In this document: positions 1 to 64,000 of the stretch, piece after piece
Numbering within the stretch: position 1 is the stretch's first letter
Layout: each line of letters opens with the position of its first letter
Made by a program: the position numbers and the translations under genes
Notes under the pieces: model-generated
What the model saw: only the letters and a program-made list of their open reading frames with translations
What the model was told of the DNA's origin: nothing
The model's database searches: none
From: Thiomicrorhabdus aquaedulcis
Lineage (GTDB): Bacteria > Pseudomonadota > Gammaproteobacteria > Thiomicrospirales > Thiomicrospiraceae
Direction of reading: 5' to 3'
Length of the DNA: 64,000 bases
NCBI RefSeq assembly: GCF_004001325.1
Contig: NZ_AP018722.1
Location: forward strand, 496,001-560,000

Positions 1-962
1 AGCGGGTAAAAAAACGGCTGATAATGCACCGTATCTTGGCTGTGTGCGCCACGCGTTTTATGGTAATACAGCTGATTAAACAGTTTAACGCTGAACGGAT
101 TAAGCGCAAAGCCGGGCGCGTAAAATGGCACGCTTAATGCCCCGGCTTTGTGCGCCAAGAGTGCGTTTTGTGTGCGATTAGAATGCGGCAGAACTTGCTG
201 GTCAGCGTCTTGGTCAGCGTGTTCACCCAGCATTAACAGCGAGCGCCCAAGTTGCGCACCACTGGCCAAGCAGTCAATCCAGGCTACCGAGTAGGTGGCG
301 TGTTGGTGCGCGTCAAACAGCGCTAAGGTGTCGCTTAAATTGGCGGTTTTAAAGGTGGTTTGGGTAATGTACGCGCTGCTTATGCGGCGCATTGCAAAGC
401 GTGCGGCCACAATAACCCCCGTTAATCCCATGCCGCCACAGGTGGCCAAAAACAGTTCACGGTGTTGCTGGGGTGAGCATTCTAAGTGTTCGCCCGACGC
501 CAAACACACGGTTAGGCTAAGCAGATGATCGCTAAAACTGCCTTCTAAATGATGGTTTTTACCGTGCACGTCGCTGGCAATAGCGCCGCCTACGGTAATA
601 AATTTGGTGCCGGGAGTAACCGGCAAAAACCAGCCTTGGGGTACAAAGCGGCTTAAAATTTCGTCAAAGGTGACCCCCGCTTGGCACGCTAAAATGCCGC
701 TTTGTGCGTCAAAACTTTGGTAGTGGTTAAGGCTTTGGGTGTCGAGTATGCAGGGGGCAAGCGAGCTGTCGCCATAACTGCGACCCATGCCGCGCGCAAT
801 AATCGGTCGCATGGGTTGGGCATTTTGCGCGGCTTGGAGAGAGCTGGATAGCGCATCCAAGCTGTGCGGTTGCAGTCGTTGTGCGGTTATTGTAGGAAAG
901 TTACCCCAGCCGCTTTCTGCGTTTAACGTGCCTAGGTTTAAAGAAGGGGTGGGCGCGCTCAT
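1..962 (-). CDS. DprE1-like FAD-linked oxidase, C-terminus off the window
   Basis: The reading frame runs leftward from an ATG at 962 and leaves the window, giving about 320 N-terminal residues. An N-terminal FAD-binding type 4 domain is visible: ARGMGRSYGDSSLAP near residue 57, then PVTPGTKFITVGGAIASDVHG followed by KNHHLEGSF near residues 113-143. This pattern is typical of decaprenylphosphoryl-beta-D-ribose 2-oxidase (DprE1), the oxidase half of the epimerase that makes decaprenylphosphoryl-arabinose. The start overlaps the gtrA stop in an ATGA, suggesting translational coupling. The neighbouring UbiA-type phosphoribosyltransferase and PAP2-type phosphatase supply the other expected steps. 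A DprE2-like reductase is not in the window and could lie to the left. The substrate is inferred from context; another FAD-linked sugar-lipid oxidase is possible. Confidence 0.78.
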   Translation of the reverse strand, partial: MSAPTPSLNLGTLNAESGWGNFPTITAQRLQPHSLDALSSSLQAAQNAQPMRPIIARGMGRSYGDSSLAPCILDTQSLNHYQSFDAQSGILACQAGVTFDEILSRFVPQGWFLPVTPGTKFITVGGAIASDVHGKNHHLEGSFSDHLLSLTVCLASGEHLECSPQQHRELFLATCGGMGLTGVIVAARFAMRRISSAYITQTTFKTANLSDTLALFDAHQHATYSVAWIDCLASGAQLGRSLLMLGEHADQDADQQVLPHSNRTQNALLAHKAGALSVPFYAPGFALNPFSVKLFNQLYYHKTRGAHSQDTVHYQPFFYP

Positions 963-1357
963 TTAAAAACAAACCGTTTATCAAGTTGGTATTTAACGTA
1001 ATAGCCAATGGTTAAGCCAATCACTCCGCCCAAATAGCGCATCTCTTTGGTTTGAAACAGCGCGTCAAATCCCAGTTCAAAGCCCCAAAAAATCAGCGTG
1101 GTGGCCAAGCCCATTACGGTGTATAGGGTAAAGGTTTTAGAGTTGTGTTGCAGAGTGTGGGTTTGGTATTTAAAAATATAGCGTTTGTCTAAGGCGTATT
1201 TAAGCACCAGCCCAACCGCCGTACCCACCAAAATAGCGAGGCTAATGGCGTACAGCCCAAAGTACATGTGCACAAACAGCTCTTGTGCGCCAATGTTGGC
1301 TGCGGTGGCGATTAGGGCAAAAATCGTGTACATTATGGCTATTTTTGTGCCTGTCAT
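959..1357 (-). CDS. GtrA-like membrane protein
   Basis: A 132-residue protein with four predicted hydrophobic segments and the GtrA-family signature repeated in both halves: YALDKRYIF near residue 55 and YQLDKRFVF at the C-terminus. GtrA-like proteins are small inner-membrane proteins thought to help move polyprenyl-phosphate-linked sugars across the membrane; a GtrA homologue accompanies the decaprenylphosphoryl-arabinose pathway in actinobacteria. Its stop overlaps the start of the DprE1-like gene, so the two are probably co-translated. The gene is divergent from the UbiA gene, and the short gap between them must hold both promoters. An alternative start eight codons in (ATG at 1333) is possible. 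Confidence 0.8.
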   Translation of the reverse strand: MTGTKIAIMYTIFALIATAANIGAQELFVHMYFGLYAISLAILVGTAVGLVLKYALDKRYIFKYQTHTLQHNSKTFTLYTVMGLATTLIFWGFELGFDALFQTKEMRYLGGVIGLTIGYYVKYQLDKRFVFK

Positions 1358-1417
1358 CGGGTGGGTTTCTAGGTGGGTTTTCAGATTAATTCACTGTTTA
1401 TTAGGGTTAAAAATTTT

Positions 1418-2308
1418 ATGGATTCTACCACTTCTAGTCAGGCTAATAAATCGGTTTTGCTGGGTTTACTTAAGTTAATGCGCCCGCGTCAGTGGATTAA
1501 AAACGGTTTTGTGTTTGCGCCCTTGTTGTTTGCCGGACAGTTTTTAGAGTGGAATGCGCTCACGCAAACCCTGTTGGCGTTTGTGTTGTTTAGCGTGGCT
1601 TCGTCGGCCACTTATGTGGTAAACGATTTAAAAGACATTGAGGCCGACCGCTTGCACCCTATCAAGGCGGTTAAACGACCGTTGGCGTCGGGTCAAGTTT
1701 TGCCCGGTCAGGCCAAGGGGTTGTTGGTGGGCTTGTACGCGGTATTGTCGGTGGGGTTTTGGCTGCAACCGGCGGTAATGGCGGTGATTGTCGCCTATTT
1801 ATTGTTAAATGTGGCGTACAGCTACAAGCTTAAACATCTGCCGGTGGTGGATATTTTTACCATTGCCATTGGCTTTGTCTTGCGAGTGTACGCCGGCGCT
1901 ATGGCGCTGGCGGTGCCGTTGTCGTCGTGGATGTTTGTCACCACTTTATGTTTGGCGCTGTATTTGGCGGCGTTAAAGCGTCGGCAAGAGCTGCTGCAAA
2001 CGGGTTTAAGTGGGCGCAAAGTGCTCAAGCAATATTCGGTGGCGTTGGTGGAGCGGTACGCCGAAATTTCGGCCACCGGCGCATTGTTGTTTTACAGCCT
2101 GTTTGTGATGAACAGCCGCCCCGATTTGGTGTTGACGATTCCGTTTGTGCTGTTTGGATTTTTTAGATATTGGTACGTGGTGGAGTTTACCGCCGAGGGT
2201 GAATCGCCCACCGATGCGTTACTGGCCGACTGGCCATTGCAAGCCACCATGGTGGCGTGGGTGGGTGTGTGCGTCTGGGCGCTTTGGCCAGTTGCCGCAC
2301 CGCTTTAG
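1418..2308 (+). CDS. UbiA-family prenyltransferase, decaprenyl-phosphate phosphoribosyltransferase-like
   Basis: A polytopic UbiA-superfamily protein of 296 residues. The N-terminal LMRPRQWIKNGFVFAPLLFA and the prenyl-diphosphate/Mg-binding motif NDLKDIEADRLHP (near residue 69) are typical of 5-phosphoribosyl-1-diphosphate:decaprenyl-phosphate phosphoribosyltransferases rather than quinone or haem prenyltransferases. The expected reaction is transfer of 5-phosphoribose from PRPP to a polyprenyl phosphate in the inner membrane. The frame is open from a GTG at 1373, but ATG 1418 is preferred because it is preceded by a weak AGGG and leaves room for divergent promoters. The linked PAP2-like, GtrA and DprE1-like genes fit the same lipid-linked pentose route. 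Confidence 0.8.
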   Translation: MDSTTSSQANKSVLLGLLKLMRPRQWIKNGFVFAPLLFAGQFLEWNALTQTLLAFVLFSVASSATYVVNDLKDIEADRLHPIKAVKRPLASGQVLPGQAKGLLVGLYAVLSVGFWLQPAVMAVIVAYLLLNVAYSYKLKHLPVVDIFTIAIGFVLRVYAGAMALAVPLSSWMFVTTLCLALYLAALKRRQELLQTGLSGRKVLKQYSVALVERYAEISATGALLFYSLFVMNSRPDLVLTIPFVLFGFFRYWYVVEFTAEGESPTDALLADWPLQATMVAWVGVCVWALWPVAAPL

Positions 2309-2377
2309 GTTAGCCGCGTTAAGTTAGCATTCGTTTAGCATTCGTTTAAATAAGACCTTTGCAGGGGTAGAGTAACC

Positions 2378-2851
2378 ATGGAATTAACCGTTGATTTAAG
2401 TTATGCACTCACGCCCTTTTTGGCTTGGTTGGTGGCCGGCATAAGCAAGTTTTTAATAAACAGTGCGCGCGCCAAACAGTGGGCTTTTGGTTTGATTGGA
2501 TACGGCGGCATGCCCAGCAACCACAGCGCGATTGTGTCTAGTATGGCGGCGTTAATTGCCTTTAAAGAAGGGATTGAACACCCCGCGTTTGGGGTGGCGT
2601 TGGCGTTGGCGTTTATTGTGATGCTGGACGCGAGCAGTTTGCGTCGCCAAGTGGGTAAGCACGCAACCGCTATAAACACCATGATGTTGCGCAGCGCGCA
2701 CATCACCCAAACCACTCAAAGTACCTTGTTACCTATCTTGCGTGAGCGCATGGGACACACGCCGTTTGAAATTTTAGGCGGCGTTCTCACGGGCGTGTTG
2801 GTGGCCTACGGCGTCAACTTGGGCATGCCTTTGCTTATGGCCGTGGTGTAA
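2378..2851 (+). CDS. Divergent PAP2 (DUF212) family phosphatase-like membrane protein
   Basis: A 157-residue membrane protein of the divergent PAP2 / DUF212 family. Conserved blocks are GGMPSNHSA (residues 43-51), the D-x3-LRRQVGKHA block (84-95) and MGHTPFEILGG (125-135). The family resembles PAP2 lipid phosphatases with altered motifs. Its position right after the UbiA-type phosphoribosyltransferase suggests, by inference, that it removes the 5-phosphate from polyprenyl-phosphoryl-phosphoribose before DprE-type epimerization. Its TAATG stop overlaps the start of the downstream glycosyltransferase. A degraded element end (GACCTTTGCA) lies just upstream near 2353. Confidence 0.75.
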   Translation: MELTVDLSYALTPFLAWLVAGISKFLINSARAKQWAFGLIGYGGMPSNHSAIVSSMAALIAFKEGIEHPAFGVALALAFIVMLDASSLRRQVGKHATAINTMMLRSAHITQTTQSTLLPILRERMGHTPFEILGGVLTGVLVAYGVNLGMPLLMAVV

Positions 2852-4514
2852 TGCAAATTTTAAAAGGTGATTTTGCCGCCCATTTGTCTTTACACGATAA
2901 AGTCTTGTTGGTGGCGTTTGTGCTGCTTAAAGTGTTGCTGGTGGTGGCGTTGCCGTTGACGGGCGATGAGGCGTATTTTATTGGCTGGGGGCAAAATCTG
3001 GCCAGTGGGTATTACGACCATCCGCCCGCTGTGGGCTGGGTGTTATTTGGGTTAAGCACCTTGGCCGACAATCTGTATTGGTATCGCAGTTTTGCGTTGT
3101 TTACCTCGGTCGTGGTGGCGTATGTATTGTACAAACTGGTGCGGTTAAATCACAGCGTATCACCAGTGGTAGCGTTTTACGTGGGCTTAGTGTTTTTTGT
3201 GTCCCCGGTGTCGCTTATGTTTGTGCTTACCGCCAACGACACGGTGTTGGTGTTGTTTGGCCTGGTGGGCGGCTACTTTTTTGCCCGCACTGTTTTGCCC
3301 GATTCGCTTAATTCTCCCCAATCTTCTGATGTTCTTAACTCGTTTAAAACCTTAACGCTGTGGCCGATATTGGCGGGGCTTTTTTTAGGCATGGCGTTTT
3401 TGTCTAAATATTTTGCTGCGTTTGTTTTGCTGGGCTTGTTGTTGTGGACGTTTAGCCATTACAAAACCGTACCGTGGCGACGTGTAACGCTCATGGTGCT
3501 GATTGTGCTGGGGTTTGTGGTGCAAAACCTGTACTTTAACGCGACGCAATGCTGGAACAATATTCTGTTTAACTTTTTTTCACGCACAGCACAAAGCGCG
3601 TTTTCGTGGACAGATTTAGTAAGCAATGTGGCGCTGTATGGGCTTATGTTGGTATTTATGCTGTCGCCTTTGGGCGTGGTGTATTGGGTTAAAACTTTTA
3701 AAAACAGCCGCCACAAGAAGAGCCCCCAAAACAGTCTGCTAGAAAGCAGTTCTTTGAACTTACCAGGCCTGGTCAATCGCCCAAAACCTTTTTTAATGCG
3801 GTTTCAACCTTGGCATTGTACGCCAGTGTGCCGTTGTTGTTGGTGTTGCTGGTGGTGAGTTTTTCGCATCAAATTGGCTTGCATTGGCCGCTGATTGCGG
3901 TGGCGTGGTTGTTTGTGTTGTTCAGCATTTTGCCGGTACAAAAACTGGTGGTGTTGTATCGTTTTAACGCTTACAGCGCGTTGCTGTTGGGAGTGATGTT
4001 GCTGGCGGCGTTAGGATTTGTGGATAAGATAGTGCCCGAGTCACAACGCGCGCAAATTGCTCTGTACACTCAGCCGCAGGCGTTGTGCCCGCAATTGCCA
4101 CAGAGTAGGTTTTTTACGTTAGATTACAGCAGTCAATCGGCCTTGGCGTACCACTGCCAAAACGATGCGGTACATGTGTTTGCCAGCACCTCAAAATTTG
4201 GCCGAGAAGACGATAAATGGGTCGATTTTAAAGCGCTTAATCAGCAAAACTTAACCATTTTAATCACGCAGAAAAAAGAGCTTACCAAGTTGGCCGCGTT
4301 TTTTAGTCAGCTTGAGATAAAAGAGTTGCCCATGCCCAAGCACGCAGATTCAACGCATTTAACGCCCATCTATTATTTGGTGACGGGCATTGGGTTTGAT
4401 TACGCGGCTTACAAACAGGCCATTTTACAGCCGGTAGCCACAAAATATTACACCGCACCTGACTGGTTTCCTAAAACGGTTTGCCCGTTTAAAGCGCACT
4501 ATGATTTGCTTTAA
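2851..4514 (+). CDS. GT39/ArnT-like membrane glycosyltransferase, broken by an apparent frameshift
   Basis: The two halves (2851-about 3790 and about 3790-4514) lie in different frames but together make one protein of about 554 residues, the usual length for GT39/ArnT-type glycosyltransferases. The N-terminus has the family pattern: a first membrane helix, then PLTGDEAYFIGWGQ with the acidic catalytic-loop pair, and SGYYDHPPAVGWVLF. Adding one T to the six-T run at 3789-3794 gives a smooth junction, NRPKPFFNAVSTLALYASV. Such enzymes use polyprenyl-phosphate sugars on the periplasmic side of the membrane. Given its neighbours, this could be the transferase that uses the pentose donor; that is inference. 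The break is probably an assembly error, less likely a recent pseudogene. Confidence 0.72.
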
Positions 4515-4578
4515 TGTCTGCTTTAATGCCTGTCTTAATGCCTGCTTTATTGCATTTTATGCAAAGGTCTCTTTAAGT

Positions 4579-5187
4579 TTAAATTAAGTTTAATAGAGCT
4601 TGTTGCGCATTGTTAAGCGCACGAGTTTTAGACTCTTCGCCCATGGCCAGGCCTGGTGCGTTTACAAACGTAACGTTGTGCAGGCCAATAAATCCCAAAA
4701 TGGTGGTTAAGTAGGGTTCAACAAAGTTCATTTTGTTAAGCGGCGCTTGGGTGTAATCGCCCCCCGAGCTCACAATGACAATCACTTTGGGAATGTTCAA
4801 TAACCCTTCTGGACCATTGGCATCGTATTTAAACGTTTCGCCCACGCGAGTCACGTTATCGAGCCAGGCTTTAAGGGTGCTGGGCAGGCTAAAGTTATAC
4901 ATTGGGGTGCTAATCAACAACACGTCGGCTCGTTTTAGCGCCTGTACGTGCTGGTCAGAATAGGATAAACGCTCTTTTTGTTGCTCGGTGCGCGCATGCG
5001 CTGGGGTATAGGCTGCGCCGATAAACGCCTCATCAATATGACTGGGCAGGGTTTGAGCCAAAATATGCTGGGTAAGCTGGGTGTTGGGGTGGTTTTGCAT
5101 AAACTGTTCACAAAAAAAGTCAGCGAGCTTTTTGGATTCAGAGCCTTGCGACAATGCGCTGGCGTCAATTCTTACAATGTGAGTCAT
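4579..5187 (-). CDS. azoR: FMN-dependent NADH-azoreductase
   Basis: A 202-residue flavodoxin-fold protein of the AzoR/NQO family that reduces quinones and azo compounds with NADH and FMN. The FMN phosphate-site start (SQGSESKKLADFF), the central STPMYNFSLPSTLKAWLDNV block and the VSSGGDY loop are all present. The frame is open to 5265, but the real start is ATG 5187, where the conserved MTHIVRIDASA begins and a GGAACTC-type ribosome site precedes it. The gene is convergent with the glycosyltransferase and divergent from sspA. The repeated GGCCAGGCCTGGTG near 4645 lies inside it and encodes an APGLA stretch. Confidence 0.88.
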   Translation of the reverse strand: MTHIVRIDASALSQGSESKKLADFFCEQFMQNHPNTQLTQHILAQTLPSHIDEAFIGAAYTPAHARTEQQKERLSYSDQHVQALKRADVLLISTPMYNFSLPSTLKAWLDNVTRVGETFKYDANGPEGLLNIPKVIVIVSSGGDYTQAPLNKMNFVEPYLTTILGFIGLHNVTFVNAPGLAMGEESKTRALNNAQQALLNLI

Positions 5188-5439
5188 GGTGAGTTCCTTT
5201 TTTAGATAAATGTAACGTGCAATGTGCGAACAGTGTAAAACGGTTTTTAACCTTAAAAAAGTCACAAATCCACAAAATATTGTTGCTAAAAATGATGTTA
5301 ATCACCAAGGTGTAAAGATCGGGGGGCTTGACAGAGGGTGTATAATGGATAAATACAATTTTATATTTTTATAAACAGACCTTAGGCGTGTTTAACAAAC
5401 GTTTCTAAGCGTCAATAAGCCTTACTTAGGAGTGCTTAG

Positions 5440-6078
5440 ATGTCTGATATTCCCGTTACAAAACGTTCGGTTATGGTGTTGTTTTCTGATTCTAAAAGCC
5501 CAAGCTCGCATCGTGTGCGTTTAGTGGCGCAAGAAAAAGACATTCCCATTGAAATCATTGAGGTCGAAAGCGATAACCTGCCTGAAGATTTGTTGGAGTT
5601 GAACCCTTACGGTACGTTACCGACATTAGTCGATCGCGATTTGGTGTTGTACGACCCACAAGTCATTATTGAATATTTGGACGAGCGTTTTCCGCACCCG
5701 CCGTTGATGTCGGTTGACCCAATTTCTAAAGCCCGCGCGCGTCAAATGTTGCGTCAAATTGAGACCGAATGGTACCCAATGATTGATGTGATTGCCAACG
5801 GCAAAAATCCCGACGAAGTTAAAGCGGCGCGTCGTAATTTGCAAGAACGCTTGATTCAGTTAATTCCGGTGTTTGCGCACAAGCAATATTTTATGAGCGA
5901 CGATTACTCGTTAGTGGACATTAGTATGGCGGTATTGTTATGGCGTTTACCGTCGTTGGGCATTGATCTGCCTAAATCGGCCAAGCCGATTACCGATTAC
6001 GCCGAGCGTATTTTAAACCGCGAAATGTTCAGCGACAGTTTGTCAGACGATGAAATTGATATGCGAGATGACATCTAA
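5440..6078 (+). CDS. sspA: Stringent starvation protein A
   Basis: A 212-residue GST-fold protein. The N-terminal thioredoxin-like half carries LFSDSKSPSSHRVRLVAQEK and LNPYGTLPTLVDRDLVLYD; the C-terminal helical half is typical of SspA, the RNA-polymerase-associated protein used in stationary phase and acid tolerance. A GGAG ribosome site precedes ATG 5440. The stop overlaps the sspB start (TAATG), the usual sspAB operon arrangement in gammaproteobacteria. The window does not contain the rplM-rpsI or petABC genes that often sit upstream in this class. Confidence 0.92.
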   Translation: MSDIPVTKRSVMVLFSDSKSPSSHRVRLVAQEKDIPIEIIEVESDNLPEDLLELNPYGTLPTLVDRDLVLYDPQVIIEYLDERFPHPPLMSVDPISKARARQMLRQIETEWYPMIDVIANGKNPDEVKAARRNLQERLIQLIPVFAHKQYFMSDDYSLVDISMAVLLWRLPSLGIDLPKSAKPITDYAERILNREMFSDSLSDDEIDMRDDI

Positions 6079-6479
6079 TGATTTCTAATCGTCCTTACAT
6101 GATTCGTGCATTGTACGAGTGGATTGTTGACAACCAATGGACGCCGCACGTGCAAGTGGACGCGCGTTTTCCGGGGGTGGACGTGCCGCAAGCGTTTGTG
6201 CAGGACGGTACGATTGTGCTTAACATGCATCCGCAGTCGGTCATGGGATTAACCATGGAGAACGATTGGTTTTCGTTTAGAGCGCGTTTTAAAGGGGTGG
6301 AACAAACCATCGGCTTTCCACCTCAAGCGGTTGAGGCCGTGTTTGCTCGCGAAAACGGTCAAGGCATGTCGTTTCCGCCCGAACCGTATCCCGAGTTGTC
6401 AAGCACGTCGCAGTCCGGTTTAGAATCGGATTCTAAGCCTGTTAAAGGCAAGAAACCGACCTTAACAATTGTTAAATAG
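6078..6479 (+). CDS. sspB: ClpXP protease specificity-enhancing factor SspB
   Basis: A 133-residue protein with the SspB fold region (SNRPYMIRALYEWIVDNQWTP, then LNMHPQSVMGLTMENDWFSFRARF), a variable linker, and a C-terminal tail PTLTIVK that matches the ClpX-binding (XB) peptide of SspB proteins. SspB tethers ssrA-tagged peptides to ClpX to speed their degradation. It is translationally coupled to sspA. It ends 17 bases before the 3' end of the convergent mevalonate operon. Confidence 0.92.
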   Translation: MISNRPYMIRALYEWIVDNQWTPHVQVDARFPGVDVPQAFVQDGTIVLNMHPQSVMGLTMENDWFSFRARFKGVEQTIGFPPQAVEAVFARENGQGMSFPPEPYPELSSTSQSGLESDSKPVKGKKPTLTIVK

Positions 6480-6498
6480 AGGCCGCTTATAAACCGAT

Positions 6499-7536
6499 TT
6501 ATGACTTATTAAATGGCCTAATAATGCTTACATCCGCAAACGCCTGCTTAATCGCAGGCGTTTGCGTTTCTAAAAACAGCAATTTTAAGTTAGGTCCTGC
6601 GTCCATCGTAAAATAGACATCAACCCCTTGTTGGCGCAGTGCCCATACGGTGTGCATGGCGGCGACCGATTGCGGTTGCCAATACACAATGGGCGGCCAA
6701 GTGGCCATCATGGTGGCGTGCATGGTTAAGGCATTGTGCTCGGCCGTTTGCCCTAAAAGGGTAAAGTCGTGCTCTTCAATGGCTTGCAAAATACGTTGCA
6801 TGTCTTGGTTTGCTTGAGTTGGCCAGGCCTGGTAAAGCGCGCAGGTGTTAACCGTTTGTTGCATGCCGGCGGTTGAACTGATCGATTTTTGGCTAATATC
6901 AATTTTTAACAATCCCACGCACAGCTCTGGCCATGGTGTGGTGATTTCTTGGGCAAAACTGTCCATGCCATCGTCTTGCTCGCCTTGATGCCACAGCGCA
7001 AAGCCGTTAAACAGCGAGCGACTGGCGCTGCCGCTGCCCAAGCGTGCCAACAGCGATAACGCCGTTTTGGGCAGTTGCCAACCAAACAAGTCGTCTAACG
7101 CCAACACTAATGCGGCGTAGCCCGAGGCCGATGAAGCCAATCCTGCCGCGGTGGGCACGCTGTTGGCGGTATTCACCCAAAAAAAGTCTTGGGGAGTGGG
7201 TCTAAAAAGGCTTAAAAACTGACTTAAACGCTGGGCAAACGGTGTGTCGTTGCTTAGTTTTTGCTGATTTAAGGTGATTAAATCGGCCGTTGGGTTTAAC
7301 GCTGGGTTTATCAATCCCAGTGTGGTGTGCGTGCCCAGGCCTGGCAAGCTAATCGACACGCTGCCGTTCATAGGTAAATTAAGCACGGCGTCGCGTTTGC
7401 CCCAATATTTGCTTAAGGCGATGTTAACGGGTGCCTCACCCACGCCTTGTGGCTTAGGGGGCGAAATGGGCGCGTGTGCTTGCGAGAGTACGCGCTGTAC
7501 AAATTGGTGTTGCAGGGCAAAAGAAGTGTTGGTCAT
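6499..7536 (-). CDS. mvaD: Diphosphomevalonate decarboxylase
   Basis: A 345-residue GHMP-fold enzyme that decarboxylates 5-diphosphomevalonate to isopentenyl diphosphate, the last step of the classical mevalonate pathway. Visible motifs are APVNIALSKYWGKRD (near residue 34), the ATP loop SVPTAAGLASSASGYAAL (near 125) with its flanking substrate residues, GSGSASRSLFNG (near 165), and the C-terminal FTMDAGPNLKLLFLE carrying the conserved aspartate. This set distinguishes the decarboxylase from the kinases beside it. It is the last gene of the operon, 17 bases after pmk. It holds two copies of the CAGGCCTG palindrome, at 6821 and 7333. Confidence 0.9.
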   Translation of the reverse strand: MTNTSFALQHQFVQRVLSQAHAPISPPKPQGVGEAPVNIALSKYWGKRDAVLNLPMNGSVSISLPGLGTHTTLGLINPALNPTADLITLNQQKLSNDTPFAQRLSQFLSLFRPTPQDFFWVNTANSVPTAAGLASSASGYAALVLALDDLFGWQLPKTALSLLARLGSGSASRSLFNGFALWHQGEQDDGMDSFAQEITTPWPELCVGLLKIDISQKSISSTAGMQQTVNTCALYQAWPTQANQDMQRILQAIEEHDFTLLGQTAEHNALTMHATMMATWPPIVYWQPQSVAAMHTVWALRQQGVDVYFTMDAGPNLKLLFLETQTPAIKQAFADVSIIRPFNKS

Positions 7537-7553
7537 GATGGGTTATGCCTGGG

Positions 7554-8591
7554 TTAGTCAACGTTTCTCTTGGCAAAAGCGCCTTGATCGGTGAGTTGAA
7601 CGCTAAGAGTTTGAAAGTCTTGAAAGACAGCGGCGGTTGACCAGGCCTGGTCATTTGTGTCATGACTTAACGCCAGTACACAATCGCCTAATCCTGAGCC
7701 TGATATTTTGGCGCAACAGACGTTGGGTGTGTGCGCCAGTTGATTCAAAATAGCCTGTAAGGTGGTGTCGGTTACGCCCAATTGGGTCATTAGCGTTTGG
7801 TAGTGATAACAGGCGTTAAAAAATTCGCTTAAGCCATTTGGACTGTTTAAGTTGTGGTGTGTTAAGACCTGGTAAGCGCGCTGGGTGGTTTTCCCCATTT
7901 GGGCGTACAGCGCCTTAAGCTCGGCAGGTTGATGTTGCCATTGTGCCGCCACCTGTTCAAGCACCTGGGCGGTGGGGGTTTTGTAGCCCGCGTAAATTAA
8001 GTGCAGGTTTAAGGTCGAAAAGAGAGCGTTTTTGAGTTTAACGATGTTGACGGACGCATTATTGGTCGCGCTGCTCGACGTGTCGCTTGACGGTTGAAAA
8101 TAAATTAAACCACCGTACAAACTCGCGGCCAAGTCGGTGCCTGAGCCGCGTCCTTGAATGACTAAAATTTGCTTGTGCCCCAGCGCAAACAACTCTAAAA
8201 CACTTAGGTTTTTTTGCGTTATGGCGTTTAAACCCACCAACATCGCCGCCAGCACCGCCGCCGAGCTGCCCAAGCCAATGGTGGACGAAAAGTCACTGTG
8301 AATATCAATGTCTAAGCCCATGTTGCAACGTCGTAAGTCGGGTTGAAACGCCCGCAATGCGCCGAGCACAAAGCGTAATTTTGGATGGTCGCAGGTCGGG
8401 TCGCTTAAACGTTCTAAGTGGGTATTTTCTTGTGCCAGGCTTGAGCGTATGCAGATGCGTTGATCGGTGCGTTGCTGCCAGTCAATGGTGATAAATTGAT
8501 TAAGCGCGCAGGCCAATGCGGGGTGACCGTACACCACGCTGTGTTCGCCTAACAACATGGTGTTGGCAGGGGCTTGGCTAAACCACTTCAC
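7554..8591 (-). CDS. GHMP kinase, probable phosphomevalonate kinase
   Basis: A 345-residue GHMP kinase. It begins with APANTMLLGEHSVVYGHPAL, has the ATP loop STIGLGSSAAVLAAM near residue 110, then GRGSGTDLAASLYGGLIYF, and ends with KISGSGLGDCVLAL. The SGTDLAASLYGG and GLGDC blocks match phosphomevalonate kinases better than mevalonate kinases, while the adjacent kinase has the mevalonate-kinase pattern, so this is assigned to the second phosphorylation (phosphomevalonate to diphosphomevalonate). The assignment between the two kinases is inference from motifs. The start overlaps the upstream kinase by 14 bases. An exact GACCAGGCCTGGTC lies at 7639. Confidence 0.75.
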   Translation of the reverse strand: MKWFSQAPANTMLLGEHSVVYGHPALACALNQFITIDWQQRTDQRICIRSSLAQENTHLERLSDPTCDHPKLRFVLGALRAFQPDLRRCNMGLDIDIHSDFSSTIGLGSSAAVLAAMLVGLNAITQKNLSVLELFALGHKQILVIQGRGSGTDLAASLYGGLIYFQPSSDTSSSATNNASVNIVKLKNALFSTLNLHLIYAGYKTPTAQVLEQVAAQWQHQPAELKALYAQMGKTTQRAYQVLTHHNLNSPNGLSEFFNACYHYQTLMTQLGVTDTTLQAILNQLAHTPNVCCAKISGSGLGDCVLALSHDTNDQAWSTAAVFQDFQTLSVQLTDQGAFAKRNVD

Positions 8592-9618
8592 AATAGGCCC
8601 CGCTTTGCGCGGCGCGCGAACCGGTGTTTAGGTCAATTAAGGTATAGCCGTATTGACGGCATAACTTAACCGGCGGCAGGTCGCTTAAACACAAAACGAT
8701 GCCGGCGCTTTCGCCTTCTACGCTGCCGGCACCGCAAATTTTGGCGCCAGCGTCCATGTCGTTTTCAAGGGCGGCAATAAAGTCTTGCACCCGTTGTGGC
8801 ACCACGCCAATTTGGGTCAGCAGTTGGTGGTTTTGGCGAATGCCTTGTTTAAGGTGCTGCGAGTTTTGGTGTGACCAGGCCTGGGCAATCTGGTGTGTGG
8901 TGGTTTTAAACGCTTGCCATAGTTCAGTTCGGAGGGCGTGGTTTTGTTTAACGGTTTGCACGCAATGTCCGGTACTGCTTTCTGGGTGGCCAGTATCAAT
9001 CAGCCAGCCGTGTAAGGTGTGTTTATCCAACTGCTCAATGGGGTGCTTGGGTTGATATTGCAATAGGCCGCCGTGAATCAGCGTGGTAGGGTCAATACCG
9101 CTCGAACGCCCATGTTGACGACATTCGATGAGTTGCGCCAACGCCAACAGTTCGGCGGGCTGCACGTCTAAGCGTTGATGGTGAATCAGCGATTTTAACA
9201 CCGCAATAATCACCGCCGCCGAACTGCCTAAGCCTCGACCCATTGGGGCTTTTGAGTCAATTTTAAATTGCCAATCGGCGCGCATAAGACCGTAGTGATG
9301 GTCAAAGTGGTGCAGTATGGTCAAAATTAAATCAAGGGGTTTAGACAACACCGATTGAATTGCCCCCGATTGGGTTTCAAACAGATGAAAGCGACTTTCT
9401 ATGCCCACGCTGAGTTGTTTCCATTGTGCAAATGGCAAACAATGTTTTTGCTGATAGTTGACCAGTTCAATGGTGACGCTGGGGTGGCGGCTCAGGGTGT
9501 AAGTGCTTAAGCAGTGTGTCGGTAAATCGATGGCCATGCTGATGGCGGGGCAGTCGTATAACACCGAGTGCTCGCCCGAAAGAATTAACTTGGCCGGCAC
9601 GGTACACAGGGTGGTCAT
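8578..9618 (-). CDS. GHMP kinase, probable mevalonate kinase
   Basis: A 346-residue GHMP kinase with VPAKLILSGEHSVLYDCPAI at the N-terminus, the ATP loop APMGRGLGSSAAVIIAV near residue 127, and HGRSSGIDPTTLIHGG followed by WLIDTGHPESSTGHCV. The SGID and IDTG-x-x-x-ST blocks match bacterial mevalonate kinases, so it should phosphorylate mevalonate at C5. The C-terminal glycine-rich loop is unusual: CGAGSVEGESAGIVL carries an insertion compared with the common GAGxGG form. It sits between mvaS and the second kinase in a tightly packed operon. Confidence 0.75.
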   Translation of the reverse strand: MTTLCTVPAKLILSGEHSVLYDCPAISMAIDLPTHCLSTYTLSRHPSVTIELVNYQQKHCLPFAQWKQLSVGIESRFHLFETQSGAIQSVLSKPLDLILTILHHFDHHYGLMRADWQFKIDSKAPMGRGLGSSAAVIIAVLKSLIHHQRLDVQPAELLALAQLIECRQHGRSSGIDPTTLIHGGLLQYQPKHPIEQLDKHTLHGWLIDTGHPESSTGHCVQTVKQNHALRTELWQAFKTTTHQIAQAWSHQNSQHLKQGIRQNHQLLTQIGVVPQRVQDFIAALENDMDAGAKICGAGSVEGESAGIVLCLSDLPPVKLCRQYGYTLIDLNTGSRAAQSGAYCEVV

Positions 9619-9642
9619 TTAGCGCAGCATCTTGGTTGCCGC

Positions 9643-10857
9643 TTAGTGGGCTGAAGCGGGACTGGGTGCATGAGAATCGTCAGCGTGGGTTGTGGACACA
9701 ACTTGATACAGTCGTTTGTGTTCTAAAATTTGCGCCAGACGATAGGGGCCACGGTTGGTGGGTGTAAACACCACGTTGGTGGCGCCATCGTTAGGGTGGT
9801 GATAAAACGCTAAATACTGCGCATAGCTTAGTGCGGTACGTTGCGCAATTTGCGTTTGATGGCTTTGGCTCATTAACACCGCCTGATAACCGGGTTGCAC
9901 AATGCCGGTAAAAAACTCGGCCACACAGCCCGAACCGTAGCTAAAAAAGCTAACGCGCTTATTGTCTAAGCGGTCTTTAAGATGGTCTAAAAGTGAGCAA
10001 AACCCCACAAACAGCGAGGCGCTGTAACTGTTGCCCACAATGCGATTGTAAATTTGGCTGGGCAGAGTTTGCGCATCAAATTGCGCTTGAGTAAGGGTGG
10101 CACCGACTTTTTTAACCAAGGTTTGATGAGCTTTTTCGGCCATTTTGGTAAACGGTATGTGGTAGCAAAAGTAGTCAATATCTTGAAACGTGCGCCCGGT
10201 CTGTTCGGTAAAATGCGACCAGGCCTGCTTTAAGCTGTTTAAGTACACTTTAGTGGAGTATTTGCCGTCTACCAACGCCGTGGTACGGTAATTTGGGCGC
10301 CAAAAATCCATGACGTCTTCGGTGTAATAGCCCGAACCCGGTTCTATGGCTAAAATTCGTGGTGCTTGGGTAATCAGCATGGCCACCGCACCACAACCTT
10401 GCGTGGCCTCGCCCGAGGTGTCCACGTCGTATTTGGCAATGTCAGCGGCAATGACTAATATTTTTTCGTTTGGATTGGCGCGCACCATGCTGGTGGCCAT
10501 TTGCAACGCAGCCGCACCGGCGTAGCAGGCGTGTTTAAACTCCACCACACGACAGCGGTTTGACAGCTTAAGCAAGCCATGCAAAAACACCCCAGCCGAT
10601 TTAGATTGGTCAACGCCCGATTCGGTCGCAAACAACACCGCCGAAATTTGGCTGGCGTCCATTTGCGCCAAAATGGGTGCGGCGGCTTTGGCGGCCAACG
10701 TCACCACGTCTTCATCTGGCGGGGCAATCGACATTTTTTCTTGCCCAATGCCTACATAGAATTTATTGACGTCTTGGTGTTTTTCAGCCGCAAACGTGTC
10801 CAATCCCAAATAGTAATCTGAGGTGGAAAAATGAATTAAATCAATGCCTACTTTCAT
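9643..10857 (-). CDS. mvaS: Hydroxymethylglutaryl-CoA synthase
   Basis: A 404-residue HMG-CoA synthase condensing acetyl-CoA and acetoacetyl-CoA. The catalytic residues fall at the canonical bacterial numbers: Glu79 in LFATESGVDQ, the nucleophile Cys111 in EFKHACYAGAAAL, and His233 in FCYHIPFTKM. Length and motif order fit the short bacterial MvaS type. ATG 10857 begins MKVGIDLIHFSTSDYYLGLD, the expected N-terminus. No acetoacetyl-CoA thiolase is linked, so acetoacetyl-CoA must come from an enzyme encoded elsewhere. The C-terminus carries a Ser/Ala/His-rich tail of about 15 residues. Confidence 0.93.
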   Translation of the reverse strand: MKVGIDLIHFSTSDYYLGLDTFAAEKHQDVNKFYVGIGQEKMSIAPPDEDVVTLAAKAAAPILAQMDASQISAVLFATESGVDQSKSAGVFLHGLLKLSNRCRVVEFKHACYAGAAALQMATSMVRANPNEKILVIAADIAKYDVDTSGEATQGCGAVAMLITQAPRILAIEPGSGYYTEDVMDFWRPNYRTTALVDGKYSTKVYLNSLKQAWSHFTEQTGRTFQDIDYFCYHIPFTKMAEKAHQTLVKKVGATLTQAQFDAQTLPSQIYNRIVGNSYSASLFVGFCSLLDHLKDRLDNKRVSFFSYGSGCVAEFFTGIVQPGYQAVLMSQSHQTQIAQRTALSYAQYLAFYHHPNDGATNVVFTPTNRGPYRLAQILEHKRLYQVVSTTHADDSHAPSPASAH

Positions 10858-10892
10858 ATTTAAGACGGATTCTTCTAGCAGTTACGTGTTGA

Positions 10893-11963
10893 TTAAACTA
10901 ATTGCGTATTGGCAATTAACGACGTGTTTAAATGTAAATCATCGGCTTGTTCTATGCCCAGCAAAAATTGTGCGGTCATAAATTCGTGTTTAAACCGTTC
11001 AATCACCTTAATGACCGCATCGGTAGACTCTAACGCCGGCGCTAATAAGGGCGCGGCCACCCCGCATAATCGGCCGCCCATTATAACAGCTTTTGCCATA
11101 TCGATGCCGTTTCGTATGCCGCCGCTGGCGATAAAGTACGCACGGTTTTGATAGGGCAGGCTGGCACTTAACGATTCTAGGGTGGTGAGTCCCCAATCTT
11201 GAAAGGCAAACCCAAGTGGGTTGTCGGCGCGGTGCGCCTCAATGCGGCTCCACGAAGTGCCGCCACGCCCAGCCACATCAAAGTGGCGAATGCCGGCTTG
11301 CAAGCCTAGCTCAATGTCGGCGGCCGACAGTCCACAACCCACCTCTTTTAAAATAATAGGCACGTCGAGTTGTTGCGCTAATTGATGTATTTTTTCGGCC
11401 AAACGGGCAAAGTTGCGATCGCCTTCGGGCTGAATCAGCTCTTGCAGCGGGTTAAGGTGCAAGTACAGTGCGTTGGCGTTTAAGGTATCGACCGCTTTGC
11501 GGGCTTGGTCGATGCCAAAACCGTAATTAAGTTGCACCGCGCCTAAGTTGGCAATAAGCGGCACGTTGGGCGCGTATTGGCGCAACGCAAAGCTGGCGGT
11601 TGCCTTAGCGTCTAGCATCATGGCACGTTGCGAACCCACCGCCATAGGCACTTGGCACGCTTGAGCGGCTTGCGCTAAATGACGGTTTATATTGGCTAAG
11701 TTGTGTGCGCCGCCGCCGGTCATTGAGGCAATTAAAAACGGAAACGCAATCGGTTGATTTAAAAATTCGGTTTGGCTGTTGAGCTTGGCAAAGTCGAGTT
11801 GGGGCAGGCCGCGATGGCTTAAACGCAGGCCATCAAATTCACTTTGCTGACGATCGACCAATGGGTCGTTTAGCACCGCATCAATGTGGTCTTGCTTGCG
11901 CTGGGTGATTTGCTGACTGTTCTGCTGACGATTGTGTTGAGTCATGTTGGGGTTTGAAGTCAT
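10893..11963 (-). CDS. fni: Type 2 isopentenyl-diphosphate delta-isomerase
   Basis: A 356-residue FMN-dependent TIM-barrel isomerase interconverting IPP and DMAPP. Seen are RKQDHIDAVL at the N-terminus (the RKxDH substrate motif), FPFLIASMTGGG (FMN site), VGSQRAMM, LYLHLNPLQELIQPEGDRNF with the catalytic glutamine and metal-binding glutamate, KEVGCGLS, and VAGRGGTSW. The type 2 enzyme usually accompanies the mevalonate pathway in bacteria. It overlaps mvaA by four bases (ATGA), consistent with coupled translation. The N-terminus is Gln-rich (about 20 residues) before the conserved region. Confidence 0.93.
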   Translation of the reverse strand: MTSNPNMTQHNRQQNSQQITQRKQDHIDAVLNDPLVDRQQSEFDGLRLSHRGLPQLDFAKLNSQTEFLNQPIAFPFLIASMTGGGAHNLANINRHLAQAAQACQVPMAVGSQRAMMLDAKATASFALRQYAPNVPLIANLGAVQLNYGFGIDQARKAVDTLNANALYLHLNPLQELIQPEGDRNFARLAEKIHQLAQQLDVPIILKEVGCGLSAADIELGLQAGIRHFDVAGRGGTSWSRIEAHRADNPLGFAFQDWGLTTLESLSASLPYQNRAYFIASGGIRNGIDMAKAVIMGGRLCGVAAPLLAPALESTDAVIKVIERFKHEFMTAQFLLGIEQADDLHLNTSLIANTQLV

Positions 11964-13036
11964 GCGTGGTGTGCGCGTTCAAGTTTAATGTGCGCGGCCA
12001 TGAGCTCGCCCGGATTGGTTTGCGCGGCCAGTAAAGACAGTTCGCCGCAAAAGGCCGTGGCCCCCGCAATGCACGCCAAGCGGCGAGCGTTTACGCCTGG
12101 GGCAACGTCTGGGTTATCACAACCCAATTGGGTTAAGTTGTGGCGGACAAAATCCAAACCTTTGCCGTTGCCCACCGTGCCGACAATTAAATTAGGTAGT
12201 GTGGTCGAAAAATACAAATCGCCTTGCGGAGTGACCTCGGCGTGGTTAATGGCTTGCGAGCCTTCAACAATATTGGCGGCGTCTTGCCCGGTCGCCAAAT
12301 AAAATCCCAACAGCATATTGGCGACATGGGCATTGGCACTGCGTAAACCGCCCGACACAATGCTGCCGAGCAAATCTTTTTTAATGTGTAAATCGACAAT
12401 CGCCTCGGGGGTGGTTTTTAAAAAACGCTGGCACAATTTACGCGGCAAGGTGACTTCGCACACCACGTATTTGCCGCGCCCTAAAATACCGTTTACCGCC
12501 GAGACTTTTTTGTCGGTGCAATAGTTGGCCGAAATAGACACGTATTGTAAGTGAGGATATTGCGCCAATAGCCAGGGAATCAGCTGGTCGGCGGCGTGCG
12601 TGACCATGTTGTGCCCCGACGCATCGCCGGTTGAAAACTCTAAGCGTAAGTAAATAAGATTGCCGACCACCTGAAAATGGGTGTCAAGCAACTGAGCAAA
12701 GCGACTGCTTTTGGCCACAACCGCTTGCAAATCGGCATGACGCGCTTGAATGTGGCGCACGCACTCGGTGGCTAGGCCCGCGTGGGGGGCTTGCAATAAA
12801 ATGGAGCGCGTCATGCGTTCGTCTACCACAGTAACTCGAATGCCACCGGCGTGCGCGGCGACACGCGCACCGCGCGCCACCGACGGCCAAAGGGGCGATT
12901 CGTAAGTGGCTAATGGCACCATTAAATCGTCAACGACAACGTCGCCAATGAGTTTAAACGGCCCGACCGATTGCATGGGCACGGCCGCAAACAGCGGGGG
13001 ATTAGCAGAAATTTGAGGCGAAGTTGAATTTGTCAT
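11960..13036 (-). CDS. mvaA: Hydroxymethylglutaryl-CoA reductase
   Basis: A 358-residue HMG-CoA reductase, first gene of the mevalonate operon. Catalytic positions can be placed: the Glu in VPLATYESPLWPS (residue 46), STGDASGHNM (coenzyme site), the Lys in NYCTDKKVSAVNGILGRGK, the Asp in YLATGQDAANIVEG, and a C-terminal His in the last few residues (IKLERAHHA). The TDKK and GQDAA motifs resemble the class I family (archaea, eukaryotes, some gammaproteobacteria) more than the class II MvaA of Gram-positives. A TATAAT lies only 8-13 bases before ATG 13036 on the coding strand and no ribosome site is visible, so the mRNA may be leaderless. Confidence 0.92.
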   Translation of the reverse strand: MTNSTSPQISANPPLFAAVPMQSVGPFKLIGDVVVDDLMVPLATYESPLWPSVARGARVAAHAGGIRVTVVDERMTRSILLQAPHAGLATECVRHIQARHADLQAVVAKSSRFAQLLDTHFQVVGNLIYLRLEFSTGDASGHNMVTHAADQLIPWLLAQYPHLQYVSISANYCTDKKVSAVNGILGRGKYVVCEVTLPRKLCQRFLKTTPEAIVDLHIKKDLLGSIVSGGLRSANAHVANMLLGFYLATGQDAANIVEGSQAINHAEVTPQGDLYFSTTLPNLIVGTVGNGKGLDFVRHNLTQLGCDNPDVAPGVNARRLACIAGATAFCGELSLLAAQTNPGELMAAHIKLERAHHA

Positions 13037-13280
13037 GAGCGGTATTATAAAGGAGGGCTTTTAAGATGGCTTTAAAAAATGCGTAAAATGCACGTTAAAA
13101 GCTACAAAAATTAGATGACTTGGCTTGAAAAAGTGCTGTGCGTCGCTATTTTAAAGTTGGTTTGTCGTGATTCTTAATCGATTTTTGAATGATTTTTGAT
13201 AAGATACCACACGATTTTTAATACGATTTTTAATGGTCTCAGTTTTTAATACAGAGCGCACCGCGCAAAAGGAAAATTTC

Positions 13281-13559
13281 ATGGCTTTAGCAACTGCACG
13301 TCACATCTTAGTAGACAGTGAAGCAAAATGTAACGAACTAAAAGAACAAATCGCCAATGGCGCTGATTTTGCCGAAGTGGCCAAAGCCAATTCAAGCTGC
13401 CCTTCGAGCCGCAGTGGTGGTGATTTGGGGCAGTTTGGTCCAGGCATGATGGTGCCAGAATTTGATAAAGTGGTGTTTAGCGCCGATGTGGGCACGGTAC
13501 AAGGACCGGTCAAAACCCAGTTTGGTTACCACTTGTTAGAAGTGACCAGCCGTAGCTAA
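13281..13559 (+). CDS. ppiC: Small parvulin-type peptidyl-prolyl isomerase
   Basis: A 92-residue single-domain parvulin (PpiC, rotamase C) catalysing cis-trans isomerization of prolyl bonds in the cytoplasm. It has the family pattern: TARHILV at the start, CPSSRSGGDLGQFGPGMMVPEF in the middle, and TQFGYHLLEV at the end. The frame is open from 13233, but ATG 13281 has a good AAGGAAAA ribosome site and matches the family N-terminus. It is divergent from mvaA across a 244-base gap, and a strong terminator hairpin follows. Confidence 0.9.
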   Translation: MALATARHILVDSEAKCNELKEQIANGADFAEVAKANSSCPSSRSGGDLGQFGPGMMVPEFDKVVFSADVGTVQGPVKTQFGYHLLEVTSRS

Positions 13560-13621
13560 TCGGTTGTTTAAAGTGGTTGTGTAAAAGAGCATAACACTTA
13601 AAAATATCGCTTAAAAAACAC

Positions 13622-13682
13622 AAAAAAACCGTGTATTTTTAAATTGACCAGGCCTGGTTAACTTAAAAATCACGGTTTTTTT
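13622..13682. terminator. Bidirectional terminator enclosing the CAGGCCTG palindrome
   Basis: AAAAAAACCGTG at 13622-13633 pairs with CACGGTTTTTTT at 13671-13682. Inside, ATTTTTAA pairs with TTAAAAAT and the apex is GACCAGGCCTGGTT (13646-13659). Runs of A on the left and T on the right allow termination of both ppiC (plus) and the convergent SYLF gene (minus). Confidence 0.85.
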
Positions 13683-13732
13683 GCTTTATGCGTTATGCAT
13701 TAAGTTAAGAACGGCTTAAAAACGCTTAAAAA

Positions 13733-14431
13733 TTATCGAGCGCGCGGCGTGTAAGTAAACTTTTGTCCACCAATGGCCGCTTCGTACATTAAGCCACCTT
13801 TGGCTAACGTAAACACCGCCATGCCTTTATAGTATTGACCTTCGGTTTTTAAATGGTCGTTGCCCAAGTTGGCGCTGGCGCTGGTGCCTTTGGTGGTGGC
13901 TTCGGCCGCAACACCGGCGGTAATCACCACGGCCGATGCGGTGGCACCAAACTCAAAGTTGCCGCTGGTAAACTCGTCAAACGCGCGTTGGTCTTGAAAA
14001 AAGATAATTTGGCTAAACGCTTGTCCACCAAATTGAAACCCTAACGAACCTTGAAACAACTCGGCATCGCCCTTGTAACGACCACGTTCAAATACACGTC
14101 CTTTACCATAAGCGCCACCCACAAAAAAGCCCACCTTACCAATGGTTGGAAACACCGCGTAGCCATACGCGTGCTTAAAGAATGCACCCGATTTGGCATT
14201 TTTAAAGGCCGCCACCGCCACATCGTATTCGGCATCGTGAATATTTTGAGTCATTTGCGGTTTAGACTCTGGTAGATAGTCATTGTTGGCTAAAGCCGGC
14301 GCGGCACTTAGGCTTAATGCCCCTAACAGTAAACCGCTTAATAAGCCGTTTAAGCTCAGTTTGGTCAAGCCCTTTGTTTGGCCAATACGCGTCGAGGTAA
14401 GGCTAATGGGTTGTTTACATTGATTTGACAT
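13733..14431 (-). CDS. SYLF (YSC84-like) domain protein, exported
   Basis: A 232-residue protein. An N-terminal signal sequence (hydrophobic residues about 24-47, ending SAAPALA before NNDYLP) suggests export to the periplasm. The rest is a SYLF/YSC84 lipid-binding domain: GYAVFPTIGKVGFFVGGAYG, GFQFGGQAFSQIIFF, and a C-terminal block LMYEAAIGGQKFTYTP. SYLF domains bind phosphoinositides in eukaryotes; the bacterial role is unclear. It is transcribed alone, divergent from lemA. Confidence 0.85.
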   Translation of the reverse strand: MSNQCKQPISLTSTRIGQTKGLTKLSLNGLLSGLLLGALSLSAAPALANNDYLPESKPQMTQNIHDAEYDVAVAAFKNAKSGAFFKHAYGYAVFPTIGKVGFFVGGAYGKGRVFERGRYKGDAELFQGSLGFQFGGQAFSQIIFFQDQRAFDEFTSGNFEFGATASAVVITAGVAAEATTKGTSASANLGNDHLKTEGQYYKGMAVFTLAKGGLMYEAAIGGQKFTYTPRAR

Positions 14432-14647
14432 AACGATAAGACTCCAATGGCGTAAAAGATTGTCTATTCTAAACGCTATTGATGCGATTTGTGAATAAAC
14501 CCTAAAAAGATTAACGCGTAGATTGCCTTAAACTGTAAAGTTAGTGCATTATTAAAGTACCGTTAAAGAGCTGTTAAAGTTCCGTTGCTCAGTACGCTTT
14601 GAGCTGATAAACATAATGAAACATAATGGATAGATAAGGAGAGAAGC

Positions 14648-15244
14648 ATGAGCGTTTCATGGATGTTTTTTGGGGTGTTGTTGTTGGCATTAGCGTTGTA
14701 CGCCGTGGTGATTTACAACACGTTGGTGCGGTTAAAAAACCAATATTTAAATGGATTTGCACAAATTGAAGTGCAGCTCAAGCGACGCTACGATTTGATT
14801 CCGAACATGATTGAAGTGGCCAAAAAAGCGATGGCACATGAGCGCGAAACGTTAGAAGCGGTTACGCTTGCGCGTAATGAAGCATTGGCTCTGCTTAACG
14901 CCGCAGGTCAACATCCTGGTGACGTAAACGCCATGCACAATTTGGGGGCGGCGCAAAGCACCCTAAGCGATGCATTGGCACGGTTTAATTTGGTGGTTGA
15001 AGCCTATCCCGATCTAAAAACCAATCAAAATATGCTGCAATTAACCGAGGAATTAACCTCGACCGAAAACAGGGTGAGTTTTGCTCGTCAAGCGTTTAAC
15101 GATGCGGTAATGAGCTACAACCAGTATCGACAGAGTTTTCCCCCGATTGCCTTGGCCAGTGTGCTGGGACATCCAACCGATGCTACCTTGCTTGAGTTTG
15201 CCGACAGTGCACAAATTCAAGTAGCGCCTGCGGTGCGGTTTTAA
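14648..15244 (+). CDS. lemA: LemA family protein
   Basis: A 198-residue LemA protein: a short N-terminal membrane helix (residues 5-25), then YNTLVRLKNQYLNGFAQIEV and LKRRYDLIPNMIEVAKKAM, the strongest family signature, followed by a helical bundle ending in IQVAPAVRF. LemA proteins are membrane-anchored helical proteins of uncertain function, often next to M48 proteases or TPM-domain proteins. A GGAGAG ribosome site precedes ATG 14648. The M48 protease gene starts 18 bases downstream, so the two are almost certainly one operon. Confidence 0.92.
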   Translation: MSVSWMFFGVLLLALALYAVVIYNTLVRLKNQYLNGFAQIEVQLKRRYDLIPNMIEVAKKAMAHERETLEAVTLARNEALALLNAAGQHPGDVNAMHNLGAAQSTLSDALARFNLVVEAYPDLKTNQNMLQLTEELTSTENRVSFARQAFNDAVMSYNQYRQSFPPIALASVLGHPTDATLLEFADSAQIQVAPAVRF

Positions 15245-15262
15245 AAGCAAAAGAGTTTTAGT

Positions 15263-17296
15263 ATGAATTTTTACGCCGCCCAAGCGCAAGCCCGCAAAAA
15301 AACCAAATGGTGGGTGCTACTGTATGTGATTGTTTTATTGGTGATATCGGGGTTGAGTATTTTGGTGGTGTGGGCGTTGGTGGTGGTCTTGGGCGCAGGG
15401 CATTGGGTAGAGGTGCCGCGTTTTAATGCCCATCGCGATACTTGGAGCAACCTAATGGTGTTGGCAAGTCACCCCGTTGTATGGGCAGTAACCGGCGTTG
15501 TGGTGGGTGGGGCGTTGTTAAGTTCCTGGCTAAAAAGTCGCACACTGGCCAAAGGGGGCGCGCCTTTGGCCATGATGCTGGGCGGAGTGCCCATTAATCC
15601 CAGTACGCGCGTACCGAACGAACGCCGCGCCTTAAATGTGGTGGCCGAAATGGCGATTGCTTCAGGCATGCCCGTGCCCGAGGTGTATGTATTGCCAAAA
15701 GAGTCGGCCATTAACGCCTTTGCCGCAGGGCAGACGCCCGCCGATGCAGTGATTGGCTTAACTCAAGGCGCGTTAGACGGATTAAATCGCGCGCAATTGC
15801 AGGGCGTGGTGGGGCACGAGTTTAGTCATATTTTAAACGGCGACATGCGCCTTAATTTACGCATTATTATGCTGTTGCATGGTATTGAATTTATGGGGCA
15901 GCTTGGACGATGGTTAAGCCAGGCTGGACGTGGCGGTGTTCGCGCTCGTTCATCCTCAGGTCAAGCCAAGGGCAATGCTTTGTTTGTGCTGGCGGGGCTT
16001 GCTCTGCGCCTTATTGGCTGGTTTGGTGTGCAGTTTGGCAAAATGATTCAAGCGGCTATCAGTCGCCAGCGCGAGGTGTTGGCCGACGCTTCGGCTGTAC
16101 AGTTTACCCGTGATGCCCATGCGGTGGCCGATGCGCTTAAAGTGGTGGGTTATGGCCACCCTGGTGCGGTGTTAACGCACACCGATGTGTCGGCGGTGAG
16201 CCATCTGTTTTTTGGTCAAGCGTTTACCACGCACTTTAATTTTTTATTTGCTACGCATCCGCCATTGGCGACGCGCATTCGTGCACTCGATCCGCAGTGG
16301 AATGGGCAATACATCAAGCCATTAACGGCCTTGTCGGCATTAACTGCATTAACTGCATTAACGCCATCTTCGCCACCCGCGCAAACTGTCCAGACTAACA
16401 ATGGCGCATTGGGTTGGACGGCACCCCTTGAACATTTGGCGCTGGCGGTGCCAATGGGGCTGGAACAAGCGGCCGAGCATAATCAAGATTGGGCAAGCGA
16501 TGCGCCCAGCCCACATTGGGCTGAACTGGTTGCCTACACGCAAGAACCTCTTGATGCGGTGGGTTTGGTGATGGCGTGTTTGTTAAGCGAGCTGTCGGTT
16601 AAATCTATGCAAACATTGGATTGGCCAGTGTTGTTTAGTCAGAGCAATCTACCAGGCCTGGTCAAAGCGCAGCAAGCACATTTAATGGACACCGTAACGA
16701 AAATGCAACGCGTTTCTCGTCCGGCACGCATGGTGTTAATAGAGTTGGCCATGCCCGCGCTCAAACGGTTGTCGCCCCAGCAATATCAACATTTAAAACC
16801 CGCATTGCAATGGATTATGGCATTGGACGGCCAAAGCAATTTGTTTGAGCTCACCTTATACCAGTTGGTAGCGCACTATTTGGACGTGTTTTTTGGGCAG
16901 ACGTTACCGCTTAAGGTTAAATACCACACGCCGCAAGCGGTGCAAATTGAGCTGCAATGGTTGTTGTCTGCGTTGGCATTTTATGGGCAACACAGTACTC
17001 AGGTGCAGCAAGATGCCTTTGCTAAAGGCATGGCAATGTTGGGTTTAACCGCGTTGCAGCCATTGAACGATATGGTGTACAAGGCCGAAGAATTTGCCCG
17101 TTTAACCGTCAAGTTAACCCACGCGTCACTGCCGTTAAAAGACCGGATTATGCAAGCGCTCATCACGTGCGCCCAGCACGATGGGGTGATTAATTCAACC
17201 GAGCGGGAATTGATTTTAGCCATTGCCGCCACGCTTGACGCACCCATTGCGCGCTTGGCTGTGGTGGTGTGGGATGAAACCTCTCAATCGATTTAA
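15263..17296 (+). CDS. Large membrane M48 metalloprotease with C-terminal TerB-like region
   Basis: A 677-residue protein, longer than HtpX. Two N-terminal membrane helices (about residues 15-45 and 70-90) are followed by an M48 domain with the zinc-binding motif GHEFSHILNGDM (near residue 184) and the third-ligand region QREVLADASAVQFTRD (near 268). A low-complexity LTALTALTA stretch follows (near 355-367), encoded by a 9-base tandem repeat at about 16336-16362. The C-terminal 60 residues resemble TerB-like helical domains (ITCAQHDGVINSTERELIL). It pairs with lemA in an operon seen in many proteobacteria. A CAGGCCTG palindrome at 16650 encodes LPGLV. Confidence 0.85.
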   Translation: MNFYAAQAQARKKTKWWVLLYVIVLLVISGLSILVVWALVVVLGAGHWVEVPRFNAHRDTWSNLMVLASHPVVWAVTGVVVGGALLSSWLKSRTLAKGGAPLAMMLGGVPINPSTRVPNERRALNVVAEMAIASGMPVPEVYVLPKESAINAFAAGQTPADAVIGLTQGALDGLNRAQLQGVVGHEFSHILNGDMRLNLRIIMLLHGIEFMGQLGRWLSQAGRGGVRARSSSGQAKGNALFVLAGLALRLIGWFGVQFGKMIQAAISRQREVLADASAVQFTRDAHAVADALKVVGYGHPGAVLTHTDVSAVSHLFFGQAFTTHFNFLFATHPPLATRIRALDPQWNGQYIKPLTALSALTALTALTPSSPPAQTVQTNNGALGWTAPLEHLALAVPMGLEQAAEHNQDWASDAPSPHWAELVAYTQEPLDAVGLVMACLLSELSVKSMQTLDWPVLFSQSNLPGLVKAQQAHLMDTVTKMQRVSRPARMVLIELAMPALKRLSPQQYQHLKPALQWIMALDGQSNLFELTLYQLVAHYLDVFFGQTLPLKVKYHTPQAVQIELQWLLSALAFYGQHSTQVQQDAFAKGMAMLGLTALQPLNDMVYKAEEFARLTVKLTHASLPLKDRIMQALITCAQHDGVINSTERELILAIAATLDAPIARLAVVVWDETSQSI

Positions 17297-17328
17297 ATCA
17301 ATTTAAGCCAACTCAAACCAGTTCAAAC

Positions 17329-17352
17329 CAACTGACCAGGCCTGGTCAGTTG
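17329..17352. repeat. 24-bp perfect palindrome centred on CAGGCCTG
   Basis: The exact 14-mer GACCAGGCCTGGTC (17334-17347) is extended on both sides by CAACT/AGTTG to a perfect 24-base palindrome. It lies 33 bases after the M48 protease stop. A T-rich stretch follows some 20 bases later, not directly, so it could serve as a hairpin or a protein-binding site rather than a classic intrinsic terminator. Confidence 0.85.
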
Positions 17353-17449
17353 TTACGTCACTATTATTTAACGGTTGAACGTAGTTTAAAGTGTTGCTAA
17401 AAGCGTAAAATAGCGCAGAATTTTGATCAGTTATTTTTGGAGAAAAGCA

Positions 17450-18421
17450 ATGAGTGGGTCAGCGGTGGAAAAGCTTAAATATTTACCGGCCAGTTTTTTT
17501 GGCATGATTATGGGGTTAACAGGCTTTAGCATTGCCGTGTTAAAAGTAGACGCATTTTTTAGCGTGGGTCAGCTGTTTGGGTTGGCCATGATTGGGTTGT
17601 CGAGTTTGCTGTTTTTAGTGTTGCTGAGTGCCTATCTAACCAAGGTGATTAAATACACCGACGCGTTTTGGGAAGAGATGAAGCACCCGGTTAAAATGAA
17701 TTTTGTGCCAGCGATTAGTATTAGTTTAATTTTGTTAAGCATCGCTTATCACTCTGTGGGTTTGGATGCGGTGGCGCAGTGGTTTTGGACAATCGGGGCG
17801 ATTTTGCACATTACATTAACGTTGTGGGTGTTGTACAACTGGATTCACCACGACTTTTTTCAAATTGAACACTCAAATCCCGCTTGGTTTATACCGATTG
17901 TGGGAAATATATTGGTGCCCATTAGCGGCGTGCATTACGCGCCCGAAGACGTAAGTTGGTTTTTCTTTGCCATTGGTATTGTGTTTTGGCCGGTGCTGTT
18001 TGCTATTTTGTTAAATCGCATTGTGTTTCACACGGCCATTGCTGAACGGTTGATTCCAACGTTGTTTATTTTTATTGCACCACCGGCGGTTGGGTTTATC
18101 TCTTATGTGACCTTAAACGGCGGCGAAGTAGACAGTTTTGCTAAGATTTTGTACTTTTTTGGTTTGTTCACCACCTTGTTAATGGCGGTGTCGGTGGGCA
18201 AGTTTGTTAAGCTTAACTTTGCGCTGTCATGGTGGGCGTATACGTTTCCGTTGGCGGCCATGTCGATTGCGTCGTTTTTAATGGGCGCGGCCACCAGCCA
18301 ACTGTTTTACGCCTACATTGGGGTGTTTATTTTGAGCTTGCTCACCATTATGATTACGCTGTTTTTGGTTAAAACCGTTAAAGCGGTGGCGGCAGGTAAA
18401 GTGTGCACGGCCGATCATTAA
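17450..18421 (+). CDS. SLAC1/TDT-family anion transporter (TehA-like)
   Basis: A 323-residue polytopic protein with about ten membrane helices of the tellurite-resistance/dicarboxylate transporter (TDT, SLAC1) family. It starts with LKYLPASFFGMIMGLTGFS, the usual first helix, and has HPVKMNFVPAISISLILLS, equivalent to the conserved segment after helix 2. Family members are anion channels or efflux proteins (malate, sulfite, tellurite); the substrate cannot be told here. ATG 17450 is preferred over an upstream TTG at 17423 because TGGAGAAAAGCA lies directly before it. It is followed by a strong terminator. Confidence 0.85.
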   Translation: MSGSAVEKLKYLPASFFGMIMGLTGFSIAVLKVDAFFSVGQLFGLAMIGLSSLLFLVLLSAYLTKVIKYTDAFWEEMKHPVKMNFVPAISISLILLSIAYHSVGLDAVAQWFWTIGAILHITLTLWVLYNWIHHDFFQIEHSNPAWFIPIVGNILVPISGVHYAPEDVSWFFFAIGIVFWPVLFAILLNRIVFHTAIAERLIPTLFIFIAPPAVGFISYVTLNGGEVDSFAKILYFFGLFTTLLMAVSVGKFVKLNFALSWWAYTFPLAAMSIASFLMGAATSQLFYAYIGVFILSLLTIMITLFLVKTVKAVAAGKVCTADH

Positions 18422-18478
18422 CCTTGTGATGCCATGTTGGTAAACGAAGGCCGGTAAAAAGAGCCTAAAAAGGATATA

Positions 18479-18515
18479 AAAAAAGGAGCGCATTAATATA
18501 ATGCGCTCCTTTTTT
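18479..18515. terminator. Intrinsic terminator, bidirectional
   Basis: A perfect hairpin: GGAGCGCATTA pairs with TAATGCGCTCC across a three-base loop, flanked by A6 and T6. It separates the plus-strand transporter from the minus-strand DUF2986-like gene and can serve both. Confidence 0.92.
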
Positions 18516-18530
18516 ATTTGGGCGATTTGA

Positions 18531-18704
18531 TTATTCGGCAACAACCTGATTTTCAGGCTCGTTTGGTGCTGGGCTTTGCGCGTCTTGAGCCATCGCGGCG
18601 CGATCGGCTTTGCAGATGTACGGCGGTTTTTTGGGCTGTTTTTTGGCTTGCGCTTGTTTTACAAATTTTTCGACTTTAAGGCGAATTTTTTTACGTCGGT
18701 TCAT
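18531..18704 (-). CDS. DUF2986-like small basic protein
   Basis: A 57-residue ORF beginning MNRRKKIRLKVEKFVKQAQA, then AKKQPKKPPYICKADRAAMA, with an acidic tail. The basic N-terminus and the YICKADRA block resemble the small DUF2986 family of gammaproteobacteria, whose function is unknown. The assignment is from memory of the family pattern. The gene sits between the preceding terminator and the exonuclease gene and is read on the minus strand. No clear ribosome site was found. Confidence 0.6.
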   Translation of the reverse strand: MNRRKKIRLKVEKFVKQAQAKKQPKKPPYICKADRAAMAQDAQSPAPNEPENQVVAE

Positions 18705-18765
18705 GGCGGAGTCATCTTGGTTTGTTTGGGGTTTAAAAATGTGATTATACCTTAGTGCACTTGTA

Positions 18766-19656
18766 TTAGCCCGCGCGCACCGAAAAACTGTCGGTGGCGC
18801 TTAGCTTAATCACTTTGGGGTTGGGGGTGTTGTGTTCAATCAGCCAAGCCAGTTCGGTTTGTAATTTTGGCTCGTCCAGTAAGATTTGCCAAACGCGTTC
18901 GTTGGCGTTCCAGCGATAACCGCGACTGCGTAACGCGTCTTTAAGGTCAAACGGCGCTCCCGTGGCTTTTAACAGCGATTTGGGTTGGCGAACCGCTTGC
19001 AATAAATAGTGCAACGCCGGTCTTGCTTCGGTGGATATGGGCTGAGACAGCAGTTGGCACAAGGCTTGAACGTCGTCTAATGCGCGGTGCGCGCCGTAAA
19101 AAAACTGCCCGACTTTCCAGCATAAAAACTCTTGCGAACGCGAGCTTACCTGTGCAAGATTTTGCCAATCAATTTGGGCGACCGAACAGCCCCAAATTTT
19201 AGTGATAAACACCGGGTCATGCCGTTCTAACACGGGGCGGTCAAAGCCGGCATTGTGTGCCACGCACAGTTGGACGTCGGCCAAATCGGCCGCAACGGTG
19301 TCCCATGGAATGCGGTGACCTTGTACATCGGCCAGGGTTAAACCGGTGACTTGGGTGACTTCGGCCGAAATCTCGCCGTTGGGTTCGTTTAAAAAGTTTT
19401 GCGCGCTCAGTACGCGGTACAAATGGCCGTGCGAATCAAATTCTATAATTTGATAACCCAGTTCAATGATTTCGCATACTTGGGTGTCTAATCCGGTGGT
19501 TTCGGTGTCAATGATGCACACTTTGTGCAAAGGCCGATCGTCGATGGGCGAATTAAATTGGGTTTTTGCGGCAAGTTTGCTTAACACCTGGTATTGACCC
19601 GATTGGGTGAGTTGCTCGGCGCAGGCCTGAAGTTGTTGGGGCGTGGAATCGGTCAT
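18766..19656 (-). CDS. DEDDh 3'-5' exonuclease family protein
   Basis: A 296-residue protein with a DnaQ-like exonuclease domain (about residues 44-200). The DEDDh motifs are complete: IDTETTGLD (Exo I), CVAHNAGFDRPVL (Exo II) and HRALDDVQAL (Exo III with the catalytic His). The region after residue 205 is a small domain with SRGYRWNANERVWQI, often found fused to such exonucleases. It is likely a DNA or RNA trimming nuclease rather than the polymerase III epsilon subunit. It forms a minus-strand cluster with the HIRAN and pseudouridine synthase genes, 14 bases downstream of the HIRAN gene. Confidence 0.85.
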   Translation of the reverse strand: MTDSTPQQLQACAEQLTQSGQYQVLSKLAAKTQFNSPIDDRPLHKVCIIDTETTGLDTQVCEIIELGYQIIEFDSHGHLYRVLSAQNFLNEPNGEISAEVTQVTGLTLADVQGHRIPWDTVAADLADVQLCVAHNAGFDRPVLERHDPVFITKIWGCSVAQIDWQNLAQVSSRSQEFLCWKVGQFFYGAHRALDDVQALCQLLSQPISTEARPALHYLLQAVRQPKSLLKATGAPFDLKDALRSRGYRWNANERVWQILLDEPKLQTELAWLIEHNTPNPKVIKLSATDSFSVRAG

Positions 19657-19670
19657 GGAAAAGTTCCTAT

Positions 19671-20126
19671 TTATAAAGTGAATGATTTAATCCAGTAGTG
19701 TAAACGCTGTATACGATTTTGTTGACGTAATAAAAAACACCATAACAGCATTTTAAACGCCTTTAACCAGGCCTGGTCAAAGCTTAGTTGACACTCTATT
19801 TGCAGTCGCGGCGCCGTGCGAACGGGGGCAGTCAGCATTAAACGATACGCGGGTGCTGCGTGAGTTTTTTGCTGTGCAAACTCGCTCATGGCGAGTGTTG
19901 GGTGTATAACGCGTGCTAGTTGTCTGGGAACATAACCGATGAGCAGGCCTGGTAAGTTGGCCTGATGAGACGGCAGCCAAATCTGCACGGCATAAGGGTC
20001 AAAGGCGTTATCGGGTTCGGTTTTAAGCGTTAAGGTGGTGTTGGGCGTAAGCCGGTGTTGCTCCATGGCCAATTGCGCGGCGTAATAAAAAGTGCCTTTG
20101 ATCATAAAGCGATATTTTTTAATCAT
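19671..20126 (-). CDS. HIRAN domain protein
   Basis: A 151-residue protein whose N-terminal 110 residues match the HIRAN domain: FMIKGTFYYAAQ, LKTEPDNAFDPYAVQIWL and IGYVPRQLARVI. HIRAN domains bind 3' single-stranded DNA ends in eukaryotic HLTF; stand-alone bacterial versions are uncharacterized. Its start overlaps the upstream pseudouridine synthase by 8 bases and the exonuclease follows 14 bases later. A DNA-end function with the exonuclease is plausible but inferred. Two CAGGCCTG palindromes (19765, 19941) lie inside it. Confidence 0.82.
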   Translation of the reverse strand: MIKKYRFMIKGTFYYAAQLAMEQHRLTPNTTLTLKTEPDNAFDPYAVQIWLPSHQANLPGLLIGYVPRQLARVIHPTLAMSEFAQQKTHAAPAYRLMLTAPVRTAPRLQIECQLSFDQAWLKAFKMLLWCFLLRQQNRIQRLHYWIKSFTL

Positions 20127-21111
20127 TAGACTTTGGTGACATTAGTGACATCGGTGGCGGGTCTAAAATATCGAGTAAATCTAACTGCGATTCACTCAAT
20201 TCAAAATGGTGCAACGCTTGGCTTATCGGGCAGGTAAAACGCAATTGATAGGCGGTGAGTTGGCAGTTTGGGCGTTGTGCGAGTGTGGCATCTTGCTGCG
20301 CATCACCGTATAAACGGTCGCCCATAATGGGTAGGCCTACAGCGGCTAAATGGCGTCTAATTTGGTGTTTGCGCCCGGTATCAATGGCGATGGCAACTCG
20401 CGCCATACCAACGCCTTGAGAGCGTAACGTTAGGTGGCTGATGGCCGATTTGTCGTCAATGGGTTGGGTTAGGGTTAGCGTGCCTTGAATGTTGAGCGTG
20501 TCGCCCCAATTGCCCCATACATTGGCTTGATAGGTCTTGTGAATTTGACCGGTTTCAAAGTAATGGCTGAGGGTTTGCGCCATTTTTTTAGTGTGCGCCA
20601 ATAACATTAACCCCGCCGTGGCGCGGTCTAAACGGTGCACAATCCAGGCCTGGCGAGTTTGACCGTTGGGCGCGTAATGCATCTCAACCCAGCGATACAG
20701 CGCGGTAAAATCACCCCATTTAGAACCTTGCGACAGCATGCCGCGTGGTTTTATCCACACCGAATAATCGCCAAAATCTGCCACTAAAGTAGCCGGTGGC
20801 ACGGTTTGGTTAAGCACATTGGGTTGGTAATAAAAATCGAGTGTGTCGCCTACGGCCAAGACTTTTTTGACTCGTCGTAAACGCACCGTTTTAGTGTGAG
20901 TGATTAAAGAGTGGCCATTGTGCTGGGTGTAAGGCGTATGCCATACCGCGCCTTTATCAAAACACGCCTTAAGCTGTTGTTTGCTAAGCGGCTCCAGCGT
21001 GCTGGGTTGTCCTTGCGTAAACACCCAGTCTAAAGCAGATACGCCCGGTTGATTAATGGGGATGTGAGCGTGGTGAAGTGCAGAAGGGTCGGTGGGCATA
21101 AGATGGCTCAT
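20119..21111 (-). CDS. RluA-family pseudouridine synthase
   Basis: A 330-residue pseudouridine synthase. The catalytic motif HRLDRATAGLMLLA (near residue 158) holds the catalytic Asp, and TGRKHQIRRHLAAVGLPIMGDRLYG (near 253) is the second family motif. An N-terminal region of about 90 residues has the weak S4-like pattern seen in several RluA-type enzymes. The target RNA cannot be told. It is the first gene of the minus-strand group with the HIRAN and exonuclease genes. Confidence 0.87.
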   Translation of the reverse strand: MSHLMPTDPSALHHAHIPINQPGVSALDWVFTQGQPSTLEPLSKQQLKACFDKGAVWHTPYTQHNGHSLITHTKTVRLRRVKKVLAVGDTLDFYYQPNVLNQTVPPATLVADFGDYSVWIKPRGMLSQGSKWGDFTALYRWVEMHYAPNGQTRQAWIVHRLDRATAGLMLLAHTKKMAQTLSHYFETGQIHKTYQANVWGNWGDTLNIQGTLTLTQPIDDKSAISHLTLRSQGVGMARVAIAIDTGRKHQIRRHLAAVGLPIMGDRLYGDAQQDATLAQRPNCQLTAYQLRFTCPISQALHHFELSESQLDLLDILDPPPMSLMSPKSND

Positions 21112-21350
21112 AAAAGGGCTAAGGTCTGGCGATGGGTTGATGCAAAAGAGATATTATAATCTGCGCCAAGTTTGGTCTTTCACTAATGTAGATTTTATTT
21201 GCAGCGCGGTACAAAGACGGTTTAGGGTGTTTTAAACGCGAAAACCAGTGCTTAAATTCTCTTTAAAATAGGCATTAATGCCTGTTAAAAAGGTTTTTCT
21301 TTTTAAAAAACCGCCTATAATGCCAAAATAAACGTGTAAAGGATTTAATC

Positions 21351-22585
21351 ATGCAACATCATCTATTGTTAAATCAACAACCTATTTTAAATGCACAAAA
21401 ACAGCTGTACGCCTATCAGTTAACCCTTGAAAAAATGCCTGGGATTGAACTTAATGCCGAGCAATGGGAAAACGAGCTCACTGCTTTGTGCGACAGTTTA
21501 CGTAATCACATTGGGCTGGAAAGCTTAGGGTCGGGTAAGCCGGTATTTTATCGCGCGCCAGCCGCATTTTTAAGATTGGCGTTGTTGCCAAAAGTGGCCG
21601 ATTTAAATCATTTAATGGTAGAAATAGGGTTAGAGGTGTTAAAAGACACCGTTACTTTAAACGCCCTAAAAGAGATGATGCAAGCAGGTGTAAAGATTGC
21701 TGTAGCCAATTACCTACCCACCGCTGAACATGACAAACTTTTGAGCATTGCTAAAACCGTTAAGATAAACGCCGCCCAAATTAATCCCGTACAAGCGTCT
21801 TACATAATAACCAAGCTTAAGGATAAAGGGGTAAACGCAGTAATAAGTGGGCTTGAAGAAGAAGACGCTTTTGTGGATTACTTAGCCGCCGGTGCTGATT
21901 ATTTTCAAGGTTACTTTTTTACCAATCCCATTGTTTCAGCGCAAAAACAAATTGCCAGCAATCAATTAGCCATGCTTAAGTTATTGGCAGAGGTTAATAA
22001 TCCCGAGGCCAGTTTTGAAAATATTGTGGCCATTGTAGGCTCTGATGTAGGGTTAACTCATAAACTCTTAGCGGCCATTAATCACCCCAGTAATGGCCTA
22101 GCCAAAGTGATTGAAACCCTAAAAGATGCGGTCACTTTTATGGGATTAAAACGCTTAAAGTTTTGGGTGAATATGATGATGCTCTCCGAGATTGACGATG
22201 TTCCGATGGCATTGTTAACCACGGCGTTGGTGCGCGCCAAGTTTTTAGAAACCATGGCCGAGGTATCGGGTGTCGGTGCACAAAAAGAGCGTTATTTTAT
22301 GGTGGGATTGTTTTCAACCTTAAACGCTTTTTTAAAAGCGCCTATGGCCGATATTGTGGATCATTTGCCCTTGTCGGCTGAAATTAAATTGGCATTGTTA
22401 CAGCAAACGGCCAGCGCAGGTGGGGTAATGGGGGGGCACTTGCCGTGGTGCGCGCGTTTGAACAGGGTAATACCCAGTTTTTTATGCGCGGCTATCAGGG
22501 CATGGACGTTATGCAAATTTCTAGTGCGTATATGAACGCTAACGGTTGGTCACAAAAAACCTTGGCGAGCTTAAAAGCAGCTTAA
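21351..22585 (+). CDS. EAL-like/HDOD signalling protein (YuxH family), apparent frameshift
   Basis: A protein of about 411 residues when read across a break. The N-terminal half is a degenerate EAL-type domain (LLLNQQPILNAQKQLYAYQL; the expected EAL catalytic residues are not evident). From about residue 200 it is an HDOD domain (QLAMLKLLAEVNNPEASF, VGLTHKLLAAINHP). Family members act in signalling without known phosphodiesterase activity. The open frame stops at 22535; adding one G to the seven-G run at 22430-22436 restores GGALAVVRAFEQGNTQFFMR and runs to the stop at 22583-22585. A TATAAT at 21316 may be its promoter -10. Confidence 0.78.
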
Positions 22586-22730
22586 TGGCAGCATTAATGG
22601 CGCAGACTGTTTTAATTAAACGCGCTACTCATTAATTAAAGCTTGAAAGGTAATAAAAAAACCTTATATTAAGCACAAGAGATTTTTGATGTCTTGTTGA
22701 TTACCGTTAAATCTTCAAAGGAGAATAACA

Positions 22731-23627
22731 ATGAAGCGTATAGGTTTATTTTTACTGACGAACATCGCGGTGATAGCCGTTGCCATGTTAGTCATGAATT
22801 TGTTAGGCGTAGGCAATTACATGGAAGGTACCAGTTTAAATCTGGGTAACTTGTTTATGTTTGCCTTAATTTTTGGTTTTGCTGGGTCGTTTGTGTCGTT
22901 AGCCATGTCAAAGTGGATGGCCAAAATGAGCACTGGCGCCAAAGTGATTGAACAACCACGCAATGCCGATGAAACCTGGTTGCTTGAAACGGTAGCGCGT
23001 CAAGCCGCTAAAGCCGGCATTAAAACCCCAGAAGTGGCTATTTATGACTCACCAGAGCCCAATGCGTTTGCAACCGGCATGACTAAAAACAAATCGCTGG
23101 TGGCGGTGTCTACCGGTTTATTACGCAGCATGCGTCAAAACGAAGTAGAAGCGGTATTGGGTCACGAAGTAGCCCATATTGCCAATGGCGACATGGTAAC
23201 CATGGCGTTGTTGCAAGGCGTTGTGAACACCTTTGTAATCTTCTTTGCCAAAATAGTGGCGTACGTGGTGGATCGCGTGATTTTGAAAAACCAAGAAGAA
23301 GGCCACAGTTGGACGTTTATTATTGTTGATATGGTTGCGCAAATTTTCTTTGGTATTTTGGCCAGCATGATTACCATGTGGTTCTCACGCAAACGTGAGT
23401 TTCATGCCGACAACGGCGGGGCGTATTTAGCCGGCAAAGAAAACATGATTGCCGCGTTAAAGCGTTTGCAAACCATGCAACCAGGTGTGTTGCCTGATCA
23501 AATGGCGGCATTTGGTATTTCGGCTGGTGGCAGTAAATTTGGTGCGTTGTTTATGTCGCATCCGCCATTAGAAGAACGTATTGCGGCGTTAGAAGCCACA
23601 CCACAAAGTGCGTTAAAAGTAGCTTAA
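22731..23627 (+). CDS. htpX: Membrane protease HtpX
   Basis: A 298-residue M48B metalloprotease of the inner membrane that degrades misfolded membrane proteins. Two N-terminal helices, [20 protein letters not shown], the zinc motif [14 protein letters not shown] (near residue 142) and [20 protein letters not shown] (third ligand) match E. coli-type HtpX in length and order. A GGAG ribosome site precedes ATG 22731 and an intrinsic terminator follows. It is a second M48 protease, distinct from the lemA-linked one at 15263. Confidence 0.95.
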
Positions 23628-23657
23628 TTTTTAAAAACGCATACGTTACTTAGTAAC

Positions 23658-23696
23658 AAAAAAAGCCTCGTTAGAATAGTCTAGCGGGGCTTTTTT
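23658..23696. terminator. Intrinsic terminator after htpX
   Basis: AAAAAAGCCTCGTTAGA pairs with TCTAGCGGGGCTTTTTT (two G-T pairs) over a four-base loop. It ends htpX on the plus strand and could also stop minus-strand transcripts from yraN. Confidence 0.88.
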
Positions 23697-23748
23697 GTTT
23701 CTAGCGTAAAGCGGGCAATCATAGGCGGCAATACAATTAAACAGCTGT

Positions 23749-24123
23749 TTAAAAAGCACTAAACGCGTTTTGAATCCACAGCGGTTGGGTTTGTTGGTCT
23801 AAAAAGGTGAGTACATCAAATTGCATTTGGTGTTGAGTGTATTGAGGGTGTTTGAGTAGAAACAGTTGTGCGCATTTGATAATGCGTTGTTGTTTTGTGC
23901 GGGTAACAAACTCGGCCGGATGGCCATGTAAGGCATTTTTACGGTATTTGACCTCAAAAAACGTGAGTCGTGCATGGCCATGTGCTGTGTGATGTTCGCC
24001 AATTAAATCAATTTCACCGCCTTTACAGCGGTAGTTTTGGGCGATGATATGAATACCTTGCTGGTTTAACCATTGTTTGGCTTGCTGTTCTTTAGCAAGC
24101 CCTAGGGCTAAAAAGTTAAACAC
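23749..24123 (-). CDS. yraN: YraN family (UPF0102) nuclease-like protein
   Basis: A 124-residue UPF0102 protein with a restriction-endonuclease-like fold: GLAKEQQAKQWLNQQG at the start, then NYRCKGGEIDLIGEHH and LTFFEVKYR, giving the E...D...ExK pattern. The function is unknown; a structure-specific nuclease role is suspected for the family. It follows lpoA as in many gammaproteobacteria. The start context overlaps a GTG-rich stretch, and ATG 24123 fits the family. Confidence 0.9.
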   Translation of the reverse strand: MFNFLALGLAKEQQAKQWLNQQGIHIIAQNYRCKGGEIDLIGEHHTAHGHARLTFFEVKYRKNALHGHPAEFVTRTKQQRIIKCAQLFLLKHPQYTQHQMQFDVLTFLDQQTQPLWIQNAFSAF

Positions 24124-24163
24124 GGTTGGATAAACTTTATGCGCTCTGTGTTTATTATGTGCG

Positions 24164-25666
24164 TCACTGTGTTACCAGTGCTTCAATTTGCCCGGCGCTG
24201 TTGTAGGTCGCCCAAATTAAGCGCTGGCTAACCTCATTGTTTTTTAGGCGCAACCAGCCTGTTTGACCTTGGTTAAGCTGCTCTCCTAGCTGCATTTTGG
24301 ACAGGTGGTTGGCCACCATATAGGCATCCCAGCCGTAGGCTTCAAATGCGCTGGTTAAGTTTTGACGGTTGATGGCCGCAGGTGCTGTTAAAAAATGTAC
24401 GCCTTTTAAATCGGGGTGCGCTTCTGGGTTAGCAAAGTTTTGCGGTGCTAAGTTAATGCCGCCGTACACCGGAACTTTAAGTTCGTAGTATGCAAACATT
24501 GGCAATATGCTGGCGGCACGGGATGCGTCGTCCAATAATATAATGGCTTCTAAGTCTTGACGCGTGCGCGGAAAAAATTCAACTGAACGGCCAATGGTAT
24601 TGCGTAATGTGTCGGCACGATTTTTACTGTCGGCTTGCTGAATAAACTCACCTAAAACATCGTTAAGCTTGGGTTGGTTGTCTGTGTAAACTTGCAACGT
24701 GACATGATGTTGCGCATCGCTTAACCAGGCCTGTTTAATTTCATTGGCCAATTTGGTTTGTGCCGCGCGGTCACTGGTTAATATGGCAATGCGTTTTACA
24801 CCCTTTTGGTTGAGTTGTTCAATAATCTGCTGGGCTTCATTAGCGGCTTTAAAGTTAAATTGAGTAAACGGTGCTTGCCCAATGTGGTTAAGGGCAATGA
24901 TGCTGGGGTCGTTAAACGTTAACATTTTAGTGACCGCTTCCTTGGTTAACGGTCCAATAATGCGTTGTGCTCCAGCCTGTTTGGCTTGACGGTATAAAGA
25001 GTCTATTTGATTGATGTTTGAGGAGTCATAAAACTCAATACGCGTATTGTCACCTGAAGCTTGTTGAGCTTTGGTAATCCCGTTGCGAATTTGCTCACTA
25101 ATCGGTTGAAACTTTCCTTCAAGGGGTAAAAAAACAGCGATGTGGTCTAAGTCTTTTTGTGGGGTTAACAGCGCCATTAAATGGCCGTACAAATTATGCA
25201 CATAAATGGCGTTTAAAAACTGTTGGCGCACTTTAGGCAAGTTGTTTTTGGGATTGTCGCCTTGCATGGCTTTAATTAAAACGCCCCATGCCATAACGTG
25301 CTCTTTGCTGTTTTGAGCGAGTTTATCGACACTTTGGGGTGGTATTGAGCTAAGCACACGCCACATTTGCTGTTCTATGTCGGCTTGTTGTTGGGGTGTG
25401 GCTAAGTGCCAAGTTTGGGTGTTTAGCTCAATATATTTGGGCCAATCTTTTTGTTTTTGCGCCTGTTTCATTTGGCCGGTTAGCTGGCTAATGCTTACGG
25501 GCTTGCTTTGGGGCAGGGGAAGAGCGCTAATGGTTTCGGGTGCCCGACTGTCTTGTTGGTCACGTGGAACCGGCGGCGATGCACAGCCGCTTAGATGCAG
25601 GATGACCACGCCTAAAAGCAGGTGGATAAGGTGTTTTAAACGAATAAGTGGGGTGATGAAATTCAT
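24164..25666 (-). CDS. lpoA: Penicillin-binding protein activator LpoA (LppC family)
   Basis: A 500-residue lipoprotein. The signal peptide ends in the lipobox LSGC (Cys near residue 28), predicting an outer-membrane anchor. A short helical N-terminal region is followed by an LppC-type periplasmic binding-protein-like domain starting at HIAVFLPLEGKFQPISEQIR (near residue 177) and containing IIGPLTKEAVTKML. LpoA activates the synthase PBP1a. It is shorter than E. coli LpoA because the N-terminal TPR region is reduced. The lpoA-yraN pair divergent from rsmI is the standard gammaproteobacterial arrangement. Confidence 0.9.
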   Translation of the reverse strand: MNFITPLIRLKHLIHLLLGVVILHLSGCASPPVPRDQQDSRAPETISALPLPQSKPVSISQLTGQMKQAQKQKDWPKYIELNTQTWHLATPQQQADIEQQMWRVLSSIPPQSVDKLAQNSKEHVMAWGVLIKAMQGDNPKNNLPKVRQQFLNAIYVHNLYGHLMALLTPQKDLDHIAVFLPLEGKFQPISEQIRNGITKAQQASGDNTRIEFYDSSNINQIDSLYRQAKQAGAQRIIGPLTKEAVTKMLTFNDPSIIALNHIGQAPFTQFNFKAANEAQQIIEQLNQKGVKRIAILTSDRAAQTKLANEIKQAWLSDAQHHVTLQVYTDNQPKLNDVLGEFIQQADSKNRADTLRNTIGRSVEFFPRTRQDLEAIILLDDASRAASILPMFAYYELKVPVYGGINLAPQNFANPEAHPDLKGVHFLTAPAAINRQNLTSAFEAYGWDAYMVANHLSKMQLGEQLNQGQTGWLRLKNNEVSQRLIWATYNSAGQIEALVTQ

Positions 25667-25711
25667 TTTCTTATAGAATGTCGTAGTTAATCGTAGCCTA
25701 ATTATATCGTA

Positions 25712-25755
25712 GAGACCTCTGAACGAGTGGATTGTCGGTAAAAAATGGTTAAATT
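25712..25755. repeat. Solo left end of the short inverted-repeat element
   Basis: This 44-base stretch in the lpoA-rsmI gap closely matches the left end of the 159-bp element at 29158 (GAG, CTTTG/CTCTG, ACGAGTGGAT, then CGGT and AAAAATGGTTAAA). No matching right end lies nearby, so it is a truncated copy. Confidence 0.75.
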
Positions 25756-25796
25756 AAGCGTCTTTTTATTTTACAGTGGTTTTTTAAGAGTGTTGT

Positions 25797-26726
25797 ATGA
25801 CTGAATTTTTACCCCAACCCCAACCCCAACCCGAAGCTGAGCAGTCTTTGCGCTTTGTTCAAGATAGTTTTATCGATGCGAGCGTGACAGGCACCTTGTT
25901 TATAGTGGCCACGCCCATTGGAAATTTAAACGACATTAGTACACGTGCGATTGAGACTTTGCAAAAAGTGCATTGGATTGCGGCTGAAGACACACGGCAC
26001 AGTAAATCTCTGTTAAACGCATTGGGGGTTTCTACGCCCATGTTGAGTTTGCACGACCACAATGAGCAATTTCGTGCCGAACAGTTGCTAACACGTTTAT
26101 TGGCCGGTGAAAATGGCGCGTTAATTTCAGACGCCGGCACCCCTCTTATTAACGACCCTGGGTTTCATTTGGTTAAGTTGCTGCGCCAACAGAAAATTAA
26201 AGTGGTGCCTATTCCCGGTGCCAGTGCGGTGATTACTGCCTTGTGCGCCGCAGGCTTGCCCACCAATCGCTTTAGTTATGAAGGGTTTTTACCCGCCAAA
26301 TCGGCCAAGCGGTTGGATGTTTTAAGCGCTTTGCAAAACGACACGCGCACCTTGGTGTTTTACGAGTCGCCGCATAGAGTGTTGGATAGCTTAGCGGCCA
26401 TGCGTGAGGCTTTTGGTGCGGCGCGTCAAATGGTGTCAGCGCGTGAAATGACCAAACAGTTTGAGCAGTTTGTTTCGGGCACGGTGGATGAAGTGTTGAA
26501 TTACTATAATGAACACCCCGACAAAGTGCGTGGCGAATTTGTGCTGATGGTCATGGGGGCGGTGGCACAAGACGCACCAGAAGTAACCGAACAAGATGGT
26601 TTAATTAACCTAATGTTACAGCAAGCGTTGCCAGTTAAACAAATTACCGACATTGTGTCGCAATACAGTGGGCTCAAGAAAAAAGCGGTGTATAACCGGG
26701 TTTTGCAGTTAAAAGAGTTGATTTAG
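25797..26726 (+). CDS. rsmI: 16S rRNA (cytidine-2'-O)-methyltransferase RsmI
   Basis: A 309-residue tetrapyrrole-methylase-fold enzyme that 2'-O-methylates C1402 of 16S rRNA. Motifs seen: TLFIVATPIGNLNDISTRA, AAEDTRHSKSLL, LISDAGTPLINDPG, VVPIPGASAVITALCAAGLP and the family end KKKAVYNRVLQLKEL. The N-terminus carries a QPQPQP extension encoded by a 6-base CCCCAA repeat (25812-25832), so the length of the tail may vary between strains. The gene is divergent from lpoA. Confidence 0.95.
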   Translation: MTEFLPQPQPQPEAEQSLRFVQDSFIDASVTGTLFIVATPIGNLNDISTRAIETLQKVHWIAAEDTRHSKSLLNALGVSTPMLSLHDHNEQFRAEQLLTRLLAGENGALISDAGTPLINDPGFHLVKLLRQQKIKVVPIPGASAVITALCAAGLPTNRFSYEGFLPAKSAKRLDVLSALQNDTRTLVFYESPHRVLDSLAAMREAFGAARQMVSAREMTKQFEQFVSGTVDEVLNYYNEHPDKVRGEFVLMVMGAVAQDAPEVTEQDGLINLMLQQALPVKQITDIVSQYSGLKKKAVYNRVLQLKELI

Positions 26727-26774
26727 GCTTTTATAACGCTGCGCCTAGCGTAGATGAATTGCGTGGGTAAAAAG

Positions 26775-26804
26775 GTACAAGCCCGATTCTGGAAGGGCTT
26801 GTAC
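26775..26804 (-). terminator. Hairpin with T-run on the minus side
   Basis: GTACAAGCCC pairs perfectly with GGGCTTGTAC across a ten-base loop. On the minus strand the stem is followed by CTTTTTACCC, so it could be an intrinsic terminator for minus-strand transcription from the pirin side. On the plus strand no T-run follows. Confidence 0.6.
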
Positions 26805-26999
26805 GCATTCCTCACAATAATTGACAGATAAAAGAGGAAAAAATCAGTGCATGCGGTATTTAAATAAGCATTTTTAAATAACCAGGTACGCTGTAAAATT
26901 TTCGGTAAAAACGTTATATCCAAAAGAACATAACGAATATTAGACCAAAAAAAACACCAAATCAAGCTTTTTATAAGCTTAATGTTGGCGTTTTTTAAG

Positions 27000-27017
27000 T
27001 TGACCAGGCCTGGTCAA
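27000..27017. repeat. 18-bp CAGGCCTG palindrome
   Basis: A perfect palindrome TTGACCAGGCCTGGTCAA containing the exact 14-mer. It lies between convergent rsmI and pirin, 40 bases after the pirin stop on its coding strand. Confidence 0.85.
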
Positions 27018-27056
27018 GACTAATTCAAGGCTAATTCAAGGCTAATTAAGGCGTTT

Positions 27057-28046
27057 TTAAAACCGATTTGCGCGGTAATCTTCAAAGGCCTGCTTAATTT
27101 CTTCAGCTGTGTTCATCACAAACGGTCCGCCTTTTACCACGGGTTGGTTCAGCGGCTCACCGCTTATCAATAAAAACCGCGCGTTGGCGCTCTGGCTGCT
27201 GATGGTGACAAGGTTGCCCGCACTGAGCACCGCCAATTGCTGTGCGTTAATGGTGTTGAGTGCGCCGGGTTTACGCACCTCACTCACCTCACCCACTTCG
27301 ATACGGCCTTGATGCACATAAATAAAAGCATTGGCCGTTGCACTCAGCGACTGAGTAAGCGGTGTGCCTGCGTTAAGGTTAACGTCCAAATACGTGGGGT
27401 GAATAATGGGGTTGTCAATAACCCCTTGCGTGCCTTGTTGGGTTTGTCCGGCCACGACTTTAAGGGTTGTGCCATTGTCCCAGGTTTCTAACGGCACAGC
27501 ATCCGGTGCAAACTCTTGGTAGCGCGGCGCTTGCATTTTAAGGTGGCTGGGCAAGTTTACCCACAATTGAAATCCCATTAATAAGCCATCTTGTTGTTCG
27601 GGCATTTCGGAGTGAATAATGCCGCGACCGGCGGTCATCCACTGAATACCACCGGGTTCGATCACGCCTTGATTGCCCGCGTTGTCGTGATGGCGCATGC
27701 GGCCGGCCAGTAAATAGGTTACGGTTTCAAACCCACGGTGTGGGTGGGGCGGAAAGCCACCAATGTAATCTTGCGGGCGATCGGTTCCAAACGCATCAAA
27801 CATTAAAAAAGGGTCTAAATCGGGTAGGTCTGGCTGGCCAATTAACCGTGATAATTTTACGCCATCGCCGTCCGAGGTAGCCAGGCCTGAGTAAATGGCT
27901 TGAATATGCCGTGGCTGAGTTGGCTGCGTTGGCTTTGTATTGGAGGTTGTATTTTGTTGTGCATTTTGTTGTGCATTTTGTTGTGCATTTTGTTGTGCAT
28001 TTTGTTGTGCATTTTGTTGTGCATCCGGTTTTAGGGCGAGGGTCAT
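27057..28046 (-). CDS. Pirin family protein with AQQN repeat tail
   Basis: A 329-residue bicupin of the pirin family. Metal-binding residues are visible in GGFPPHPHRGFETVTYLL and the RGIIHSEMPE segment (two His, one His, one Glu). Pirins are iron-binding proteins, some with quercetin 2,3-dioxygenase activity. The N-terminus is odd: six tandem AQQN units (residues about 9-32) encoded by a 12-base repeat precede the conserved region, which begins near RHIQAIYSG. It is divergent from a LysR regulator, a common arrangement for pirin genes, suggesting that regulator controls it. Confidence 0.88.
   Translation of the reverse strand: MTLALKPDAQQNAQQNAQQNAQQNAQQNAQQNTTSNTKPTQPTQPRHIQAIYSGLATSDGDGVKLSRLIGQPDLPDLDPFLMFDAFGTDRPQDYIGGFPPHPHRGFETVTYLLAGRMRHHDNAGNQGVIEPGGIQWMTAGRGIIHSEMPEQQDGLLMGFQLWVNLPSHLKMQAPRYQEFAPDAVPLETWDNGTTLKVVAGQTQQGTQGVIDNPIIHPTYLDVNLNAGTPLTQSLSATANAFIYVHQGRIEVGEVSEVRKPGALNTINAQQLAVLSAGNLVTISSQSANARFLLISGEPLNQPVVKGGPFVMNTAEEIKQAFEDYRANRF
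27951..28022. repeat. Six perfect copies of a 12-base tandem repeat
   Basis: The unit ATTTTGTTGTGC is repeated six times without a mismatch within the 5' end of the pirin gene, encoding AQQN on the minus strand. As 12 is a multiple of three, copy-number change would alter tail length without shifting the frame. Confidence 0.95.
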
Positions 28047-28216
28047 AATGCGCTCCTTATGAGTGAAACGTCGTTTTGATTGAATAAGTTAACGTTGTCA
28101 TCAGTTTATACGGCTTAAATTGGTTGGTAAATGGTCATATTTTCAATTGATTGTTGCCAGCACAGCAATAAAATAGCCAAATTAATCCATCTATCATTGT
28201 TAAAAGGCGACTTAAA

Positions 28217-29143
28217 ATGGGGCTATTTGAAGAGTTTGAGGTGTTTATTCGTGTGGTCGAAGCCGGCGGTGTGGGTAAAGCCGCCGAGCAGATGAACTTG
28301 GCTAAATCGGTGGTGAGCCGCAGGTTGGCCGATTTGGAGGTGCGTGCCCAAACAAAGTTGATTCAACGCACCACCCGAAAATCGAGTTTAACCGAGGCAG
28401 GGCGTGATTATTATGAGCGTGCTTTGCAAGTAGTGGAGCTGGTGGCGCAAATGCAACATCAAACCCAAGAAGCCCAAGCGCAATTGCAAGGGCATTTAAA
28501 ATTGTCGTTACCCCTATCGTTTGGTTTGCAATATTTAACGCCATTAATGGATGAGTTTGCCAAACGTCATCCTCAGTTAAGCGTGCAGATGGATTTTTCG
28601 GATCGTCAGGTTGATTTGGTGGAAGAGGGTTTTGACTTGGCATTGCGCATAGGCGAACTTAAGGATTCAACCATTCAAGCTCGCAAAATTGTTCCCATTC
28701 ATTTTGTAATGTGCGCCAGTCCCGGGTATTTAGAGCGTATGGGCAATCCAAAAAATCATGAGGCGCTTAAAGAGCATGTCGCTTTAAAGTACGCTCAAGC
28801 CGGTGGCGGAGCTTCTGGTCTAGGAGCATGGCACTTAACAGCGCCGAGCGGTGAGGCGGTGGTGTTAAATTTAGCCTCTAAAATGCAGGCCAATAACGGC
28901 AGTTTTTTAAGTGATATGGCCGTGGCCGGTCATGGAATTTTACTTTCGCCTACGTTTATAGTGGCCGATGCTTTAAGAGCGGGTCTGCTTAAGCCGGTGC
29001 TCACGGATTATAAAGTGGCGTCTGTTGAAGCGTATGCAGTGTACCCTCAAAATCGGTTTTTGGCCGCCAAAACTCGGGTGTTTATCGAGTTCTTGGTTGA
29101 GCAATTGGGCGGTAATCCTTATTGGGATAAGGACTTGTTTTAG
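28217..29143 (+). CDS. LysR family transcriptional regulator
   Basis: A 308-residue LysR-type regulator. The N-terminal winged helix-turn-helix (FEVFIRVVEAGGVGKAAEQM then SVVSRRLADLE) is followed by LIQRTTRKSSLTEAGRDYYE and a LysR substrate-binding domain of the subgroup with DRQVDLVEEGFDLALRIGEL (CrgA/DsdC-like). It is divergent from the pirin gene with a 170-base gap that should hold both promoters and a LysR site. The inducer is unknown. The 159-bp element begins 14 bases after the stop. Confidence 0.9.
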   Translation: MGLFEEFEVFIRVVEAGGVGKAAEQMNLAKSVVSRRLADLEVRAQTKLIQRTTRKSSLTEAGRDYYERALQVVELVAQMQHQTQEAQAQLQGHLKLSLPLSFGLQYLTPLMDEFAKRHPQLSVQMDFSDRQVDLVEEGFDLALRIGELKDSTIQARKIVPIHFVMCASPGYLERMGNPKNHEALKEHVALKYAQAGGGASGLGAWHLTAPSGEAVVLNLASKMQANNGSFLSDMAVAGHGILLSPTFIVADALRAGLLKPVLTDYKVASVEAYAVYPQNRFLAAKTRVFIEFLVEQLGGNPYWDKDLF

Positions 29144-29157
29144 GGCGTATGCTTAAT

Positions 29158-29316
29158 GAGATCTTTGCACGAGTGGATGTACGGTCAAAAATGGTTAAAA
29201 TTCACCTGCTTTTCGTTGGAAAACTTGCGAATAGCCAGCTATTCACTGCGTTTCCTGCCTCAATCAGGCAAATTTTCTCTCATTTTTTTCTCGCACCCCA
29301 CTCGTGCAAAGGCCTC
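29158..29316. mobile_element. 159-bp MITE-like element with terminal inverted repeats
   Basis: The left end GAGATCTTTGCACGAGTGG and the right end CCACTCGTGCAAAGGCCTC are inverted repeats matching at 17 of 19 positions. The element is flanked by TTAAT on both sides (29153-29157 and 29317-29321), a likely 5-base target duplication. It encodes no transposase, so it must have been moved in trans. Related fragments lie at 2353, 4556, 25712, 32331, 43033, 49673 and 54762. Confidence 0.82.
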
Positions 29317-29421
29317 TTAATTTGTGAGCAATGATTTATTTATGGCCACTTTAAGGTCATTTAAGGCCAAGATTTTTGGCTCGCTTATCGCTTAGGTGGG
29401 GATGTTGTAAAAGTGAATAGA

Positions 29422-29826
29422 TTAATGCGATTGCGGTGCGTTTTGTTCAAGTATTTTATGCACAACGTCCAGCAGGCTTTTGGGGGTGAAGGGCTTTTTA
29501 ATCCACGCTTGAACGCCTAAATTTTTGGCGTCAATTTTTACTTGCACACCATTTTCGGCACTGAGCATAATCACCGGGGTGTTGGCGTGGTGCGTTAAGT
29601 TTTTAGTGTGTTTAATAAAGTCTAAACCCGTTTGGGCATCATGGCCTGCAGCGAGCATGTAGTCGGCAATAATTAAATTGTAAATACCTTGTTGAGCAAA
29701 TTGCGAAGCTTGCGCTAAATCTTCGGCAGCATCGACGCTTAACCCCTGGCTTTCTAGTGTCATTTTAAGCAGAGAACGAATGACTTGGGAGTCATCTAAA
29801 ATCAGAATTTTAGGGGGGTTGGGCAT
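29422..29826 (-). CDS. Stand-alone response-regulator receiver protein (CheY-like)
   Basis: A 134-residue single receiver domain. The acidic pair in ILILDDSQVIRS, the phosphorylatable Asp in NLIIADYMLAAGHDA, the Ser of VIMLSAENG and the conserved Lys of IKKPFTPKSLLDVV are all present. There is no output domain, so it probably acts through protein contacts. The frame is open to 29874, but ATG 29826 starts at the conserved region. Upstream DNA (29870-29925) contains an imperfect threefold repeat of about 17 bases (CACAAAAGCTAATG). It is not adjacent to che genes here. Confidence 0.87.
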   Translation of the reverse strand: MPNPPKILILDDSQVIRSLLKMTLESQGLSVDAAEDLAQASQFAQQGIYNLIIADYMLAAGHDAQTGLDFIKHTKNLTHHANTPVIMLSAENGVQVKIDAKNLGVQAWIKKPFTPKSLLDVVHKILEQNAPQSH

Positions 29827-30036
29827 ATTGACTCTTTTAATACTCTTTAATAAAGGTAAAAAGACAGTGGGCACAAAAGCTAATGCACATAAAAGCTAAT
29901 GCACACAAAAACTAACGCGCACAACTTGGTCAATGCGCCTAAGCAGTATAGTGCTAAATGGGTTACAACGCGAATTTTCAAAACTGGCTTAAGTGTTCTT
30001 ATGCTGTAAGTACATTAGACAGGTGGTTTACGTTGC

Positions 30037-30933
30037 TCAAGAATGGTTTAGTTTTAAGGCTTTTATAGAGTAAATATCGTAGCGTGTGTTGGGGCTGCTG
30101 ATATGGGCGGTTGGGAGTATGTTGGTTGTTTTTAGGGGGCTTATTGGCCAATCACACTTGAGTGCAGGGGCATTTTTGGGTCGTTTAACGACTACGCGAT
30201 ATTGGGCAATCCGCAGAGCTGCACTGAGTAATTGTTCGCTGTCTAAGTCCGGGCCAACAAGGGTTTGCAGGGCTTTCATATCTTTTTTAGTGGCGGCGAC
30301 TTTTTTCTTTTCGGGATACATAGGGTCAAGGTACACCACGTCAACGCGATTTTGTGTGGTGTGTGAATCGTTTATCAAATCGTTTTTTAAGCTGTTTAAA
30401 TAGTCGGTGGCATCTATGTTGGTTAGGCTTAGGCGGTTTAAAATAGCGCATAACCCGTCCAAATCGCTCGTTGGGATGTGATGTGTGGTTTGCCCTGCAT
30501 TGGTAAGCTGTTGTTTGGCGCGGGTTAACGCGTCGTTAAGCAAGGCCGCGACGATGGGCGAGCGCTCAATCATGTGGACGTTAAATCCAAGCGATGCCAA
30601 AACAAAACTGTCGCCGCCCATGCCCGCGGTTGCATCGATAATATTGGGCAGACCCGTGGCTAAGTTTCCCATGGCGCGGGCTAACGGTTGGCCTTTGCCG
30701 CCGCCAAACTGGCGGCGATGGGCTTTTTTACCGGCTAAAAAGTCAACCGAAACCGCACCGCTGTCGGGTGGTAAAAGGGCTAAATGCAATGTGGCATTGT
30801 CTTTATCAGGGTTAAGCCAATCCAGCACCATGTCGGCAGGCTGTGCTAGGTGTGAGCACAATGGAAGGTTTAAGGTTGCTTGTAAGGCGTGCGCCCATTT
30901 TGGGTGGTGCTGGTCGTTGATGGCAATAATCAT
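30037..30933 (-). CDS. rsmJ: 16S rRNA (guanine-1516-N2)-methyltransferase RsmJ
   Basis: A 298-residue SAM-dependent methyltransferase of the RsmJ (YhiQ) family. Characteristic blocks: VDFLAGKKAHRRQFGGGKGQ, the SAM motif IIDATAGMGGDSFVLASLG (near residue 96), MIERSPIVAALL and the catalytic YLDPMYPEKKK. It is found essentially only in gammaproteobacteria and modifies G1516 of 16S rRNA. It is slightly longer than the E. coli enzyme owing to an insert near residues 150-185. It is divergent from dacB. Confidence 0.93.
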   Translation of the reverse strand: MIIAINDQHHPKWAHALQATLNLPLCSHLAQPADMVLDWLNPDKDNATLHLALLPPDSGAVSVDFLAGKKAHRRQFGGGKGQPLARAMGNLATGLPNIIDATAGMGGDSFVLASLGFNVHMIERSPIVAALLNDALTRAKQQLTNAGQTTHHIPTSDLDGLCAILNRLSLTNIDATDYLNSLKNDLINDSHTTQNRVDVVYLDPMYPEKKKVAATKKDMKALQTLVGPDLDSEQLLSAALRIAQYRVVVKRPKNAPALKCDWPISPLKTTNILPTAHISSPNTRYDIYSIKALKLNHS

Positions 30934-31050
30934 AAAAATTCAGGTTTGGGCAATGTCATTAAGAGTGATAGTTTAAACTATCACGCCGATTAATGGCGGT
31001 TAAGGTTGGGTTTAAACATGCCGACTGTAAGCAGAGAAAAAGGAAGCCGT

Positions 31051-32324
31051 GTGTTAAAAAGAGTGGTTAAAAACATAAGAGTTACAGCGTGGTTTGTGGC
31101 GTGTCTAAGTTCGCTGTCTTTGAGTGGCTATGCGCAGGGTGTGTGGGCGGAGCAGCCGCATTGGCAGACGTTTAAGCAGTTGCAACACGCCGGCTTGCTG
31201 TTTACCGATGAAAAAGGCCGCGTCTTGCAGGCTCAGGCGGCGAATCGAGCCTTTATTCCGGCGTCCACCACCAAGTTGGTCACGGCTTATTTGGCGCTAC
31301 AACATTGGGGTGCCCAACATCGTTTTAAAACCGAATTTTATCTGCAGGGTAATACGCTGTGGATAAAAGGCTATGGAGATCCTTATTTAGTGTCCGAAGA
31401 GCTGGCACACATGGCCAATCAACTTGCCGTGAAGTTGCGTGCTTTGGGTGTGGTAAAACTCAATGGGCTGCATTTAGACACCGATTATTATTCACCAGGC
31501 CTGGTCATGCCGGGTATTAGTAATACCGACAATCCTTACGATGCCATTCCATCGGTTTTAGCCGCTAATTTTAATACCATAAACATTCAAAAAAAGGCGG
31601 GTCAATTGAGCTCGGCCGAGCCACAAACCCCGTTAACGCAAAGCGGTTTGCAGGTGGCCAAAACCATTGCACGCTTTAAAGAGGGGGGAGGAACGCGCCA
31701 GCGCGTTAACTTAGGCAAAGACCCACGGTTGGCCGAGCGTTATTTTGCCGAGCAGTTAGCGTTTTTTTAACGCAAAAAGGGGTAGAGGTTGCCCCAGTGG
31801 TGCAGTGGAAAACATTGCCTTATTTAGACTCTATAGACCGTAAAGACATTAAGCCTGTGTATGCGCATTACAACAGTTTAACGTTGGCGCAAATAGTCCA
31901 GCCGATGATGCACTATTCCACTAATTTTATCGCCAATCAACTGGCGTTAAATTTAAGCGTTGAGCTCGCCGGTGCACCCGCTAGCCCGCAAAAAATAGCG
32001 CAGGTTTATCAGCAAGCGTTGCGTAAACAATTTGGTTGGCAAGACTTTACCATTGAAGAAGGGGCGGGATTGTCGCGTCAAAATCAACTGTCGCCCCAGC
32101 AGTTGATACAACTGCTTAACGCATTTAGCCCGTGGCGAGAACTGTTGCCCGAAGTGGTGCCTAATGTGTACGCTAAGTCGGGTACATTAATGGGCGTGAA
32201 CGCATTGGCGGGTTATGTTAAGCAGGCCAATAATCAATGGTGGCCGTTTGTGTTTATGATTAATCAACCCGTAACCTACGCCTATCGTAATCAATTGGCA
32301 CAAGAGTTAAGTCAGGTTAAATAG
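31051..32324 (+). CDS. dacB: D-alanyl-D-alanine carboxypeptidase/endopeptidase PBP4, apparent frameshift
   Basis: The two open halves (to 31770 and from 31797) form one class C penicillin-binding protein of about 424 residues. The active-site motifs are FIPASTTKL (SxxK), YSTNF (SxN) and YAKSGTLMGV (KTG-type). A signal peptide follows the start (VTAWFVACLSSLSLSGYAQG). GTG 31051 is chosen over TTG 31006 or ATG 31018 because AAGGAAGCC precedes it directly. One more T in the seven-T run at 31762-31768 joins the halves as EQLAFFLTQKGVEVAP. DacB trims peptidoglycan in the periplasm, which fits the dcw cluster downstream. Confidence 0.82.
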
Positions 32325-32330
32325 AAAAGA

Positions 32331-32405
32331 CCTTCGTTATGGAGATTATGGATTGACCAGGCCTGGTCAGAACGTTTTTAGCCGACAATCGACTCGTGCA
32401 AAGGA
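32331..32405. repeat. Decayed short element containing the palindrome
   Basis: The segment opens with AAGACCTTCG and closes with ACTCGTGCAAAGGACTT, resembling the ends of the 29158 element. An exact GACCAGGCCTGGTC sits inside at 32355-32368. It lies just after the dacB stop and before rnpB. Confidence 0.55.
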
Positions 32406-32471
32406 CTTGTTTTAGATTAATTTGACTTATCGTTCGCGTTTTAAGGGGCTTTAAGATACTATACGCGCCGT

Positions 32472-32855
32472 TAAAGTGGGTTGGACAATCGCGGGAGTTT
32501 TTAAAACTCCGGAGGAAAGTCCGGGCACCATAGAGCGCAATGCCAGCTAACGGCTGGGCGGTGAGAGCCGACGGACAGTGCAGCAGAAAATACACCGCCG
32601 ATGACACGCTTGCGTGAACAGGTAAGGTTGAAATGGTGCGGTAAGAGCGCACCGCGTAACTGGCAACAGGTGCGGCAGTGAAAACCCCATTGGGTGCAAG
32701 ACCAAATAGGGAAACACCGTAATAAGCTTGCTTATTACACCTTGTGGCTCGCAGGGGTTTCCGGGTAGGTTGCTTGAGGTCGGCAGTGATGTCGTATCCA
32801 GATGAATGATTGTCACTCTTTTAGAGTACAGAACCCGGCTTATAAACCCGCTTTA
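32472..32855 (+). ncRNA. rnpB: RNase P RNA, bacterial class A
   Basis: This is the catalytic RNA of ribonuclease P, which matures tRNA 5' ends. Conserved blocks are in the right order: GAGGAAAGTCCGGGC (near 32510), CAGTGCAGCAGAAAATACACC, GGTGCGGTAAGAGCGCACCG, GTGCAAGACCAAATAGGG, GGGTAGGTTGCTTGAG, GATGAATGATTGTC and ACAGAACCCGGCTTAT near the 3' end. The 5' end TAAAGTGGGTT pairs with the 3' end AACCCGCTTTA, fixing a length of about 384 nt. A T-run after 32858 probably ends transcription. Placement upstream of mraZ is common in this class. Confidence 0.96.
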
Positions 32856-33253
32856 ACTTTTTTCTTACTCTTTTATTTCTAATTTCTTACTGGTTTATCC
32901 ATCCAGCGGTCTGTCCGCACATCACGTTGTTAACTTCCTAATTTTTAAGTTTTTTTTAAAATAGTAAAATTTTTTTATTTTGATTTTAATCCCTTCTTTG
33001 CATAACGTAATACACCTTATCTGTGGTTTTTAATTTAGTTAAGCACTATATATTGTGCATTGGGTTAACCAGGCCTGGTTAAAGACTCGCAAAAGTGCAC
33101 ACAGAATCTTGATGTTAAGTCTTAAACCTTATTTTTCTTATGGGTTGCAACCTGTTGAAAATTAACAAAAATATTTTTTAATGCTTGTGCTGTTTTTTGC
33201 ATTTAAAAAGGCTGTAAGTTGTTGTCTTGTAATGAGTTTTTAGTTTTATTGAG
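32856..33253. other. AT-rich region between rnpB and the mraZ promoter
   Basis: About 400 bases without a credible gene. It holds the rnpB T-run, long A/T stretches (32940-33000) that could bend DNA or bind nucleoid proteins, and a CAGGCCTG palindrome at 33065-33082. No tRNA or other RNA was recognised. Confidence 0.7.
33065..33082. repeat. 18-bp CAGGCCTG palindrome
   Basis: A perfect palindrome TTAACCAGGCCTGGTTAA, with A/T in the outer positions in place of G/C. It lies in the AT-rich gap upstream of the dcw promoter and is not next to a stop codon. Confidence 0.85.
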
Positions 33254-33282
33254 TTGACAGTGGTGCTTAAGAGCAATATAGT
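33254..33282 (+). promoter_or_regulatory. Sigma-70 promoter of the dcw cluster
   Basis: A perfect -35 TTGACA (33254-33259) and a -10 TATAGT (33277-33282) are separated by exactly 17 bases, 40 bases before the mraZ ATG. The first MraZ-type box overlaps the -10, so MraZ binding would block polymerase. Confidence 0.88.
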
Positions 33283-33315
33283 GGCATCAAGTGGGGAGAA
33301 GTGGCGGAATGTGGG
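33281..33315 (+). promoter_or_regulatory. Four MraZ-type operator boxes
   Basis: GTGGC (33281), GTGGG (33291), GTGGC (33301) and GTGGG (33311) repeat with an exact 10-base period, that is 5-base boxes with 5-base spacers. MraZ is known to bind direct GTGGG repeats with 5-base spacers to repress its own operon; three boxes are described for E. coli, and a fourth is seen here. Boxes 2-4 lie in the presumed leader. Confidence 0.85.
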
Positions 33316-33321
33316 AGAAAA

Positions 33322-33780
33322 ATGCTGTTTTTTAGAGGAATCAATTCAGTCAGTATCGATATTAAGGGACGCATGGCGATTCCTAAAAAGTATCGTGACG
33401 TGATAGCTCTAAGCAGCCACAACCAGTTGGTTGCCACTATTGATTTACACAGTCCTTGTTTATTAATTTACACATTAGACGAGTGGGAAATTATTGAACG
33501 CAAATTAATGGCGCTCCCCAATGTTGATCCACAAGCTCGTTTGTACCAACGATTGTTGTTAGGGCATGCGTCCGAGATGGAGATTGATTCACAAGGCCGA
33601 ATCTTGTTGCCCAGCTTGCTAAGAGAACACGCCAAAATTGACAAAGAATCTATTCTGCTCGGACAAGGTAATAAGTTTGAGTTGTGGTCGCAAGAAGCTT
33701 GGGATGTTAGTCGTCCTGAAATGATTGAAAATGCAATGACCAATCAAATTTCGGATTCGCTGGCCAGCTTGAGTTTGTAA
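33322..33780 (+). CDS. mraZ: Transcriptional regulator MraZ
   Basis: A 152-residue MraZ with two AbrB-like SpoVT halves: FFRGINSVSIDIKGRMAIPK (residues 3-22) and HASEMEIDSQGRILLPSLLR (near 73-92). MraZ forms a ring and represses the dcw operon. The frame is open from GTG 33301, but ATG 33322 matches the family start and has GGGAG six bases upstream; the boxes overlap this ribosome site. It is the first gene of the cluster. Confidence 0.95.
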   Translation: MLFFRGINSVSIDIKGRMAIPKKYRDVIALSSHNQLVATIDLHSPCLLIYTLDEWEIIERKLMALPNVDPQARLYQRLLLGHASEMEIDSQGRILLPSLLREHAKIDKESILLGQGNKFELWSQEAWDVSRPEMIENAMTNQISDSLASLSL

Positions 33781-33847
33781 ATGTTTAAAAATTGTAAAAA
33801 CGATACAACACGATAGAAAACGATAAAACTGCAAAGGATTGAGTTGG

Positions 33848-34824
33848 GTGAATACATTGGATAATGAATCCTTAGCGAGTAACCCGGAGCACTCGGAAAA
33901 TACGGCGTTTAGTCACTCTTCGGTACTCTTAACCGAATCGGTTGACGGTTTAGCGATTAAGCCCAATGGCATTTATATTGACGGTACGTTTGGACGCGGT
34001 GGTCATTCACGTCATATTCTTAATTCATTAGGTGAGAGTGGTCAGCTGTTGGCCATTGATCAAGATCCGGAAGCGATTGAGTTTGCTAAGAAAAATTTTA
34101 CGGATGCCCGTTTTTCGATTCAGTACGGTAGTTTTGAAGACTTAATTGAATATTGTAGCGCGCGTAATTGGGTCGGAAAAGTGGACGGTTTACTGCTTGA
34201 TTTAGGCGTATCTTCCCCTCAATTAGACGACGCTGAACGTGGGTTTAGTTTTATGCGTGAAGGGCCACTGGACATGCGAATGAACCCTCAGGCCGGATTA
34301 AGTGCCAGAGAGTGGTTGATCGAAGTGGATGAAGCAACGCTCAAGTTGGTGTTACAAAATTACGGTGAAGAACGTTTTTCTGGGCGCATTGCCCGAGAAA
34401 TAAAAGAGGCCAGTGTGCTGGGAACGTTAAACACCACCACCGATTTAGCCAATTTGGTGAAACGCGTTTCACCTAAAACCGAAAAAAATAAACACCCGGC
34501 AACACGAACTTTTCAGGCAATTCGCATCGCGGTTAACCATGAATTGGATGTGTTAAAAAAGTATTAGAAGCCGCTGTAACCATTTTGGCACCCGGTGGCC
34601 GATTGTCAGTGATTAGTTTTCACTCGTTAGAAGATCGAATTGTTAAGGTTTTTATGCGTGACCAATCGATGATAAAAGATTTATTTCCCGATTCACCTAT
34701 TTTAATAGAAGTAGTTGAACCGGTATTAAAACGAGTTGGGAAGCCTATTTTTCCTAGCCAAGAAGAGAGCCGGCACAATCCAAGATCGCGCAGTGCGGTG
34801 TTGAGAGTAGCCGAAAAAATTTAG
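33848..34824 (+). CDS. rsmH: 16S rRNA m4C1402 methyltransferase RsmH (MraW), apparent frameshift
   Basis: It N4-methylates C1402 of 16S rRNA, the same base that RsmI 2'-O-methylates. Seen: [58 protein letters not shown], and after the break [15 protein letters not shown]. The frame ends at 34567, but adding one A to the six-A run at 34555-34560 gives [18 protein letters not shown], exactly the family sequence. GTG 33848 is preferred, with AAGGA ten bases upstream. The full product is about 325 residues, the usual length. Confidence 0.9.
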
Positions 34825-34949
34825 TTGTGGCCTTTTAAAGGTCTCAAGTTATATCTTTAAACCCGGAGTTTAATGACCATCGCCTATTGGAAAAAAGGCC
34901 TAGTTGTGACAACGCCATATTAAAACAGCCATTTATAGAGGACCCAGCC

Positions 34950-36197
34950 ATGAAATTTGTCGGAAAAGAAACCACGCCAGTGCGTACACCAGGCATGCCA
35001 GTGATTAAAGTAATCGGATTGGGCGGCGGTGGCGGCAATGCAGTTGAATACATGGTGCGCTCAGATGTTAAGGGCGTTGAATTTATTTGCGCCAACACCG
35101 ATGCACAAGCACTGTCAAACTCTAGCGTTAAAACGTGCATTCAATTGGGTGTGAATGGTTTAGGTGCGGGTGCTGATCCAGAGCGTGGTCGCCAAGCTGC
35201 AAAAGACGACATTGATTTGGTTAAAGAACAATTAAAAGGCACTGATATGGTGTTTATTACTGCTGGAATGGGCGGTGGTACGGGAACGGGTTCGGCACCG
35301 GTTGTGGCGCAAGCGGCTCGTGAAATGGGGATTTTAACGGTAGGTGTGGTCAGCAAGCCGTTTAGTTTTGAGCGTCGCAATAAAGTTGCTGATGCAGGCA
35401 TTGCCGAGCTAGCCCAGCACGTTGACTCTTTAATTACCGTACCAAACGATAAACTGTTAAAAGTATTGGGTCGTGATTTTGTTTTGGCCAAAGCCTTTGA
35501 TTACGCTAACGAAGTGTTGTATGGCGCAGTGCAAGGTATCTCTGAATTGGTTACTCGTCCAGGGATGATTAACGTTGACTTTGAAGATTTACGCACAGTA
35601 ATGGGCGAGCGTGGCATGGCCATGATGGGTGTAGGTCATGCAACGGGCGAAGATCGCGCTATTAAAGCGGCGCAAAAGGCCATTGCTAATCCTTTGCTTG
35701 AAGATATTTCGGTGTCAGGTGCACGTGGTTTGCTGGTGAATATTACCAGTGGTTTAGACTTTACCTTAGGTGAGTTTAACGAAGTGGGCGATGTAATTGA
35801 CCAAGTAGCAGCACCGGATGCCCGCGTTATTATTGGAACATCGGTGGATGAGTCAATGACCGATTCAATTCGTGTCACCATTGTCGCCACCGGTTTGGCA
35901 CCTATTGATGCAGATGCAAAAAAACCTGAACTGGTAAAGCCTGCTCTACAAGCGGTTCACACGCCTCAGCCTGAAGTATATGAAGCGGCCAGACCAGTTC
36001 AAACGCATTTTAATACAGCTCAGCATACAACACAGCACACCACGCAATTTGCAACACCGTCTTATGCTGAAGCGCCTTTAATGCAAGAACCTGAAGTGGT
36101 ACGCCCTAAGATGGTGGTTAACGGCAGTGCGCATGTTGGGACTCAAAGTGCCAACTATTTGGATATTCCAGCGTTTTTACGCCGTCAAGCAGATTGA
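34950..36197 (+). CDS. ftsZ: Cell division protein FtsZ, in an unusual dcw position
   Basis: A 415-residue tubulin-like GTPase that forms the division ring. Motifs: VIGLGGGGGNAVEYMV, FICANTDAQAL, the tubulin signature GMGGGTGTGSAPVVAQ (near residue 108), the T7 loop region VDFEDLRTVM, a variable linker (about 320-395) and the C-terminal tail DIPAFLRRQAD that binds FtsA and ZipA. ATG 34950 with AGAGGACC upstream is preferred over TTG 34887. It sits between rsmH and ftsL rather than after ftsA, and a terminator-like hairpin follows, so it looks like a separate cassette. Whether it is the only ftsZ is unknown. Confidence 0.93.
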   Translation: MKFVGKETTPVRTPGMPVIKVIGLGGGGGNAVEYMVRSDVKGVEFICANTDAQALSNSSVKTCIQLGVNGLGAGADPERGRQAAKDDIDLVKEQLKGTDMVFITAGMGGGTGTGSAPVVAQAAREMGILTVGVVSKPFSFERRNKVADAGIAELAQHVDSLITVPNDKLLKVLGRDFVLAKAFDYANEVLYGAVQGISELVTRPGMINVDFEDLRTVMGERGMAMMGVGHATGEDRAIKAAQKAIANPLLEDISVSGARGLLVNITSGLDFTLGEFNEVGDVIDQVAAPDARVIIGTSVDESMTDSIRVTIVATGLAPIDADAKKPELVKPALQAVHTPQPEVYEAARPVQTHFNTAQHTTQHTTQFATPSYAEAPLMQEPEVVRPKMVVNGSAHVGTQSANYLDIPAFLRRQAD

Positions 36198-36299
36198 TGC
36201 CTGCCTGATTTGGGGTGGTTTGTGCTTTTGTTGTAAAGACTGTCGTAAAGATACTAAGCTCTTAAAGCACCCTGAGTCAGTAAGTAAAATGAGTTTAAA

Positions 36300-36652
36300 A
36301 TGCTAAAAAGATTTCTAAGCCCACCCACTTAAGTGATGTTAAGTGGCGTGGGCTTTTTCTGTTATTTCTGACGGGTATGGTGTTGGCCAGCATGGTGTCG
36401 ATTGTGAAGGTTCAGCATGAAATTCGCACGTTAGAAAGTCAATATTATCAATCATTGCGTGCGTCTTTACAGGCCAAGGATGAATGGGGGCGTTTAATGT
36501 TAGAAAAAACGCACTTAACCTCGCCCGCTCGTGTGGAAAAAATTGCCCGAAATTCGTTGGGCATGACCACCAGTAAAACGCACTATCAAACACTTTATTT
36601 AATGCCAGACACTCAACAAATGCCTAAAGAAAAATCGAATGTTAAAAAATAA
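36300..36652 (+). CDS. ftsL: Cell division protein FtsL, apparent frameshift near the start
   Basis: A small bitopic division protein that bridges FtsB/FtsQ and FtsI. The uninterrupted frame gives a membrane helix (RGLFLLLFLTGMVLASMVS) and a periplasmic coiled coil (VQHEIRTLESQYYQSLRASL), ending with the LTSPARVEKIARNSLGM motif of FtsL. The first open ATG (36377) would cut the helix. Adding one A to the five-A run at 36305-36309 joins ATG 36300 into this frame as MLKKISKPTHLSDVKWRGLF, about 118 residues. A terminator-like hairpin (36317-36358) overlaps these first codons. The start is inferred. Confidence 0.75.
36317..36358 (+). terminator. Terminator-like hairpin inside the ftsL 5' end
   Basis: AAGCCCAC pairs with GTGGGCTT, and inside it CACTTAA pairs with TTAAGTG, with one small internal mismatch and a six-base loop. 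Five T residues follow the stem. It lies 120 bases after the ftsZ stop and within the proposed ftsL N-terminal codons, so it may end ftsZ transcripts or act as an attenuator opened by ribosomes translating ftsL. Confidence 0.75.
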
Positions 36653-36667
36653 TTATTGCAGTTTACT

Positions 36668-38608
36668 ATGTTTAAGCTAAGACGCGATAACGTTGTTTTT
36701 TGGCTGATTGTTGTGGGAATGCTGCTCATTGTGGGCAGAGCATTTCATGTGCAGGTTATTAAAACTCAGTTTTTGCAAGATGAGGGCGATAAGCGCCATA
36801 TTAGAACCATTGAAATTCCGGCTCCACGCGGTGAAATTTACGACCGCAACGGCTCATTATTGGCATTGAGTACACCTATGGCTTCGGTTTGGGTGGATCC
36901 TAAAGTAATGGTCGAGCATGAGTCGCAATACTTAAGATTTTTAAGGCTCATCAATAAAACCGATGCGGAACTAACCGAACTGGCAAAGCGTAATAAACAT
37001 AAGCGGTTAAGTTTTGTAGATTACGCAAAAGATCGTGATACGGTGGCGGCCATTATGGCGCTTGAGTTACCGGGTATTTACACTAAACTTGAAGACATTC
37101 GCTACACCAATGGTGAGCATTCGATAGAAGTCGATAAGTCTTACCCTTCCGTGTGGGTCGATTTAAACATGATTAATCGCTATCGCTATTCGTACTCACA
37201 CTTGGCAGAACTTTTGTCACAATCCAGTCAAGTTTTAGCGCAAAAAATTCGTGACAATAATCAGCGTCGTTTTATGTATTTGCAACGCTCCATCACCCCT
37301 GAGGTTGCCGCGAAAGTCGAGGATCTTAATTTGGTGGGTGTATACACTCAGGATGAGTTTAAGCGCTACTATCCTGCGGGTGAAAGCACGGCTCATTTGG
37401 TGGGGTTTACCAATATTGATGACAAAGGTATTGAAGGGATTGAGCTGGCATATGATGATTGGCTAAAGGGTTCGGCCGGTAAAAAACAGGTGGTTAAAGA
37501 TCGTGCTGGCCACGTTGTCGATTTTGTGCGCGATGTAGTGCCTGCTAAACCCGGTAAATCGATGACATTGAGCATTGACCAAAATATTCAATTTTTTGCC
37601 TATCGTGCCTTAAAAGCCGCGATGATTCAGCACCAAGCGTTATCGGCCAGCTCGATTATTTTAGACGCAAAAACCGGCGAGATTTTATCGTTGGTCAACC
37701 TCCCCGGCTATAATCCTAACGATCCAAGTCAACGAACAAGCCAGTTAATGCGTAACCGTGCAGTCACCGATTTAATGGAACCTGGCTCGACCGTGAAGCC
37801 TTTTATTATTGCCAAAGCACTGGATAAAGGCGTGATTACGCCAGAGAGCCAAATTGACACATCTCCGGGATATTTTCGCGTGCAAGGACGACGTTTTAGT
37901 GATACACACAACAACGGAGTGTTAAGTCCCGAGAGCATTATTCAAAAATCAAGCAACGTGGGGGCGGCTAAAATTGCTTTAATGTTAACGCCACAAGAGC
38001 AACGTGATTTGATGGACAGCATTGGTTTTGGTCGTGACAGCGGTCTGTTTTTACCCGGTGAAAGCACCAAGGCCTTAAAGCCTATTTCGGTGTGGACACC
38101 GCTTGACCAAGCCTCGGCTTCATTTGGATATGGTTTTAACATTAACTTACTTAATTTGGCACACGCTTATTTGTTGTTGGCCAATCAGGGCAATATGATG
38201 CCGCTAAGCGCCATTAAATTAAACCAGCCACCGGTGCTTACTCCGGTAATTAAAGCCAAAGCGGCTAACGATACGTTGTTAATGATGGAAAAAGTAGTCG
38301 CTCCTGGCGGAACAGCGGTCAAAGGGCAAATTCCGGGTTACCGTGTGGCAGGAAAAACCGGTACATCGCATAAAACCAAGCGGTTGGGTGGGTATGAAGA
38401 AAACACGTATTTGTCGCAGTTTGCAGGCATAGTGCCGGTGTCTAATCCCGATATGGTAATGGTGGTGCTCATGAATGAGCCCAGTCGCGGAGTCTATTAT
38501 GGCGGGGCGGTAGCCGCTCCTGTGTTTAGTCAAGTGATGCAAGAAGCGTTACGTTTGCGCAACATAGCACCGGATGCCTTGTCAGGCGAACACCGAAAGA
38601 GTAAATGA
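36668..38608 (+). CDS. ftsI: Peptidoglycan transpeptidase FtsI (PBP3)
   Basis: A 646-residue class B penicillin-binding protein that cross-links septal peptidoglycan. A membrane helix (about residues 9-28) precedes the pedestal domain (IPAPRGEIYDRNGSLLALST). The transpeptidase motifs are EPGSTVKPFIIAKAL (SxxK), KSSNVGAAK (SxN) and VAGKTGTSHK (KTG). ATG 36668 is chosen over TTG 36656. It starts 16 bases after ftsL and ends one base before murE. The C-terminus is longer than in E. coli by some 50 residues. Confidence 0.95.
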   Translation: MFKLRRDNVVFWLIVVGMLLIVGRAFHVQVIKTQFLQDEGDKRHIRTIEIPAPRGEIYDRNGSLLALSTPMASVWVDPKVMVEHESQYLRFLRLINKTDAELTELAKRNKHKRLSFVDYAKDRDTVAAIMALELPGIYTKLEDIRYTNGEHSIEVDKSYPSVWVDLNMINRYRYSYSHLAELLSQSSQVLAQKIRDNNQRRFMYLQRSITPEVAAKVEDLNLVGVYTQDEFKRYYPAGESTAHLVGFTNIDDKGIEGIELAYDDWLKGSAGKKQVVKDRAGHVVDFVRDVVPAKPGKSMTLSIDQNIQFFAYRALKAAMIQHQALSASSIILDAKTGEILSLVNLPGYNPNDPSQRTSQLMRNRAVTDLMEPGSTVKPFIIAKALDKGVITPESQIDTSPGYFRVQGRRFSDTHNNGVLSPESIIQKSSNVGAAKIALMLTPQEQRDLMDSIGFGRDSGLFLPGESTKALKPISVWTPLDQASASFGYGFNINLLNLAHAYLLLANQGNMMPLSAIKLNQPPVLTPVIKAKAANDTLLMMEKVVAPGGTAVKGQIPGYRVAGKTGTSHKTKRLGGYEENTYLSQFAGIVPVSNPDMVMVVLMNEPSRGVYYGGAVAAPVFSQVMQEALRLRNIAPDALSGEHRKSK

Positions 38609-38609
38609 C

Positions 38610-40181
38610 ATGCCAACGTTCTCCACGCCTAGACAAAATAAATCGCTGACCCAAAGCAAAACGGTGCAGGATGTTGCGCAGTTTTGGTTGTATCGCATGG
38701 AGGGCGGGGCAGAACAAGTACATTCTGTTTTGGGTCATCTAACCGTTGATTCTCGTCAAGTAACGTGCGGCGATGTCTTTATTGCATTGCAGGGACATAC
38801 GGCTCATGGATTGGATTATTTAACAGCGGTTTTAAACAAGCAACCAGGCCTGGTCATAAGTGACAGAGCTTTGTCGGATGAAGAAAATCAACGGTTAAAA
38901 ACCATTGCACCGTCCACTGAGGTTTGGGTAATAGAGGGTTTGTCCCAACGTTTAGGTGACTTTGCCGATTGGTTTTATCACCACCCGAGTCAACGCATTA
39001 AGGTAGTGGGTATTACCGGTACCAATGGCAAAACATCCACGGCTTTTTACACGGCACAACTGTTGCAAAAAATGGGGCAAACGGTCGCGTTAATGGGTAC
39101 GCTGGGCAATGGGTTAATGAACCAATTGCAGCCCAGTGCCAATACAACGCCCGACGCCATTAGCGTGCAGCGTTTGCTTGCACAGTTTGCAGAGCAAGGC
39201 GCGCAGTGGGTGGTGATGGAGGTGTCTTCGCACGCCTTGGTGTTGCAACGCATTCAAGCCGTGCACTTTAATACGGTGGCTTTAACGCAAGTAACCCGTG
39301 ATCATTTAGATTTTCACCAAACCGAGCAAGCCTATCACGCGGCCAAAAAAATGCTGTTTACTGATTACTTGAGCCAACACAAAGTGATTAACGCAGATGA
39401 TTCATTGGGCTTGCTATTAAAAGGTCAGTTTTTAGAGGCTGGACAAGAGAGTGTGTGGGCGTACGGTATTTCGAGTGCCGATGTGTCATTAGACATGCGT
39501 TGCAGTCAATTTGAGTTACAACCCCAAGGTTTACTCGTTTATTTAGGCTTGCCAGGCCAGGAACAATATGCGGTCAATATTGCGTTGATGGGCGGGTTTA
39601 ACGTGCAAAACGTGCTGTGTGCATTGTCAATTTTATTGGTTAATAAATTTTCATGGACGCCATTGCGTCAAGCCTTAGCAGATTTAAGTCCGGTGTCAGG
39701 ACGAATGCAGCGGGTGGCACTTCAACCAAGGGTGGTGGTCGATTTTGCCCACACTCCAGACGCATTAGAACAGTTGTTAGCGGCCGTACAAGGACACCTT
39801 GTACCTGGTCCTGTGTCAGCCAAGCCGGAAGAAGCCCCACAGTTGTGGTTGGTGTTTGGTTGTGGTGGTAATCGTGATGCGGGCAAACGGCCATTAATGG
39901 CTAAAGTAGCGCAAAAAATGGCTGATAAAATAATCATAACCAATGATAATCCACGTTTTGAATCACCTCAGGCTATTGTGGACGATATTTTACAGGGGTT
40001 TTCGGCATCGGCCGGCAACGTCCGTATTGAGTTAGATCGCCAAAAAGCCATCGAAAGTGCGTTGCAATTGGCTAACCCTAACGACGTTGTGGTTATAGCG
40101 GGCAAGGGTCATGAAACTTACCAGGACATTGAAGGCGTTAAAACGCCGTTTAGCGATGAACAAATAGTCGTCAATTTTTAG
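38610..40181 (+). CDS. murE: UDP-MurNAc-L-Ala-D-Glu:meso-DAP ligase MurE
   Basis: A 523-residue Mur ligase adding meso-diaminopimelate in the cytoplasm. Motifs: LTVDSRQVTCGDVFIALQG, the ATP loop VGITGTNGKTSTAF, MEVSSHALVLQR (with the metal-binding Glu), VFGCGGNRDAGKRPLM and TNDNPRFESP, whose DNPR is the signature of meso-DAP-specific enzymes. ATG 38610 follows the ftsI stop by one base. A CAGGCCTG palindrome at 38842 encodes QPGLV. Confidence 0.95.
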   Translation: MPTFSTPRQNKSLTQSKTVQDVAQFWLYRMEGGAEQVHSVLGHLTVDSRQVTCGDVFIALQGHTAHGLDYLTAVLNKQPGLVISDRALSDEENQRLKTIAPSTEVWVIEGLSQRLGDFADWFYHHPSQRIKVVGITGTNGKTSTAFYTAQLLQKMGQTVALMGTLGNGLMNQLQPSANTTPDAISVQRLLAQFAEQGAQWVVMEVSSHALVLQRIQAVHFNTVALTQVTRDHLDFHQTEQAYHAAKKMLFTDYLSQHKVINADDSLGLLLKGQFLEAGQESVWAYGISSADVSLDMRCSQFELQPQGLLVYLGLPGQEQYAVNIALMGGFNVQNVLCALSILLVNKFSWTPLRQALADLSPVSGRMQRVALQPRVVVDFAHTPDALEQLLAAVQGHLVPGPVSAKPEEAPQLWLVFGCGGNRDAGKRPLMAKVAQKMADKIIITNDNPRFESPQAIVDDILQGFSASAGNVRIELDRQKAIESALQLANPNDVVVIAGKGHETYQDIEGVKTPFSDEQIVVNF

Positions 40182-40314
40182 CCGCGTTGCATGCGGCGCA
40201 ACCAAAAAATGCGTTGTCATGACCCACGCGAATGAATGGGTTGCAATGATGCAACGGCAACTGTTAGGCGAAAGCCATGAACAATTTTCAAACCACGGCA
40301 GGCAAGGTAACCGC

Positions 40315-41886
40315 ATGAATAACACACCGTCAAACAATCGCATCACTAAGCAGTCTGGTGAGTTTTCTTGGTTATTAAGCGATTTAATTGAGAGTACTCA
40401 AGGCGTGCTTATGACCGGTGCGGGCTTAGATTTAGGGCAGGATTGCCCACAGTTTAATAGTGTAAGCACAGACAGTCGAACATTAGAGCCTGGTGCGTTA
40501 TACATTGCGTTAGTGGGTGAGCACTTTGATGGGCATGATTTTATTCACAGTGCCGTGGCGCAGGGTGCGGCCGCGGTATTGGTTTCAACTTGGCATGCCA
40601 ACTTACACATTGGTGTCCCTGCGGTACTTGTGGACGATACACGTTTGGCATTAGGGCAGTTTGCGCGTTGGCACAGATTGCAAATGCCATTAAAAAAATG
40701 CATTGCCATTACCGGAAGTAATGGTAAAACAACCACCAAAACTTGGTTAGACACTATTTTTAGCCAAGTGGGGGCTACTTTGGCCACCGAGGGCAATTTA
40801 AATAACGACTATGGCGTACCGCGCACCTTGTTAAATTTACGTCCAGAACATGAGTTTGCGATTATTGAAATGGGCGCTAACCACCGTGGCGAAATTGGTT
40901 ATTTAACCCAGTTGGCTCTTCCAGACATTGCATTAATTACCAACGCATCGGCGGCTCATTTAGAGGGCTTTGGCAGTGTACAAAACGTGATTGAAACCAA
41001 AGGCCAGATTTTTTTAGGGTTAAATCAACGTCATGCCCCACATCATCTTCAAGCCAGTTTAGAGTCAAAGCACCCGCATGAAGAAGGCGTGGCGGTGATT
41101 AACACCGATTCGATGGGCTATGCTGAATGGCGAAATCTGCTTAAAACTCAGCACATTAGCCAGTGTTATAAGTTTGGTACCGATGAGCAAGCGGATGTTC
41201 AAGTATTGGACTCTGCGGTCAACGCATCTGGCATCACAGTAACCTTACAGTTTAATCACTTGTTGAGCACTGAGTTTACCCATGCATTACCGCCTAATAT
41301 TCAACTTGATTTACCGGTATTGGGCGCCCACAACGCTTTAAATGCCGCAGCCTGTGTGGCTGTAGCGTTAAGTGCGGGACTAACCTGGGCGCAAATTCAA
41401 CCAGGCCTGGTGAGTTTTACTGGCGTAAAAGGGCGGTTGCAAAAGACTCGTTTAACGGCTATTAAGCATTTAGACGTTGATGTGATTGATGACAGTTACA
41501 ACGCCAATCCCGCATCGGTTAAGGCGGGTATTGATGCTTTGGTAAGTTTACCAGGCCTGGCTATATTGTGTTTAGGCGCAATGGGTGAGTTGGGTGAGCA
41601 AGTGCATGCGGCTCATCAAGATGTGTCTCAATATGCGAAACAACAAGGTGTTGATTACCTTTTTGTACTGGGAGCCGCCGCTAAAGAAATGCCCATGGCG
41701 TTTGGCAAGCAAAGCCAATGGTTTGAGAGCCACGAAAATATGATTGCGGCCGTTAATACTATTCTTAAAGGGGTGTCGGCATCGTCTGCTGCCGCAAACG
41801 ATCTGCGACACGTTACCATTTTAGTAAAAGGATCGCGTTTGGCAAAAATGGAAAAAATTGTCCAAGGCTTAATGGCCATCGCTTAA
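40315..41886 (+). CDS. murF: UDP-MurNAc-tripeptide:D-Ala-D-Ala ligase MurF
   Basis: A 523-residue Mur ligase that adds D-Ala-D-Ala to the UDP-MurNAc-tripeptide. Seen: SVSTDSRTLEPGALYIALVG, AITGSNGKTTTKTWL (ATP loop), EGNLNNDYGVPRTLLNL, IEMGANHRGEIGYL and DSYNANPASVKAGIDAL. ATG 40315 with an AAGG ribosome site is preferred; the frame is open from 40219 with no family similarity before 40315. Two CAGGCCTG palindromes (41399, 41549) encode QPGLV and LPGLA. Confidence 0.94.
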   Translation: MNNTPSNNRITKQSGEFSWLLSDLIESTQGVLMTGAGLDLGQDCPQFNSVSTDSRTLEPGALYIALVGEHFDGHDFIHSAVAQGAAAVLVSTWHANLHIGVPAVLVDDTRLALGQFARWHRLQMPLKKCIAITGSNGKTTTKTWLDTIFSQVGATLATEGNLNNDYGVPRTLLNLRPEHEFAIIEMGANHRGEIGYLTQLALPDIALITNASAAHLEGFGSVQNVIETKGQIFLGLNQRHAPHHLQASLESKHPHEEGVAVINTDSMGYAEWRNLLKTQHISQCYKFGTDEQADVQVLDSAVNASGITVTLQFNHLLSTEFTHALPPNIQLDLPVLGAHNALNAAACVAVALSAGLTWAQIQPGLVSFTGVKGRLQKTRLTAIKHLDVDVIDDSYNANPASVKAGIDALVSLPGLAILCLGAMGELGEQVHAAHQDVSQYAKQQGVDYLFVLGAAAKEMPMAFGKQSQWFESHENMIAAVNTILKGVSASSAAANDLRHVTILVKGSRLAKMEKIVQGLMAIA

Positions 41887-41943
41887 GGGAGTAAAATCCT
41901 ATTTCATCCCTTTACACCGCATTAAATTGACAGGAATTTAAGT

Positions 41944-43025
41944 ATGCTCATTTATGTAACCGAATATTTACAACAGTATGTTTCTGGCTTTGGGGTGTTT
42001 AGTTACATTACCATGCGCGCCATTATGAGCGTGCTCACGGCATTGTTGCTGTCTTTTTTAATAGGTCCAGCCATGATTCGATGGCTTACTCGTCTAAAAG
42101 TAGGGCAAGCAATTCGTTCAGATGGTCCGCAAACTCATTTAATAAAAGCGGGCACGCCTACCATGGGCGGCACTATGATATTGTTTTCAATTGGCGTATC
42201 AGTGTTTTGTGGGGTAATTTAACCAACCATTATTTGCTGATTGTTACCTTATCAATGATGAGTTTTGGGGTGATAGGCTTTGTAGACGATTATAAAAAAG
42301 TGGTTTACAAAGACCCTAAAGGCATGCGCGCACGTACTAAATATTTATGGCAATCCATTATTGGATTGGCCACCGCATTTGCGCTGTACGCCATGGCCAC
42401 GGTGCCCGCCGAAACCAATTTGCTAATCCCTTATATGAAAGATACGGTCATTCACTTGGGTGCGTGGACCATTGTTTTAAGTTACTTTGTGATTGTAGGA
42501 ACTTCTAACGCTGTAAATTTAACCGACGGTTTAGACGGTTTAGCCATTATGCCCACCGTCATGATATCGGGTGCCTTAGCGGTGTTTGCGTATGTGTCTG
42601 GACACGTCTATTTTGCCAGTTATTTAAATATTCCTTATATTCCAGGCGTGGGTGAACTCACCATTTTAGCCGCCGCATTGGTCGGCGCAGGCTTGGGCTT
42701 TTTATGGTTTAATGCGCACCCCGCACAAGTGTTTATGGGCGATGTTGGTTCATTAGCCATTGGCGCCGCGTTAGGCGGTATCGCCGTAGCAGTTAAGCAA
42801 GAGTTGGTGTTGTTTATAATGGGCGGGATATTTGTAGCCGAAACGGTATCGGTTATTTTGCAAGTAGGCTCTTATAAATTACGAGGCAAACGCATTTTTT
42901 TAATGGCACCTTTGCACCATCATTACGAACAAAAAGGGTGGCCAGAATCACAAGTCATTGTGCGCTTTTGGATTATTACCATTATTTTAGTGCTTGTCGG
43001 CTTGGCCAGTTTAAAACTTCGTTAA
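41944..43025 (+). CDS. mraY: Phospho-MurNAc-pentapeptide translocase MraY, apparent frameshift
   Basis: MraY makes lipid I at the inner membrane. The first frame carries [38 protein letters not shown] and stops at 42222. The second carries [44 protein letters not shown] and [18 protein letters not shown]. One more T in the four-T run at 42205-42208 joins them as [14 protein letters not shown], giving about 360 residues, the standard length with ten helices. All catalytic Asp and His residues are present. As MraY is essential, the break is probably a sequence error. Confidence 0.9.
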
Positions 43026-43032
43026 CTCACTG

Positions 43033-43067
43033 TGAGACCTTTGCACCAGGCAGGTACAAAGGTCTCA
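43033..43067. repeat. Hairpin of two element ends
   Basis: TGAGACCTTTGCACC and GGTACAAAGGTCTCA are inverted repeats with one mismatch around a five-base loop. The sequences match the termini of the 159-bp element, so this looks like a minimal two-ended remnant. It sits in the mraY-murD gap inside an operon and has no T-run after it. Confidence 0.75.
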
Positions 43068-43108
43068 GAAATTAAAAAAATAAAATTAAATAAAGGTGTA
43101 AATCAAGC

Positions 43109-44455
43109 ATGTATTTAGTGGCAGGTTTAGGAATGACCGGGCAATCGGTATTGCGTTATTTTGAAGCGCAAGGAGAAACTTGTCTGGCCTTTGATACTCG
43201 GGCTGATTTAGACATCGGCACACTCAAAAATTGTTTTCCCAGTATAGAATTTGCTGCAGGCAAATTGCCCAGCGAATGGATAGATCAATTTGAAACCATC
43301 GTATTAAGCCCCGGTATTGCACAAGCCGAGCCGTGGGTAGCCAGTTTGCGTGCCGCTGGCAAGCAGGTAATTGGCGATATTGAGCTGTTTGCTCGCGCCG
43401 TGGGCGTGCCGGTGATTGCCATAACGGGCTCTAACGGCAAAAGTACCGTGACCACCTTAACCGGTTTAGCACTTAAAGCCGCCGGTTATTCGGTGGCGGT
43501 GGGTGGCAATATTGGCGCTCCAGTGCTTGATTTATTGTTGGACGAAGTTGAATACGATATATATGTTTTAGAGTTGTCGAGTTTTCAGCTCGAAACCACC
43601 TATTCGTTGCAGACTATTGCAGCGACAGTGCTGAATATTTCTGAAGACCATATGGATCGCTACAATGAACTAGAAGATTACATTCAAGCCAAAACCAAAG
43701 TGTTTGAAAACAGTGAGCTGGCTGTATTGCCGGAAGGCTTTAGTACACAAGGCTTAATTCATCAGGCACAGATTGTTTATTTTGGCCTAGGCGAGGAGTT
43801 TGTCACCTCTTCTCAGCAGTATGGCATAACACACATAAATAACCAGGCCTGGTTTGTTTGTGGTCAAACGCCTATTGTTGCCGTAGCCTGCATGGCGCTG
43901 CAAGGCAAGCACCATCAACTTAACGCCTTGGCCATGATGGCGTTGTGCCAACCCCTTAACATCGACTTTAAATGCTTTGAAAATGTATTGTCAAACTTTA
44001 AAGGATTGGCACATCGCACACAGCTTACGGCGCGTTTTCAAGACGTCGACTGGATCAATGATTCTAAAGGCACCAACGTAGGCGCGACATTAACCGCCAT
44101 TGAAAGTTTGGGCGGGCAAGCCACTGGTAAACTTATTTTACTGGCGGGTGGCGTGGGCAAAGAAGCCGATTTTTCACCCTTAAAACCGGCAATGGCACAA
44201 TTTGGTAGGCATACGATTTTATTTGGACAAGACCAACAGTTATTGGCAGATGCCCTAGAAGACTTGCCCATGACCCGAGTGACTACATTAGAGCAAGCGG
44301 TCGAATTAGCAGGACAATTAGCGCAAGCCGGCGATTGTGTGTTGTTTTCGCCAGCGTGTGCAAGTTTTGATCAGTTTAAACACTACGCTCATCGCGGTGA
44401 AGTGTTTGGGCAATACGTGCAGCAGTTTATTGCCCGTTGTGAGCAAACCCTCTAA
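43109..44455 (+). CDS. murD: UDP-MurNAc-L-Ala:D-Glu ligase MurD
   Basis: A 448-residue Mur ligase adding D-glutamate. Seen: VAGLGMTGQSVLRYF (N-terminal UDP site), VIAITGSNGKSTVTTL (ATP loop), VGGNIGAPVLDLL, LELSSFQLETT, NISEDHMDRY, HRTQLTARFQDVDWINDSKGTN and LLAGGVGKEADFSPL. Its stop overlaps the ftsW start (TAATG). A CAGGCCTG palindrome at 43841 encodes NQAWF. Confidence 0.95.
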   Translation: MYLVAGLGMTGQSVLRYFEAQGETCLAFDTRADLDIGTLKNCFPSIEFAAGKLPSEWIDQFETIVLSPGIAQAEPWVASLRAAGKQVIGDIELFARAVGVPVIAITGSNGKSTVTTLTGLALKAAGYSVAVGGNIGAPVLDLLLDEVEYDIYVLELSSFQLETTYSLQTIAATVLNISEDHMDRYNELEDYIQAKTKVFENSELAVLPEGFSTQGLIHQAQIVYFGLGEEFVTSSQQYGITHINNQAWFVCGQTPIVAVACMALQGKHHQLNALAMMALCQPLNIDFKCFENVLSNFKGLAHRTQLTARFQDVDWINDSKGTNVGATLTAIESLGGQATGKLILLAGGVGKEADFSPLKPAMAQFGRHTILFGQDQQLLADALEDLPMTRVTTLEQAVELAGQLAQAGDCVLFSPACASFDQFKHYAHRGEVFGQYVQQFIARCEQTL

Positions 44456-45623
44456 TGTGGGCGCGCGCGGCAAGCACGGCTCGTCAATGGCCCATCGATT
44501 ATGGGCTTTTGGCCATGTTGCTGGTGTTGATTACGCTGGGGTTGGCCATGGTATCGTCCAGCTCGGTCGCCATAGGCGAATCGCGTTTTGGGAGTGTAAA
44601 CCACTACTTTAACCGTCAACTTATGTCATTGGGCTTGGCCACTATTGTGGTGTATTTAGTGTTTCAAGTGCCTTTGGCATTTTGGGAGGCGCACCGTGGA
44701 AAGCTATTTTTATTTGCTATTTTTTGCTGATATTAGTGCTGGTTTTTGGTCGAGAAATTAACGGCAGTAAGCGTTGGTTGCCTTTAGTTGTGATGAATTT
44801 TCAGCCTTCCGAGTTTATGAAACTCATTATTGTTATTTTTATGGCGGGCTATTTAGATCGCCATGCTTCAGCGGTAAAAGAAAGTTTTGAAGCGGTGTTT
44901 CGTTTGGCGTTGCCGTTTGGTCTTATGGCCATTTTATTGCTGTTAGAACCCGACTACGGCAGTACCTTGGTGATTGCAGTCATGATTACCGGCATGTTGT
45001 TGATTGCTGGCGCACCCTGGCGTTACTTTGTCTTTACGGTGTTGCCCATGGTGCTTATTTTGCTGGTGTTAGTGGCTACGTCTGAATACCGAATGGCGCG
45101 AGTTAGCAGTTTTTTGGATCCATGGCAAGACCCGTTTGGGGCGGGGTATCAATTAACTCAAGCCCTAATTGCCTCTGGGCGCGGAGAGTGGTTTGGGACT
45201 GGTTTAGGCGGCAGTATTCAAAAATTGTTGTATTTACCCGATGCGCACACCGACTTTTTGTTGTCTATTTACGGCGAAGAATTTGGCTTTATCGGCATTG
45301 TTTTTTTAGCTTTTTTATACATCGCTATTTTATGGCGTTTGTTTAGAATAGGGCGCAAAGCCATTGAGCGCGGCGTGTTTTTTGGCGGCATGATTGCCTA
45401 CGGCATTGGCATTTGGATTATTTTGCAAGCAGGCATAAACATGGGCGTTAATATGGGTGCGTTTCCTACCAAAGGTTTAACGCTGCCTTTTATGAGTTAT
45501 GGCGGCAGTAGTTTATTGCTGTTGTGTACCGCGTTGACCATTGTGTTTAGAGTAGATTACGAAACCCGTCGTATTCCACACGATGCAAACACCCGACCCG
45601 AACCGTTTAAAGAGAGTGTGTGA
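44455..45623 (+). CDS. ftsW: Peptidoglycan polymerase FtsW, apparent frameshift
   Basis: FtsW is the SEDS-family septal glycosyltransferase working with FtsI. The first frame (IDYGLLAMLLVLITLGLAMV) stops at 44730. The second carries NGSKRWLPLVVMNFQPSEFM, EPDYGSTLVIAV, ATSEYRMARVSSFLDPWQDP, ALIASGRGEWFGTGLGGSIQ, DAHTDFLLSIYGEEFGFIG and LPFMSYGGSSLL. One more T in the six-T run at 44720-44725 restores FAIFLLILVLVFGREI, about 389 residues and ten helices. All SEDS signatures are present. Start and stop overlap murD and murG respectively. Confidence 0.9.
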
Positions 45624-46720
45624 TGAACCCTCCCCCTAAATATAAAATCATGATTATGGCCGGCGGCACCGGTGGGCATGTTTTTCCAGGCATTGCACTG
45701 GCGCATGCGCTGCAAAAGCAAGGCGTAGAGGTGGTTTGGTTGGGCACACAAGGTGGCATGGAAGCCGCTTGGGTTAATCAGGCTAATATTCAATTACACA
45801 CTATTGCTATTAAAGGCTTAAGAGGCAACGGTGCATTAGGATGGTTAAAAGCCCCTATTCAGGTGACGCGAGCGGTGTGGGCGGCTAAGCGTATATTACG
45901 CCAACAAACCCCCGATTTGGTGTTGGGAATGGGCGGCTTTGTGTGTGGGCCTGGCGGTTTGGCGGCTAAACTCCTGGGTATTAAGCTGGTGATACATGAA
46001 CAAAATGCTATTCCTGGGTTAACCAATAAATTGTTGGCGCGTCTGGCCACTCTGGTAATCACCGCATTTCAACAAAACGTCCTTAAAGGAACGAATGTTG
46101 AGTTATTGGGCAATCCCGTGCGAGCTGGATTGGAAGCGGTATCAACGGTCGAAAACACTCAGCCATGTCATTTGTTGGTGTTGGGTGGCAGTCGTGGTGC
46201 TCAGGCGTTAAATCAGATTTTACCTCAAGCATTGGCCTTAATGGCTCCCGAGCAACGTCCACACGTCACTCATCAAACCGGCGAAAAAACCTGGCAACAA
46301 ACCCAACAAAACTATCAAGTGGCAGGGGTCAACGCCAGCATTGTTCCGTTTATAAGTGATATGCAAAAAGCTTACGCGCAAGCCGACATGGTGCTGTGTC
46401 GTTCGGGTGCGTTAACGGTGAGTGAATTGATGGCTTGCGCACGTCCTGCCATCATGGTGCCATACCCACATGCGGTGGACGATCATCAAACCGCCAATGC
46501 AAACGCGTTGGTGGCCATTGGCGGTGGTGAGATTATTGCTCAAGGCGACTTAACCCCTGCATTGTTGGCGCAGCGCTTATTAGAGTGGTGCGAAAACCCA
46601 AGCCAGCGCGTCGCTTCATCAATTGCCATTCGCGCCGGAGCACCCACTCAAGCCACCGAACGCATTGTTGCACGTCTTTTAACCCTGTTACAAAGCGCGT
46701 TGCCCGTACAAAAGCCATAA
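45623..46720 (+). CDS. murG: Lipid II synthase MurG
   Basis: A 365-residue GT28-family transferase that adds GlcNAc to lipid I on the inner face of the membrane. Seen: IMAGGTGGHVFPGIALAHAL, WLGTQGGMEA, GMGGFVCGPGGLAAKLLGI, VIHEQNAIPGLTNKLLAR, LVLGGSRGAQALNQ, VLCRSGALTVSELMACARP and VPYPHAVDDHQTANANAL. The start overlaps the ftsW stop. It is the last gene of this part of the cluster; murC, which usually follows, lies about 17 kb away. Confidence 0.95.
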   Translation: MNPPPKYKIMIMAGGTGGHVFPGIALAHALQKQGVEVVWLGTQGGMEAAWVNQANIQLHTIAIKGLRGNGALGWLKAPIQVTRAVWAAKRILRQQTPDLVLGMGGFVCGPGGLAAKLLGIKLVIHEQNAIPGLTNKLLARLATLVITAFQQNVLKGTNVELLGNPVRAGLEAVSTVENTQPCHLLVLGGSRGAQALNQILPQALALMAPEQRPHVTHQTGEKTWQQTQQNYQVAGVNASIVPFISDMQKAYAQADMVLCRSGALTVSELMACARPAIMVPYPHAVDDHQTANANALVAIGGGEIIAQGDLTPALLAQRLLEWCENPSQRVASSIAIRAGAPTQATERIVARLLTLLQSALPVQKP

Positions 46721-46871
46721 GTTAAAGCGTAAAGCGTTTATGGCAATATTGCCTTAAACGATAGTTGCTTAATCAATAAACGCGTAAATACCTTAAATAT
46801 CACAAACATCCCACATGGCACTGAATTTGCTGTAACTCTTGCACTGTCAAAATTCCTGCAACGAGGCTGTG

Positions 46872-48899
46872 ATGAATCACTTTCTAAAAAAACTCACCAT
46901 AAAACAAAAAATGCGTTTTGGTTTTGGCGTTATCTGGTTTGTTTTAGCCATTATTACCATTCAAGCGGCCATTAATCTGTATGTAGTGCGGCTTAACGTG
47001 TCCGAAGTGGTCGAGCAAAAACAACCCTTGGCCATTGAGTCCAAAGAGTTGGCGTTTTTACTTGAAAAAAGCATGAATGCATTAAGCATGTATCTCTCTA
47101 CCAACGACGAAAAACTCTTGCAACGCTATCAAGACGGTATTGAGGTAGTGCAAACGCGCATTGAAGTCATGCAACAATCGCTGGTGCAAAGTCAGTCGGG
47201 TGACGCGGCTTTGTCGCAATACGCCCAGATGTCTCAAAATTTACAGCAACTCAGTCCTTTAGTAGCGCAATTAGTTGACTTGCAAACCAGTCAGAGTAAA
47301 AAGTTTCCGGCGTTTGCTTACGTGGACACTCATATGCAAAGTATTGCACAAGCCATGCAACAAGAAATTAATCAAATGGTGCAGTCCGAGCTTAATGATT
47401 TGTCGGCCAACAGAAAAGCACTGGTGGCCGACGTGTTAGAGCTGCAAAAAAGCTGGTTTAATGTCACCAGCAGCTTACGCGGCTACATGGCGTTTAAAAG
47501 CCCTGAGATGATGGATGCCACTGAAAATTACCTGGATTTAATTGAACACATCAGTGAGCGCATTGCACAACATAAAACTGTTGAACTTACGCTTGAAGAG
47601 GCCGAAGGCATTGAGCAAGTCCAAGCACTTTACCAAACTTATCGTGAACATTATATGGTGCTTAAAAGCATTCATGAGGGCGCGCAATGGCGCCAAGACA
47701 TTTGGCTAATGAAAGAGGAGATTGAACCGGTATTTAATCAGCTCGACAGCGGGTTACTGGCCATTTCAGATCAAGCTGTGCAAGAGATGACCCAGGTAAG
47801 TCAAGCCGTGGTTAATAGCAGTTTTAATAACATTGTCTTGTTGTTGGTGTTGTCGGTGCTTGGGCAAGTGGTGGGAATGATTATTTCACGTAAAGTGACT
47901 CAAGCGGTGGTAGAACCCATTACGCAAGCGGCCAACGCCATGAAAGATATTTCGGAGGGTCAGGGTGATTTGACTCGACGTTTGCCAATTAACAACCACG
48001 ATGAAATGGGCGATTTAGCCCGTTACTTTAACGAGTTTATTCAAAAAATTCAGGGCATGCTAAAAGAGGTTACCAAAACTGTTGGGCAGCTTGAAAAATC
48101 GTCCAGTAAATTAATGGACATCACGCGTTCGGCCAAACAAGGAACTCAGCGGCAGTTGGACACCACGCGCCATTTATCAAACTCTATGATAGAGATGAGT
48201 TCTAAAGCCAAAAGCGTCGAAGATCATTCACATAATACATCACGCGCCACTCAGCAAGCGGCCGATCGGGTTAAAGAGGGCGGCGAAAAAGTCAATCTTA
48301 CCGCCAATGAAATCCAAAAACTCTCGCAAGGCATGGAAGACATGACCGATGCAGTCACCTTATTGCGCACTGACAGCGAGATGATTGGAACGGTAGTAAG
48401 CGTGATTCGTGCTATTGCCGAGCAAACTAATTTATTGTCGTTAAACGCGGCCATAGAAGCGGCACGTGCCGGCGAACATGGCCGAGGCTTTGCAGTGGTG
48501 GCCGACGAAGTGCGCGGATTGGCGCAAAGAACTCAAGAATCTACGGTGCAAATTGAGCGCATTATAGATAAAATTCGTTCGGCTACATTGTCAACGGTAA
48601 AAGTGGTTGAATCGGGACAGGCGGCGACGCAGGCCAGTTGCCATGCCATTAGCAACACCAAGAAAACACTGCAACCGGTGGGGATTTTAATGGACGACAT
48701 TAACCAAATGAGTGAGCAAATGTTTAATGCGGCGCACGCACAAAATGTTTTGGCACAGTCTATCAATCAACACATTGGTCAAATTCACGAGGTCACTGAG
48801 CAAAGTGTAGAGGGCGCGCACAAAACCGAGTTGGCCGGCCACGACCTTCAGCGTTTGGCCGATGAGTTGGAAACATTAGTACATCAATTTAAAATTTAA
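46872..48899 (+). CDS. Methyl-accepting chemotaxis protein
   Basis: A 675-residue chemoreceptor. One membrane helix (about 18-38) is followed by a long helical periplasmic domain of about 290 residues with no recognised ligand motif, a second helix (about 332-352), a HAMP domain ([20 protein letters not shown]) and a cytoplasmic signalling domain with the hairpin tip [20 protein letters not shown] and [20 protein letters not shown]. No C-terminal CheR pentapeptide is seen. The stimulus is unknown. ATG 46872 is preferred over the upstream open start at 46839. Confidence 0.92.
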
Positions 48900-49113
48900 C
48901 ACTCCCTTTCTAAGCCTTGGCCAAGGTATGAATGCGGCTAAAGAACCTTATGCGGGTTTTTAGCCGATACTTCACATGCGCCGGTATTCTTTTTTTAATG
49001 CTTTAGACTATTTAATCGCATCGCTCTTGAATGAACGAGAGCTTGTTATTATTTATGCATTAAGGCTTTATCCCAAATATTATTTATTAAGATGCGCTGT
49101 TTATAAACAAGAT

Positions 49114-49129
49114 TAACCAGGCCTGGTTA
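49114..49129. repeat. 16-bp CAGGCCTG palindrome
   Basis: A perfect palindrome TAACCAGGCCTGGTTA in the gap after the chemoreceptor gene. No T-run follows. Confidence 0.85.
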
Positions 49130-49307
49130 TATTTTATGCGTAACTTCAATAAAACCTTCACGTAATTTTCGTTTGTTTTTCGTATTTATTATTTAATATA
49201 ATCAATGTATTAATTGTTTTAGGTGGTTAACGTTTACGGTAAAACGTCACCGGTCATAAATAAAACAAATTAATCATAAAAATATTTTATCTATAAGTTT
49301 TTTAGGG

Positions 49308-49313
49308 TATAAT
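49308..49313 (+). promoter_or_regulatory. Probable -10 element of the small-protein gene
   Basis: TATAAT lies 39 bases before the ATG at 49352, after GGG. The position 17 bases upstream reads TTTTAT, a poor -35, in a strongly AT-rich region that could provide UP-type activation. Confidence 0.5.
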
Positions 49314-49351
49314 CATTTCAAATTAATTAACTTTATAAAGGTATAAATAAA

Positions 49352-49492
49352 ATGAATTTCAGAAACAAGCAAAAAGACAAAAATCGTATGGGTGGTTTTT
49401 TGAGCGTTAACCTATTATCAACCGGTGTGCCGATGGGTGTTTTAGCCATGATTTATTCGGCATTAAGTTTTACCTTCGGCAGCGCTGTGTAA
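49352..49492 (+). CDS. Small hydrophobic protein of unknown function
   Basis: A 46-residue ORF with an AAAGG ribosome site ten bases before its ATG, a TATAAT upstream and an intrinsic terminator 40 bases downstream, so it looks like a complete transcription unit. The product has a charged N-terminus (NFRNKQKDKNRMGG) and a hydrophobic C-terminal part (GVPMGVLAMIYSALSFTFG) that could span the membrane. The Gly-Gly after residue 12 recalls double-glycine leaders of secreted peptides, but no transporter gene is nearby. I do not recognise the protein. Confidence 0.55.
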   Translation: MNFRNKQKDKNRMGGFLSVNLLSTGVPMGVLAMIYSALSFTFGSAV

Positions 49493-49531
49493 GTCACTCT
49501 CCTAAAGTTACTTAATGTTTTACATTGTATT

Positions 49532-49555
49532 AAAAGCCTCGCAAGAGGCTTTTTT
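49532..49555 (+). terminator. Intrinsic terminator after the small ORF
   Basis: AAAAGCCTC pairs with GAGGCTTTT across GCAA, a stable tetraloop, followed by further T residues. Confidence 0.88.
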
Positions 49556-49672
49556 ATGTCTAAACTTTAGCGAATTATTAGCGAATTATTTAGTCGCATT
49601 TCTCTATCCCTGCGAGCGCAGCGGTTTTTTGTTATGATGCTTTTATTTTTTTGCGCGGCTTTGGTAAGTCAT

Positions 49673-49692
49673 CTACCGTGCAAAGGCCTCTC
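49673..49692. repeat. Solo right end of the short element
   Basis: CCGTGCAAAGGCCTC at 49678-49692 matches the right terminus of the 159-bp element. No left end is obvious in the preceding 150 bases. It lies just upstream of lgt and may carry regulatory sequence. Confidence 0.55.
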
Positions 49693-49716
49693 CTAATTAA
49701 TAAAGTGTAGAAAACT

Positions 49717-50532
49717 ATGTGGCACTATCCTCAAATTGACCCAGTGGCGTTGGCGTTGGGTTCGTTTCAAATTCATTGGTACGGAATTATGTACCTGTTG
49801 GCGTTTGGCCTAGGTTGGTTTTACGGTGTGCGCCGGGCGCGTAAGTTAGAACCTTGGAACAGCGAAATGGTCGGCGATTTGCTGTTTTACGTCGCCTTGG
49901 GGGTTATTTTAGGCGGTCGAATTGGCTATATTTTGTTTTACGATTTTGCTCATTACTCGCAAAACCCGTTGGACGTGCTTAAAGTCTGGCAAGGCGGCAT
50001 GTCGTTTCACGGTGGATTGTTAGGGGTTACGGTGGCGATGGCGCTGTTTGCGCGTAAAATTGGCCAAAACCTGTTTCAGGTCGCCGATTTTGTCGCTCCA
50101 TTGATACCCATTGGTTTGCTCACTGGGCGCATTGGTAATTTTATTAATGGCGAGCTTTGGGGCAAAGTGACCGATTCGCCCTGGGGCATGGCGGTGTACG
50201 ACCCGCAAGTGCAGGCCGTGGTGATTAAATACCCCACGCAATTATTGCAGGCCTTGTTAGAGGGGTTGGTGCTGTTTATTATTTTGGCCATTTACGCTCG
50301 TAAACCCCGCCCAGCGGGCGCGATTGCCGGACTGTTTTTAGTGGGCTACGGCAGTTTTAGATTTGTGGCCGAATTTTACAGAATGCCCGATGCTCAGCTA
50401 GGCTATTTGGCATGGAATTGGTTGACCATGGGGCAAGTGTTGTCATTGCCGATGGTCTTAGTGGGTGCGGGATTAATGGTGTGGGTGTATCGCCGCCAAT
50501 CAAGGCGTGCTCAAACTCAAAAGGTGGGCTAA
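49717..50532 (+). CDS. lgt: Prolipoprotein diacylglyceryl transferase
   Basis: A 271-residue inner-membrane enzyme that moves diacylglycerol from phosphatidylglycerol to the lipobox Cys of prolipoproteins. Signatures: WHYPQIDPVALALGSFQIHWYG at the start (split: QIHWYGIMYLLAFGLGW), GGRIGYILFYDF, HGGLLGVTVAM and the Lgt motif GRIGNFINGELWG. Its substrates here include LpoA. The thyA ATG lies four bases after the stop, so lgt-thyA-folA form an operon; lgt-thyA linkage is common in proteobacteria. Confidence 0.96.
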   Translation: MWHYPQIDPVALALGSFQIHWYGIMYLLAFGLGWFYGVRRARKLEPWNSEMVGDLLFYVALGVILGGRIGYILFYDFAHYSQNPLDVLKVWQGGMSFHGGLLGVTVAMALFARKIGQNLFQVADFVAPLIPIGLLTGRIGNFINGELWGKVTDSPWGMAVYDPQVQAVVIKYPTQLLQALLEGLVLFIILAIYARKPRPAGAIAGLFLVGYGSFRFVAEFYRMPDAQLGYLAWNWLTMGQVLSLPMVLVGAGLMVWVYRRQSRRAQTQKVG

Positions 50533-50535
50533 ACC

Positions 50536-51369
50536 ATGCAAGCGTACTTAGATTTATTACAACATATTATGAACAACGGCACGCTTAAGGGCGATCGCAC
50601 GGGCACGGGCACGCGCTCGGTGTTTGGCTACCAAATGCGCTTTGATTTGCAACAAGGGTTTCCGCTGGTCACCACAAAAAAACTCCACATACGTTCTATT
50701 GTGCACGAGTTGTTGTGGTTTTTAACCGGCGACACCAATATTCAATATTTAAAAGACAACGGTGTGCGCATTTGGGACGAATGGGCTACTGAGCAAGGGG
50801 ATTTAGGGCCGTTGTACGGCAAGCAGTGGGTTGCCTGGCAAGCGCCCAACGGGCAAACCATCAACCAAATTGCCGAGGTGATTGAAATCCTTAAAACCAA
50901 TCCCAACAGTCGACGCATGATTGTCACCGCCTGGAACCCCGCCGACTTGCCGGACGAACAACTCAGTCCGCAACAAAATGTCCACAACGGCAAAATGGCG
51001 TTGGCAACTTGTCATGCATTTTTTCAATTTTACGTGGCCAACAATAAGCTCTCTTGCCAGTTATATCAGCGCAGCGCCGACACCTTTTTGGGTGTGCCGT
51101 TTAACATTGCCAGTTACGCCTTGTTGGTGCATATGATTGCCCAGCAAACCGGTTACCAAGTGGGTGAGTTTGTCTGGACTGGCGGCGATGTGCATTTGTA
51201 CAATAACACGTTAGAACAAGCGAAAACTCAATTGCAACGCACGCCATACCCATTGCCAACCCTGGTGATTAAACGTCATCCGCCCACTATTTTTGATTAT
51301 TGTTTTGACGATTTTGAGATCGTGGGTTACGAGTCGCATCCTCACATTAAAGCCCAGGTGTCGGTATGA
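50536..51369 (+). CDS. thyA: Thymidylate synthase
   Basis: A 277-residue ThyA converting dUMP to dTMP with methylene-tetrahydrofolate. Seen: [40 protein letters not shown], the catalytic Cys in [32 protein letters not shown] and [13 protein letters not shown]. There is a short extra segment before the Cys ([19 protein letters not shown]) compared with the 264-residue E. coli enzyme. Its TGA overlaps the folA ATG. Confidence 0.96.
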
Positions 51370-51878
51370 AAATTGCCCTAATTGCCGCCATGACGCATGA
51401 TCGAGTCATTGGTTTAGACAACGACATGCCGTGGCATCTGCCCGACGATTTAAAATTTTTTAAAGCCACTACGCTGGGTAAGCCGGTGATTATGGGGCGA
51501 AAAACGTTTGAGTCGATTGGTTCTAAACCTTTGCCCAATCGCCTTAATATCGTGATCAGTCGTAATCCCGATTTTAAAGTGCAAGGCGTACACCTCTTTA
51601 CGTCGGTAGCGTTAGCATTGCAGGACTTACCAGGCCTGGTAGATATAAGTACAAACAATTTTGAAGTCATTATTATGGGCGGTGGCCAGTTGTACGCTCA
51701 AATGCTGCCGCAAGCTGACCGCTTATATTTAACCTTAATTGACGCCAATATTAACGGCGATACTTACTTTCCCGATTGGCAGGAGAACGCTTGGCACGAA
51801 GTAGAGCGTATTCATCACCCAAAAGATGAGCGCCATGCTTTTGCGTTTGATTTTGTGACATTGCAAAAAAGGTTTTGA
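51366..51878 (+). CDS. folA: Dihydrofolate reductase
   Basis: A 170-residue DHFR that regenerates tetrahydrofolate used up by ThyA. Seen: [20 protein letters not shown] with the catalytic Asp, [27 protein letters not shown] and the C-terminal [20 protein letters not shown]. Start and stop overlap with thyA as ATGA. A CAGGCCTG palindrome at 51628 inserts LPGLVDIS near residue 88, a surface-loop position. A terminator follows at 51926. Confidence 0.95.
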
Positions 51879-51925
51879 AGCCTTTGCCGTCAGGGGTTGA
51901 ACAAGCCGAGTGCGCGTCATTTTTT

Positions 51926-51947
51926 AAAACCCTTAAGTGGGTTTTTT
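51926..51947 (+). terminator. Intrinsic terminator after folA
   Basis: AAAACCC pairs with GGGTTTT around TTAAGT, followed by extra T residues. It ends the lgt-thyA-folA unit. Confidence 0.82.
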
Positions 51948-52156
51948 ATGTAATTAAATATTAGCATTTCCTTAAATAAAGTAAGTTTATTTGGCTATAT
52001 TTATATTTAATCACCAAGGTGGGCAAACTCCCCTAGAATGATTGCTCTATTAGCGGTTAGAGGCAGTTTTAAACCGGTTTTAGCGGGATTGCGCCTAGTA
52101 ATTGTCGCAGTTAAAGACGATAAAAACGTAAAAAACGCGTTAAAAGGTGTAGTGAT

Positions 52157-54637
52157 ATGAGCATAAAATTCAAAATGGTACTGGGAATAGTTGGGGCTTT
52201 AGTTTTATTGTTGATCAGTAATTTGGCAACGCAGTATTTTATTAACCAAACCCATCAAACCCTTTCGGTGGTGATTGATGTTAATGGCGAAAAATTGTCG
52301 CTGTTAAATCAGCTTAAAAATGTATCGGACGCCCGCGAAATTGAATTGCTCAATATTGTCCTGCTCGAAGAAGAATCGCCAGAGTACAACGCGCAATTAG
52401 AGGCCGCTAAATTAAAGCTCACCAAAACAGCCAGCCAAGTGTTTACTATTTTTGAACAGCTTAACAAAATGCCGCTGGAAAAAGCCGAGCAAGATATCTA
52501 CGACGAGCTTAGAACCAATGTATCAAGCGCTAATGCCAGTTTTGGTGGTTTTATGACCGCGGTGAATGAAGGCTTTAAAGACGAGGCTGTCGTGATTATG
52601 CGCGAAGAGTTTCGTCCCAAGTACAAAGCGTTTGCCGAGATAGTTGAACATTTTAGAGAGTATCAAATTAACCTCAATAAAGCGTCTATTGAAAACTTGT
52701 ATTCTGAGCAAGAGCAAGGCGTTTTTTATTTGTGGTTTGGCTTGTTTATAACCTTATTGGTTTTTAGTACGGGGGGCGTTTTATTTGCAAGGCGTTTTTT
52801 ACGTCCTATCAATGCAATGCTCGACACCATGACGCGAATTACACAAACCGGTGAGTTGAGTCACCGAGTCAGCGTGGTGGGCAACGATGAGTTGTCAATT
52901 ACGGCACGAGCAATAAACTCGTTGCTAGACGACATTAGCCAGGCCACTCATGGGGTTAACGTAGTGTTAACCGACATTGCTTTAGGCAAATTTGACAGTC
53001 GAGTAGAGGGCGATTTAAAAGGCGATTTTTTACGCATGAAATCAGACGTAAACAGCTCTGTAGACCAAGTACAGTTGGTCATGGGTATTTTAGAACTTAC
53101 CGCTCAAAACTTTAGAGCTGGAATTTTAGACGTGCCCAAAGACGATTCAGTCCCTTTAACGGGAAAGTTTTCGGATGTGATGTTTAGTCTAGATCGTTCG
53201 GCCATTCGTATGAAAGACACCGTTAATTCGATTGCAGATACTTTAAACAGTCTGGCCAACGGTAATTTTACGGTTCGTGCCAAAGCAGGTGCCCGCGGTG
53301 ATTTTGTACCCTTAACCGATTCCCTTAACCTAACCCTAAGCGACCTTGAGCGCTTTGTAAACGAAGTGGCCGGTGTTCAAGCCGCCATCAGCAGTGGCGA
53401 TTTAACTCAGTCAGTTAAGGGCATGTATTTGGGTAAAATGGCGGTGCTCAAAGACTCCTTAAACAGTTCGATTAAAAATACCGCGGTGATGGTGGCCAAG
53501 GTAGAGGCTATTACTCAGTCGGTGGTAAGCGGCGTTGAGAGTATGGCGCAAGGCAACAGTGATATTTCAGCGCGAGTACAGCAACAAGCGGCCGCGTTAG
53601 AACAGACGGCTTCGTCCATAGAAGAGGTGACCGGCAGTGTGCGTCAAAACGCTGATAATTCAGCTCAAGCCAATCAAAAAACGGTTGGCGCACAGCGTCG
53701 TTTAACCGAGGGCTTAGAAACCATGAAAATGGCCATGAGCTCAATGGAAGAAATGGCGCGTGCGAGCCAAAAAATTAATGATATTACCGCCATTATTGAT
53801 GGCATCGCATTTCAGACCAACTTGTTGGCTTTAAACGCGGCGGTTGAAGCGGCGCGCGCAGGTGAGCACGGTCGAGGATTTGCAGTGGTTGCTTCTGAAG
53901 TACGTAATTTGGCGGGTAAATCAGCGCAAGCCGCCAATGAAATTAAAGGTTTAATTCAAAACAGCGTTAAAATTTCGCAAGTCAGCGGCGCGTATGTCGG
54001 GCAGACCAGTGATGCATTAAGCACCATCAATTTGGCCATGCAAGAAGTCAGCGACATGATTTCAGAAATTTCGGCTGCAAGTTCTGAGCAAACCCATGGC
54101 ATTGAACAGATTAATACCGCCATTGCGACTATGGACAGCATGACGCAACACAACGCCGCCGTGGTCGAAACAGCGGCCGAAGGCAGTCGTGCGCTTTTAG
54201 GCGACGCCGATTTACTGCGCGCGCAAGTCAGTTTATTTACCATTGATGCCAATACAAAAGAGCGCATGAATAGGCTGATTCATTCAAATACGGGCATGCA
54301 ATTTGAAAAAATGATTGAAGCGCACATGGCTTGGAAAGGCCGAATTAGAGCCTATGTAGAAGGCATGGACATTGGTATTAATTACGATACCGCCACCGAT
54401 CATACAGCGTGTATTTTAGGCAAGTGGTTTTACAGCGATGGACAGCAGTTTATTTATTTACCGGCCATGCAGCAACTGGGCGACGAGCATATGCAAATGC
54501 ATCAAGCTATTAAAGGGGTAATGGACGCAAAATTGGTAGAAGATTTGCAGTTGGTCGAAAGCGGTTTAGCCGTGGTGGATGCCCAAAGCGAAAAAGTGGT
54601 TGGGTTGTTGTATGAATTGATTGAGCAAATTGTGTAG
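52157..54637 (+). CDS. Methyl-accepting chemotaxis protein with C-terminal zinc-binding CZB domain
   Basis: An 826-residue chemoreceptor. A membrane helix (about 7-28), a four-helix periplasmic sensor (about 30-185), a second helix (about 190-212), a HAMP domain and a long linker with a further HAMP-like repeat (about 290-430) precede the signalling domain ([40 protein letters not shown]). The last 120 residues are a CZB domain, with the conserved His of [23 protein letters not shown] and [11 protein letters not shown] domains bind zinc and sense hypochlorite or zinc in other bacteria. The znu genes lie next to it. Confidence 0.93.
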
Positions 54638-54702
54638 TTTTTTACAGCACTTTTAATGCTTAGACCGATTTTGGTGTTTAAAGTGTTTAGAGTGTTTATA
54701 AC

Positions 54703-54742
54703 AAAAAAGCCCTTTGATCAGGCCTGGTCAAAGGGCTTTTTT
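54703..54742. terminator. Bidirectional terminator whose apex is the palindrome
   Basis: AAAAAAGCCCTTTGA pairs with TCAAAGGGCTTTTTT, and the middle is CAGGCCTGG in GATCAGGCCTGGTC (54716-54729). It serves the chemoreceptor gene on the plus strand and znuB on the minus strand. It shows directly that the palindrome can be built into an intrinsic terminator. Confidence 0.9.
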
Positions 54743-54761
54743 ATGAGTTTTAATGTCTATT

Positions 54762-54794
54762 GAAACCTTTGCACCGTTCTGGTGTAAAGGTCTT
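54762..54794. repeat. Hairpin of two element ends
   Basis: AAACCTTTGCACC and GGTGTAAAGGTCT are imperfect inverted repeats around GTTCT. They match the termini of the 159-bp element and the hairpin at 43033. The hairpin lies just beyond the znuB stop, next to the terminator. Confidence 0.7.
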
Positions 54795-54801
54795 GTTAAG
54801 G

Positions 54802-55593
54802 TTATTGAGGTGATTTTTTAGTCAGCAATGCTAAAAATATTAACGTGGCCATCAATACAATCGCAGGCCCTGTGGGCACGTCCCAGTAATACGATGCCAA
54901 TAAACCTAATAGCACCGACACACTGCCCAATAGCATGCTCATAAATAACATTTTTTCGGGAGTCGCTGACAGCTTGCGAGCCGCGGCGGCAGGAATAATA
55001 AGCAATGAAGTGACTAATAACACGCCGACAATTTTCATTGAAAGGGCAATCATTAACGCCAGGAGCAATACAAATTGTAATTGCACCCATTTAACGGGCA
55101 CGCCTTCAACCTGTGCCAAATCGGGGTTTAGGGTAAGGTTAAGCAGGTCTTGCCAGTGGCGCATGTAAAACAACGCTATAAACCCTCCCACTAGGGCAAT
55201 TAAGGCTAAATCAAACGCGTTAATGCTTAAAATGTCGCCAAATAAATAGCCCATTAAATCGACCTGCACGTTGTCTTGTAAGCTAATCAGCACTAAACCT
55301 AATGCTAGGCTGCTGTGGGCTAAAATGCCTAATAACGTGTCGGCAGAAAGTTGGCGGGTTTGCCCTAAATAAAAGACACCCCAGGCAATTAACAGCGATA
55401 CCACAATCACACTAAGGGTTAAATTAGTCTGAAAAAACAGCCCAATACTCACGCCCAATAACGCCGAGTGAGCCAGCGTGGCACCAAAGTACGACTGACG
55501 TTGCCACACCACAAACACGCCCAGCGGCGCCGAAATGAGTGCTACACCCAAACCGCCCAGTAACGCAAATAACATAAAATCAGCCAACATCAT
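54802..55593 (-). CDS. znuB: Zinc ABC transporter permease ZnuB
   Basis: A 263-residue ABC-3 family metal permease with about eight helices. Seen: FVVWQRQSYFGATLAHSALL (EAA-like coupling region), GDILSINAFDLALI and SMKIVGVLLVTSLLIIPAAA. It forms the membrane channel for ZnuA and ZnuC. Its start overlaps the znuC stop by four bases. Substrate zinc rather than manganese is inferred from the His-rich ZnuA and ZnuC partners. Confidence 0.9.
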   Translation of the reverse strand: MMLADFMLFALLGGLGVALISAPLGVFVVWQRQSYFGATLAHSALLGVSIGLFFQTNLTLSVIVVSLLIAWGVFYLGQTRQLSADTLLGILAHSSLALGLVLISLQDNVQVDLMGYLFGDILSINAFDLALIALVGGFIALFYMRHWQDLLNLTLNPDLAQVEGVPVKWVQLQFVLLLALMIALSMKIVGVLLVTSLLIIPAAAARKLSATPEKMLFMSMLLGSVSVLLGLLASYYWDVPTGPAIVLMATLIFLALLTKKSPQ

Positions 55594-56452
55594 TGTGATT
55601 TCTCCTGGCGAGTAAGGCTAATAATAGGCAAAGGTTTAAGCGCACTACCAGGTTGAGTTGCTTTAAGCGAATGTCCGTGGGTATGGTCGCATTTTGACGG
55701 GTCGTGATGGTGTTCGTAAAACGCGATAATGTCAGTTTGCCCACCAAACAGCGCTCTAAACTCGGGCGACTGGCTAACGTCTTGCGGGTGACCCGAACAG
55801 CAAATATGTTGATTAAGGCACAATACCTGATCGGTGTTTTTCATCACGATGTGCAAGTCGTGACTGACCATTAAAATCCCGCAGCCGCGCTGGTGTCTAA
55901 TTTGATTAATATACTGATACAGCTCGGTTTGCCCTTGAATATCCACCCCTTGAACCGGCTCGTCTAGCACCAATAAATCAGGCTCACGTACTAAAGCGCG
56001 TGCCAGTAAAATACGTTGCATTTCGCCCCCCGAAACCCTTTGAATCGGTTGAGTTAGTAGGTGAGCAATATTGAGTTCGCTAATGACTTGCAAAAGGGTT
56101 GTGGTATTATTGTCGGCCAAATTTTGTATGCTTTTTTTAGGGTTGTGCTTATGTGGTACGCCCAGGGTTAAAAATCGTTCAACCGTCATAGGCAGCGTAG
56201 GGTCTATTTGAATTTTTGGGGCATAAAGCCAATCTTAAGACCGCTTTTACGCACCACCTTGCCCGATGTGGGTTTTAACAGCCCCAATAAGATTTTAAGC
56301 AGGGTGGATTTTCCCGCGCCATTGGGGCCAATTAACGTCACAATTTCTTTGGAATGAATGGCCAATGAAACGTTGTTAAGCACTTCTGTTGAGCCAAATT
56401 GATGGCTAATTTGGCTGACTTCAATGAGCGGTTTGCGGGGGGCGTTAACCAT
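55590..56452 (-). CDS. znuC: Zinc ABC transporter ATPase ZnuC, apparent frameshift
   Basis: The two open halves join to one ATPase of about 287 residues. Seen: TLIGPNGAGKSTLLKILLGL (Walker A), VSGGEMQRILLARAL (ABC signature), LLVLDEPVQGVDIQ (Walker B) and MVSHDLHIV. The C-terminus is His-rich (HHDPSKCDHTHGHS), typical of zinc importers. The break is in a five-A run on the coding strand (T5 at 56213-56217); one more base gives FMPQKIQIDPTLPMTVERFL, the family sequence. ATG 56452 is preferred, with AGGA upstream. Confidence 0.87.
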
Positions 56453-56575
56453 AAAATGGGTTTTCCTAAAAATCAAAGCGTGGTGTGCGAAGGGTATTTG
56501 CCCCTGTATTTTGCAGGCTATTTTAGCGTTATCTGTGACATTACGAGTAGGAGTTTTACCAGTGATAAAAAAGTG

Positions 56576-57556
56576 ATGAATTTAAGCGTGAGTGCGTGGT
56601 TTAGCATTGTGGTCTTGAGTGCGCTGCATACTGCGCACACGGTGCAGGCGGCGAATGTGGTGGTGTCTATTCCTCCGTTGGCAGGTTTAATTGCGCCTTT
56701 ATTGGGTGAGAACGATCAACTGCATGTGCTGTTGCAACCTGGGGTGTCGCCGCATGGTTTCCAGTTAAAACCGTCTCATTTAAAGCAGTTAACGCAGGCC
56801 GATTTAATTGTCGCCGTAGGCTCACCCGTTGATCAGTGGATGCATAAAGCCAGTAATGCTCAAACGGCAGTGCGCCTTAATATGCTAGAGCTCCCAGGCT
56901 TAGAGAAACTGCCCTTACGCCAGGGTGGCTTGTGGGAGTCGCACCGAGCAAAAGACACGCCTAAAAATCAACACGATCATGACCATGAGCATGAAAGTAA
57001 CATGGCTTACGACGGTCATTTATGGATGTCATGGACTAACGCCGTGTTATTGGTTAACGCGGTCAGCGCGCAATTGCAGCGCGCTAATCCAACAGAGGTG
57101 ACGGCCATACAACAACGCACCCAGGCCTGGTTAACGCGTTTAAACGCCAGTCAAACCCATATTGCAGGGCAACTTAAGCCGTTTACTCACCACGGGTTTT
57201 TAGTGCTGCATGATGCGTTTCAATATTTTGAACACCAATTTGGTTTAAAGGGCATGGGGTCTATTCGCCTTAATCCCGAGTTGCCGCCCAGTTTAAAACG
57301 CATTGATACGCTCAGAGAAAAAATTAAAACGGGTCAAGTACGTTGCATTTTTAAAGAGCCGCAGTTTCCTGAAAAAAATGTCTTAGCCGTGGTGCAAGGT
57401 TTGTCGGTCAATATAGGTCAACTTGATCCAATGGGGTCGGTGTATGTCTTTGAATACGCACAGCGCAACCCAAATGAGTCTAAACGCGATTACGTAAACT
57501 ACGACGTGATGATGCAGGGTTTGGCCGATGCTTTTAGTCAATGTTTGACGCAGTAG
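56576..57556 (+). CDS. znuA: Periplasmic zinc-binding protein ZnuA
   Basis: A 326-residue cluster 9 solute-binding protein. The signal peptide ends HTVQA before ANVVVSIPP. Metal ligands are in LLQPGVSPHGFQLKPSHLKQ (His), the short acidic His-rich loop DHDHEHE, then DGHLWMSWTNAVLL (His) and FLVLHDAFQYFEHQFG (His). It delivers zinc to ZnuBC encoded divergently. The frame is open from 56399 but ATG 56576 starts the signal peptide; no Zur box is evident in the 123-base gap to znuC. Its 3' end overlaps the next gene by 16 bases. Confidence 0.9.
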   Translation: MNLSVSAWFSIVVLSALHTAHTVQAANVVVSIPPLAGLIAPLLGENDQLHVLLQPGVSPHGFQLKPSHLKQLTQADLIVAVGSPVDQWMHKASNAQTAVRLNMLELPGLEKLPLRQGGLWESHRAKDTPKNQHDHDHEHESNMAYDGHLWMSWTNAVLLVNAVSAQLQRANPTEVTAIQQRTQAWLTRLNASQTHIAGQLKPFTHHGFLVLHDAFQYFEHQFGLKGMGSIRLNPELPPSLKRIDTLREKIKTGQVRCIFKEPQFPEKNVLAVVQGLSVNIGQLDPMGSVYVFEYAQRNPNESKRDYVNYDVMMQGLADAFSQCLTQ

Positions 57557-58299
57557 CCATCGTGAAATCGTTAAGTTTAACGCCATTAAACATCGCTATA
57601 GTGGGTTTGCCGGGGGCTGGAAAATCACGTGTTCTAGCCAGTCTTAGCCAGCACTCATTAACGACCAGGCCTGGTCAATCGTGTGAAATAAATGTCTTTT
57701 TGCCCGATTTAGATTCCGCTATGACAGCGCAAATTTGGCAGGTATGGTGTGTTGTCGACGTGCGCAAACCTTTGCTGACGGGTCGCGACGTTTATGTAGA
57801 GCAAGCGTTGCACGACTTATTACGCCAAGCACATGGTGTGGTGTTGACGTTTTTAGAACAGGCCGATTTAACTCAGCAGGCCTGGTGGAACCATTGGTTA
57901 AAACATCATTACCCGCATTTACCCGTCGTGCGCTGGTTAAATCAACAGTTTACCCCCCAATGGCCAGGATTTGAACTCGATGCAGTCAACAGCGTAATAA
58001 ATGTGCCTCTGCCGGGGGCTTGGCAGCGTTTTGAGTTTGATTTGGGGCGGGTCTGTTTAGACCATTTGTTAATGGGTTTGGACGCATCCAAAAGCAATTT
58101 AGACATGGCTATTTGGCGGGTGCACGGAGTGCTTAATACGCTGGAATATCAAAATGCCGTGGCGGTAGAGGGTACGCCCACGCTGTTACAAAGCTTTGCG
58201 GCAGAGGCCAATTTGGCATACGCACCTGGGCAATTGGTTATTGAAGGTTTTCATCTTGACCAGGCCTGGTTAACGCAAATTGTCATGGCCGCAACGTAA
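57541..58299 (+). CDS. P-loop protein resembling COG0523/CobW metallochaperones
   Basis: A 252-residue protein with a Walker A loop, IVGLPGAGKSRVLASL (near residue 20). VVLTFLEQADLTQQAWW recalls the NKxD region of CobW-type GTPases, but the Asn-Lys is not present. The C-terminal half (MAIWRVHGVLNTLEYQN, then GQLVIEGFHLDQ) resembles a CobW C-terminal domain. The metal-binding CxCC motif of the G3E family is missing. It overlaps znuA by 16 bases and so is likely co-translated with it. A role in zinc handling is inferred. It carries three CAGGCCTG palindromes, one in each reading frame (encoding RPGQ, QAWW and QAWL in two of them). Confidence 0.55.
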   Translation: MFDAVAIVKSLSLTPLNIAIVGLPGAGKSRVLASLSQHSLTTRPGQSCEINVFLPDLDSAMTAQIWQVWCVVDVRKPLLTGRDVYVEQALHDLLRQAHGVVLTFLEQADLTQQAWWNHWLKHHYPHLPVVRWLNQQFTPQWPGFELDAVNSVINVPLPGAWQRFEFDLGRVCLDHLLMGLDASKSNLDMAIWRVHGVLNTLEYQNAVAVEGTPTLLQSFAAEANLAYAPGQLVIEGFHLDQAWLTQIVMAAT

Positions 58300-58399
58300 A
58301 ATAAACTTAGAGCAAGTTGCAGCAACTTTGGCACAAAGATAGACTTTTTATGAATAACCTACTAAAATACTCTGAAATTCAATTTAGGTGAATCCGTTC

Positions 58400-59899
58400 A
58401 TGTTGCAAACAGCCCAGCACACGCCACTGCCATCCGAGACCGCGCAATATCAAGAAATTGATGACTTGCTCAGTCGTAATAAACATTACAAAGAAGGCTT
58501 TGTCACCACCACCAAGGTAGACACCTTTGACAAAGGGCTTACCGAAGAGGTAGTGCGCGCTATTTCGGCCAAAAAGAACGAGCCGCAATGGATGCTGGAT
58601 TTTAGGCTTAAAGCCTTTGCGCATTGGTTAACGCTTGAAGAACCGCATTGGGCCAAAGCCAAGTACACGCCGTTAGACTATCAAGATTACAGTTACTATT
58701 CGGCTCCCGCCTGCGGCAACTGCGCCGGCCATTGCGATGCTGACGGTATCCAGCAAGGCATTGACCCCGAAGTGGCCAAAGCGTTTGCCGATTTGGGCGT
58801 GCCGATTATGGGCGAAAACGCCAATGTGGCCGTAGACGCTATTTTTGATTCTATTTCGGTCTCCACCAACAAACGCGAAGACTTGGCTGAATTGGGTATT
58901 ATTTTTTGCTCGTTTACCGAAGCGGTACAAGACTATCCCGAACTGGTGCAAAAATACATGGGCACGGTGGTGCCTTATCACGATAATTATTTTGCCACGC
59001 TTAACTCGGCGGTGGCCTCGGACGGTACTTTTGTGTACATTCCGCCCAATGTACGTTGCCCGATTGATTTATCGACCTATTTTAGAATAAACGAAGCCAA
59101 AACCGGTCAGTTTGAGCGCACCATTTTGGTGGCCGACAAAGGCAGTTACGTCAGTTATTTAGAAGGCTGTTCGGCACCTGTGCGCGACACCTATCAATTG
59201 CACGCCGCTGTGGTCGAAGTTATTGTGATGGACGACGCCGAAGTTAAGTATTCCACCGTGCAAAACTGGTATCCGGGCGACGACGAATGCACCGGCGGCA
59301 TTTTAAACTTTGTGACCAAGCGCGGTATTTGCGAAGGTAAAAACGCCAAGTTATCATGGACGCAAGCGGAAACTGGCTCGGCCATTACCTGGAAATACCC
59401 CAGTTGCATTTTAAAAGGCGATAATTCCATTGGAGAGTTTTATTCGGTGGCACTGACCAATCGCCGTCAGCAAGCCGATACGGGCACTAAGATGATTCAC
59501 ATTGGTAAAAATACGCGCAGCACCATTATTTCAAAAGGCCTGTCGGCGGGGCGCAGTGACAACACTTATCGCGGTATGGTAAAAATATTGCCCAGTGCCG
59601 AAGGTGCGCGCAACTACACGCAGTGCGATTCGATGTTAATTGGCGACCAATGTGGGGCGCATACGTTTCCGTACATTGAAGTTGAAAACGCTTCCGCGCA
59701 GGTCGAGCACGAAGCCACGACTTCGCGCATTGGCGAGGATCAGTTGTTTTATTGCAAACAGCGCGGCATCAGCGAGCAAGACGCCATTTCGATGATTGTG
59801 AATGGCTTTTGCAAAGAGGTGTTTAGCGAGTTGCCGTTGGAATTTGCCCAAGAAGCCGAAGAGTTGTTGGCCATTAGCCTAGAAGGTTCCGTAGGTTAA
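58400..59899 (+). CDS. sufB: Fe-S cluster assembly scaffold SufB
   Basis: A 499-residue SufB, part of the SufBC2D scaffold that builds Fe-S clusters. Seen: [78 protein letters not shown] and the C-terminal [20 protein letters not shown]. The motif CGNCAGHCD near residue 103 is a cysteine cluster. ATG 58400 with AGGTGA nine bases upstream is chosen over GTG 58388. It is the first gene of sufBCDS; no iscR- or sufR-like regulator and no sufA is adjacent. Confidence 0.95.
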
Positions 59900-59919
59900 C
59901 AATACGTTAATTTTACGTT

Positions 59920-59933
59920 CACCAGGCCTGGTC
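59920..59933. repeat. CAGGCCTG palindrome in the sufB-sufC gap
   Basis: CACCAGGCCTGGTC lies 20 bases after the sufB stop, inside the suf operon, and differs from the 14-mer consensus by one base. No T-run follows, so transcription should continue into sufC. Confidence 0.85.
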
Positions 59934-60013
59934 AATCCGGTTTTTACACGGCAAGTGCGTACTGTAAAACACCACCCAATCCTTAATTTAAGACTAAAAA
60001 AAGAACTTCACTT

Positions 60014-60769
60014 ATGCTATTAAACGTAGAAAATCTTCAAGCACAAATTGACGACAAACTCATTCTTAAAGGTTTAAATCTTCAGGTAAACCCCGGAGAA
60101 GTTCACGCCATTATGGGGCCAAACGGCGCGGGCAAAAGCACCTTGGCCAATGTATTGGCGGGTCGTGACGACTATGAAGTTGTGGGCGGCAAGGTCGTGT
60201 TTAACGGCGAAGACCTGTTGGACATGGCGCCCGAAGACCGTGCGCGCAAAGGCGTGTTTTTGGCGTTTCAATATCCGGTCGAAATTCCGGGTGTTAGCAA
60301 TAAACTGTTTATGCAAACCGCTTTAAACGCCGTGCGTGCCGAACAAGGCTTGCCCGCACTGGACATGTTTGACTTTGACGAATACGCGCAGGCTAAAATT
60401 GACCTACTGGACATGAAGGCCGATTTGCTGGAACGCTCGGTGAATGTCGGTTTTTCGGGTGGCGAAAAGAAGCGTAACGACATTTTTCAGATGGCGTTGC
60501 TTGAGCCCAAATTGTGCATTTTAGATGAAACCGATTCGGGTCTAGACATTGACGCATTGCGCGTGGTCGCCAATGGCGTAAACGCCTTAAGGTCGCCCGA
60601 GCGTAGTTTTATTGTGGTCACGCATTATCAACGTTTGTTGGACTACATTAAGCCCGATTTTGTGCATGTTTTGGTCAATGGAAAAATTGTCAAATCCGGT
60701 GGTTTTGAGTTGGTGCATGCCCTAGAAGAGCATGGTTACGACGAATTAATTTCGCAACACGGAGCGTAG
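60014..60769 (+). CDS. sufC: Fe-S assembly ATPase SufC
   Basis: A 251-residue ABC ATPase that powers the SufBCD scaffold. Seen: IMGPNGAGKSTLANVLAG (Walker A), VFLAFQYPVEIPGVSNKLF (Q-loop of the SufC type), VGFSGGEKKRNDIFQM (signature), CILDETDSGLDIDAL (Walker B with the SufC-specific ETDSGLD) and FIVVTHYQRLLDYI. There is a GAAC-type leader before ATG 60014. SufD follows four bases after the stop. Confidence 0.96.
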   Translation: MLLNVENLQAQIDDKLILKGLNLQVNPGEVHAIMGPNGAGKSTLANVLAGRDDYEVVGGKVVFNGEDLLDMAPEDRARKGVFLAFQYPVEIPGVSNKLFMQTALNAVRAEQGLPALDMFDFDEYAQAKIDLLDMKADLLERSVNVGFSGGEKKRNDIFQMALLEPKLCILDETDSGLDIDALRVVANGVNALRSPERSFIVVTHYQRLLDYIKPDFVHVLVNGKIVKSGGFELVHALEEHGYDELISQHGA

Positions 60770-60773
60770 TCCT

Positions 60774-62144
60774 TTGGCGCAGAGTCTTGAAATCACAGCG
60801 CCGTCCAGCACGGCGCGTAAAATGTCCCCGGTCGCTCGGCAAGCAGTAGCGCATTATGTCGGGTTGTCGCAAACTTTAAATCAACAGCAGGACAGCTCCA
60901 GCGTGCAAACGGCGCGCGCGCATGCGCAAGGCATCTTGGCAAACGCAGGCTTTCCCACGCAACGCGATGAGGCTTGGCAGTACACTAAACTCACTGAATT
61001 TGTAAAAACCCATTTTACAATGGCCGGCGCCAGTCACATTACCGAACAAGATGTGCAAAAATTTATGCCGCCTTACCCAGTGACCAAATTGGTGTTTGTT
61101 GACGGATGGTTTAGCGAACGCTTTTCGGATGATTTGGTTGATTTGCCGCGTGGCGTTACCATTGAAACCATGCGCGACGCCGAAAGCATCTCGGGCGGCG
61201 CGGCAGCGTTGTTTAACCACCAAAGGGCGTTTGACGTTGAACCTTTTGCGGTGTTAAACACCGCGTTGTTGGCCGATGGCTATTACTTGCAAGTGGCGCG
61301 CCATACCTGTTTAGAGCAACCTATTTTTGTGTTGTACTTGCAGACTCGGCACGACCAAATAGCCAATGTTCGCAATCGCGTTATTATTGAAGAAAACGCG
61401 CAAATAACCCTGGTTGAACACTATGCGTCACTCAATACCGACGCTTTAGCCACGGTTAGCGGTTGCACCAATGTGGTGAATGAATTAACCCTGGGCGAGT
61501 CGGCGCAATGTCATCAGGTGATTGTGCAAACCCAAAATCACAGCAGCTACTATTTTAATAATCAGTTTATTTATCAAGCCGCCAAAAGCCAGTTTTTTGG
61601 TTTTTACGCAGGCCTGGGCAGTGTGACTTCGCGCCACCAAAACCATTTGTGGATGAACGGCGAGCGCGTAGAAAGTTCGCAAAACAGTGCGTGCATTGGG
61701 CGGGCAGGGCAAACGGTGGACAGTCGCACCGACACTCAACACAACCAAACGTGGGGCACCAGCCGTCAACTGCATAAATTTGTGTTGGACGACACCGCGA
61801 TTGGGGTATTTGATGGCATGATTAAAGTCGATCGATTGGCGCAAAAAACCGACGGTCAAATGGACAATAAAAATTTGTTGCTGTCCAATGCCGCCAAAAT
61901 GGATTCTAAGCCAAAACTTGAAATTTATGCCGACGACGTCAAATGTTCGCACGGCTCGGCCACGGGGCAAATTAACCCAGAGCAAATTTTTTATTTGCAG
62001 GCGCGCGGTATTGCACGTGCTCAAGCGGTTCATATGATTACCCAAGCATTTTTGATGGAGCCAGCCGAGGCCATTGTGCACGCTGGCGTACGTCATTGGG
62101 TTATGGATTGGTTAACCAAAACGCTTAACGATTCTAACGCTTAA
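60774..62144 (+). CDS. sufD: Fe-S cluster assembly protein SufD
   Basis: A 456-residue SufD, the SufB paralogue. Seen: AGFPTQRDEAWQYTKLTEFV (SufD N-terminal pattern), VFVDGWFSERFSD, LEQPIFVLYLQT, HNQTWGTSRQLHKFVLDD, VFDGMIKVDRLAQKTDGQ and the conserved DVKCSHGSATGQINPEQIFY followed by LQARGI. It probably starts at TTG 60774, with GGAG 12 bases upstream; no in-frame ATG with a better site was seen at the N-terminus. Confidence 0.94.
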   Translation: MAQSLEITAPSSTARKMSPVARQAVAHYVGLSQTLNQQQDSSSVQTARAHAQGILANAGFPTQRDEAWQYTKLTEFVKTHFTMAGASHITEQDVQKFMPPYPVTKLVFVDGWFSERFSDDLVDLPRGVTIETMRDAESISGGAAALFNHQRAFDVEPFAVLNTALLADGYYLQVARHTCLEQPIFVLYLQTRHDQIANVRNRVIIEENAQITLVEHYASLNTDALATVSGCTNVVNELTLGESAQCHQVIVQTQNHSSYYFNNQFIYQAAKSQFFGFYAGLGSVTSRHQNHLWMNGERVESSQNSACIGRAGQTVDSRTDTQHNQTWGTSRQLHKFVLDDTAIGVFDGMIKVDRLAQKTDGQMDNKNLLLSNAAKMDSKPKLEIYADDVKCSHGSATGQINPEQIFYLQARGIARAQAVHMITQAFLMEPAEAIVHAGVRHWVMDWLTKTLNDSNA

Positions 62145-62163
62145 CGATTTAAGGGGGTAATGG

Positions 62164-63402
62164 ATGCAAACATCGCTTAAAAACAGTCCCGATTTTAGCC
62201 AGATTCGCGCGCAGTTTCCCATTTTGCAACAAACCGAAAATGGCCAGCCATTGGTGTACTTGGATAACGGCGCGACCGCGCAAAAACCGTTGTCGGTGAT
62301 TGAGGCGATGGACACTTATTACCGCACACAAAACGCCAATGTACATCGTGGCGTGTACGGTTTAAGTGAGCGTGCCACCGAGTTGTACGAAGGCGCACGC
62401 GAAACCGTGCGCCAGTTTTTAAACGCGCAATCGACCAAAGAAATTATTTTTGTGCGCGGCACTACCGAGGCCATTAATTTGGTGGCCTTTAGTTGGGCGC
62501 GCGCCAACTTAACGCGTGATGATGAAATTATTGTAACCGAAATGGAGCATCACTCTAATATTGTGCCGTGGCAGTTGTTGCGTGATCAGCTGGGCATTAA
62601 ATTGTCGGTGTTGCGCATGAATCATTTGGGCGAAATTTGCCTAGAGGCCTTAAAAGGCATGGTGAGTGCTAAGACAAAGTTGCTGGCGGTCACCCAAATG
62701 TCGAACGCTTTGGGAACTATTAATCCTGTCAAAGAGATGGTACGCATTGCCCATTCGGTCGGCGCCAAAGTCTTAGTCGATGGCGCGCAAGCCACGCCAC
62801 ACATGGCGGTGGATGTACACGATTTGGATTGTGATTTTTATGCGCTGTCTGGGCATAAAATGTACGGCCCGACGGGCATTGGTGTGTTGTACGCCAAACA
62901 AGCGTTGTTAGAAGCCATGCCACCTTATCAGGCTGGGGGCGACATGATTTATTCGGTGACCTTTGAAAAAACCGAATACAACGTGTTGCCTTATAAATTT
63001 GAAGCCGGAACGCCGCACATTGCCGGTGCAATTGGCCTGGCGGCCGCCATTCGTTTTATTGAATCGATTGGTTTAGAGCACATTGCGGCGCACGAAGCCG
63101 ATTTATTGGCTTACGCCACCGCCGAGCTTAAAAAAATTGACGGTCTGCGCATTATTGGCGAGGCCAAGCACAAAGGTGGCGTGGTGTCGTTTGTAATCGA
63201 AGGGGTGCACCCACACGACATGGCGACCTTAATGGATCAAGAAGGCATTGCGTTGCGCGCCAGTCACCATTGCGCTATGCCGGTTATGCAACATTTTAAC
63301 GTGCCGGCCACCATTCGTGCCTCGTTTGGGGTGTACAACAATCACGCCGACATTGATCGTTTGGTGGCGGCTATTTTAGAAGCCAAATCGATGTTGCTTT
63401 AA
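62164..63402 (+). CDS. sufS: Cysteine desulfurase SufS
   Basis: A 412-residue PLP enzyme that takes sulfur from cysteine for cluster assembly. Seen: LVYLDNGATAQKPLSVIEAM, YRTQNANVHRGVYGLSERAT, VRGTTEAINLVAFSW, TEMEHHSNIVPWQLL, the PLP lysine in ALSGHKMYGPTGIGVLYAK and the active-site Cys in RASHHCAMPVMQHF. This is the group II (SufS/CsdA) type. No sufE or sufU follows within the window, so a partner must be elsewhere. It is preceded by AAGGGGG 8 bases before ATG 62164. Confidence 0.96.
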   Translation: MQTSLKNSPDFSQIRAQFPILQQTENGQPLVYLDNGATAQKPLSVIEAMDTYYRTQNANVHRGVYGLSERATELYEGARETVRQFLNAQSTKEIIFVRGTTEAINLVAFSWARANLTRDDEIIVTEMEHHSNIVPWQLLRDQLGIKLSVLRMNHLGEICLEALKGMVSAKTKLLAVTQMSNALGTINPVKEMVRIAHSVGAKVLVDGAQATPHMAVDVHDLDCDFYALSGHKMYGPTGIGVLYAKQALLEAMPPYQAGGDMIYSVTFEKTEYNVLPYKFEAGTPHIAGAIGLAAAIRFIESIGLEHIAAHEADLLAYATAELKKIDGLRIIGEAKHKGGVVSFVIEGVHPHDMATLMDQEGIALRASHHCAMPVMQHFNVPATIRASFGVYNNHADIDRLVAAILEAKSMLL

Positions 63403-63432
63403 CGGTTGTTTTAACTGTCTCTATAAACTACG

Positions 63433-63458
63433 AGCATTGACCAGGCCTGGTCAATGCT
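63433..63458. repeat. 26-bp perfect palindrome centred on CAGGCCTG
   Basis: The exact 14-mer (63439-63452) is extended on both sides by AGCATT/AATGCT to the longest such palindrome in the window. It lies 30 bases after the sufS stop and probably forms a hairpin in the transcript, although no T-run follows. Confidence 0.88.
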
Positions 63459-63628
63459 AAAGTCGTTGTAAACCATCATCAATCAGCACTAAAACAGCAA
63501 GCGTTTATTCAAGTTATCATGCCGTTATGGCATTTTCTTCTGTGTCTTTATCGAATATTTTAGCGCCGGTTTATGCAAAGCGTTGTATCATATCGCCCAT
63601 TCAAAATAATAGAAATAAAGCGTTTTTA

Positions 63629-64000
63629 ATGAAAGAACAGGTCAAGCAGATTCATTTTGTAGGAATTGGCGGGGTCGGCATGGCCGGCATTGCCGAAGTG
63701 TGTTTAAACCTTGGGTATGTGGTGAGTGGTTCGGACTTAAAACACAACCCAACCGTGGCGCGATTAGAGTCCTTGGGGGCGTTGATTCAGCTGGGGCACG
63801 ATGCACTGCATGTGCTTAATACCGATGTGGTAGTGGTGTCTACCGCCATTGGCGCGGGCAATCCCGAGGTAAATTGGGCGCGTGAAGCACGCGTGCCGGT
63901 GATTCCGCGTGCCGAAATGCTGGCCGAGTTAATGCGCATGCGTTTTGGCATTGCCATTGCGGGCACGCACGGCAAAACCACCACCACCAGTTTAACGGCG
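63629..64000 (+). CDS. murC: UDP-MurNAc:L-alanine ligase MurC, C-terminus off the window
   Basis: The first 124 residues of Mur[20 protein letters not shown] (UDP-site Rossmann loop), [55 protein letters not shown] and the ATP loop [15 protein letters not shown]. It starts at ATG 63629. MurC normally follows murG; here it lies about 17 kb further on, so the second half of the dcw cluster (murB, ddl, ftsQ, ftsA) may continue to the right. Confidence 0.94.

Follow-up and report, generated by a model that had tools for sequence, protein, structure and literature searches.

An iterated GGCC-centred palindrome in Thiomicrospiraceae as a candidate tag for self-DNA uptake

To our knowledge, uptake tags of the 'own DNA only' kind have so far been described in two other bacterial families, and we know of no precedent for an uptake signal that is palindromic. 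Pasteurellaceae USS occur in very many copies, many of them genic, with a strict core and clade dialects, all of which the motif described here shares, and contain two AT-rich segments about one helical turn apart (according to an excerpt of PMC1626085). Neisseriaceae DUS, for which ComP is the receptor, form phylogeny-congruent dialects around a shared short core, again as found here, and have few near-misses, as does the present motif (for kingDUS, one mismatch adds 21%; excerpt of PMC3630211). Such an excess of perfect copies is called a puzzling trait common to USS and DUS, unlike regulatory sites, in the excerpted part of PMC1626085, and DUS/USS are said to form inverted terminator-like pairs (excerpt of PMC12616744). 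Among other iterated elements, cyanobacterial HIP sequences are GC-rich palindromes, with other palindromes replacing HIP1 in some genomes (PMC4390886).

In the window (the whole 64-kb stretch of DNA analysed here), all 34 copies of the palindrome CAGGCCTG claimed by the first-pass annotation are present, against a mean of 0.66 and a maximum of 4 in 100 shuffles of the window, and against Markov expectations of 0.7-0.9 (orders 1-3), 2.1 (order 4), and 16 (order 5), the last two being higher because those orders absorb the motif itself. Numbered along the window and without strand, CAGGCCTG occupies 3764..3771, 4648..4655, 6824..6831, and 7336..7343 (sites 1-4), 8876..8883, 10220..10227, 13649..13656, and 16653..16660 (sites 6-9), 19622..19629, 19768..19775, 19944..19951, 20645..20652, and 24726..24733 (sites 11-15), 27882..27889 (site 17), 49118..49125 (site 25), 57122..57129 (site 28), and 57877..57884, 58261..58268, 59923..59930, and 61609..61616 (sites 30-33), besides the sites located below. 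The six exact 14-mers also start where claimed, at 7639..7652, 17334..17347, 27002..27015, 32355..32368, 57663..57676, and 63439..63452 (sites 5, 10, 16, 19, 29, and 34 respectively), and 32 of the 34 starts given for a 14-base frame are exact, the other two (3762 and 61607, in fact 3761 and 61606) each being one base off. RNase P RNA is flanked by site 19, about 100 bases upstream, and site 20 (CAGGCCTG at 33070..33077), about 200 bases downstream.

The abundance extends to the 2.54-Mb genome to which the window belongs (G000, Thiomicrospiraceae), which holds 1106 copies of CAGGCCTG, or about one per 2.3 kb, vs. 1 for the reversed-pattern control. Within 464 kb sampled from this genome, 203 copies were observed vs. 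6.3 expected; the runner-up among the 256 palindromic 8-mers, ranked by O/(E+1), had 16 observed vs. 4.4 expected, and, taken as a set, the remaining 79 palindromes of that length with six or more G/C showed no enrichment (454 observed vs. 560 expected). The first-pass annotation had named two outcomes that would speak against its observation, counts near the Markov expectation and equal enrichment of unrelated GC-rich palindromes; instead, the count is far above Markov and the other GC-rich palindromes are, as a set, not enriched. The iterated palindrome is thus confirmed as real.

Counting in relatives, as had been proposed, gave 236-1173 copies of CAGGCCTG in 32 of 62 Thiomicrospiraceae genomes, and three further genomes (G023, G020, and probably G004) carry dialects. 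The G023 dialect, TACCGGCCGGTA, is palindromic (1059 copies), and that of G020, TACCCGGCCTGTTGAGTTTTTT, is asymmetric (623 copies); G004 probably has the same asymmetric dialect, the degenerate pattern used for G020 having 367 matches there. A GGCC centre is common to every dialect seen, unlike the GCGG-containing 9-bp core of Pasteurellaceae USS and unrelated to the CTG core of DUS; the consensus is likewise unrelated to that of DUS as given in the excerpted part of PMC1626085. The dialects follow phylogeny in a tree built from 22 members sampled from the genus (G004 and the other genera lie outside it), where the sister of G020 is G005/G018, with an AACAGG dialect that provides one half of the G020 motif. 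A k-mer search of ten genomes poor in CAGGCCTG as well as in the two dialect patterns (G003, G014, G024, G013, G019, G031, G074, G011, G022, and G017) found no comparable motif, in samples of 13-120 kb, so that weak motifs could be missed. The k-mers of G019 were dominated by an unrelated repeat, and some genomes classed as low are still several-fold over the reversed control (e.g., G062, 64 vs. 7).

A GC-rich palindrome at about this spacing, with another palindrome taking its place in G023, recalls HIP (PMC4390886), and the motif might accordingly be a by-product of a methyltransferase that acts on part of it and biases repair or selection until the palindrome accumulates. G000 itself encodes one C5 methyltransferase, which would suit such an origin. 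The role as methylation target suggested in the first-pass annotation, and with it that side of the likeness to HIP1, finds no backing across the family, since PF00145 and PF01555, the two families to which the search was confined, are both without a match in 13 of the 30 high-copy genomes searched. Among these 13 are G015, G021, G025, and G064, each at least 99% complete, and PF00145 is absent from all nine genus-g5 genomes, every one of them high-copy. The presence of a cognate methyltransferase is therefore inconsistent (58 genomes searched for each family), and for the two families tested, covering C5 and N4/N6 enzymes, methylation is not the general cause of the motif. Further, an 18-bp consensus with T-tracts would be larger than any ordinary methyltransferase site, and unlike HIP1 the motif has a longer, graded consensus and interrelated dialects, one of them asymmetric. 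We regard a HIP1-like origin as very improbable.

The full motif spans about 18 bp, TTRACCAGG followed directly by CCTGGTYAA, with a very strict core and only a purine-leaning position -3. Since the consensus reaches this far, the 14-base frame of the first-pass annotation is somewhat arbitrary. The strictness is clearest in the G000 12-mer ACCAGGCCTGGT, with 131 perfect vs. 50 single-mismatch copies, 44 of the 50 mismatches falling in the two outermost positions and 0-2 at each of the inner four. Perfect copies outnumber near-misses for the G000 8-mer as well (203 vs. 120), and also in G021, G023, G020, and G035, the exception being the 8-mer in G005 (42 perfect, 48 near-misses). Downstream of the core, G020 has T-tracts at 8-13, 21-25, and 32-36 nt past GGCC (43 oriented sites), so that, as in USS, AT-tracts lie about one helical turn apart; the first tract is also found in G005, G021, G023, and weakly G000, with hints of later ones in G005 and G021, and is absent in G035 and G063. 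Such tracts downstream of the core set the motif apart from DUS. G020 also has 3 inverted terminator-like pairs among its 62 sites, a USS-like arrangement whose part in termination would be putative. One-sided use of the palindromic sites was considered and rejected: T-rich-side counts in G000, G021, G005, G023, and G035 fit independence, which argues against a hidden orientation.

Where the sites lie was read with a mechanical ORF caller (at least 90 aa), by which 131 of the 203 sites in the G000 sample are inside ORFs. Density in G000 is 3.1 per kb in convergent gaps, 1.4 in co-directional gaps, 0.6 in divergent gaps, and 0.32 in coding sequence, 3 of the 203 sites being outside ORF-flanked gaps and omitted from the gap classes. 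Intergenic density exceeds coding density in 6 of 7 other samples, the exception being G035 (0.50 per kb in genes, 0.29 between genes); in G020 the divergent gaps are not site-poor (4 sites, 1.25 per kb). AGCGCT, one of five control palindromes, with 9 intergenic copies, shows the same lean between gap classes as the motif. The preference for convergent gaps would fit transcription terminators, or RNA elements of another kind, scattered over gene ends, as would the perfect palindromes with arms of at least 10 at 10 of 72 intergenic vs. 2 of 131 coding sites in G000; two such intergenic sites in the window are site 10 (arm 12) and site 34 (arm 13), each within a longer perfect palindrome. Site 27 (54719..54726) is part of an extended but imperfect inverted repeat (AAGCCCTTTG...CAAAGGGCTT), read directly in the sequence. 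Against a terminator role stand the ORF-internal majority and the fact that sites inside aligned genes are kept across species, and we therefore give it very little credence.

The first-pass annotation also considered a nucleoid or segregation binding site. A site restricted to part of the chromosome is unsupported: sites spread over the whole chromosome, and the two arms, split by the GC skew of the samples, do not differ significantly (107 in 264 kb vs. 96 in 200 kb, p 0.23). Chi sites number about a thousand per genome, as the motif does here. Unlike Chi, the motif is not strand-oriented with replication: in most species it is palindromic and has no orientation, and the asymmetric G020 sites are mixed (34 forward, 24 reverse). 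The plasmid of the window's genome (Rep3, TraN, TraG, TraH) has 7 copies in 96.8 kb, about six-fold sparser than the chromosome, vs. 42 expected at chromosomal density and 0.75 by chance.

In alignments with motif-bearing relatives (species about 70% identical), sites are intact in 14 of 21 comparisons, vs. 6-12% for control 8-mers, and in 0 of 19 comparisons with CAGGCCTG-low genomes, among which the dialect carrier G020 is counted; relatives overlap, so these counts are not independent, and G002, G018, G023, G019, and G011, with no aligned site, add nothing to them. By site, intact copies were found in 2 of 4 aligned relatives at 31496..31503 (site 18), 3 of 3 at 38845..38852 (site 21), 7 of 7 at 41402..41409 (site 22), 3 of 12 at 41552..41559 (site 23), and 5 of 9 at 43844..43851 (site 24), and at 51631..51638 (site 26) the sole aligned relative is gapped and not intact. 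Many near-identical copies, many of them intergenic, could suggest a dispersed mobile repeat, REP- or MITE-like, that a transposase copies. However, 13 of 16 comparisons in which the relative lacks the motif at the site align without a gap (a small sample, in which one of the 13, G022 at 43844, resembles contig-end sequence), which suggests that sites arise in place by substitution and, unlike REP/MITE copies, are not insertions. Information in G000 also ends at about 18 bp, and coding copies fit the reading frames, the AGG-codon phase being rare (12 of 131). A mobile repeat is hence extremely unlikely.

A more serious alternative is that the motif is a genome-wide site for a cytoplasmic, dimeric protein with a role in chromosome organisation, segregation, or repair, one that coevolves with its sites and has been lost in some lineages. 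The two-fold symmetry of the consensus in most dialects, with half-sites of similar quality (correlated within sites, r 0.37), the whole-chromosome spread, the conserved positions, and the paucity of intergenic copies between divergent genes would all agree with such a protein. The asymmetric G020 dialect, with T-tracts phased on one side, is awkward for a homodimer, and the core is stricter than the excerpted argument of PMC1626085 calls typical of regulatory sites. We consider a chromosomal protein unlikely, if less so than the other alternatives.

The uptake machinery itself gave a mixed picture. The competence genes that the first-pass annotation proposed to look for are present as far as ComEC is concerned (55 of 60 genomes), which also occurs in most motif-low genomes and so does not track the motif, whereas PilQ exceeded its curated cut-off in 0 of 60 genomes. 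The PilQ test is imperfect, given its scores per matched stretch and the passing of only 1 of 14 controls; the high-copy G010 (86% complete) had no PilQ match whatever. The best PilQ matches proved to be GspD and Tad CpaC-type secretins, and typing of secretins, limited to two genomes, identified T2SS and Tad in G000 and MSHA-type MshL in G015, so that any route across the outer membrane is putative. Searches for a receptor found no ComP_DUS over cut-off in 60 genomes, unlike in the DUS system, and GspH in 3 of 60, all motif-low. A four-prepilin cluster resembling comNOPQ (PF07963, 22 genomes among the matches listed) was rejected as a T2SS operon, with GspD, E, F, G, I, J, and K over NCBIfam cut-offs and GspH below in G000. 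A second prepilin cluster beside miaB (MiaB identity confirmed in G015) occurs in motif-rich and motif-low genomes alike, with only one of its prepilins turning up in the parts of G035 and G063 that were read, and hence provides no clear receptor.

The first-pass annotation had listed candidate roles without choosing among them, and of these the uptake likeness is the one that gained ground, backed by the strict core and its dialects, the phased T-tracts and terminator-like pairs, the conservation of site positions, and the wide occurrence of ComEC, while the methylation target did not. From these sequence features, we think it rather probable that the palindrome serves as a self tag of the DNA-uptake type, and the best reading is of a putative third, independently arisen DNA-uptake-sequence system, palindromic in its core in most species, which sets it apart from USS and DUS. 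In such a system, a receptor of the uptake machine would bind the GGCC-centred core and draw tagged DNA in preferentially, and incoming DNA of relatives would replace resident alleles by recombination, so that alleles bearing the tag gain ground and decayed alleles are overwritten, leaving many perfect copies and few near-misses. Drift of receptor specificity between lineages would yield dialects, and receptor loss would let the tags fade. As the open-licence literature yielded no uptake experiment on these bacteria, we infer the tag function, and likewise uptake as the reader, a pilus protein as the receptor, and recombination as the upkeep; text searches of the same literature found no earlier report of the motif. 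A fuller version, which we offer tentatively and at somewhat less than even odds, is a third self-DNA uptake code whose tag is palindromic in most species and readable from either side, whose symmetry was broken in one lineage to give an oriented tag that resembles USS and has three phased T-tracts, and whose reader is a non-PilQ pilus, MSHA-type or other; the palindromic and oriented forms would then be steps of one evolving receptor.

Thiomicrospiraceae are free-living sulfur oxidisers. If the uptake reading is true, a third family with this lifestyle suggests that the uptake-tag trait is not bound to animal hosts, and that it arose again with the same physical design of strict core, phased T-tracts, and terminator pairs. 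The series from palindrome to half-changed palindrome to oriented motif, together with the losses on the tree, would provide a natural experiment in the joint change of a receptor and a thousand sites across the genome. If the motif does not serve uptake, it may be a genome-wide, lineage-coded putative binding site for another reader.

The window contains 34 copies of CAGGCCTG, the palindromic 8-mer core of an iterated motif, versus 0.66 in dinucleotide shuffles, and the 34 positions listed in the first-pass annotation are exact to the base, apart from two frame starts that are each off by one. In 464 kb of the same genome (G000; the window plus 20 stretches), the 8-mer was observed 203 times (expectation 6.3). 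None of the other palindromic 8-mers in this sample approaches that enrichment, and the remaining GC-rich ones, pooled, are slightly fewer than expected. Genome-wide (2,537,035 bases, two contigs), there are 1106 copies of the 8-mer and a single match to the reversed pattern, used as control. Alignment of the 203 sites gives a consensus of about 18 bp (TTRACCAGG followed by CCTGGTYAA); reading outward from CAGGCCTG on either side, C (0.86) comes first, then A (0.85), a position that leans towards purines, and two Ts (0.74 and 0.51). The motif is strict in this genome, with 131 copies of the 12-mer ACCAGGCCTGGT versus 50 for all its single-mismatch neighbours combined, 44 of the 50 differing at the two outermost positions and 0–2 at each of the inner four. 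Half-site quality is correlated within sites (r 0.37), the two halves tending to be equally good.

When 84,980 species (one genome per species) were scanned for the exact 18-mer, 83 stretches matched, and 78 of the 80 listed carry the name Thiomicrorhabdus, Hydrogenovibrio or Thiomicrospira; the exceptions among the matches listed are one gammaproteobacterial MAG and a single copy in Plantactinospora. Within Thiomicrospiraceae, 32 of 62 genomes contain 236–1173 copies of CAGGCCTG (15/32 in genus g1, 9/9 in g5, 7/11 in g6, and 1/1 in g3), and the other 30 contain 0–74, some several-fold over the reversed control. Among 21 genomes from other families of the same class, no count exceeds 222, for which the control is 91. 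Other repeats were seen in motif-low genomes. In 60 kb sampled from G019 (L032–L034), a longer repeat unrelated to the motif, including the words AGCTAAGAAA and GCCGCCAAGG, is present about 50 times. G074 (L246–L250) has an intergenic excess of AGCCTGG (11 versus 1.0) and AAATCTGC (9 versus 0.7), which may represent another repeat or a weak, unrelated tag.

Individual sites persist between species. In a cell-wall gene region where the species are about 70% identical, the site at 41402 is intact in all seven aligned relatives and that at 43844 in five of nine. With the threshold tightened and all alignable stretches included, motif-rich relatives preserve 14 of 21 sites and CAGGCCTG-low genomes 0 of 19, compared to 6–12% of positions for ordinary 8-mers. 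At 13 of 16 aligned positions without the motif there is no gap: sites are gained and lost by substitution.

The motif occurs in lineage-specific forms (dialects). In the samples, the ACCAGGCCTGGT form is found in G000, G021, G009, G016, G015, G033, and G036; G005 and G018 have a looser variant resembling AACAGGCCTGTT, G023 has TACCGGCCGGTA, and G020 has the non-palindromic AACAGGCCGGGT. A pattern for the last two forms has 1059 matches in G023, 312 forward and 311 reverse in G020, and 193 and 174 in G004; totals in the remaining genomes are at most 72 (controls 0–94), a few being several-fold over a small control, e.g., 18 versus 2 in G059 (genus g2), a genome with few copies of any dialect. 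In a phylogeny built from seven cell-wall proteins of 22 genus members, dialects track descent, with G023 branching first and G005/G018 as sister of G020, several deep nodes having support below 80; two clades, G019/G011/G013/G024 and G001/G022/G017, lack the motif, as do G014 and G003. The exact dialects of G002 and G006 are based on few sites.

Chromosome samples of G000 hold 4–12 copies per 20 kb, and dividing the chromosome into two arms by GC skew reveals no significant difference between them in the motif. Density per kb is 3.1 in convergent gaps, 1.4 in co-directional gaps, 0.6 in divergent gaps, and 0.32 in ORFs. For four of the five control palindromes, density is higher within ORFs; the fifth, AGCGCT, is about equally dense in and between them, with a motif-like lean among gap classes on nine intergenic copies. 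Seven further samples came from five CAGGCCTG genomes and two dialect genomes; intergenic density exceeds coding density in six of them, the exception being G035, and divergent gaps of G020 are not motif-poor. Perfect palindromes with arms of at least 10 surround 10 of 72 intergenic versus 2 of 131 coding sites. The second contig (C2, 96.8 kb), apparently a conjugative plasmid, encodes a Rep3 initiator, a RecT-family protein, and F-type TraN/TraH/TraG (L238–L242), and has seven copies of the motif; 42 would be expected at the chromosomal rate and 0.75 from chance alone. In the window, copies at 32358 and 33070 lie on either side of a class A RNase P RNA (32473–32858, plus strand, 307 bits). 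The window also encodes a diphosphomevalonate decarboxylase-like protein (6499–7536, minus strand; PF22700 and PF18376), suggesting a mevalonate pathway, which to our knowledge is unusual in gammaproteobacteria.

ComEC, the inner-membrane DNA channel in natural transformation, was detected in 55 of 60 genomes; it was not found in the motif-low G031 and G065, each 99% complete, or in the less complete G004, G006, and G069. PilQ exceeded its cut-off in none of the 60. The secretins identified in G000 are a T2SS GspD and a Tad/Flp secretin, and G015 has an MSHA-type MshL over its cut-off, an unusual set. A prepilin of about 160–230 aa (GFTLVEIAIVLVIIGLLLGGVLKGQE... and close variants; L276, L278–L297) is conserved in motif-rich and motif-low genomes of the family, often adjoining miaB and large prepilin-like proteins. 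A methyltransferase, the explanation discussed by Elhai (2015; PMC4390886) for the cyanobacterial iterated palindrome HIP1, does not account for the motif in general, since 13 of the 30 high-copy genomes searched match neither PF00145 nor PF01555.

The chief rival explanation is that a chromosome-organising protein reads the motif. Among sequence features, the asymmetric G020 dialect with its one-sided phased tracts argues most strongly against a simple homodimer: in one reading direction its motif is TACCCGGCCTGTTGAGTTTTTT, with T-rich tracts 8–13, 21–25, and 32–36 bases past GGCC. Among palindromic dialects the first tract is clear in G005, G021, and G023, weak in G000, and not seen in G035 and G063, and there are hints of the later tracts in G005 and G021. 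G020 sites occur within genes in both orientations, and three close inverted pairs, e.g., AACTCAACAGGCCGGGTAGAAATCATTTCCTACCCGGCCTGTTGAGTT, lie between genes; two opposed CCCGGCCTGT, 16 bases apart, on contig C69 of G059 (206–241) resemble them. Near-identical gene segments also recur in G020 at about 1-kb spacing (L081, approximately 1985–6925), six carrying a same-position variant of its motif.

For known systems, Frye and colleagues (PMC3630211) describe dialects congruent with phylogeny and a shared core, and Helsem and colleagues (PMC12616744) describe inverted repeats doubling as terminators. The Thiomicrospiraceae motif shows these sequence-level marks of uptake sequences, except in G005 (8-mer strictness), G035 (location), and G035 and G063 (T-tract). 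Unlike the uptake signal sequence (USS) of Pasteurellaceae and the DNA uptake sequence (DUS) of Neisseriaceae, it has a core unrelated to either and is usually palindromic, and thus falls outside USS and DUS proper. Open-licence literature, consulted mostly through listings, yielded no report of the motif or of uptake specificity in these genera, and according to Helsem and colleagues (PMC12616744) such specificity is known from just two families. If our reading is right, the motif would be a putative uptake tag of Thiomicrospiraceae, working like USS and DUS.
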